Below, one piece after another: positions 1 through 34,111 of a stretch of DNA of 34,111 bases; position 1 is the stretch's first letter; every line of letters begins with the position of its first letter. A model generated the notes under the pieces. It was given only the letters and a program-made list of their open reading frames with translations, made no database searches and was not told the origin of the DNA. Position numbers and translations under genes: made by a program. Source of the stretch: Clostridia bacterium (GTDB lineage: Bacteria > Bacillota > DSM-521 > Neomoorellales > JACIYF01); assembly GCA_014360065.1 (NCBI GenBank), contig JACIYF010000017.1, forward strand, positions 1-34,111, in the 5' to 3' direction.

Positions 1-165
1 CCGAGGACAGGACGTCCGAGGCCGGCCTCTTGAGACAGGAGGTCGAATTGGCCGGGAACCCCGCCGAAGGGCGAGGGGGAGCCATACGGATCGCTGGCGA
101 GCCCATGTGGAGCCGGCGCCAGCGCTCCGGCATGGGAAATGTTTCGGAAGCATCTCAGCTGATTA
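1..165 (+). repeat. Composite repeat upstream of radC (modules C and D)
   Basis: Bases 1-76 are identical to the last 76 bases of the window (34036-34111), and a diverged relative lies at 33782-33860. The unit contains a short hairpin (GGAC, loop AGGAC, GTCC) at its start and a GGCC/GGCC stem enclosing a second hairpin. In the right-hand copy an outer GGCGGGG/CCCCGCC pairing closes it. Bases 128-150 share 20 of 23 positions with 12955-12977, including GTTTCGGAAG; all three differences are transitions. GGAGC at about 102-106 and GCTCCG at about 124-129 recall the hairpin core seen upstream of rpmA and leuS. The whole stretch lies directly upstream of radC, in the same direction. Function is unknown. 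Confidence 0.7.
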
Positions 166-180
166 CGGAGGGGAAATTGT

Positions 181-867
181 ATGGAATATCACTTGACCAT
201 CAAAGATTTACCGCCGGATTCCCGCCCCCGGGAGCGGCTGGCTACGCTTGGACCCCAGGCTCTTTCCCATGCTGAGCTCCTAGCCATCATCCTGGGTTCG
301 GGTACCCACGATAGCACCGCCATCGAACTGGCCAACCGGGTGCTGGCTCGGCCCGAGGGAGTGAGGTTCTTGGCCGAGGCTACTTGGGAGGAGCTGACCC
401 AGATCCGGGGTATCGGCCGGGCCAAGGCAGCCCAGATCAAGGCGGCGGTGGAGCTAGGCCGGCGGCTGGTGGTACTGAGGCCCGATGATCCCCCGCAGAT
501 CCTGGCGCCTCAGGATGCCGCTCACTTGGTTATGGAAGAGATGCGCTACCTGGACCGAGAACATTTTCAGGTATTTAGCCTCAATACTAAAAACCGGGTA
601 TTAGCCCTGGAAACGGTGGCGGTGGGGACTTTAAACAGCGCTGGAATTCATCCCCGCGAGGTATTTAAAAATCCCATCAAGAGGAGCGCTGCTGCCATCA
701 TCTTGGTCCACAACCATCCCAGCGGCGATCCTTCCCCCAGCCGGGATGATATAGCCATTACCAAGAGGCTGTTGGAGGCAGGTAGCATTTTGGGTATCGA
801 GGTCTTGGATCACCTAATCATTGGCAACAACCGTTTTGTTAGCCTCAAAGAGCAAGGGCTGATTTAG
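181..867 (+). CDS. radC: RadC family JAB/MPN-domain protein
   Basis: This is a 228-residue RadC-family protein, the usual length. The N-terminal half carries a helix-hairpin-helix-like segment around residues 75-100 (IRGIGRAKAAQIKAA). The C-terminal half is a JAMM/MPN metalloprotease-like fold with the metal-binding pattern H177-N-H179 followed by D190 (HNHPSGDPSPSRDD). RadC proteins were once linked to DNA repair; their real role is unsettled and some are tied to mobile DNA. The ATG at 181 follows GGAGGGG at 168-174. The gene sits just upstream of mreB, its usual place in Firmicutes. A repeat with modules C and D fills the upstream leader. The family call is secure, the biochemical role is not. 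Confidence 0.95.
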   Translation: MEYHLTIKDLPPDSRPRERLATLGPQALSHAELLAIILGSGTHDSTAIELANRVLARPEGVRFLAEATWEELTQIRGIGRAKAAQIKAAVELGRRLVVLRPDDPPQILAPQDAAHLVMEEMRYLDREHFQVFSLNTKNRVLALETVAVGTLNSAGIHPREVFKNPIKRSAAAIILVHNHPSGDPSPSRDDIAITKRLLEAGSILGIEVLDHLIIGNNRFVSLKEQGLI

Positions 868-910
868 GCCGAGATGCAAGGTTATGGCAAAACTGGACAA
901 GATATGGCCC

Positions 911-940
911 TTGTTTGCCTCTTCACACTTAGTCTATAAT
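911..940 (+). promoter_or_regulatory. Sigma-A-type promoter for mreB
   Basis: A perfect -10 box TATAAT lies at 935-940, with TTGTTT at 911-916 and an 18-base spacer. It sits in the radC-mreB gap, 48 bases before the mreB start, and could drive mreBCD-mrdA. It is called from sequence only; the -35 box is imperfect. Confidence 0.6.
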
Positions 941-987
941 GAGTTGAACTCAGGTATTTCCCAGGAATTAAAGAAAGGGAGATAATC

Positions 988-2028
988 GTGTTGTTCGCAA
1001 GAGATTTGGGTATCGACTTGGGTACTGCCAATTCATTGGTGCATTTACGTGGCAAGGGAATCGTAGTCTACGAACCATCAGTTGTAGCCATTCAGAGGGA
1101 TGCCAATCGGGTCTTGGCTGTAGGGGCTGAGGCCAAGCGCATGATCGGACGTACGCCGGGAAATATCGTCGCCATCCGACCCATGAAGGATGGCGTAATT
1201 GCTGATTTCGATATCACCCAAAGCATGCTCCGCTACTTTATCCGCCGCGCCTTGGGCAACAACACCTTTTTAGTGCGCCCCCGGGTGGTGGTTGGCGTTC
1301 CCTCGGGAGTAACGGCGGTGGAACGGCGAGCGGTGGTGGAGGCGGCCATGGCGGCCGGGGCCAAGGAAGCCCACCTGATTGAAGAGCCCATGGCAGCGGC
1401 CATTGGCGCCGGGTTGCCGGTAGAGGAGCCCACCGGTAATATGATCGTTGACATCGGCGGTGGCACCACTGAAGTGGCCATCATTTCCCTAGGCGGGATT
1501 GTCACCTCCAAATCCATCCGCATCGGCGGCGATGAAATGGATGAAGCCATCGTCCAATACATCAAGCGCAACTACAACCTAATGATTGGTGACCGGACGG
1601 CCGAGGAAATCAAGATCGAAATCGGTGCCGCTTATTTCCCTGCCGATGCAGGAGATGAAAGGCGCCAAAGCGAATACGAGGTACGTGGCCGAGATCTGGT
1701 TACTGGCTTGCCTAAGACCATCTCTATCGGCGCCGAAGAGATCCAGCAAGCATTGTCGGAGCCGGTAGCGGCCATTTTGGAAGCGATCAAGGTGTGCCTA
1801 GAAAAGACCCCGCCCGAACTGGCAGCGGATATCATGGACCGGGGTATTGTCTTGGCGGGAGGTGGATCGCTGCTCTACGGTTTAGATCGCTTGGTGGCGG
1901 AGGAAACTGGAATGCCTGTGCACCAAGCTGAAGAGCCGTTACTGGCGGTAGCCCAAGGCACGGGCAAGGTGCTGGAGAACATCAATGTGCTCCGCCGAGT
2001 GCTTTTGCCTGCTTCCAAAGCAGTCTAG
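988..2028 (+). CDS. mreB: Rod shape-determining protein MreB
   Basis: MreB is the bacterial actin homologue. It forms ATP-dependent filaments under the membrane that position the elongation-specific wall synthesis complex. The 346-residue product has the full family length. The phosphate-1 loop (DLGTANS) is near residues 6-12, the phosphate-2 motif [10 protein letters not shown] is near residue 155, and the adenosine motif GGGSLLYGL is close to residue 290. The GTG start at 988 follows AAAGGGAG at the right distance and gives the usual short N-terminus ([12 protein letters not shown]). It is the first gene of mreB-mreC-mreD-mrdA and has a good promoter in front of it. Only one mreB-type gene is seen in the window. 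Confidence 0.98.
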
Positions 2029-2076
2029 GTCTGCCTGTACCATGGCCCAACTAACAGTCAGAGGGCGGGAGTTGCT

Positions 2077-2907
2077 TTGAGGGCCAGGAAGCCAAGGAGT
2101 TTCTTTACCGGTGTCATTCTCGTAGCGGTAATATTAGTGGTCTTGGTATTTATAGCTCGAGCCAGCGGGATGGAGCGCCAAGGTCTGAACTTTCCAGAAC
2201 GCTGGCTTCGTGATTTTATAGCCCCGTTCCAGAAACTGGTAACGAGCGTTACTACTTCGGTTGGCGATGCTGTGCAGGGAATTACCTCATGGCGGAAGCT
2301 GGAGGAGGAGAATCGGGCTCTTCGCCAACAGATCAGCGATCTGACCCAGGCCAACACCCAGCTAGAGGAGTACCGTCTGGAGAACCAGCGCCTACGGGCG
2401 CTTCTCGGCTTTCGGGATCAAGCGGCCGGTCGCTACCGAATGGTAGCCGCCCGGGTTATTGCCCGCGATCCTTCCAATTGGTTTCGCACTCTAATTATTG
2501 ACCGTGGCCAAGCCCAAGGAATCCGCAAGGATATGGCAGTAGTCACCTATGAAGGCTTAGTGGGCCGGGTGATCGGGGTTACCGCTAATACTGCTGAAGT
2601 GCTGCTTATCGTAGATCAGGAAGGGGCGGCAGGCGCCATGCTCCAGGCTTCGCGTACGCCGGGAATTGTTCGCGGCGGGCCGCCGGGAAGCGGCCTTTTA
2701 GAGATGGTTCACATCCCCTCCAATGCCACTATCCAGCCTAACGATGTGGTTATCACCTCGGGGCTAGGGGGGGTATTCCCTAAAGGATTGCGGATTGGCT
2801 ATGTGGAGAGAGTGGAACCGGAAGCCGGAGGGCTTATGACTAAGGCCACCATCAAACCCTATGTGGATTTTGACCGACTGGAAGAGGTGCTGGTCATCAC
2901 CGGTTAG
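2077..2907 (+). CDS. mreC: Rod shape-determining protein MreC
   Basis: MreC is a bitopic membrane protein whose extracytoplasmic part connects MreB/MreD with the penicillin-binding proteins of the elongasome. The 276-residue product has a basic N-terminus and one transmembrane segment around residues 9-28. A coiled coil at about residues 70-110 is rich in Glu, Leu and Gln. The beta-rich MreC domain follows (VIARDPSNWFRTLIIDRGQAQGI and ITSGLGGVFPKGLRIGYV regions). The TTG start at 2077 is preceded by GGGCGGGAG and gives a normal N-terminus. It follows mreB by 48 bases. A 194-base gap with a repeat element separates it from mreD, unusual for this otherwise tight operon. Confidence 0.96.
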   Translation: MRARKPRSFFTGVILVAVILVVLVFIARASGMERQGLNFPERWLRDFIAPFQKLVTSVTTSVGDAVQGITSWRKLEEENRALRQQISDLTQANTQLEEYRLENQRLRALLGFRDQAAGRYRMVAARVIARDPSNWFRTLIIDRGQAQGIRKDMAVVTYEGLVGRVIGVTANTAEVLLIVDQEGAAGAMLQASRTPGIVRGGPPGSGLLEMVHIPSNATIQPNDVVITSGLGGVFPKGLRIGYVERVEPEAGGLMTKATIKPYVDFDRLEEVLVITG

Positions 2908-2933
2908 CAGCGAAGCCTGGAGGAGTGCCTCAT

Positions 2934-3035
2934 GCGCCCAGCCCTCAACTCACGGACCCAGGCATGGCGTCCACCCTACCCAGGCAGTAAGCTACTTACG
3001 GAGCTATGGCCTCCTGGCGGTTGAGTGCTGGGCGC
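2934..3035 (+). repeat. Module A repeat (long inverted arms) upstream of mreD
   Basis: The arms at 2934-2949 and 3020-3035 are complementary at 15 of 16 positions and enclose 70 bases. The right arm, GTTGAGTGCTGGGCGC, recurs nearly unchanged at 15625-15640 (upstream of rpmA), 7836-7851 (upstream of cinA) and 29832-29845 (end of mobA). The mreD start used here (3102) lies 66 bases downstream. No protein is evident in the 194-base gap, although an open frame reads through it into mreD. Confidence 0.75.
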
Positions 3036-3101
3036 GTGGGCTTTGGAGCGATGGGACTCAAGCTGGGTGTTAGTAAAATATGGTTTCTCGGGGGAGTAAC
3101 T

Positions 3102-3608
3102 GTGCAGTTGATCTTTTGGCTAGGGCTATGGCTGATCGCCATGGTGCTCCAGTCTACGGTTCTTTCCGGCATTGCCCAAAACGGCATTAAGCCCGACCTG
3201 TTGGTAGTACTAATAGCAGTGGTGGGCCTGATCTGGGGTTGGCGCCCAGCCGTGGGGCTAGGGGCGCTATACGGCCTTTTGGAAGACCTCTTGGTGGGCA
3301 AGTTCTTCGGACTGAATACAGCTGCCAAGCTGGTCTGCGGGTTGGCCGCTGGCCTTAGCGAAAAGGGTATTTATAAGGAAAATATGTGGGCGCCGGTGGT
3401 GGTGGTATTCTTGGCTTCTTTGGCCCATGACCTGGTATTTGTAGGTTTGGGGATGGTAGCCGGCCTATCCACCGCCAGCCTAGCTTATAGTTTCATGCGG
3501 GTAACGGTAATATCGGGCTTGATCAACAGCTTGCTGGCCTTGTTTATTTATGGGCCGCTGCATACTTCGTCACGCAAAGGTTTCCTACGCCGTGGTATCT
3601 GGGGTTAG
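3102..3608 (+). CDS. mreD: Rod shape-determining protein MreD
   Basis: MreD is the small polytopic membrane protein of the elongasome; it works with MreC and MreB in lateral wall growth. From the GTG at 3102 the product has 168 residues, typical for the family, with about five hydrophobic segments. The family-like stretch KPDLLVVLIAVVGLIWG follows the first helix. The frame stays open upstream to 3006, but the 3102 start has GGGGGAG at 3090-3096 and removes a non-membrane extension that would be encoded by the upstream repeat. Sequence conservation in MreD is low, so the call rests on hydrophobicity, length and position between mreC and mrdA. Confidence 0.93.
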   Translation: MQLIFWLGLWLIAMVLQSTVLSGIAQNGIKPDLLVVLIAVVGLIWGWRPAVGLGALYGLLEDLLVGKFFGLNTAAKLVCGLAAGLSEKGIYKENMWAPVVVVFLASLAHDLVFVGLGMVAGLSTASLAYSFMRVTVISGLINSLLALFIYGPLHTSSRKGFLRRGIWG

Positions 3609-3643
3609 ACCGGAATACGGGCGGAATTTCGAGGTGGTAAGCG

Positions 3644-5689
3644 ATGGCTGACGAGAAGCGCATTCAGAAGAAAGTCCGTGTTTACCGGCTGGTAGTTGTC
3701 CTGGTGTTCGTAGTCCTTATTGGCCGGCTATTTTTCCTTCAGGTGGTTGAGGCCAACCAATATCAAGCTCGGGCGGCTCAGAATAGCACCCGCAAGTTGA
3801 CCATCCTGGCCCGGCGCGGGGACATCTTCGACCGCAATGGGCAGGTTTTGGCTACCACCCGGCCAGTATTTGCCATTACCTTTGATGCCCAAGGGGTAAA
3901 GGATGTACCTGGCGTGGCCAAGAAGTTAGCTTCCTTGATTGGGCGGCCTGACTTGGATGCCAAGGCCATTGAAGAAAAGGTCAAGACCCACCAGCCTCCT
4001 TACGAGCCAGCAGAAATATTGCAGCTGCAAGAGGACGACCCCGATACTTGGGCCATCGTCAGCCGCATTGCTGAGAATCAGCAGGATCTTCCCGGCGTAG
4101 ATATCCAGGAGGAGCCGCTCCGCTATTACCCTAACGGTCCTTTAGCTGGGCACGTGCTAGGGCAGGTGGGAGCCATTAGCCCCCAGGAGCTGGACCAATT
4201 CCGGCAGTACGGCTATGGGATGAACGACCAGATCGGAAAAGCGGGTTTGGAACGGGTCTACGAGCTATGGTTTCAGGGGGATCAAAACATTGGCCTCAAG
4301 GGCAAGGATGGTTTTCGCTTGATTGAGGTCAACAACCAAAACCGGAAAGTACGGGAACTGCCGGTGGGAGTCGATCCGGTTCCGGGCAACAACTTGGTCC
4401 TTACCTTGGATGCTAAGGTGCAGCAGGTAATGGAAAAATCCTTAAAGGAAACGATTGCCCAGGCCCATCAGCGGAATCCCAAGGCTAAGGCTGGCTCGGC
4501 CGTGCTTATTGACGTCCGCACTGGGGCCATCCTGGCTATGGCCAGTGAGCCTGAGGTAAATCCCAACGATTTTGTTACCGGCCTAAAGCCAGACAAGCTG
4601 GCCTATTATAATGATGAAAAGCTGCAGCCCCAGCTTAACCGGGCCATTCGGGCTGCCTACCCGCCTGGCTCGACCTTCAAGATGATCACCGGAATGGCCG
4701 CTTTGGAGAGCGGCAAGGTGACGCCTAGTTCGACTGTTACTTGCACCGGCGGCTACTGGGTCAAAGGTGGCATCAAGTGCTGGGGCGTGCATGGAGTAGT
4801 AGACCTTATCAAGGCTTACGCCAAGTCTTGTAATACTTACTTCCAGTGGGCTGGGGAACGGGCCGGCATCGATCTTATCTCTAAAATCGCTAAAGAGTTT
4901 GGTTTGGGAGAGAATAGCGGGGCCACCGATTGGCAGGGGGAGCGGCAAGGAACCAGACCTTCCCGCCAATGGAAGTACGACCTCTATGCCGCTTCCATCA
5001 ACCGCAAATATGATAACCTCCGCCGGCAGCTGGACCAGAAGTATGACAAGCTTCTAGCTGAGGCCAAGACCCAAGCCGAGAAAGACAAACTCAATGCCCA
5101 GAAGCAGCGGGACAAGGACAATCTGGAAGCCTGGTACAAAATCGACTTCGACTTCTACACCCAGTGGCAACCATATGACACCTACAATACTTCCATCGGC
5201 CAAGGGGCCAACGAATACACGCCCTTACAGTTGGCCAACTACGTTGCTACCTTGGCCAACGGGGGAAATCGCTGGAAGCCTTATCTGGTACAGCGGATTG
5301 TCAGCCCCGATGGCAAGGTGCTGCAAGAGTTTAAACCGCAGCTAATCCAGAAGGTGTCGGTTAGCCCCACCAGCATGGCCTTGGTGCGGCAGGGAATGCG
5401 GGCCGTCTGCGAGCCGGGAGGGACCGCTTATTCTGCCTTTAAGGATTTTCCGCCCCAATTTGCGGTAGCCGGCAAGACTGGTACTGCTCAAACCGGCCTA
5501 CCTACTGACGACAAGAAAAAGGATTTCCACGGGGTTTTTGTTGGTTTTGCGCCTTACGACAATCCCCAGGTAGCCATCGCGGTATACATCGAATATGGGG
5601 AGAGCGGATCGGCTTCGGCAGTGAAGGTAGCTCGGGAGGTGCTGCGCAGCTATTTTGGACTCGACAAGCAAAACCTTGCCAATTCATAG
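3644..5689 (+). CDS. mrdA: Penicillin-binding protein 2, class B transpeptidase
   Basis: This is the elongasome transpeptidase that cross-links peptidoglycan with RodA. The 681-residue product starts with a short cytoplasmic tail and one transmembrane segment (about residues 15-33). The PBP dimer region with RRGDIFDRNG near residue 57 follows, then the transpeptidase domain. Active-site motifs are S343-T-F-K346, S395-C-N397 and K611-T-G613. A highly charged, probably coiled-coil insertion of about 75 residues (roughly 436-512, rich in Lys, Asp, Gln and Leu) lies between SxN and KTG and is not part of the common core. ATG 3644 follows GAGGTGG. The gene closes the mre block and is followed by a clear terminator. 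Confidence 0.96.
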   Translation: MADEKRIQKKVRVYRLVVVLVFVVLIGRLFFLQVVEANQYQARAAQNSTRKLTILARRGDIFDRNGQVLATTRPVFAITFDAQGVKDVPGVAKKLASLIGRPDLDAKAIEEKVKTHQPPYEPAEILQLQEDDPDTWAIVSRIAENQQDLPGVDIQEEPLRYYPNGPLAGHVLGQVGAISPQELDQFRQYGYGMNDQIGKAGLERVYELWFQGDQNIGLKGKDGFRLIEVNNQNRKVRELPVGVDPVPGNNLVLTLDAKVQQVMEKSLKETIAQAHQRNPKAKAGSAVLIDVRTGAILAMASEPEVNPNDFVTGLKPDKLAYYNDEKLQPQLNRAIRAAYPPGSTFKMITGMAALESGKVTPSSTVTCTGGYWVKGGIKCWGVHGVVDLIKAYAKSCNTYFQWAGERAGIDLISKIAKEFGLGENSGATDWQGERQGTRPSRQWKYDLYAASINRKYDNLRRQLDQKYDKLLAEAKTQAEKDKLNAQKQRDKDNLEAWYKIDFDFYTQWQPYDTYNTSIGQGANEYTPLQLANYVATLANGGNRWKPYLVQRIVSPDGKVLQEFKPQLIQKVSVSPTSMALVRQGMRAVCEPGGTAYSAFKDFPPQFAVAGKTGTAQTGLPTDDKKKDFHGVFVGFAPYDNPQVAIAVYIEYGESGSASAVKVAREVLRSYFGLDKQNLANS

Positions 5690-5736
5690 CTTTAGGGTCG
5701 GTAGAAATATTGAAGATGGTGTCTTAATTTGCAGGA

Positions 5737-5767
5737 AAAGCGAGGAAAAAAGACCTCGTTTTTTCTT
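5737..5767 (+). terminator. Rho-independent terminator after mrdA
   Basis: CGAGG at 5741-5745 pairs with CCTCG at 5754-5758 across an 8-base A-rich loop and is followed by six T residues, then CTTT. The flanking A and T runs could extend the stem. It separates the mre-mrdA block from the min operon. Confidence 0.8.
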
Positions 5768-5858
5768 TAGCGTGGAAGGATTTGCAAAGGGGAATGTAGA
5801 AACTTAGTGCCAAAATTGGAGTAATTTAGGGCCTTGTGGGTTAGGAGGAGACGGCCCC

Positions 5859-6539
5859 GTGGACAAGTGGAAGGAAGAGGGCGCCAATCAGGAGCTAGCC
5901 AGTGCTTGGCTGCTAGAACCAGAGTTGGAAGTGGCCAGCTCTCCAGAGGCGAAACCTGAAGCTGGTGGTTCCACCGGGGAAGTGCTCGAGCTTTTCCCGG
6001 AGGAAGAGCCCCTGGGGGAGGATGTACCTGAGCCGTTGGCCGATGGCTACGGCGCCTCCAGTACAAGGGTTGAAGAACTCCAAGGTGAAGAGCCCGATTC
6101 TATTTTTGAAGGACCTGAGGTTTTCGACGGTGGTGCAGATGAGGACGATATCCCCGACGATTTTACCTTGTTGGTCCACCGCACCATCCGTTCTGGCCAG
6201 AGCATTTACTACCCAGGCAACGTAGTAATTTTGGGCGATGTCAACCCTGGGTCGGAAGTAGTGGCGGGTGGGAGCATCATCGTCTTGGGTTCGTGCCGGG
6301 GCATGGCTCACGCTGGGGCCAATGGCAATTGGCGGGCCACGGTAACCGCCTTTCGGCTCCAACCCATTCAGCTACGAATTGCTCACTACGTCAGCCGGGC
6401 TCCCGATGATGAAGAAAAGGGTGTTGGTGGCGGCGGGCCAGAGACGGCGCGAGTAGTCAACGGCCAGGTGGTAATTGAACCTTACGGGGATGGCATCAGC
6501 CGGAGCTTCAAGTTGGGTTACGAGCAGCCAAAAGACTAG
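5859..6539 (+). CDS. minC: Septum site-determining protein MinC, with atypical acidic N-terminus
   Basis: MinC blocks FtsZ ring assembly away from midcell and is activated and located by MinD. The 226-residue product has a clear C-terminal MinC beta-helix domain from about residue 100. It includes IRSGQSIYYPGNVVILGDVN, then a GSEVVAGGSIIVLGSCRG-type turn and MAHAG, with the conserved end that dimerises and binds MinD. The N-terminal 98 residues are rich in Glu, Pro, Gly and Ala and show nothing like the usual MinC N-terminal domain that inhibits FtsZ. GTG 5859 follows TAGGAGGAG. It heads minC-minD-minE; minD begins 16 bases later. The C-terminal assignment is solid; whether the protein inhibits FtsZ is open. 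Confidence 0.9.
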   Translation: MDKWKEEGANQELASAWLLEPELEVASSPEAKPEAGGSTGEVLELFPEEEPLGEDVPEPLADGYGASSTRVEELQGEEPDSIFEGPEVFDGGADEDDIPDDFTLLVHRTIRSGQSIYYPGNVVILGDVNPGSEVVAGGSIIVLGSCRGMAHAGANGNWRATVTAFRLQPIQLRIAHYVSRAPDDEEKGVGGGGPETARVVNGQVVIEPYGDGISRSFKLGYEQPKD

Positions 6540-6555
6540 GAAAGGGAGGAAAAAG

Positions 6556-7350
6556 ATGGGCGAAGTGATAGTCATCACCTCTGGGAAGGGGGGTGTCGGC
6601 AAGACTACCACCGTTGCCAATATCGGGACTGCCTTGGCCATGGAGGGGCGCAAGGTAGTGTTGGTGGACACTGACATTGGCTTGCGCAACCTGGACGTGG
6701 TCATGGGGTTAGAAAACCGAATTGTATACGATATTGTGGATGTGGTGCATGGTCATTGCCGACTGAAACAGGCATTAGTAAAGGATAAGCGCTTCGAAAA
6801 CCTTTTTCTCCTCCCCGCAGCTCAAACCAAGGACAAGACCGCAGTTAACCCAGAACAGATGAAGGAGTTGTCGGAAAACCTTCGGGAAGAATTTGATTTT
6901 GTCTTGGTTGATTGCCCGGCAGGTATCGAGCAAGGTTTCCGCAACGCTATCGCGGGGGCTCAACATGCGGTAGTTGTGACTACCCCGGAAGTGTCGGCGG
7001 TGCGAGATGCTGACCGGATCGTTGGACTTTTGGAGGCAGCTGATCTGCGAGATCCCAAATTGATCATCAACCGGATACGCCCCAGCATGGTAAAGCACGG
7101 GGATATGATGGATATCGATGACATCATCGATATCTTGGCGATTGAACTGCTGGGCATAGTTCCCGAGGATGAGTACATAATAGTATCTACTAACCGGGGC
7201 GAGCCAGCAGTGCTGGATCGATCATCGCGGGCGGGCCAAGCCTATCGCAACATTGCGGCTAGGATCAATGGCGAGGATGTACCCCTCATGGTTTTGGAAG
7301 AGCACACAGGGTTTATGTCGCGGCTGAGACGGCTAATAGGGATAAGCTAA
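6556..7350 (+). CDS. minD: Septum site-determining ATPase MinD
   Basis: MinD is a ParA-family ATPase that binds the membrane in its ATP form and recruits MinC. The 264-residue product starts with MGEVIVITSGKGGVGKTT, carrying the deviant Walker A lysines K11 and K16. The switch I region (DTDIGLRNLD), Walker B (VLVDCPAG) and the C-terminal amphipathic membrane-targeting helix (last dozen residues, SRLRRLIGIS) follow. ATG 6556 is chosen over the upstream in-frame codon at 6475 because GGGAGG lies just before it and the N-terminus matches the family exactly. The gap to minC is 16 bases and to minE 26 bases, so the three are one operon. Confidence 0.98.
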   Translation: MGEVIVITSGKGGVGKTTTVANIGTALAMEGRKVVLVDTDIGLRNLDVVMGLENRIVYDIVDVVHGHCRLKQALVKDKRFENLFLLPAAQTKDKTAVNPEQMKELSENLREEFDFVLVDCPAGIEQGFRNAIAGAQHAVVVTTPEVSAVRDADRIVGLLEAADLRDPKLIINRIRPSMVKHGDMMDIDDIIDILAIELLGIVPEDEYIIVSTNRGEPAVLDRSSRAGQAYRNIAARINGEDVPLMVLEEHTGFMSRLRRLIGIS

Positions 7351-7376
7351 CATCTGACACTTAAGGGGGGTTGGAC

Positions 7377-7676
7377 GTGTGGGAGTTCTTACAGCGGCTG
7401 TTGGGCAGGGAGACCACGTCCAGCAAGCAGATAGCCAAGGAAAGGCTTCGCCTGGTCCTGCTGCATGACCGTACCGATCTATCTCCGCACGTGCTGGAGT
7501 GCCTCAAGGAAGACCTGATCAACGTAATCTCCAACTATATGGAAATTGATAAGTCTGGCCTGGAGGTAAGCTTTAATACCGCTGACCACAGTGTGGCCCT
7601 GGTGGCCAGTATCCCGGTGGTGCGCCTGAAACCGGACTACCCGCGCTCCCCAGTGGCAGCAACTCCTGGAAACTGA
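7377..7676 (+). CDS. minE: Cell division topological specificity factor MinE
   Basis: MinE stimulates MinD ATPase activity and drives pole-to-pole oscillation of MinCD. The 99-residue product begins MWEFLQRLLGR, the amphipathic membrane-binding segment. The MinD-interacting helix follows (SKQIAKERLRLVLLHDRTDLSP), then the C-terminal dimerisation domain (LKEDLINVISNYMEID). The GTG at 7377 is preferred to the in-frame TTG at 7371 because the SD AAGGGGGG ends at 7370. A MinE next to MinD predicts an oscillating E. coli-type Min system rather than the static DivIVA-anchored type of Bacillus. The last 15 residues are Pro/Ala-rich and poorly conserved. Confidence 0.95.
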   Translation: MWEFLQRLLGRETTSSKQIAKERLRLVLLHDRTDLSPHVLECLKEDLINVISNYMEIDKSGLEVSFNTADHSVALVASIPVVRLKPDYPRSPVAATPGN

Positions 7677-7691
7677 GCAGCCAGCAGCGGA

Positions 7692-7745
7692 GGACCAACG
7701 GCCAGGTGCCCCATGCGGCCAGCCGCATATGCCGGGCCGTGGTCC
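7692..7745 (+). other. Nested inverted repeats after minE
   Basis: GGACCAACGGCC at 7692-7703 pairs with GGCCGTGGTCC at 7735-7745 apart from one bulged A. Inside lies a perfect hairpin, ATGCGGC at 7713-7719 with GCCGCAT at 7722-7728. It starts 16 bases after the minE stop. No T run follows, so it is not a standard intrinsic terminator. It may be the 5' part of the repeat that continues into module A. Confidence 0.6.
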
Positions 7746-7851
7746 GGAAGCGACCCAGCACTCCAATCGGGGCTGTAGGCTTGGAGTCTAACCGAAGCAG
7801 ACAACCAACGCCTCGTCGGGTTATGTTGAGCCCTGGGTTGAGCGTTGGGCG
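7739..7851 (+). repeat. Module A repeat upstream of cinA/pncC
   Basis: CCGGAAGCGACCCAGCACTC at 7744-7763 matches the start of the copy at 15539 (one difference) and resembles the one at 22517. The right end, GGTTGAGCGTTGGGCG at 7836-7851, matches the module A right arm at 14 of 16 positions. The copy lies in the 211-base minE-cinA gap, in the direction of cinA, and ends 36 bases before its start. No protein is evident in this gap. Confidence 0.65.
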
Positions 7852-7887
7852 GCCGGCAGTAAATGTTCCTTTGAAGGAGGCTAGATA

Positions 7888-8385
7888 TTGGCAAGCGGCA
7901 AGCTAGAAGAGGAAATTGGCCAGCGCCTGCGGGAGAAAGGGCTGACTTTGGCGGCAGCTGAGTCGGCTACGGGCGGGTTGATATCTGCCCTTATCACTTC
8001 CGTTCCTGGAAGCTCCGACTATTTCCGTGGTGGGGTGGTTGCCTACAGCAATGAGGTTAAGCGCAAGCTTTTAGGAGTCAATCAAGAGACCCTTGACAAC
8101 TACGGAGCGGTGAGCCCGCAGACGGCGGCAGAAATGGCAGAAGGAGTAAGGTTGGCCTTGGGGGCAGACATAGGTATCTCGGATACGGGAATTGCCGGTC
8201 CAACCGGGGGCAATTCCGACAAACCGGTAGGGCTGTTTTATGTGGGAGTAGCCGGCGAGGAGGGGGTGGAAGTGAGGAAGCACGTGTTTTCCGAAGATCG
8301 CAATCATAATCGCCAGCAGGCGGCTCAAGCTACCTTGGCCTTATTGGTTGATTTCCTGAGTAGCCTGGATGATGACAATGGTTAG
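7888..8385 (+). CDS. pncC: CinA C-terminal domain protein, nicotinamide-nucleotide amidohydrolase type
   Basis: The 165-residue product is a stand-alone CinA C-terminal (PncC) domain. In the family this domain converts nicotinamide mononucleotide to nicotinate mononucleotide and ammonia, recycling pyridine nucleotides. Conserved stretches are TLAAAESATGGLIS (residues about 20-33), GGVVAYSNEVK, YGAVSPQTAAEMAEG and GIAGPTGG. The N-terminal molybdopterin-binding-like domain of full-length CinA is absent. TTG 7888 is well supported by AAGGAGG at 7875-7881 and gives the usual N-terminus. The gene sits between the min operon and rodA. The domain call is sure; the exact substrate is from family knowledge. 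Confidence 0.9.
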   Translation: MASGKLEEEIGQRLREKGLTLAAAESATGGLISALITSVPGSSDYFRGGVVAYSNEVKRKLLGVNQETLDNYGAVSPQTAAEMAEGVRLALGADIGISDTGIAGPTGGNSDKPVGLFYVGVAGEEGVEVRKHVFSEDRNHNRQQAAQATLALLVDFLSSLDDDNG

Positions 8386-8394
8386 CTTTGGCGG

Positions 8395-8423
8395 GTGACC
8401 TAATCCTCTAGTTGGTGTATAAT
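8395..8423 (+). promoter_or_regulatory. Promoter for rodA
   Basis: TATAAT at 8418-8423 is preceded, after a 17-base spacer, by GTGACC at 8395-8400, which matches four of six consensus -35 bases. It lies 30 bases before the rodA start. Confidence 0.6.
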
Positions 8424-8452
8424 GGCCATTGGCTGAAACCGGAGGGTAGGCA

Positions 8453-9595
8453 ATGGCCTTTGATCGCAAGCTGGTCAAGCACATCGACTGGGGGATTGTT
8501 CTTAGCGTAAGCGCCATCTTAGGGATAAGCCTGGCAGTGCTTTGGAGCGCTTCTAGAGGCATGGTGCCGGGCGATCCCTTTTATTATGTGAAGCGGCAAG
8601 CTACTTGGATGCTTCTTGGCGGAGCCGGCCTGATTGTGCTCCTATTCATAGATTATGGGCTATTGGCCCACGCTAGCCGCTACCTGTATATGCTAAACGT
8701 GGCCATCCTGATTTTGGTCTTGTTGGTGGGGACCAAGGCTCACGGGACTAAGGGTTGGATCAACATGGGGCCCTTCCTGTTCCAACCCTCCGAGTTTTCC
8801 AAGGTGCTTACCATCTTGACTTTTTCTAGTTTCCTTAGCACGCGGGAAGGGCATATCCATACTTGGAAGGATCTCCTAAGTTGTTTTGCTTATGTAGCTC
8901 CGCCGGTACTGCTGGTGCTGCTCCAACCTGACATGGGCACGGCTTTAGTATTTGGGGCCATTGTGGTGGGGATGTTGTTTATAGCTGGGGCCAATCCTGC
9001 CATGCTCTGTACCATCGCCGGGGGCGCTATCGGCTGCTTGGTCTTGGCCCTGGTAGCCCACTTCCGTTGGGGGTTGCCCCTGCCTTTAGAAGAATACCAG
9101 ATCATGCGCCTGGTGGTTTTCATCGATCCTTACGCCGATGGTCAGGGCGGCCAAGGGGCCGGATACAATATTATTCAGTCGCTGGTGGCCATTGGATCAG
9201 GAGCCTTTTGGGGGCGGGGCCTCGGCCAGGGTACCCAAGCCCACCTCAACTTTTTGCCCGAGCACCATACTGACTTCATCTTTTCGGTGGTGGGGGAGGA
9301 GCTGGGCTTCGTTGGCGCTGCCGGGATTCTTGCCCTCTATTTCTACTTCCTCTATCGCAGCCTCAGGATTGCTTACGAAGCCAAGGACAATTACGGCACC
9401 TTAGTTGCTTGCGGGATAGTATCCATGATTGCCTTCCATCTGCTGGTCAACGTGGGCATGACCATCGGTATCATGCCCATTACTGGCATTCCTCTGCCTT
9501 TGTTTAGCTATGGTGGTAGCGCCATGATCAGCAACTTGGTGGCCGTAGGCCTTATCATCAATATCGGCATGCGCCGCCATAAGATCCTTTTTTAG
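8453..9595 (+). CDS. rodA: Peptidoglycan glycosyltransferase RodA (SEDS family)
   Basis: RodA polymerises lipid II into glycan strands in the elongasome, with the class B PBP encoded upstream as partner. The 380-residue polytopic protein has about ten hydrophobic segments. SEDS signature regions are GTKGWINMGPFLFQPSEFSK, then QPDMGTALVFG, and LPEHHTDFIFSVVGEELGF close to the C-terminal third, plus GIPLPLFSYGGSAM. ATG 8453 follows GGAGGG with good spacing. FtsW and SpoVE are close relatives, but the position with mre, mrdA and min genes favours RodA. It has its own promoter and is followed within 50 bases by the M23-like gene. Confidence 0.95.
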   Translation: MAFDRKLVKHIDWGIVLSVSAILGISLAVLWSASRGMVPGDPFYYVKRQATWMLLGGAGLIVLLFIDYGLLAHASRYLYMLNVAILILVLLVGTKAHGTKGWINMGPFLFQPSEFSKVLTILTFSSFLSTREGHIHTWKDLLSCFAYVAPPVLLVLLQPDMGTALVFGAIVVGMLFIAGANPAMLCTIAGGAIGCLVLALVAHFRWGLPLPLEEYQIMRLVVFIDPYADGQGGQGAGYNIIQSLVAIGSGAFWGRGLGQGTQAHLNFLPEHHTDFIFSVVGEELGFVGAAGILALYFYFLYRSLRIAYEAKDNYGTLVACGIVSMIAFHLLVNVGMTIGIMPITGIPLPLFSYGGSAMISNLVAVGLIINIGMRRHKILF

Positions 9596-9613
9596 TAATA
9601 TTTTCCTTGCTTT

Positions 9614-9630
9614 CGCCATAAGTTATGGCG
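9614..9630. other. 17-bp palindrome between rodA and the M23 gene
   Basis: CGCCATAA (9614-9621) and TTATGGCG (9623-9630) are perfect inverted repeats around one central base. It lies 18 bases after the rodA stop and 15 bases before the M23 start. The one-base centre suits a protein-binding site better than an RNA hairpin. No family is assigned. Confidence 0.4.
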
Positions 9631-9645
9631 AGAGGAGGAACTCTT

Positions 9646-10350
9646 ATGGCGGAGTTTAGGCCCCGACCTCAACCTGCGCCCCGCCGCGGCGTCGCCGTTA
9701 GTCTAAACTTGGCTCCGTTGATCCGCAAATCGCTAGCCTGCCTGGCTATCTTTATTGCTTTTTACTACTTTTGGCAGCTCGGTTTTCAGGACTTAAATCC
9801 AGCTAAGGAGAGGGTGGCCTATTTTCTATCCGCGCCCGAGTCTGACTTATCTCGGCGGGCAATTGACACCTTACGCTCCGGGTTTTGGCTTGACCCCTTC
9901 GACCGGGCTACGGCTGAGCACGCCCAGCCGGCCAACGGCAGCCCCACCCTTACCATTCCGGTTTCCGGGCAAATCCGGGTGGGGTTTGGCTGGCAATCAT
10001 CTCCAGTAAATGGCAGCCGCTACTTTCACCCCGGGATTGATATTGCTGCTGCTGGAGGAACACCGGTAAAGGCCTGTTTGGGCGGAAAGGTAACCGCCAT
10101 CACTGGCTCGGGGGGAATGGCCCCGGGAACCGGGCGGACGGTAGAGCTGACGCATCCGGGCTCCCTAGTCAGCTATTACGCCAATTTGGGGGAAGTGTTG
10201 GTCTCTGTAGGGCAAGAAGTCAAACAAGGGGAAGTGATCGGCAAGGTAGCCGGAACCGATAAAAGTGGCGTCTATTTTCATTTTGAGCTGCGCGATGCCA
10301 CTGGTGCCATTGACCCACTTTCGCGCTTGGCGTGGCCTGCCCAGATGTAG
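9646..10350 (+). CDS. Membrane-anchored M23/LytM-like protein, degenerate active site
   Basis: From ATG 9646 (SD GAGGAGG at 9632-9638; the ATG at 9625 has none) the product has 234 residues. A basic N-terminus precedes a hydrophobic anchor near residues 27-45, then a linker, and a LytM/M23 domain at about 105-225. Metal ligands of active M23 peptidases can be traced: H128 and D132 in HPGID, and H212 near the end. The catalytic His of the HxH motif is replaced by Tyr (Y210-F-H212), and the usual His of the YAHL motif is Asn180. It is therefore probably not a hydrolase but a wall-binding or regulatory protein, like other inactive LytM proteins (for example EnvC). It follows rodA. Confidence 0.85.
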   Translation: MAEFRPRPQPAPRRGVAVSLNLAPLIRKSLACLAIFIAFYYFWQLGFQDLNPAKERVAYFLSAPESDLSRRAIDTLRSGFWLDPFDRATAEHAQPANGSPTLTIPVSGQIRVGFGWQSSPVNGSRYFHPGIDIAAAGGTPVKACLGGKVTAITGSGGMAPGTGRTVELTHPGSLVSYYANLGEVLVSVGQEVKQGEVIGKVAGTDKSGVYFHFELRDATGAIDPLSRLAWPAQM

Positions 10351-10421
10351 AGCAGTTTGTTATAATAACAGGAAAAGTATACTCCCAATAAGGGAAATAC
10401 TGTAGACGGTGATAAGGAGAT

Positions 10422-12323
10422 ATGGGAGGCCTCGATCCAAAGCGCATCCGAGAAGAGATTCTACCTCGGGTGAGAAAGCCCAGCCGATATCTGGGTAACG
10501 AGTGGAACGTTATAGTTAAGCCCTGGAATACCGTAAGCGTGCGCATGGTTTTTGCTTTTCCCGACCTTTACGAAGTAGGGATGTCCCACTTAGGGCTGCA
10601 GATCCTTTATGGGCTGGTCAATTCTTATCCCGACCTGCTCATGGAGCGGACCTTTATGCCAGCACCGGACATGGAGGAGGAGCTCAAGAAAAACGGGCTC
10701 CCTCTTTTTAGCTGGGAATCCTATCGGCCCTTGGCCGATTTTGACGTGATTGGATTTACCCTACAATACGAAATGACCTACACCAACATCCTGCGCATGC
10801 TTGCCCTGGCAGGCATTCCCTGGCGCAGCGCCCACCGCAGCGATCAGCATCCCCTGGTAATTGCGGGAGGGCCGGTGGCCACCAACCCTGAGCCGTTAGC
10901 GGATTTTATTGATTGCTTTCTCATCGGCGATGGCGAGGAGCTACTTCCCCAGTTCTTGCGCCGGGTGGCTGAGCTCAAGGACAGCAATCGCCAGGAACAG
11001 CTGATCCAGCTGGCCCAGATTCCTGGGGTTTACGTGCCTTCCCTGTACCAGGCCGAGTTTCAAGAAAATGGCCATATGGTCGGCCTTAAGCCCCGGCTAT
11101 CTGGCCTCCCTTTTCCCATCGTCCGCCGGGTGCTGACCAACTTCGACCAAGCTTACTTCCCTACTCGACCTATCGTTCCCTTTATGGAAGTGGTTCACGA
11201 CCGCATCATGCTGGAAGTAATGCGCGGTTGCACCCGCGGTTGTCGGTTTTGCCAGGCGGGGATGATCTACCGGCCAGTCCGGGAGCGAGGATTGAAAACC
11301 CTGCTTGATCAGGCCAAGCAGCTGGTTGAAAGCACCGGGCACCGGGAAATATCCTTGGCTTCCCTTAGTACCGCCGATTATAGCTGCGTGGGTCCGCTGG
11401 TGGCAAGCTTGATAGCTGCCTACCGCAAGCAAGGGGTGGGGGTTTCCTTGCCCTCGCTGAGGGCGGATGCTTTTAGCGTGGAGCTAGCCAAACAAATTCA
11501 AAAGGTACGTAAAACCACGCTTACCTTTGCGCCGGAGGCTGGTACCCAGCGGTTGCGAGACGTTATTAACAAGGGCGTGACCGAAAAGGATCTGCTGGAG
11601 GCGGTGGGTGCGGCTTTTTCCGCCGGGTGGATGGGGGTTAAACTCTATTTTATGATTGGTTTACCCACCGAGACGGTGGAGGATCTGGACGGCATCGCCG
11701 ATCTCGCCCGCCAAGTGGTAAGAGTAGGAGAGAAAATAGTGCGGCCCAAGGGGCGGTTGGAAGTAACGGTTAGTGCCTCCTCTTTTGTTCCCAAGCCCCA
11801 TACGCCTTTCCAGTGGGAGCCACAGGACCGGCTGGAGGAATTGAAAAGAAAACAATCTCATCTGCGAAGGGCCCTTAAGGGGTGCCACCTCAAGTTCCAT
11901 TGGCACGATCCAGAGCTCAGTACCCTAGAGGCGGTATTTTCCCGCGGTGACCGGCGGTTAGGTTCGGTGCTGGAGGAGGCAGTTAGCCGAGGCGCCAAGC
12001 TGGATAGCTGGTCAGAATATTTCTCCTTTGATACTTGGAGGCAGGCATTTACGGCAACGGGGATAGACCCCCAGGATTATGCCTACCGTCGCTACAGTTA
12101 CGATGAGGTGCTGCCTTGGGACCATATTGATGTAGGCGTTAGCAAGCAGTTCCTTGCTCGTGAGCACCAGCGGGCCATGGCAGGGGTAACCACCAAGGAT
12201 TGCCGGCGGGATCAGTGCAGCGGCTGCGCAGTTTGTCAGCATTTGGGAGTGGACTTGGAGCTTGAGCAAGAACAAGGGGAAGGGGAGAGTGGACTTGGTC
12301 CGTCTGCGGCTGGTGTTCGCTAA
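10422..12323 (+). CDS. TIGR03960 family B12-binding-like radical SAM protein
   Basis: The 633-residue product is a radical SAM protein of the type with an N-terminal cobalamin-binding-like region, found next to obg/rng clusters in Clostridia. The 4Fe-4S motif is C270-xxx-C274-xx-C277 (CTRGCRFCQAG). The upstream part contains GMSHLGLQILYGL, and GFTLQYEMTYTNIL, typical of the family. The C-terminus ends in a Cys-rich stretch (CRRDQCSGCAVC), possibly a further metal site. Substrate and reaction are not known to me. ATG 10422 follows AAGGAGAT. It overlaps the next gene by 35 bases, so the two are translationally linked and probably act together. Confidence 0.9.
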   Translation: MGGLDPKRIREEILPRVRKPSRYLGNEWNVIVKPWNTVSVRMVFAFPDLYEVGMSHLGLQILYGLVNSYPDLLMERTFMPAPDMEEELKKNGLPLFSWESYRPLADFDVIGFTLQYEMTYTNILRMLALAGIPWRSAHRSDQHPLVIAGGPVATNPEPLADFIDCFLIGDGEELLPQFLRRVAELKDSNRQEQLIQLAQIPGVYVPSLYQAEFQENGHMVGLKPRLSGLPFPIVRRVLTNFDQAYFPTRPIVPFMEVVHDRIMLEVMRGCTRGCRFCQAGMIYRPVRERGLKTLLDQAKQLVESTGHREISLASLSTADYSCVGPLVASLIAAYRKQGVGVSLPSLRADAFSVELAKQIQKVRKTTLTFAPEAGTQRLRDVINKGVTEKDLLEAVGAAFSAGWMGVKLYFMIGLPTETVEDLDGIADLARQVVRVGEKIVRPKGRLEVTVSASSFVPKPHTPFQWEPQDRLEELKRKQSHLRRALKGCHLKFHWHDPELSTLEAVFSRGDRRLGSVLEEAVSRGAKLDSWSEYFSFDTWRQAFTATGIDPQDYAYRRYSYDEVLPWDHIDVGVSKQFLAREHQRAMAGVTTKDCRRDQCSGCAVCQHLGVDLELEQEQGEGESGLGPSAAGVR

Positions 12324-12933
12324 ACAGGGGCCGGCAGCCCTGCTGTCGCATTTGGAATTGCTTACGGCTTGGGAACGGGCGCTGCGGCGGGCCAGGGTGC
12401 CACTAGCTTTTACCAAGGGGTTTAATCCTCACCCGCAGATGGTTTTTGCTCTACCTCTGGCGGTGGGGGTAGCTAGTCGGCGCGAGTACTTGGATGTGGA
12501 GCTTGAACGACCGGTAGACTTATCAGAACTGAAGGTGAGAATATCCCGCCAGCTACCCGAAGGGCTGGAGCTATTGGACGCCGCTTGGGTTGGCGAGGGG
12601 GAGCCTTCGCTGATGGCCTCGGTCAAAGCGGCTAGCTACCACGTGGAGGTAGAGCTCACCTCGCCGTCTGCTGGTAAATTGGAGGCTGAGCTGGGGGAGG
12701 CTATGCGCCAGTTGGAGGCAGCTGGCAAAACTGACTCCCTTCCTGGGCAGGTCTACCAAATTACTGGTCAAGTCCAGGAGCGAATCTTGCGGCTACAGAT
12801 GACAGTCCAAGCCGGATCACAGGGGAATGTGAAGCCGGAGCAAGTGGTGCAGGCTTTAGTCCAGCGGTTGGGTGTAGGCTTTCGCCCGGAATCCCTGCGA
12901 GTGGAGCGGCAACAGGTGATTATTCGGCCTTAG
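12289..12933 (+). CDS. TIGR03936 family protein (DUF2344), partner of the radical SAM protein
   Basis: The 214-residue product shows the DUF2344 start VRLRLVFAKQGPAALLSHLELLTAWERALRRA, although the first residues vary in the family, and then FTKGFNPHPQMVFALPLAVGV. GTG 12289 is preferred to TTG 12262 because it has AAGGGGAG just upstream and gives the family-length N-terminus. Proteins of this family are encoded beside, or fused to, the TIGR03960 radical SAM protein. That relation is seen here, with a 35-base overlap. The biochemical role is unknown to me. It is followed after 73 bases by RNase G. Confidence 0.88.
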   Translation: MDLVRLRLVFAKQGPAALLSHLELLTAWERALRRARVPLAFTKGFNPHPQMVFALPLAVGVASRREYLDVELERPVDLSELKVRISRQLPEGLELLDAAWVGEGEPSLMASVKAASYHVEVELTSPSAGKLEAELGEAMRQLEAAGKTDSLPGQVYQITGQVQERILRLQMTVQAGSQGNVKPEQVVQALVQRLGVGFRPESLRVERQQVIIRP

Positions 12934-12954
12934 GTGCATCCGGCACCAGTGCCC

Positions 12955-12977
12955 CGGCACGGGGAACGTTTCGGAAG
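12955..12977 (+). repeat. Module D repeat upstream of rng
   Basis: This 23-base stretch matches 128-150 upstream of radC at 20 positions, with three transitions only. It contains the conserved GTTTCGGAAG. CCCCG and CGGGG around GCA can form a small hairpin here. It lies in the 73-base gap before rng, 29 bases from the start codon. Confidence 0.5.
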
Positions 12978-13006
12978 TACCCGGCCTTATATAGGAGTTG
13001 GAAGTT

Positions 13007-14530
13007 ATGTCTCAGATTATTTTGGTACAGGTAGAAGAGGAAGAGACCGCGGTAGCGGTCCTGGAGAACGGTAAACTGGTGGAAATCTATTTTGAGCGGC
13101 CCCTGCATGAGCGGATGGTTGGTAATATTTATAAAGGGCGAGTGGAAAATGTGCTCCCAGGCATGCAGGCAGCCTTCGTCGATATCGGCTTAGAGAAAAA
13201 TGCCTTCCTGTATGTGGAGGATATCCTACCGGCGGCAGTGGCTGATTGGGAATTGCCGGGAGAAAAGATTAGCTCTCGACCTATCAGCGAGCTTTTGCGG
13301 CCCGGGCAGGGGATATTGGTGCAGATCTCCAAAGAGCCCATCGGTACCAAAGGAGCTCGGGCTACTACCCATATCTCTCTGCCAGGCCGGTATGTGGTGC
13401 TGATGCCTACCGTGGATTATGTGGGTGTGTCCCGGCGGATTAGTAGCGAAGGGGAGAGGGATCGCCTCCGAGCCATGGCTAAGGAGATCAAGCCCAAGGG
13501 CATGGGGTTGATTGTGCGAACGGCAGCTGAAGGGGCTTCGGAGGAAGAGCTGGTCCAGGACATTAAGGAGCTGACAAAAGTATGGCGAGGTATCGAACGG
13601 CGCAGCCGGCGCCAGCGGGGGCCGGCGCTGGTGCACCGCGAGCTGGATCTCTTAGAGCGTATACTCCGGGATCTCTTTTCTGACCAGGTGGAGGCGCTGG
13701 TGACCAACTCTCGTGATGCTTACGAGCGGGCAACGGAAATTATGGATAGGCTAGACAGCCGGCTGCGAGAGCGAATCAAGCTGCGGGAAGGCCAGGACCT
13801 ATTTGCTCACTGGGAAGTGCCATCGCAAATCGATCAAGCTTTGCGCCGTAAAGTCTGGCTCAAATGCGGCGGTTACATCGTAATCGACCAGGCGGAGGCG
13901 CTCACTTCCATCGATGTCAATACCGGCAAGTATGTAGGTGGCAGAAATCTGGAGGATACGGTGGTCAAGACCAATCTTGAGGCGGCGGCCGAAATAGCCC
14001 GCCAGCTAAGGCTCCGCAATATCGGCGGGATCATTATCATCGATTTCATCGATATGGAGGATCCTGCCCATCAGGAGCAGGTGCTCAAAGCCCTGGAGGA
14101 GGAGCTCCGCAAGGACAAGACCAGGGCTACCGTGCTGGGCATGACTAGGCTGGGCTTGGTGGAAGTGACCAGGAAGAAGGCCCGGGGCGCCTTGGAGAGC
14201 GTGCTCCTGACCGAATGCCCTTATTGCGGGGGCCGGGGGAAAGTACTTTCCCAGGAGACGGTGGGCTTGGCGGTACGCAAGGAGATCCTTTACCGGGCAG
14301 AGATCACCGAGGCTCCTGGCCTGATCGTCAGGGCCAACCCGGCGGTGGCGGCCCAGCTCATTGGCTCCGGAGGCGTCAGTGTTCGGCTTCTGGAGCAGCG
14401 GACGGGAAAGACAATTATCATCAAGGGAGAAGAGCACCGCCACATGGAGAACTTTGTGGTCCAGGAGGTATTTGATGCTGAGGAGCTAGGCCAGGGGCGA
14501 GATCGGTCGACGGCCGCCACTTCCGGGTAA
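13007..14530 (+). CDS. rng: Ribonuclease G/E family endoribonuclease
   Basis: The 507-residue product matches RNase G and the catalytic half of RNase E, the 5'-end-sensing endonuclease that processes rRNA and degrades mRNA. An S1 RNA-binding segment lies at about residues 37-125 (GNIYKGRVENVLPGMQAAFVDIG region). The catalytic acidic residues are D303 (SIDVNTG) and D346 (DFIDMED). The zinc-link cysteines are C404 and C407 (CPYCGGRGK). These numbers coincide with those of E. coli RNase E. ATG 13007 is chosen over TTG 12998 because AGGAG at 12993-12997 is properly spaced only for the ATG. It has no long C-terminal degradosome scaffold, as expected for RNase G. Confidence 0.96.
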   Translation: MSQIILVQVEEEETAVAVLENGKLVEIYFERPLHERMVGNIYKGRVENVLPGMQAAFVDIGLEKNAFLYVEDILPAAVADWELPGEKISSRPISELLRPGQGILVQISKEPIGTKGARATTHISLPGRYVVLMPTVDYVGVSRRISSEGERDRLRAMAKEIKPKGMGLIVRTAAEGASEEELVQDIKELTKVWRGIERRSRRQRGPALVHRELDLLERILRDLFSDQVEALVTNSRDAYERATEIMDRLDSRLRERIKLREGQDLFAHWEVPSQIDQALRRKVWLKCGGYIVIDQAEALTSIDVNTGKYVGGRNLEDTVVKTNLEAAAEIARQLRLRNIGGIIIIDFIDMEDPAHQEQVLKALEEELRKDKTRATVLGMTRLGLVEVTRKKARGALESVLLTECPYCGGRGKVLSQETVGLAVRKEILYRAEITEAPGLIVRANPAVAAQLIGSGGVSVRLLEQRTGKTIIIKGEEHRHMENFVVQEVFDAEELGQGRDRSTAATSG

Positions 14531-14585
14531 GCGCGCCTGCTGCGGTCAAGCTCCGGTCTAGGAGCCTGCATGGCCAGCATAGCGT

Positions 14586-14614
14586 TTGACAAGGATTAAC
14601 GGGTATGTTATCTT
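14586..14614 (+). promoter_or_regulatory. Promoter of the rplU operon
   Basis: TTGACA at 14586-14591 is a consensus -35 box. It is followed by a 17-base spacer and TATCTT at 14609-14614. It lies about 145 bases before rplU and upstream of the leader hairpins, so it probably starts the rplU-prp-rpmA-spo0B-obgE-proB transcript. Confidence 0.75.
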
Positions 14615-14621
14615 ATGGTCG

Positions 14622-14759
14622 GTCAGCTGCGCCCGATCCTGGCGCAGCTAATAACGCTCGGACTAGGCCACCAATTTCTGCTTCCACCTTGCCGCGGTCA
14701 GAGTTTTCCCTCGGCAGGTGAGCAAGAAGCCTAGAATCGGCGGAGAGGTAGGAGGACTT
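14622..14759 (+). ncRNA. Structured leader of rplU, candidate L21 autoregulatory leader
   Basis: Just after the promoter, AGCTGCGCC at 14625-14633 and GGCGCAGCT at 14641-14649 form a perfect 9-bp hairpin with a 7-base loop. A second stem can form between TTGCCG and CGGCAG in the 14688-14717 region. Firmicutes often have an L21 leader RNA in front of rplU that binds the ribosomal protein. Position and structure fit that, but I could not match it base by base to the known motif. No protein is seen in the 229-base rng-rplU gap. Confidence 0.5.
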
Positions 14760-15098
14760 ATGTACGCTATCATCGAAACAGGAGGAAAGCAGTACCGGGT
14801 GGAGCCGGGCGAGGTGCTGCGCATCGAAAAGGTGGATGTTCCGCCCGGTGAGCTCTATACCGGAGCCAGAGTACTGGCCGTCGGCGACGGGGAAAACCTG
14901 CAGGTAGGTAGGCCGGTGGTGGAAGGAGCCCAAGTTCGCCTGCGGGTGCTGCGAGTAGGCAAGGGCCGCAAGATTTTGGTCTTCAAGTATAAGCCCAAGA
15001 AGAACTATCGCCGCCGTTATGGCCACCGACAGCTATTTAGTGAAGTAAAAGTAGAAGGGATAGATGTAAACAGCCCGGCGGCGGCAACTGAAGCCTAG
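14760..15098 (+). CDS. rplU: 50S ribosomal protein L21
   Basis: L21 binds 23S rRNA in the large subunit. The 112-residue product starts MYAIIETGGKQYRVEPGEV, the standard L21 N-terminus, and contains the basic RNA-binding segment KYKPKKNYRRRYGHRQ. The C-terminal tail is slightly extended and Ala-rich. ATG 14760 is preferred to an upstream in-frame start at 14718 because of GGAGG at 14751-14755 and family length. It heads the conserved rplU-prp-rpmA operon and has a consensus promoter and a structured leader. Confidence 0.98.
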   Translation: MYAIIETGGKQYRVEPGEVLRIEKVDVPPGELYTGARVLAVGDGENLQVGRPVVEGAQVRLRVLRVGKGRKILVFKYKPKKNYRRRYGHRQLFSEVKVEGIDVNSPAAATEA

Positions 15099-15116
15099 CG
15101 GATCTGGTGCCGGGAA

Positions 15117-15485
15117 ATGATCGAGGTCAAGCTAGAAACCGATGCCCGGGGCCAGCTGGTGGGGTTTGAAGTAACTGGGCATGCCGGGTACGCTCGTGCC
15201 GGTCGAGACATCGTCTGCGCAGCGGTGTCGGCCTTGACCCAGGGCGCAGTAGCTGGGCTCAAGCACTTTTACCCCGACCAGGTGCAGGCATCGCAGCGCA
15301 AGGGGAAGCTTAAATGCCATTTAATCCCTAGGCCTTCTGAGGCTGATCACTTGGACTACCGGGAAGGCCAAGCTATCCTGACCGCCATGCATCTGGGCCT
15401 AAAAGCAATAGCCGAGCAGTACCCCAAACATTTGCGGATCAGCTCCCATGTCGACCAGGTTGAAAGAGGATCCCCATACGGCTAA
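15117..15485 (+). CDS. prp: Ribosomal-processing cysteine protease Prp
   Basis: Prp removes the short N-terminal extension of ribosomal protein L27, which is needed for assembly and function of the 50S subunit in Firmicutes. The 122-residue product has the catalytic pair H22 and C34 in GHAGYARAGRDIVCAAVSAL, at the same residue numbers as in the studied staphylococcal enzyme. ATG 15117 begins 18 bases after rplU. The substrate L27 is encoded just downstream with a matching cleavage site, which supports the call. The prp-rpmA gap is expanded to 259 bases by a repeat, unlike the compact arrangement usual for this operon. Confidence 0.95.
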   Translation: MIEVKLETDARGQLVGFEVTGHAGYARAGRDIVCAAVSALTQGAVAGLKHFYPDQVQASQRKGKLKCHLIPRPSEADHLDYREGQAILTAMHLGLKAIAEQYPKHLRISSHVDQVERGSPYG

Positions 15486-15535
15486 GGCGCGCGGCTAAAT
15501 AGTGGGGCACTACCTAAAGGGGGTGCCGGGGCATT

Positions 15536-15700
15536 GATCCGGAAGCGACCCAGTACTCAACCATGAACCCGGTGAGGGTTATCGTAAAGGCCATGTGGGT
15601 GCAAGCAGCTCTTGCAAGTGTAAGGTTGAGTGCTGGGCGCTGGAGCTTGAGGTGGAGCTTCAGGCGGCTCCGCGCAGGATTACGGAGCCGAGGACTAGTG
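15536..15700 (+). repeat. Modules A and B repeat upstream of rpmA
   Basis: Module A has its left arm at 15546-15562 and its right arm GGTTGAGTGCTGGGCGC at 15624-15640. Between them lies GTGCAAGCAGCTCTTGC (15599-15615), which recurs upstream of leuS. Module B follows: GGAGC 15654-15658, 8-base loop, GCTCCG 15667-15672, 10-base loop, CGGAGC 15683-15688. The central GCTCCG can pair with either flank. The rpmA start is 56 bases downstream. The copy fills the prp-rpmA gap, where no protein is evident. Confidence 0.8.
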
Positions 15701-15744
15701 ACCCGGGTGGAATTGACGGGTTTTTGAAGGAGGAGGTGGAGGCA

Positions 15745-16056
15745 ATGAGATTTGACCTACAGCTATTTGCTCACAAAAAGGGTGCTGGTAGCTCCCGCAA
15801 CGGCCGGGACAGTCAAGCCAAGCGGTTGGGCGTAAAACGGCATGATGGCCAATTTGTTACTGCTGGAAGCATCCTGGTACGCCAGCGAGGAACTAAGATT
15901 CACCCTGGTGTCAACGTGGGCCGCGGCGGCGATGATACCCTGTTTGCCCTTAAAGATGGGTATGTATGCTTTGAGAACGGCAAGAATAAGAAGAAGCGGG
16001 TTAGCGTGAGGCCGGAGGCTCCAGCCAGGGTCGAGGCTCCGGCGGCAGTAGGCTAG
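15745..16056 (+). CDS. rpmA: 50S ribosomal protein L27, with cleavable N-terminal extension
   Basis: L27 reaches the peptidyl-transferase centre of the ribosome. The 103-residue product begins [20 protein letters not shown]. The first eight residues form the Firmicutes-type extension, with the predicted Prp cleavage between F8 and A9. The rest matches L27 ([21 protein letters not shown] and [12 protein letters not shown] regions), with a short Ala/Val/Pro-rich tail. ATG 15745 follows AAGGAGGAGG at 15727-15736; the open frame continues upstream only because it crosses the repeat. spo0B follows five bases after the stop. Confidence 0.98.
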
Positions 16057-16061
16057 GCGGG

Positions 16062-18868
<2,807 letters not shown>

Positions 18869-18978
18869 GCCAAGCTAGGGGAGCGCCTCACGTTGCAAGC
18901 CGGACAACCAGGCAAGGAAAAGGCAAGTGGGCGGTGCGGGGGCAAATGTCTTTTGGAGAGAAAGGAAGGAGTACATAA

Positions 18979-20241
18979 ATGCCCAAGGAAGTCCACGAAG
19001 AGGTTCTAACCAAGGCCCGGCTAGCCAAGGAGGCCAGCCGCCAATTGGCGGTGATGTCCAGCCAGGCTAAAAACCATGCCTTGGAAGCCATGGCTCAGGC
19101 TTTGGAAAAGAAATACGAAAGCCTGCTCGAGGCCAACGAGGTGGACATGGAGGCTGCTAAGGCCAAGGGCTTCAGCCGAGCTCTCTTGGATCGCCTTTTG
19201 CTTACTCAGGATCGGATCATGGAGATGGCTAAAGGGTTGAGGGCATTGGTAGCCTTGGATGATCCCATCGGCGAGACCATCCGTATGTGGACCCGACCCA
19301 ATGGTCTTGAGATCGGCCAAGTGCGGGTACCCCTGGGGGTAGTGGGCATGATCTATGAGGCCCGCCCCAATGTTACCGTAGATGCAGCTGGGCTTTGTCT
19401 TAAGACTGGAAATGCGGTCTTGCTGCGGGGAGGATCCGAGGCCATTAATTCCAACGCTGCCCTAGCTCGGGTGATTGCTGCTGCCGCTGAAGGGGCGGGG
19501 ATGCCAGCCGGCTGCATCCAGCTGATTGAGAATACCGACCGGGAAGCAGTAAATCTAATGATGACTTTAAATGAGTATTTGGACGTGCTCATCCCCCGAG
19601 GTGGAGCTGGGCTCATCCAAGCTGTAGTTAAGAATGCCACCGTGCCAGTTATCGAAACGGGAGTAGGGAATTGTCACATTTACGTGGATGAAGATGCGGA
19701 TATCGACATGGCTACTGCCATTGTGGTGAATGCTAAGACCCAACGTCCTGGGGTGTGCAATGCGGCCGAGACCTTACTGGTGCACCAGCGTATAGCGGAG
19801 AAGGCACTACCGCCCATAGCTGAAAAGCTCCAGGCGGCAGGGGTGGAGCTGCGTGGATGTCCCCGAGCGGTGGCCTTGGTGCCAAGTATGGAGGCGGCCA
19901 CCGAGGAGGACTGGGCGACGGAGTACTTGGACCTTATTATGGCGGTTAAGGTGGTGGACAGCTTTGAGGAAGCGGTGGATCACATCAATCGTTACGGCAC
20001 CAAGCATTCTGAAGCCATCGTCACGCAAAGTTACCAGCGGGCCCGCCGCTTCCAAAAGGAAGTAGATGCTGCTTGTGTCTACGTTAACGCTTCCACCCGC
20101 TTTACCGATGGTTTCCAGTTCGGTTTTGGGGCCGAGATCGGCATCAGCACCCAGAAGCTCCATGCTCGGGGGCCCATGGGCCTGGAAGCTCTGACCAGCA
20201 TCAAGTATGTGATTAATGGTGAGGGCCAGATCCGCCAATAG
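18979..20241 (+). CDS. proA: Glutamate-5-semialdehyde dehydrogenase (gamma-glutamyl phosphate reductase)
   Basis: ProA reduces gamma-glutamyl phosphate with NADPH to glutamate semialdehyde in proline synthesis. The 420-residue product has the full length and the aldehyde dehydrogenase-like fold. Landmarks are PLGVVGMIYEARPNVTVDAA, then LRGGSEAINSN, and QRPGVCNAAETLL, which carries the catalytic Cys. The C-terminal end is LGFGAEIGIST-like (FGFGAEIGISTQKLHARGPMG). ATG 18979 has GGAAGGAG upstream. The 110-base proB-proA gap shows no promoter or hairpin I can support. Confidence 0.97.
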   Translation: MPKEVHEEVLTKARLAKEASRQLAVMSSQAKNHALEAMAQALEKKYESLLEANEVDMEAAKAKGFSRALLDRLLLTQDRIMEMAKGLRALVALDDPIGETIRMWTRPNGLEIGQVRVPLGVVGMIYEARPNVTVDAAGLCLKTGNAVLLRGGSEAINSNAALARVIAAAAEGAGMPAGCIQLIENTDREAVNLMMTLNEYLDVLIPRGGAGLIQAVVKNATVPVIETGVGNCHIYVDEDADIDMATAIVVNAKTQRPGVCNAAETLLVHQRIAEKALPPIAEKLQAAGVELRGCPRAVALVPSMEAATEEDWATEYLDLIMAVKVVDSFEEAVDHINRYGTKHSEAIVTQSYQRARRFQKEVDAACVYVNASTRFTDGFQFGFGAEIGISTQKLHARGPMGLEALTSIKYVINGEGQIRQ

Positions 20242-20372
20242 ATCTTCCCAACCCAGCATCGGTCCTCACCCGCAGCCAGATGAGTCATCCCTGCCTTCTG
20301 GTCTGCCCTAGGCCTCGTAAGCCAGCGACTTTTCTTGAGCGGCTAGCCCAACTTAGCGAGGCTGCAAATGGA

Positions 20373-20410
20373 GGCGGGGCCCGAAGGCATGGACGCCCGA
20401 GGCTGGCGTC
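20373..20410 (+). repeat. Possible degenerate module C repeat upstream of the tRNA gene
   Basis: GGCGGGGCC followed by GGACGCCCGAGGCTGGCGTC resembles the first half of module C at the window ends (GGCGGGGCC, then GGACGTCCGAGGCCGGCCTC). GACGCC and GGCGTC form a perfect hairpin. It lies in the 245-base gap between proA and the tRNA, which holds no gene I can see. The match is partial. Confidence 0.35.
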
Positions 20411-20445
20411 TACTGAAAACTGGGATGCTCCAGCGCAGCCAGCTC

Positions 20446-20475
20446 TTGATAGTGGTGGAGGACTTATGCTATACT
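20446..20475 (+). promoter_or_regulatory. Promoter of the tRNA-Ala gene
   Basis: TTGATA at 20446-20451 and TATACT at 20470-20475 are separated by 18 bases. A TG dinucleotide one base before the -10 box makes it an extended -10. The tRNA starts 11 bases after the -10 box, so the primary transcript would have almost no leader. Confidence 0.75.
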
Positions 20476-20486
20476 TTGAGCCGTGG

Positions 20487-20559
20487 GGGCGTGTAGCTCA
20501 GCTGGGAGAGCATCTGGTTCGCATTCAGAAGGTCACGGGTTCGAATCCCGTCACGTCCA
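20487..20559 (+). tRNA. tRNA-Ala, anticodon CGC
   Basis: A full 73-base cloverleaf folds. The acceptor stem GGGCGTG/CACGTCC has a G3-U70 wobble, the main identity element of tRNA-Ala. The D stem is GCTC/GAGC. The anticodon stem is TCTGG/TCAGA with loop TTCGCAT, giving anticodon CGC at 20520-20522. The T arm is ACGGG-TTCGAAT-CCCGT with a 5-base variable region, and the discriminator base is A. CCA is not encoded. It reads the GCG codon. It has its own promoter and a strong terminator, so it is a single-gene unit. Confidence 0.96.
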
Positions 20560-20564
20560 CTGGT

Positions 20565-20594
20565 ATCCCGCGATGGAGATCGCGGGATTTTTTT
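20565..20594 (+). terminator. Rho-independent terminator after tRNA-Ala
   Basis: ATCCCGCGAT at 20565-20574 pairs perfectly with ATCGCGGGAT at 20579-20588 across the loop GGAG, followed by a run of T to 20594. Confidence 0.92.
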
Positions 20595-20637
20595 AAACCA
20601 CCTGACGGCTAAATAGGTAGATCAAAGAGGTAAAATC

Positions 20638-21267
20638 ATGCCAGCATCGCTTGCCCAAGGCCGCTACGGCTATGGGCTTATGGGAGGAACCTTCGATCCG
20701 ATCCATTATGGCCACTTGGTAACCGCCGAGGAGGCGCGGGTGGAGTTTGGACTCAAGAAGGTGGTCTTTATTCCCTCCGGAAGGCCCCCGCACAAGGAAG
20801 AGCGGCCCATTACTCCAGCTCAGCACCGCTACATCATGACTTCCCTGGCTGTTGCTACCAACCCCTTCTTTGAAGTGTCGCGGGTGGAAGTAGACCGGCC
20901 TGGATATTCCTATACTTATGAGACGGTAAAGCATTTTCGGGAGCTAATTGGCGCGGAGGCGGAGATCTTTTTTATAACCGGAGCCGATGCCCTCCTAGAA
21001 ATCCTTACCTGGAGAAATATCGACGATCTCATGTCCAGCTGCCAGTTTATCGGCGCCACCCGCCCAGGTTACGGGATCCAAGAGCTCAACGGCTTTCAGG
21101 CTGGCCTTAAGCCTGAGTATCGGTCCCGGATCCACCTTTTGGAGGTTCCCGCCCTGGCCATTTCTTCTACTGATATTCGGCGGCGGGTGAAGTCAGGCCG
21201 GTCGATCAAGTATTTAGTCCCGGAAGCGGTGGAACGCTACATTATAAGCAACCGGCTCTACGTGTAG
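20638..21267 (+). CDS. nadD: Nicotinate-nucleotide adenylyltransferase
   Basis: NadD adenylates nicotinate mononucleotide to deamido-NAD in NAD synthesis. The 209-residue product has the nucleotidyltransferase (T/H)xGH signature in LMGGTFDPIHYGHLVTAEEA near residues 14-33. The second motif ISSTDIRRRVKSG is near the C-terminus. ATG 20638 has the modest SD AGAGGT. The first ten or so residues (MPASLAQGRYG) go slightly beyond the usual start. In many Firmicutes nadD is followed by yqeK and rsfS; here yqeK is missing and a small RRM gene stands between nadD and rsfS. Confidence 0.96.
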   Translation: MPASLAQGRYGYGLMGGTFDPIHYGHLVTAEEARVEFGLKKVVFIPSGRPPHKEERPITPAQHRYIMTSLAVATNPFFEVSRVEVDRPGYSYTYETVKHFRELIGAEAEIFFITGADALLEILTWRNIDDLMSSCQFIGATRPGYGIQELNGFQAGLKPEYRSRIHLLEVPALAISSTDIRRRVKSGRSIKYLVPEAVERYIISNRLYV

Positions 21268-21350
21268 TCGAGCTGCGCAGCCTTAGCTCCCGGCCAGTTA
21301 TTCGGACACAGCTGGTGCTAGCCGGCATGGGCGACAAAGATTCGTTTAGT

Positions 21351-21379
21351 TTGACAGCTAAATGGAGCCGTGTTAGAAT
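21351..21379 (+). promoter_or_regulatory. Promoter of the RRM gene
   Basis: TTGACA at 21351-21356 and TAGAAT at 21374-21379 have the optimal 17-base spacing. The start codon is about 70 bases downstream, leaving a leader of roughly 60 bases. Confidence 0.75.
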
Positions 21380-21450
21380 GTTTCCAGGCATTGGGTTTCA
21401 ACCACCCGGCCTACCGCTTAGCGGGCATTAATTTTGGAGAGGTGAATGTT

Positions 21451-21699
21451 TTGGTCCGGACCCTGTATGTTGGCAACCTTCCCTGGAGTACTACTGAAGA
21501 GGAACTGGCGAAGGCGTTTTCGGTCCACGGTGAGGTGATCAGTACCCGCATCATTACCGACCGCCAAACCGGCAGATCGCGCGGTTTTGGATTTGTGGAG
21601 GTAAACGATGTTGACGCCGACCGCATGGTTCGCGCTATGAACGGCGCTCAACTGGGCTCTCGCACCCTGACTGTCAACGAAGCGCGGCCCAGGGGCTAA
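21451..21699 (+). CDS. Small RRM-domain RNA-binding protein
   Basis: The 82-residue product is a single RNA-recognition motif. RNP2 is LYVGNL close to the N-terminus and RNP1 is RGFGFVEV at about residues 45-52, with basic residues (TDRQTGRSRG) just before it. Such stand-alone RRM proteins bind single-stranded RNA; in cyanobacteria related ones respond to cold. The role in Clostridia is not known to me. TTG 21451 follows GGAGAGG at 21436-21442 and gives MVRTLYVGNLPWSTTEEEL, the usual family N-terminus; the frame is open upstream to 21370, with an unlikely sequence. It has its own consensus promoter and sits where yqeK often lies. Confidence 0.92.
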   Translation: MVRTLYVGNLPWSTTEEELAKAFSVHGEVISTRIITDRQTGRSRGFGFVEVNDVDADRMVRAMNGAQLGSRTLTVNEARPRG

Positions 21700-21701
21700 G
21701 G

Positions 21702-21739
21702 GTAACCACCTAACTCCTTGGGAAGGAGGGAGTGGTTAC
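21702..21739 (+). promoter_or_regulatory. Hairpin covering the rsfS ribosome-binding site
   Basis: GTAACCAC (21702-21709) pairs perfectly with GTGGTTAC (21732-21739). Inside, CTCCTT (21714-21719) pairs perfectly with AAGGAG (21723-21728), leaving a three-base loop. The inner 3' strand is the SD of rsfS, so the fold would hide it. No T run follows, so this is not a usual terminator. Confidence 0.65.
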
Positions 21740-22092
21740 TGGACTCCAGGACAATTGCATTAGAGGCAGTCAAGGCTGCGGAAAAGGTGAAAGCGGAAGA
21801 TAGTGTAATTTTAAACCTCAAGGGTATAACCTTGATCGCTGATTACTTTGTTCTTTTAAGCGGCCGCTCTTCAACCCAGGTGCAGGCCATTGCCGATAGC
21901 ATAGAGGAAAGGTTAACGGAGCAGGGCATAAAACTGCTGCGCAGGGAAGGTTACCAGGAAGCCCGCTGGATCCTATTGGATTTCGGTAGCGTGGTGGTTC
22001 ATGTTTTCCGCGAAGAAGACCGACGCTTCTACAGCTTGGAACGGCTGTGGGGGGACGCTAGGGTCGAGGAGGCCAAGGAAGAAAAAGCTTAA
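21718..22092 (+). CDS. rsfS: Ribosomal silencing factor RsfS
   Basis: RsfS binds L14 on the large subunit and blocks subunit joining when nutrients are low. The 124-residue open frame has the family pattern: ALEAVKAAEKVKAEDSVILNL, then IADYFVLLSGRSSTQVQAIADSIEERL, the EGYQEARWILLDFGSVVVHVF stretch, and YSLERLWGDA. The start is uncertain. TTG 21718 lacks an SD, while the strong AAGGAGGG at 21723-21730 points to the region of codon CTG 21739, which would give LDSRTIALEAV, a family-like N-terminus. GTG 21732 is out of frame. The coordinates given use the first conventional start codon. The site lies inside a stable hairpin. Confidence 0.93.
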   Translation: MGRREWLLDSRTIALEAVKAAEKVKAEDSVILNLKGITLIADYFVLLSGRSSTQVQAIADSIEERLTEQGIKLLRREGYQEARWILLDFGSVVVHVFREEDRRFYSLERLWGDARVEEAKEEKA

Positions 22093-22123
22093 GAACTAAA
22101 GGCGAACTGAAGGCGTGCACCCT

Positions 22124-22157
22124 GCACCCCCTGCCAGCGTTGACTTGCAGGGGGTGC
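22124..22157. other. 11-bp inverted repeat embracing the leuS -35 box
   Basis: GCACCCCCTGC at 22124-22134 and GCAGGGGGTGC at 22147-22157 are perfectly complementary across 12 bases. The -35 box of the leuS leader promoter (22140-22145) is in the loop. It also lies 31 bases after rsfS and might end that transcript, although no T run follows. Confidence 0.6.
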
Positions 22158-22168
22158 TAGCATATAAT
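22140..22168 (+). promoter_or_regulatory. Promoter of the leuS T-box transcript
   Basis: TTGACT at 22140-22145, a 17-base spacer and a perfect TATAAT at 22163-22168. It lies directly upstream of the T-box leader. Confidence 0.88.
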
Positions 22169-22174
22169 GGGTCA

Positions 22175-22424
22175 AGACAAGTCAAGGAAGGCTCTAGATT
22201 GCACCCAACGCGAAGAACGGGAGTAGTAGGAGGGTTCAAGCCTCGAAGAGAGCCGTTGGCTGGTGGAAAACGGCAGGACACCTTCCCAACTCGCCCGGGA
22301 GTTTAGCGGTGCCGTAGGCAGGCGTTAACTGCTTAAGCGGGTTGCTGGCTGAATCCTTGGTCGGCAGCCAACTGGGGTGGTACCGCGGGAGATTCCCGCC
22401 CCGAGGAGGGGCGGTTTTTTTATG
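22175..22424 (+). ncRNA. T-box leader, leucine-specific, with terminator
   Basis: The T-box sequence AACTGGGGTGGTACCGCGGG is at 22370-22389. In stem I, CGGG (22218-22221) pairs with CCCG (22294-22297), and GGAGGG (22229-22234) pairs with CCTTCC (22281-22286). They enclose the specifier loop with AGTAGTA on the 5' side and AACTCG on the 3' side. The specifier codon CTC (22290-22292) reads leucine and agrees with leuS downstream. The terminator has stem CCGCCCC (22396-22402) and GGGGCGG (22408-22414), followed by seven T. Uncharged tRNA-Leu(GAG) should bind the specifier and the T-box bulge and allow read-through into leuS. Confidence 0.95.
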
Positions 22425-22499
22425 GGCGGAAATGGAAATTGACAAAAGAGCACCCCGGGCGGCTGGCTGCACAGCTAGCCATGAAAAAAGCACGTAGGG

Positions 22500-22715
22500 G
22501 ATGCTGGGGCGCTGGTCCGCAAGCGACATAAGCCGACCCAGCACTCAACCATGAAGCTGGGGCGTGGGTCTTTGTAGAGGTCACGTAGGTGCAGGCAGCT
22601 CTTGCTAGTGTAACCGAGTGTAGCGTTGAGTGTTGAGCGGAACCCGAGATGGAGCTTTGGGTGGCTCCGCGAAGGATTTCGGAGCGGAGGAACGGCGCTC
22701 CAGCTAGAGATATAC
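22500..22715 (+). repeat. Modules A and B repeat between the T-box terminator and leuS
   Basis: Module A: CCCAGCACTCAACC near 22535-22550 with GTTGAGTGTTGAGCGG at 22625-22640, and GTGCAGGCAGCTCTTGC near 22589-22605, as in the rpmA copy. Module B: GGAGC 22651-22655, 8-base loop, GCTCCG 22664-22669, 10-base loop, CGGAGC 22680-22685, then GGAGGAAC. leuS starts 52 bases further on. The copy lies downstream of the T-box terminator, so it is only in read-through transcripts. No protein is evident between 22093 and 22737. Confidence 0.8.
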
Positions 22716-22737
22716 GTTTTTCCGGGAGGTGAAGGTA

Positions 22738-25254
22738 GTGGAAGATAGGTACCAGTTTAAAGAGATTGAGCGCAAATGGCAACAGAAGTGGGAAGAAGAG
22801 AAGCTCTATCAGGTGAGCGAGGGTGGCCCGCGGCCCAAGTATTATTGCCTGGAAATGTTTCCCTACCCTTCAGGGAATTTGCACATGGGGCATGTCCGCA
22901 ATTATTCTATCGGCGATGTGGTCGCCCGCTTCCATACTATGAAAGGATACAATGTCTTGCATCCTATGGGGTGGGATGCCTTTGGTCTCCCAGCCGAAAA
23001 TGCTGCCATCCAGCATGGAGTCCACCCGGCTGACTGGACTGCTGCCAACATTGCCAATATGCGCCGGCAACTTCGCTCTCTGGGGTTGAGTTACGACTGG
23101 GAACGGGAAGTGACTACCTGTCAGCCCGATTACTATCGCTGGACCCAATGGCTGTTCTTGCAGCTTTACAAGGCAGGATTGGCCTATAAGGCCAAAGCCC
23201 CGGTAAACTGGTGTCCATCCTGTCAGACGGTGCTGGCCAACGAGCAGGTAGTAGCGGGGGAGTGTGAGCGCTGTGGCACAGCAGTTACTAAAAATGACTT
23301 AGAGCAGTGGTTTTTCCGGATTACCAACTATGCTGATCGGTTGCTGGAAGATCTAAAGAAACTTCCGGGTTGGCCGGAGAAAGTCAAGGTCATGCAGGAA
23401 AACTGGATCGGCAGAAGCGAGGGCGCCGAAATTCACTTTCGGGTAGCCAAGACCAATCAGCCGCTAACCGTGTTTACTACCCGGCATGACACCGTGTATG
23501 GCGCCACCTACATGGTGTTAGCTCCGGAGCACCCGCTGGCCGAGGAGCTGGCCCGAGGCACCGGCCAGGAGGCCCAGGTGCACGCCTTTATCGAGAAAGC
23601 CAAGCGGCTTGAGGTTGAGGACCGGACTGGTGGCGCCCACGAGAAGGAAGGCGTTTTCACGGGGGCCTATGCAGTGAACCCCATGACCGAAGAAAAAATC
23701 CCCATTTGGTTGGCTAATTACGTGCTGATGGAGTATGGCACCGGAGCGGTAATGGGAGTGCCGGCCCATGACCAGCGTGACCTGGAGTTCGCCCGCAAGT
23801 ATCAATTGCCGGTTCGAGTAGTTATAAAGCCACCGGAGCAGGAACTGGAGGCTGAGACCATGACCGAAGCCTATGACGGTCCCGGCACCATGGTCAATTC
23901 CGGCCCCTTCACCGGTTTATCGAACCAGGAAGGCAAGGAGCGGATTGCGGATTTCCTAGAGGCCCATGGTCTGGGACGGCGCCGGGTCAATTACCGCTTG
24001 CGGGACTGGTTGATTTCCCGGCAGCGCTATTGGGGTGCGCCCATACCCATTATTTATTGCCCCCAGTGCGGTACTGTCCCTGTACCCGAGAAGGATCTGC
24101 CGGTTCTCTTGCCGCGGGAGGTGGAATTCAAGCCTACCGGGGAATCGCCGCTTAAGGGGTGCAAAAGCTTCCTCCACACCAACTGCCCGCAATGTGGGGG
24201 TCCGGCCACCCGCGAGACCGACACCATGGATACTTTCGTCTGCTCTTCCTGGTATTATTACCGCTATGCTGATGCTCATGCCCAGGAAGTGCCCTTCCAC
24301 CGCGATCGGGTCGATTACTGGCTCAATGTGGACCAGTACATCGGCGGGGTGGAGCATGCCATCCTGCACCTGATGTACTCCCGGTTCTTCACCAAGGTAC
24401 TCTATGACTTGGGGTTGGTAGGTGTCGAGGAGCCATTCCAAAATCTTTTGACCCAAGGCATGGTTCTAAAGGATGGCGGCAAGATGTCCAAGTCGCGGGG
24501 CAATGTAGTCAGCCCTGAGGAAATCATTGATCGCTACGGCGCCGATACGGCTCGCCTGTTCATCCTTTTTGCTGCTCCCCCGGAGCGCGACTTGGAATGG
24601 AGCGACCAGGGAGTGGAGGGCTGCTATCGCTTCCTCAACCGGGTCTGGCGGCTGGTGGCTGCCTATGCCGATAAAGTCAAGGGAGTAAATTCCTATGGCC
24701 ACGGCGGCGCCGGCAATGGGGAAGCTAGCGCTGGGCCCAAGCTCAATGACCAGGACCGGGCTATCCGGCGTATCGTCCATGCCACCATCAAGAAGGTTAC
24801 TGAGGATATAGCCGAGCGGTTTAATTTCAATACCGCCATCAGCGCCATAATGGAAATGGTCAATTCCTTGGTCCGTTATCATGAGGAGGTGCCTTGGAGC
24901 CAACAAAATCTGGCTCTAGTAAAAGAAGCCTTGACCTCCTTGACCTTGCTTTTAGCTCCCTTCACGCCTCATATCGCTGAGGAGCTTTGGCAAAACCTGG
25001 GGTGGGAGGGCAGCGTGCACCGGCAGCCCTGGCCGCAGTATGAGCCTGAGGCCTTGGCCCAAGAGCAGATCACGGTGGTAGTGCAGGTAAATGGAAAAGT
25101 TCGGGATCGGGTGCAGGTTCCGGCAGGAATCTCTGATAAGGAACTCGAAAAAATAGCTATGGAGCAGCAAAGGATCAAGCCTCACCTAGCCGGGAAGGAG
25201 ATTGCCAAGGTGATCACCGTTCCGGGCAAATTGGTCAACATCGTAGTTCGGTAG
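22738..25254 (+). CDS. leuS: Leucyl-tRNA synthetase
   Basis: LeuS charges tRNA-Leu and edits mischarged amino acids. The 838-residue product has the class I signature as HMGH in [15 protein letters not shown] and the KMSKS loop ([11 protein letters not shown]). It has a zinc-type cysteine cluster ([17 protein letters not shown]), a second one (CPQCG twice), the CP1 editing insertion with [14 protein letters not shown], and the anticodon-binding C-terminal domain. GTG 22738 is chosen because GGGAGGTG at 22724-22731 is its SD; the in-frame GTG at 22729 overlaps that SD. Expression is under the leucine T-box upstream. The 483-base distance from the T-box element to the start codon is only partly explained by the repeat. 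Confidence 0.98.
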
Positions 25255-25283
25255 CCATTGAGTTCCTTTGAGCCGGTGGAGCC

Positions 25284-25979
25284 ATGTGGGATCGCTTGGA
25301 CCGAAAAGCGCACTTCGTCCTGTTGCTTTTAGCTGCAGCCATCTTGTTTGGGGCTGGGGCTCAGTTTGGTCGCTGGAGCCAAAACCGCAACCAGGCGGTT
25401 TTGGCCCTCCAGTCCAGGGGCGGCGAGGGGCCGGGGGTTGCCATCGACCCGGGCACCATGGTTGGCTCGGATGCCAACTCGGGTTCTGGACCCCAGCAAC
25501 AGGGTGAACTAGCAGTGCACGTGGTGGGAGCAGTTTCCAAGCCAGGGGTATACCGGCTAGCAGCCGGAGCTCGGGTGGAGGAAGCGGTTAAAATGGCCGG
25601 TCCGCTCCCGGAAGCCGATCTTAACCGGCTGAACCTAGCAGCCCCCCTGATCGACGGCCAACAGGTGATAGTACCCAAAGCAGGGGAAAGCCTTGCCAGC
25701 AACGGTATAAGTCCCGGCGCTCCCGGCAACGCCGGGAGCGCCGCCGGACCTTCCCCGGCAGGCGCGGGCGCAAGCCCTGCATCTGGCAAGGTAAATATCA
25801 ATACTGCCAGCGCCCAGGAGCTGGATAAGTTGCCAGGCATTGGCCCTACTTTGGCTCAGAGGATAGTGGATTATCGCTCCCAGCACGGCCCCTTTAGGAG
25901 CCCAGAGGATATTAAAAACGTATCTGGCATTGGCGATTCTCGTTACGATCAGATCAAGGATCTGATCTCGGTTTATTAG
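25284..25979 (+). CDS. comEA: ComEA-like DNA-binding competence protein
   Basis: ComEA binds double-stranded DNA outside the membrane during transformation. The 231-residue product has a transmembrane anchor (about residues 10-26) and a linker. An SLBB domain follows near residues 76-132 (VHVVGAVSKPGVYRLAAGARVEEAV region). A Gly/Pro/Ala/Ser-rich linker leads to two helix-hairpin-helix motifs at about 170-231 (VNINTASAQELDKLPGIGPTLAQRIVDYR; NVSGIGDSRYDQI). ATG 25284 has only a weak SD (GGTGGAG). It follows leuS by 29 bases. The usual partner comEC is not in the window, so whether it is used in DNA uptake is open. Confidence 0.92.
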   Translation: MWDRLDRKAHFVLLLLAAAILFGAGAQFGRWSQNRNQAVLALQSRGGEGPGVAIDPGTMVGSDANSGSGPQQQGELAVHVVGAVSKPGVYRLAAGARVEEAVKMAGPLPEADLNRLNLAAPLIDGQQVIVPKAGESLASNGISPGAPGNAGSAAGPSPAGAGASPASGKVNINTASAQELDKLPGIGPTLAQRIVDYRSQHGPFRSPEDIKNVSGIGDSRYDQIKDLISVY

Positions 25980-26089
25980 ATCGCCAGCCAAGCAAGTAAG
26001 GTGGTGGCCGGGGTAGTAACCAGGTCTGGAAGTATCGTGGCTAAAAAGATCATCACGGGTAATCGAGTTGGAAAGGGGGAACCAAGGTA

Positions 26090-26878
26090 ATGGCAAGCTC
26101 GGAGGGAAGGTTGGTTGCGTGGCAGATTGAGGATGGGGTGGCAGTAATCACCATTAACCATCCGCCGGTAAATGCCCTCAACCGCCAAGTAATGCAGGAG
26201 CTCGACCAGTGCCTGGATGAGATTGCGGCTGACCCCAACGCCAGAGCGCTGATCGTTACTGGCGCTGGAGAAAAAGCGTTTGTGGCCGGGGCCGATATCA
26301 GTGAATTCCCATCGTTGACAGGCGAGGTGGGCGAAAAGATGTCGGCGGCTGGCCAAGCGGTGCTAGACAAGTTGGAAGCCCTTGCGATTCCAACTATTGC
26401 CGCCATCAATGGTTTTGCCCTGGGCGGCGGCTGCGAATTGGCTTTGGCCTGTGATATTCGGGTGGCAGCTGAGAATGCCCGCCTAGGGCAACCGGAGGTC
26501 AACTTGGGCGTCATTCCCGGCTACGGTGGCACCCAGCGATTGGCCCGGGTAGTGGGCCCAGGTAAGGCCAAGGAGCTCATCTTCACCGGGGAACACATTA
26601 CCGCAGCCGAAGCCTACCGGATAGGCTTAGTGGATCGGCTGGTTCCGGTTGGCCAGGCTTTAGCCGAGGCCAAGAATCTAGCTCAAACCATCCTTAAGAA
26701 GGGTCCTCTGGCCATTAGAGCCGCCAAGAAAGCTATCAATCAAGGCCTGGACCTACCGCTCAAGGAGGGCCTCAAGGTGGAGGCCAGGTTGTTCGGGGAA
26801 CTATGCAACAGCGAGGATCAAAAAGAGGGGGCCAAAGCGTTCTTGGAGAAGCGCCCGGCCCAGTTTAAAGGTAAATAA
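26090..26878 (+). CDS. Enoyl-CoA hydratase/crotonase
   Basis: The 262-residue product is a crotonase-superfamily protein. It has the oxyanion-hole segments AFVAGADISEF (around residue 65) and NGFALGGGCELALACDIRVA (around 105-125). The catalytic Glu region PEVNLGVIPGYGGTQRLARVVG is near 140-160. Members of this form hydrate crotonyl-CoA or other enoyl-CoAs to 3-hydroxyacyl-CoA. ATG 26090 lies after GGGGGAACCAAGG. The dehydrogenase for the product starts 13 bases after its stop, so the two act in sequence, in butyrate-type metabolism or in fatty acid oxidation. Thiolase, acyl-CoA dehydrogenase and electron-transfer flavoprotein genes are not in the window. Confidence 0.93.
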   Translation: MASSEGRLVAWQIEDGVAVITINHPPVNALNRQVMQELDQCLDEIAADPNARALIVTGAGEKAFVAGADISEFPSLTGEVGEKMSAAGQAVLDKLEALAIPTIAAINGFALGGGCELALACDIRVAAENARLGQPEVNLGVIPGYGGTQRLARVVGPGKAKELIFTGEHITAAEAYRIGLVDRLVPVGQALAEAKNLAQTILKKGPLAIRAAKKAINQGLDLPLKEGLKVEARLFGELCNSEDQKEGAKAFLEKRPAQFKGK

Positions 26879-26891
26879 GGAGGCATATTAA

Positions 26892-27752
26892 GTGGCAGAG
26901 ATCAAAACCATAGGCGTGGTAGGCGCCGGGATTATGGGCGCTGGCATTGCTCAAGTAGCAGCCCAGGCTGGCTACCAGGTGGTGATGCGAGATATCGAGG
27001 ATCGCTTTGTGGAGAAAGGCCTAGCTTCCATCAAGAAAGGCATAGGCCGGCTGGTGGAGAAGGGCAAGATGGCTCAAGATGAGGCTGACGCCATCCTTAG
27101 CCGGATCAAAGGTACCACCGATCTCAACGACCTCAAAGAGGCTGACTACGTGTGCGAGGCCATCATTGAGCAGCTGGAAGCCAAGCAGGAGCTATACCGG
27201 CAGCTGGACGGCATCTGCCGGCCCGAGGTTATCTTCGCGTCCAACACCTCCGGCCTCAGCATTACCGCCATGGCGGCGGCTACCCAGCGGCCCGACAAAG
27301 TGGTGGGTATGCACTTCTTTAACCCGGTGCCGCTTATGAAGCTGGTGGAGCTAATCAAGGGCGCCGACACTTCGGAGGAAACCTTTGCTACCGCTAGGGA
27401 ATTGGCCATCAAATGGGGCAAGGAACCCATTACCGTCAATGAAGCGCCGCTATTTGCGGTCAACCGCATCCTCTGCCCCATGATCAACGAGGCCATCTTT
27501 GTGCTCCAGGAAGGTATTGCCAGTGCCGAAGATATCGACAAGGGTCTAAAGCTGGGTGCTAGCCACCCCATTGGCCCCTTGGCTTTGGCCGACCTGATCG
27601 GCTTGGATACCTTACTGTTTGTTATTGAAACTTTGTACCGGGAGACCGGGGACTCCAAGTACCGGCCGGCACCACTTCTGCGCAAGATGGTTCGGGCCGG
27701 GCGCCTGGGAAGGAAAACTGGCCGAGGCTTCTACGATTATACCCAGAAGTAG
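26892..27752 (+). CDS. 3-hydroxyacyl-CoA (3-hydroxybutyryl-CoA) dehydrogenase
   Basis: The 286-residue product has the Rossmann motif GAGIMGAGIAQVAAQAG at residues 10-26, with the second strand ending in RDIED. The family segments NTSGLSITAMAAATQRPDKVVGMHFFNPVPLMKLVE and the dimer region with LGASHPIGPLALADLIGLD follow. Its length is that of the short-form 3-hydroxybutyryl-CoA dehydrogenase (Hbd/PaaH). It oxidises or forms 3-hydroxyacyl-CoA with NAD(P). GTG 26892 follows AGGAGG at 26878-26883. It forms an operon with the crotonase. It ends six bases from the end of the convergent minus-strand gene, with no visible terminator. Confidence 0.94.
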   Translation: MAEIKTIGVVGAGIMGAGIAQVAAQAGYQVVMRDIEDRFVEKGLASIKKGIGRLVEKGKMAQDEADAILSRIKGTTDLNDLKEADYVCEAIIEQLEAKQELYRQLDGICRPEVIFASNTSGLSITAMAAATQRPDKVVGMHFFNPVPLMKLVELIKGADTSEETFATARELAIKWGKEPITVNEAPLFAVNRILCPMINEAIFVLQEGIASAEDIDKGLKLGASHPIGPLALADLIGLDTLLFVIETLYRETGDSKYRPAPLLRKMVRAGRLGRKTGRGFYDYTQK

Positions 27753-27758
27753 TTGGGC

Positions 27759-28805
27759 CTAGATCCTCCAGGCTTGGATGCAGGTTTCGGCGGCCGGGGT
27801 TACCAGCAGCACTCCGGCTGCCGTTTTTTCTCCTTGCTCCTCGGTGTCCTTTGCGCTGGGCTTTTTGCCGGTGAGCTGGCGGTACACTATCGCCACGGGA
27901 GCAGGGCTGTCCTTGGGGGCATCGCAGTAGCGGGCCGTCAATTGGGCGGCGGCCGCCAGCTCCTCGCTTCCCACCCTACCGGTGGCGATGGTCAGCGGCC
28001 CTTGGTAATCCTTGGCCTCCAGCAGATAGTCGCCCTCCCGAGCCAACTGGCAAAGCTTCTCGTTTTCCGCCTGATTCCGGCCTACGATAACCTTGGCTTG
28101 GGGCGAAACCCGGAAATGCCTTCCTAGATTGAGGCGGTTGACTTCGGCGTAGCTAAGGCTACCCTGGTAGCGCAAAAGATCGGCTATTTTCTTGCCGTAT
28201 TCCTTGTAGGTGAGAAGGCAGCCTCCAGCGGGGGTGGCAAAGCCGGTGATGCCATAGCGCTCGGCCAAGGCCAGCTGCTCCTTGCGGGAGCGCCCCTTTA
28301 TGCCCAGGAGCTTGGACCGGTCCACCCACCCCTTGATTTCAGGGATGGTGGGCTTCATCACCAGAGCCGACAGGGGACGCAAAACTAACCCCTCCAGGCC
28401 GGATTCCCGATCAATGATGGCCATGGCATCGGGCCGTTGGGAGTTAGGCCGTTGGCCTACCACTTCGCCGGTTATGAGGTATGCGGCCTCAAGCTTAGGG
28501 AACAAGCTAGCGGCCAGCTTGAAACCGTATATCCGGCAGTCGGTGCAAGGATTCATATTCTTGCCGTAGCCAAAGCGAGGATTTTCGATCACCCGCAGGT
28601 AGTCTTCCGGGTATGGTTGCACGTGTAGTTTCACCCCCAACTGTCGGGCCAGGTCAACCACGTAGTCGGGAGCTTCGGTACCGTTCTTAGATTGATAAAA
28701 GGGGCTGGTGAAATGCAAGGCCTCCACCGTGGCGCCTGCTTCCTGAGCCACCTTTACTGCTAGTGCACTATCCAAACCGCCTGAAAACAGGGCGAGACCT
28801 TTCAT
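27759..28805 (-). CDS. PP-loop ATPase, tRNA thiolation (MnmA/ThiI)-like
   Basis: The 348-residue product starts MKGLALFSGGLDSALAVKVA, the PP-loop (SGGLDS) of ATP pyrophosphatases that activate a carbonyl oxygen for sulfur transfer. NPCTDCRIYGFKLA near residue 95 and GFATPAGGCLLT near residue 210 hold conserved cysteines that may carry persulfide. Members are often annotated as tRNA 2-thiouridine or 4-thiouridine enzymes, but the typical MnmA tRNA-binding and ThiI THUMP domains are not seen. The start at 28805 has AAGGAGG at 28814-28820, on the minus strand. It is the only minus-strand gene, divergent from the cofactor operon. The substrate is uncertain. Confidence 0.82.
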   Translation of the reverse strand: MKGLALFSGGLDSALAVKVAQEAGATVEALHFTSPFYQSKNGTEAPDYVVDLARQLGVKLHVQPYPEDYLRVIENPRFGYGKNMNPCTDCRIYGFKLAASLFPKLEAAYLITGEVVGQRPNSQRPDAMAIIDRESGLEGLVLRPLSALVMKPTIPEIKGWVDRSKLLGIKGRSRKEQLALAERYGITGFATPAGGCLLTYKEYGKKIADLLRYQGSLSYAEVNRLNLGRHFRVSPQAKVIVGRNQAENEKLCQLAREGDYLLEAKDYQGPLTIATGRVGSEELAAAAQLTARYCDAPKDSPAPVAIVYRQLTGKKPSAKDTEEQGEKTAAGVLLVTPAAETCIQAWRI

Positions 28806-28840
28806 CTCATGTACCTCCTTCTTCCAGACCGTAATCCTAT

Positions 28841-28895
28841 TAGGGTGGGGCGCTGTTCCTTCGCTCCGTAATCCTTTGCGGAGCCACCCATCCTT
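28841..28895 (-). repeat. Module B repeat in the leader of the minus-strand PP-loop gene
   Basis: Read on the minus strand it gives GATGGGTGGCTCCGC, then AAAGGATTACGGAGC and GAAGGAAC, the same core as upstream of rpmA and leuS. GCTCCG (28884-28879) and CGGAGC (28868-28863) are intact with the 10-base loop. The first GGAGC strand is not preserved. The start codon is 57 bases downstream on the minus strand. The copy is therefore inverted together with its gene. Confidence 0.78.
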
Positions 28896-28910
28896 GCTGT
28901 CCAATCTTAA

Positions 28911-28939
28911 ATCTTAACCAGATTACTCGGAATTGTAAA
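28911..28939 (-). promoter_or_regulatory. Promoter of the minus-strand PP-loop gene
   Basis: On the minus strand TTTACA (28939-28934), a 17-base spacer and TAAGAT (28916-28911). Transcription would start near 28904, just before the module B repeat, which is thus the 5' part of this mRNA. Confidence 0.65.
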
Positions 28940-29033
28940 CAGGCGCTTTTATGACCATAAAAATTTGCTCCTAGAAGGATTTTAAGTCTAGCGTGCCGAA
29001 TACTAAATTGTACTTAATCAGAATTGCATATGA

Positions 29034-29163
29034 ATCTCCGAGCCAGGAAGGCCTAAAGGCTAAACGATAGCTTATGGCGCCTGGCCTGAGCCTTAGAGCT
29101 CACGGGGTGCAGGGACTTCGGTCCAACCGGAAACGGCTGCGCCTCCACGTATGGGAAGGAGAT
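29034..29163 (+). ncRNA. Candidate Moco/Tuco-family riboswitch aptamer
   Basis: P1 is ATCTCC (29034-29039) with GGAGAT (29158-29163). Inside, GGCGC (29076-29080) pairs with GCGCC (29139-29143), and TGAGC (29087-29091) with GCTCA (29098-29102). GCAG (29109-29112) pairs with CTGC (29137-29140) around two hairpins, GGAC-TTCG-GTCC and CCG-GAAA-CGG, the latter a GNRA tetraloop. GCC-TAAA-GGC is at 29051-29060. Position before mobA-moeA-mobB-moaA, size and the GNRA element fit the Moco RNA family, recalled rather than searched. Whether molybdenum or tungsten cofactor is sensed cannot be told. Confidence 0.75.
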
Positions 29164-29199
29164 ATGTTTACCCTGTATCCTCCCCATACAGGGTTTTTT
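29149..29199 (+). terminator. Riboswitch expression platform: terminator with competing antiterminator
   Basis: The terminator is ACCCTGTAT (29170-29178) with ATACAGGGT (29186-29194) and six T. The antiterminator pairs 29149-29160 (GTATGGGAAGGA) with 29178-29189 (TCCTCCCCATAC) at 11 of 12 positions. Its 5' strand overlaps the 3' strand of P1, so a ligand-stabilised P1 should free the terminator and switch the operon off. Confidence 0.85.
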
Positions 29200-29218
29200 C
29201 ATGCTAGGGGGCGGAAAT

Positions 29219-29836
29219 TTGTTAGAGGCGGCAGGCATTATTCTCTCCGGCGGCAAGAATTCGCGCATGCGCGCCAACAAGGCCTTTTTAACCGTAGGAG
29301 AGCAGCGTATCATCGATAAGACTGTGTTCCTGTTTAAGAGGATCTTCCCCCAAGTGATCGTGGTTACCAATCAACCCGAAGCCTATGCCTATCTAGGAGT
29401 TGAGCTAGCCCGGGATCGGGTGCTGGGCATGGGACCGTTGAGCGGTATGGAGGCGGGCCTAAAGGTCTCTTCCTATTTTTACAATTTCCTTGTGGCCTGC
29501 GATATGCCCTTCATCAACTCTAGGTTTATAGAGTTATTGCTGGAGAGAACTGTCGATGAGAAGGGCCAAACCTACGATGTGGTAATTCCGCGGATGGCTG
29601 ACGGGCGATTGCAGCCCCTTTATGCCGTTTATTCCAAGAATTGCCTTGCGCCCATTAAGGCTTGCCTGGATAGAGGCATTTCGAAAATTCTTGAGTTCTA
29701 CACTCAGATCCGGATACGGTATGTCGAGGAAGCAGAGCTGGCTGCCTATGGGGACGTGAAAGCTACCTTCTTTAACGTCAACACTCCCGATGATCTGACC
29801 AAGGCGCAAGCCATGGCCCAGCTGCTGGGCGATTGA
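29219..29836 (+). CDS. mobA: Molybdenum cofactor guanylyltransferase MobA
   Basis: MobA attaches GMP to Mo-molybdopterin to make the guanine dinucleotide cofactor. From TTG 29219 the product has 205 residues and starts with LEAAGIILSGGKNSRMRANKAFL. This carries the nucleotide-binding LSGGxSxRM-type loop and the lysine that follows; LVACDMPFI is the metal-binding region. The ATG at 29201 is in frame but directly abuts the terminator T run and has no SD, while TTG 29219 has AGGGGG at 29206-29211. It is the first gene after the riboswitch. Its stop codon lies inside a copy of the module A right arm. Confidence 0.92.
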   Translation: MLEAAGIILSGGKNSRMRANKAFLTVGEQRIIDKTVFLFKRIFPQVIVVTNQPEAYAYLGVELARDRVLGMGPLSGMEAGLKVSSYFYNFLVACDMPFINSRFIELLLERTVDEKGQTYDVVIPRMADGRLQPLYAVYSKNCLAPIKACLDRGISKILEFYTQIRIRYVEEAELAAYGDVKATFFNVNTPDDLTKAQAMAQLLGD

Positions 29837-29922
29837 GTGCTGGGCAGAGCCGAAGCCAGCCGCTTCCCCCATCACTGGAGGCCGAGATGAGCGCTAAGTG
29901 GCTCCGCGCAGGATAACAAATC
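29832..29922 (+). repeat. Module A right arm and module B between mobA and the molybdopterin-binding gene
   Basis: TTGAGTGCTGGGC at 29833-29845 is the module A right arm and contains the TGA stop of mobA. Module B follows with GAGC 29889-29892, 8-base loop, GCTCCG 29901-29906 and CGCAGGATAA. The second hairpin partner is lost (CAAATC in place of CGGAGC). The next start codon is 28 bases after the position where module B would end. No left arm is evident. Confidence 0.65.
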
Positions 29923-29950
29923 TTTTTCTGGAAAAGAGAGGACAATGGCT

Positions 29951-31009
29951 ATGCAGAAGGTAAGGGTTGAAGAAGCGGTGGGGATGGTGCTGGGCCACGA
30001 TCTGACCAAGATCATACCTGGCCAGTCCAAGCGGGCAGCCTTCAAAAAGGGTCATATTATCCAACCCGAAGACATTCCTCAACTTTTGGATATGGGTAAA
30101 GAGCACCTGTACGTGTTGGACCTAGGCGAAGACCTGGTTCACGAGGATGAAGCTGCCCAGCGGATAGCCCGGGCCGCGGTGGAAAAGCCTCGCCCTGACG
30201 GCTCTCCCGACGGGGTTGGATTTGTCATCAGCTCTCCCTCCGAGGGTAAAGTCAATATTACCACCGCCCACCGAGGGCTGTTGCAGGTGAGGGCGGAGCT
30301 GGTGGATGCCATTAACTCTATCGATGACGTGGTTCTGGCGACCTTGGGCAACAACCTACCGGTGGAAAAAGGCGAGCTGGTGGCTGGTTCCCGGGTCATA
30401 CCGCTGGCTATCCCCAAAGCGGCCATTATCAAGGTGGAGGCCATATGTGCCCAGGCGGGGCCGGCGTTGGACCTTTTGCCTTACCGCACCCATCGGGTGG
30501 GGATAGTCACTACCGGCAACGAGGTATTTTCGGGCCGGATCCAGGATGGCTTTGGGCCAGCCATCAAGAAGAAGCTGGCCCAGTACCCGGCGGAAATATT
30601 GGGACAGGAAATCGTTCCCGATGACGCCCAGCGCATTCGGGAAGCCATTTTTAGGTTCAGGCAACAAGGGGCCACCCTAATCCTGGTGACCGGAGGAATG
30701 TCGGTAGATCCCGACGATGTTACCCCCAGCGCCATCCGGTCTACCGGCGCCGAAGTGGTTACTTATGGAGTGCCGGTGCTCCCCGGGGCCATGCTCCTGG
30801 TAGCCTACCTGGAGGGCTTGCCGCTTGTAGGAGTGCCTGGGTGCGTTATGTACGACAAGACCACCGCCTTTGACTTGGTGCTGCCGCGGCTGTTTGCGGG
30901 AAAAAAGATTACCAAGCCGGAGCTAGTAAAGCTGGGCTATCGGGGACTGTGCCGCAAGTGTGAGGTTTGTGTCTGGCCCCGCTGCAGCTTCGGGCAGGGG
31001 GAGGCGTAG
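29951..31009 (+). CDS. Molybdopterin-binding (MoCF_biosynth domain) protein with C-terminal Cys cluster
   Basis: The 352-residue product begins MQKVRVEEAVGMVLGHDLTKI. A MoeA/MogA-type molybdopterin-binding domain follows from about residue 175 (THRVGIVTTGNEVFSGRIQDGFGPAI; LILVTGGMSVDPDDVTPSAIR; PGAMLLVAYLEG). The C-terminus has four cysteines in CRKCEVCVWPRCSFG, perhaps binding a metal. ATG 29951 is preferred to 29945 because of spacing to GAGAGG. The family is known from anaerobes with molybdenum or tungsten enzymes but has no settled function; insertion of metal or a carrier role is possible. It is followed seven bases later by moeA, so it is part of the cofactor operon. Confidence 0.88.
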   Translation: MQKVRVEEAVGMVLGHDLTKIIPGQSKRAAFKKGHIIQPEDIPQLLDMGKEHLYVLDLGEDLVHEDEAAQRIARAAVEKPRPDGSPDGVGFVISSPSEGKVNITTAHRGLLQVRAELVDAINSIDDVVLATLGNNLPVEKGELVAGSRVIPLAIPKAAIIKVEAICAQAGPALDLLPYRTHRVGIVTTGNEVFSGRIQDGFGPAIKKKLAQYPAEILGQEIVPDDAQRIREAIFRFRQQGATLILVTGGMSVDPDDVTPSAIRSTGAEVVTYGVPVLPGAMLLVAYLEGLPLVGVPGCVMYDKTTAFDLVLPRLFAGKKITKPELVKLGYRGLCRKCEVCVWPRCSFGQGEA

Positions 31010-31015
31010 AATGCC

Positions 31016-32245
31016 GTGCAGCAAATGCTGGCGCTGGAAGCGGCGCAAGAATTGGTATTGAGTCGGGTTCGGCTTTTGAAATCAGAGGTTGTGCCCCTGA
31101 CCCAAGCCAGCGGTCGGGTATTGGCCCAGGATATAAAGGCGAAGGATCCCCTGCCGCCCTTCAACCGTAGCGCTGTGGACGGCTATGCTGTAGTTGCCCA
31201 AGCTACCCAAGGTGCTTCGCCTCAAGCTCCGGTGACCTTACAGGTCATTGAAGAGGTGGCGGCTGGGTACGTAGCCACAAAAAAGGTATCTTGGGGGACC
31301 GCCATCCGCATTTTGACCGGGGCGCCGGTTCCGGAGGGGGCCGATGCCGTGGTTCGGCAGGAGGAGGTCGAGCGCCAAGGTGAGCTTGTCAAGTTAAAAG
31401 GACCGTCTCGCCACCTTGAGAATATCGATTTAGCAGGCCGGGATGTAGCTACGGGCGAGCTAGTGCTGGCTAAGGGCACCCGAATTGGGACCGGAGAGGT
31501 GGGAATGCTGGCGGCCCTGGGGCACGCCCGAGTTGAGGTTTTCCAGCGCCCGCGGGTGGCCATTGTCAGCACCGGCGATGAAATCATCGATGTGGCTGAG
31601 CCCTTGGCCCCTGGCAAAGTGCGCAACAGCAACCTCTATGCCCTGGCGGCTTCGGTGGAAGCCGCCGGAGGCAAGCCGATCCTAGTGGGAGCGGTGCCCG
31701 ACGATGCTGAAGCTATAGCCCGAGCCATCATGAGGGTTGCTCCTGAGGTCGATCTGATCATTAGTTCGGGCGGGGTGTCGGTGGGGGATTACGATTTGGT
31801 ACACCGGGCTTGGGAACTCCTCGGCGCGGAAGTACTCTTTTGGAAAGTAGCCATAAAGCCTGGTACTCCCATCCTGTGGGGGCAGCTGGGCCCCGTGCCG
31901 CTGGCGGGGCTTTCCGGCAATCCCGCTGCCTGCCTGATCGGCTTTGAACAGCTAGTACGCCCGGTCATCAGGCGCTTGGGCGGCTATAACAAGGCTTTTT
32001 GGCCCCAGGTGACTGGCATCTTAGAAGACGCTTATTCCAAAGCTAGCCGCCAACGGCGATTCTTGCGAGCTCGGGCTCGCTGGCAGGAAGGCGAATGGCG
32101 TATTCGGCTCACCGGTGCCCAAAGCCCTGGCATCTTGAGGTCAATGCTGGGGTGTAATGCCTTAGTAGATGTGCCGGCCGGGAGCGGGCCGCTGGCTGCG
32201 GGGGAGAAGGTTAAGGCCTGGCTGTTGATCGAAGGCTTAGACTAA
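31016..32245 (+). CDS. moeA: Molybdopterin molybdenumtransferase MoeA
   Basis: MoeA inserts molybdate (or tungstate) into adenylated molybdopterin. The 409-residue product has the MoeA N-terminal part (TQASGRVLAQDIKAKDPLPPFNRSAVDGYAV, then GTAIRILTGAPVPEGADAVVRQE) and the molybdopterin-binding domain (RVAIVSTGDEI; ISSGGVSVGDYDLV; PLAGLSGNPAACLIGFE). It ends with MoeA domain IV. GTG 31016 follows GGGGGAGG at 30998-31005. The preceding gene is a second protein with the same domain. MobB follows after 17 bases. Confidence 0.95.
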   Translation: MQQMLALEAAQELVLSRVRLLKSEVVPLTQASGRVLAQDIKAKDPLPPFNRSAVDGYAVVAQATQGASPQAPVTLQVIEEVAAGYVATKKVSWGTAIRILTGAPVPEGADAVVRQEEVERQGELVKLKGPSRHLENIDLAGRDVATGELVLAKGTRIGTGEVGMLAALGHARVEVFQRPRVAIVSTGDEIIDVAEPLAPGKVRNSNLYALAASVEAAGGKPILVGAVPDDAEAIARAIMRVAPEVDLIISSGGVSVGDYDLVHRAWELLGAEVLFWKVAIKPGTPILWGQLGPVPLAGLSGNPAACLIGFEQLVRPVIRRLGGYNKAFWPQVTGILEDAYSKASRQRRFLRARARWQEGEWRIRLTGAQSPGILRSMLGCNALVDVPAGSGPLAAGEKVKAWLLIEGLD

Positions 32246-32262
32246 AGCGGAGGTTAGAAGGT

Positions 32263-32757
32263 ATGGTTCCAGTTATCTCCATAGTAGGCCGTTCCGATAC
32301 CGGCAAGACCACCCTGATTGAAAAGCTGGTGCCTGAGCTTAAAAGGCGGGGGTACCGGGTGGGCACCATTAAGCACGATGCCCACCAGTTTGAAATTGAT
32401 GTGCCTGGCAAGGATAGCTGGCGCCACCGCCAAGCCGGATCCGATGCTACGGCCATATCTTCAGCTGACAAGCTGGCCATCATCTGGCGGGTGGAGGGGG
32501 AGAAGAGCTTAGATGAAGTGGCTGCCTACATGCAGGACGTGGATATCATTTTGACCGAGGGCTACAAGCGCTCCCACAAGCCCAAGGTGGAGGTTCACCG
32601 GGCGGAGCGAGGTGGGGAGCTGCTTTGTAACGACGATGAACTGGTGGCCGTAGCCACCGATGAGCCGGTGAATACCCAGGCGCCGTGTTTTGATATCAAT
32701 GATGCCAAGGGCTTAGTCGATTTGTTGGAGGCAAGGTTCCTAAAGCCCAAAGCCTAG
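32263..32757 (+). CDS. mobB: Molybdopterin-guanine dinucleotide biosynthesis adapter MobB
   Basis: MobB is a GTP-binding partner of MobA; it helps cofactor maturation but is not strictly needed. The 164-residue product starts MVPVISIVGRSDTGKTTLIEKLVPELKRRG with the P-loop G9-RSDTGKTT17, and contains the family stretch TIKHDAHQFEIDVPGKDSWRHRQAG. DIILTEGYKRSHKPKVEVHR follows. ATG 32263 has GGAGG at 32250-32254. It lies 17 bases after moeA and 19 bases before moaA, in one operon. Confidence 0.95.
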   Translation: MVPVISIVGRSDTGKTTLIEKLVPELKRRGYRVGTIKHDAHQFEIDVPGKDSWRHRQAGSDATAISSADKLAIIWRVEGEKSLDEVAAYMQDVDIILTEGYKRSHKPKVEVHRAERGGELLCNDDELVAVATDEPVNTQAPCFDINDAKGLVDLLEARFLKPKA

Positions 32758-32776
32758 AGGTGGGGAGGTCAGCCAG

Positions 32777-33757
32777 GTGGAGGATCGATTTCGCCGCTTG
32801 ATAGACTACCTTAGGGTTTCCGTAACCGACCGCTGCAATTTGCGCTGCCGGTACTGCATGCCTGAGGAGGGTATTCCCTTAAAAAGGCATGAAGATATCC
32901 TCCGCCTGGAGGAAATAGCTTACCTGGTTGATTGCGCGGCCGGTCTGGGGGTGCGCAAAGTGCGCCTCACCGGCGGTGAGCCCCTGGTAAGAAAAGACTT
33001 GCCGGCATTGGTTTCTCACCTCAGGGCTATTCCCCAGATTGAAGACCTCTCCCTTACCACCAATGGCCTTCTTCTAGCCCATTACGCTGGCGCCCTAAAG
33101 CAGGCGGGGCTCAATCGGGTGAATATCAGCCTGGATACCATGGACGCGGATCGTTACCGCTACATCACCCGAGGAGGAGATTTAAATCAAGTGCTGGCCG
33201 GAATAGAAGCGGCTAAGGAGGCGGGCCTTCATCCCATCAAGATCAATACCGTAGTGGTTCGGGGGTTTAATGATGACGAAGTGGTGGCCTTTGCCCGGAT
33301 GGCCCAAGCCACCAATACTCACGTCCGCTTCATTGAACTAATGCCCATCGGTGAGGGAATGGCCTGGAGTCAGGATGCCTTTGTCTCTGCCGATGAGATT
33401 TTGGAGGCTCTCAGGGAGGAACTGGAGCTACGGCCTACCTCGGAGGTAGTCGGCAACGGGCCAGCCCAGTACTACGCTTTGCCGCAATCGACGGGAACCA
33501 TAGGGTTCATTCCTGCCTTGAGCCATGCCTTTTGCCACCGGTGCAATCGCCTGCGGCTTACTGCTGAGGGCTCCTTAAGGCCATGCTTGCAGAGCGATGT
33601 GGAGGTTGATCTCAAGTCCCCCCTGCGGCAGGGGGCGAGCCGGCAGGAGATTGAGGGACTTTTCCTGCGGGCCTTGAAACTTAAACCCTGGCGGCATTGC
33701 TTTGATGCTGAGGGTTGGCTCCACCAGCGCCGGCGGATGTCACAAATTGGAGGCTAG
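32777..33757 (+). CDS. moaA: GTP 3',8-cyclase MoaA
   Basis: MoaA is the radical SAM enzyme that starts molybdopterin synthesis from GTP, together with MoaC. The 326-residue product has the N-terminal cluster C20-xxx-C24-xx-C27 (VTDRCNLRCRYCMPEEG) and the SAM-binding LTGGEPLVRKDL. The C-terminal cluster is in FCHRCNRLRLTAEGSLRPCL, and the protein ends in the conserved Gly-Gly (SQIGG), which is essential in the family. GTG 32777 follows GGTGGGGAGG. moaC, moaD, moaE and moaB/mogA are not in the window; they must lie elsewhere or beyond its right end. Confidence 0.96.
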   Translation: MEDRFRRLIDYLRVSVTDRCNLRCRYCMPEEGIPLKRHEDILRLEEIAYLVDCAAGLGVRKVRLTGGEPLVRKDLPALVSHLRAIPQIEDLSLTTNGLLLAHYAGALKQAGLNRVNISLDTMDADRYRYITRGGDLNQVLAGIEAAKEAGLHPIKINTVVVRGFNDDEVVAFARMAQATNTHVRFIELMPIGEGMAWSQDAFVSADEILEALREELELRPTSEVVGNGPAQYYALPQSTGTIGFIPALSHAFCHRCNRLRLTAEGSLRPCLQSDVEVDLKSPLRQGASRQEIEGLFLRALKLKPWRHCFDAEGWLHQRRRMSQIGG

Positions 33758-33781
33758 AAACCTGAGAAGGTGCCTCATGTA

Positions 33782-34111
33782 CGGCCAGGCGGGCCGGAGG
33801 GTAGGACACCCGGAGCCGGCCACGGACATGGAGGTCCGATTGGCCGGGAAGCCCGCCGGAACCTGAGATGGAGCACAAGCTCGCTCCGCGCAGGATTTCG
33901 GAGCGGAGGAACAGTTCCAGCTGGAAATACATGTTGGTGCATCCGAAAGAAGCATGAAAATGCCGAGGATGCTGGCGCAAGGCGACTTTGGGCGAGCCTC
34001 GCGAGACGTCGGCGAGACCGAGCCCGGAGGCGGGGCCGAGGACAGGACGTCCGAGGCCGGCCTCTTGAGACAGGAGGTCGAATTGGCCGGGAACCCCGCC
34101 GAAGGGCGAGG
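33782..34111 (+). repeat. Tandem repeat modules C, B, A-like and C at the right edge
   Basis: A diverged module C is at 33782-33860. Module B follows with GGAGC 33870-33874, 8-base loop, GCTCCG 33883-33888, 10-base loop and CGGAGC 33899-33904, then GGAGGAACAGTTCCAGCTGG, which contains most of a perfect 12-base palindrome (33915-33926). GGATGCTGGCGCAAGGCGAC at 33967-33986 resembles the start of the leuS copy. The last 76 bases (34036-34111) equal bases 1-76. No gene is seen in these 354 bases after moaA; the next gene is presumably beyond the edge. Confidence 0.8.

Follow-up and report, generated by a model that had tools for sequence, protein, structure and literature searches.

The window, meaning the whole stretch of 34,111 nucleotides analysed here, makes up an entire contig (C17) in a 3.04-Mb draft genome of 242 contigs from a Clostridia bacterium. 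A composite repeat with two parts, modules A and B, is present in it as about a dozen copies or remnants. Module B is a structured element of about 220–300 nt; module A is 94–98 bp in most copies (about 96 bp), ends in 13-bp terminal inverted repeats (CCCAGCACTCAAC) and comprises several interior subfamilies. Unless stated otherwise, the copies lie on the plus strand. The contig begins within the core of a second-type B element (1–175, with core positions 8–72 at 1–65) that stops 6 nt before radC. Upstream of mreD, a 96-bp module A with its 13-bp terminal inverted repeats (2937–3032) is bordered on its left by a remnant of the 5' end of B (GGAGTGCCTCATGCG, 2922–2936, recognised by eye against L125:7400), and upstream of cinA a module A of another subfamily (7754–7849) is flanked by B remnants on its 5' (..TGGTCCGGAAGCGA) and 3' (CGGCCGGCAGTAAATG) sides; these two copies consist only of module A within B remnants. 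A 3'-end remnant of second-type B (12938–12977) precedes the gene at 13007 by 30 nt. The B frame before rpmA (15517–15724) has a 5' part, a module A (15549–15637) and a 3' part whose GGA hairpin (CTCCGCGCAGGATTACGGAG) lies at 15668. It is followed by a 5'-end remnant of B (18888–18942), which precedes the gene at 18979 by 37 nt, and by a remnant that keeps the core's first half (GGCGGGGCCCGAAGGCATGGACGCCCGAGGC, 20324–20415).

Farther along the contig, a T-box leader (22204–22406) precedes leuS, and a second B frame (22458–22721; 5' part, module A at 22537–22637, 3' part with its GGA hairpin at 22665) is placed between it and the gene, such that the leuS leader consists of a T-box and the repeat in series. 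A 3' part of B with its GGA hairpin (28842–28890, minus strand) precedes the minus-strand ThiI-like gene at 27759–28805; nearby, a Moco riboswitch (29024–29177) precedes a MobA-like gene. Before the molybdopterin-binding-domain gene, the right end of a module A (29832–29844) is fused to a B 3' part, the fused copy spanning 29832–29922. The contig closes with a first-type B whose complete three-way-junction core (33788–33857) scores 80.4 bits, its 3' part extending to about 33935, and with the start of a second-type B (33940–34111; complete core at 34029–34100, 90.3 bits) that is cut by the contig end. Positions 1–76 and 34036–34111 are an identical 76 nt of second-type B; as both contig ends fall in this element, the assembly probably broke at the repeat, and copies are therefore likely to be under-represented in the draft. 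An earlier, sequence-only reading had listed seven copies, all of which are present and share the direction of the gene that follows, as does the inverted one ahead of the minus-strand gene; the list lacked four sense remnants (1–175, 12938–12977, 18888–18942 and 20324–20415).

Copy number, orientation and dynamics

The repeat is not a product of chance, since the terminal 13-mer, allowing at most one mismatch, occurs 132 times genome-wide versus twice for its reversed control. In 1.37 Mb of stretches of the window's own genome, chosen partly for contigs with hits, 120 merged elements were found; if this sample is typical, the genome is estimated to hold about 250–265 elements, a figure that the sampling may inflate. 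These elements are nearly always intergenic, and the downstream gene is on the same strand in 102 cases and on the opposite strand in 14. The gaps that hold them are co-directional in 92 cases, divergent in 12 and convergent in 2; within co-directional gaps, 85 elements share the direction of the genes and 9 oppose it (binomial p about 1e-16), where A-only copies were oriented by alignment. Of the 43 elements that end in the 3' module, 39 are co-oriented with the gene, and 31 of these end 10–45 nt, mostly 14–25 nt, before the start codon as placed by a simple codon-usage gene caller; in general, the 3' end falls 14–45 nt upstream of the start. A replication-strand cause of this orientation was considered and dropped: in gaps on the locally minority strand, elements still lean towards the direction of the genes (10 with, 3 against), a tendency short of significance (p = 0.09).

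Sense bias recurs in three lineages of the window's order (85:9 in the own genome, 12:1 in G009 and 29:10 in a set drawn mostly from genus g3). In two distant many-copy genomes the orientation is random (3:3 in G267 and 2:5 in G243), with several copies in convergent gaps. Elsewhere, a few genomes' single copies run antisense to the genes beside them. Given the random orientation in these distant genomes, the sense bias is, on this evidence, a feature of the window's order and not of the RNA family. The sequence-only reading had proposed that the repeat stands upstream of unrelated genes in a fixed sense orientation and had named many randomly oriented copies as what would count against it: the own genome is far from random, and the lock was found only in the order.

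At some sites B is old. Between hisB and hisH, two species carry it entire, and in others internal deletion has left the 3' end together with the ribosome-binding site. At two orthologous loci in species of one genus (L261/L272; L260, L248/L271), a B body of roughly 206 bp is inverted in place between collinear flanks. In a Moorella-like genus, another multi-copy repeat of several hundred bp (L262:2610–3170, L294) hosts a nested B, and this host repeat occurs elsewhere without B (L262 versus L294/L295).

Module B and the TwoAYGGAY family

At the core of B, a three-way junction bears a pair of hairpins with A(N)GGA loops; it can be written GGCGGGG[CCGAGGAC-AGGAU-GUCCGAGG][CCGGCC..GGC-AAGGAU-GCC..GGCCGG]GAACCCCGCC; a third GGA hairpin sits in the 3' part. 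Per full element, the number of GGA hairpins is at least two or three. In 38 distinct core sequences, whose alignment was fitted to the model and hence leans towards structure, 96.7% of cells are paired versus 27–46% in slid controls, 20 of the 22 core pairs show double changes (141 double-change cells versus 29 when shuffled), and covariation reaches 0.512 versus 0.139 shuffled. An MAFFT alignment that was not fitted to the model (A1) still has 95.4% of cells paired, versus 22–52% slid, and the GA/GA flanks of hairpin 1 (CCGAGGAC..GUCCGAGG) are visible in it. The covariation bears out the proposal that the repeat contains an RNA-like structure under selection. GGA is kept in both core loops in 36 of the 38 sequences, and there are 5.9 A(N)GGA motifs per element in sense, versus 3.7 after shuffling (maximum 5.6 in 200 shuffles) and 0.08 in antisense. 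An intact copy folds stably (z -4.75); the fold of the mosaic at leuS does not stand out (z -1.08). The asymmetry of G-U over A-C, which would mark the transcribed strand, is 42:27 (p = 0.09) and 9:8. A recognisable core is kept in only about 20 of the 120 elements sampled from the own genome; the Moorella-type relatives mostly carry B without A, a single genome having as many as 44 matches.

B shares with TwoAYGGAY RNA (Rfam RF01731; Weinberg 2010, PMC2864571) a junction closed by a stem, from which two hairpins with A(Y)GGAY-like loops project. Another mark of that family is tandem G-A pairs in a stem, to which the GA/GA flanks of hairpin 1 may correspond. Against Rfam, no match was found for the window copies, which score far below the family cut-off of 43 bits, and none up to E 10 for the own intact copy; a Moorella-type copy scores 23.5 bits. 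A search of 300 phylum genomes with the B core as a model (R1) reveals it in 49, and in 38 of 216 genera; one of these homologues, from another family (L319), scores 48.3 bits for TwoAYGGAY, above the cut-off, with four others at 39–43 bits. Judged from these scores, the B core grades into TwoAYGGAY through homologues in other genomes, though the window copies miss the cut-off, and the earlier statement that no described family matches the repeat no longer holds for the B core. The window repeat is probably a lineage-specific burst of a TwoAYGGAY-type RNA that is used between cistrons as a sense leader and carries A within it. Sub-threshold c-di-GMP-II-GAG matches on some copies were taken as chance.

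Some genomes carry the core in other settings. One has two tandem cores about 300 nt apart (L329:1200–1270), and opposite one of them, on the complementary strand, lies an overlapping match to Bacillaceae-1 RNA just under its threshold (31.2 versus 35), the other RNA predicted to bind CsrA, in its case in reverse complement (PMC4333381). Three genomes of one genus (L320–L322) have a single core each, a candidate free-standing sRNA, and in L321 it lies antisense between C-terminal-protease-like and glycerate-kinase-like genes.

TwoAYGGAY was itself predicted in 2014 to bind CsrA, from motif matching (PMC4333381). A CsrA is encoded by 48 of the 49 genomes with the core (the match in G022 being weak) versus 165 of the 251 without it (Fisher p = 5e-7, phylogeny ignored). 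The own genome encodes csrA, with an adjoining ORF read as FliW-like. Given the GGA-loop motif and this co-occurrence, CsrA most likely binds B at its GGA hairpins, as predicted from sequence, which fits the earlier suggestion that the repeat might be the target of an RNA-binding protein.

Module A, an insert within B

The sequence-only reading had treated A and B as one family; they are different things, B being the TwoAYGGAY-like RNA and A a 96-bp inverted-repeat insert. Short, present in many copies and with no ORF, A resembles a miniature inverted-repeat transposable element (MITE). Within B it is found either way round, and most copies have B sequence directly at their ends; the seemingly solitary copies at mreD and cinA thus sit in B remnants. 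At one orthologous locus (L243 versus L277), A in one species occupies the exact place of a small hairpin loop, GGAACCC, in the other. A looks like a MITE-like element with a taste for hairpin loops, nested in B. Terminal inverted repeats with target duplications and a linked transposase had been named as evidence that would overturn the earlier reading: A does have the inverted repeats, while its flanks show no target duplication (orthologues with and without A differ by loop replacement), none of four DDE_Tnp_1 loci in the own genome shares its ends, and 20 unpaired ends led to no parent transposon. No described family was found for A. Over all A subfamilies, RNAalifold keeps only the terminal stem, and a single conserved fold was accordingly dropped. 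An integron attC site, whose RYYYAAC/GTTRRRY ends fit, was rejected in view of dispersed single copies, a conserved outer CCCAGC and no array. One further genome (G019, L377–L394) has 93 module A ends but no more than 3 matches to B, and the interiors of its A copies form a different subfamily.

Explanations and comparison with known systems

The explanation favoured here, with rather more confidence than doubt, is that B is a dispersed RNA of the TwoAYGGAY kind serving as a sense leader, that CsrA most likely binds its GGA hairpins and that A is a separate insert. From its sense position between stop codon and ribosome-binding site, we infer that B is transcribed within mRNAs. Its long closing stem, whose 3' strand ends beside the ribosome-binding site, holds the two-GGA-hairpin junction; the transcript would offer the hairpins to CsrA at that place, affecting either the downstream gene or the amount of free CsrA. 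B multiplied in the window's order, where it was kept mainly in sense, and insertion of A into its hairpin loops produced the mosaic copies. Against this explanation stand the window copies without a TwoAYGGAY match, the many own-genome copies without a core, the antisense position of some single copies and the random orientation in distant genomes.

That same random orientation, together with the high copy number, the lack of an ORF, the terminal inverted repeats, the nesting in another repeat, the internal-deletion decay at hisB-hisH and the in-place inversions, would suit a selfish, non-autonomous DNA element whose repeats and hairpins serve transposition, with the sense bias a leftover of selection against antisense copies in operons, for example those that create terminators. 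This is an appreciable but minority possibility, as the strong covariation and the GGA held in the loops of 38 distinct sequences, and the near-exclusive occurrence with csrA, are unexpected of a plain DNA transposon, and neither a target duplication nor, at the four DDE loci, a transposase sharing the A ends was seen. Alternatively, the copies might leave their own genes unregulated and jointly titrate CsrA in step with overall transcription, as a distributed sponge. Sequestration is the one published idea for TwoAYGGAY (PMC4333381), and several GGA hairpins per full element and many unrelated host operons agree with it; a sponge has no need for the fixed distance of 14–25 nt to the start codon, however, and a recognisable core survives in only about 20 of the 120 sampled elements; we consider it rather unlikely. 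That all these genes have in common a metabolite riboswitch or a leader of the ribosomal-protein type is highly improbable: the repeat does sit upstream of genes, in a window that also holds a T-box and a Moco riboswitch, but the genes behind it (mreD, cinA, rpmA, leuS, radC and molybdopterin genes) are unrelated, domain content varies strongly between copies and the core matches only TwoAYGGAY among Rfam families. The sequence-only reading had argued from the missing common pathway in the same direction, and the same observation argues against ordinary CsrA targeting.

Within the favoured explanation of B as a CsrA-binding leader lies a bolder version, which we regard as rather doubtful: a mobile CsrA-binding RNA would have become a genome-wide leader in the order, its sense copies on dozens of unrelated operons putting translation or free CsrA under CsrA control and in-place inversion acting as an off switch. 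Should the sense copies affect translation, repeats would have brought many operons at a stroke under one global RNA regulator. For TwoAYGGAY, an uncharacterised family, the results supply a distribution that is wide and can be counted, together with an independent tie to CsrA (48 of 49 genomes); closely related species in which the same gene has the element, lacks it or has it inverted provide natural experiments.

Bacterial MITEs include Correia, RUP and similar elements, which module A resembles in its length of about 96 bp, terminal inverted repeats, lack of an ORF, dispersal and nesting; it differs from them in the absence of a detected target duplication or cognate transposase, in replacing hairpin loops and in having constant-length subfamilies with diverged interiors. 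The BOX elements of pneumococcus are also modular, structured, intergenic and near genes, but they are unrelated in sequence and have no GGA-loop junction. With the CsrA-sequestering sRNAs CsrB, CsrC and RsmZ, B shares several GGA-loop hairpins and occurrence with csrA; unlike them, it is dispersed in gene gaps instead of forming a single free-standing sRNA, and its binding of CsrA is a prediction. The closest relative is TwoAYGGAY, reported from Clostridiales, which has the same junction-closing stem and two hairpins with A(Y)GGAY-type loops, and from which B stands apart by its very high copy number, its sense placement before start codons, its extra 3' GGA hairpin and the module A nested within it.
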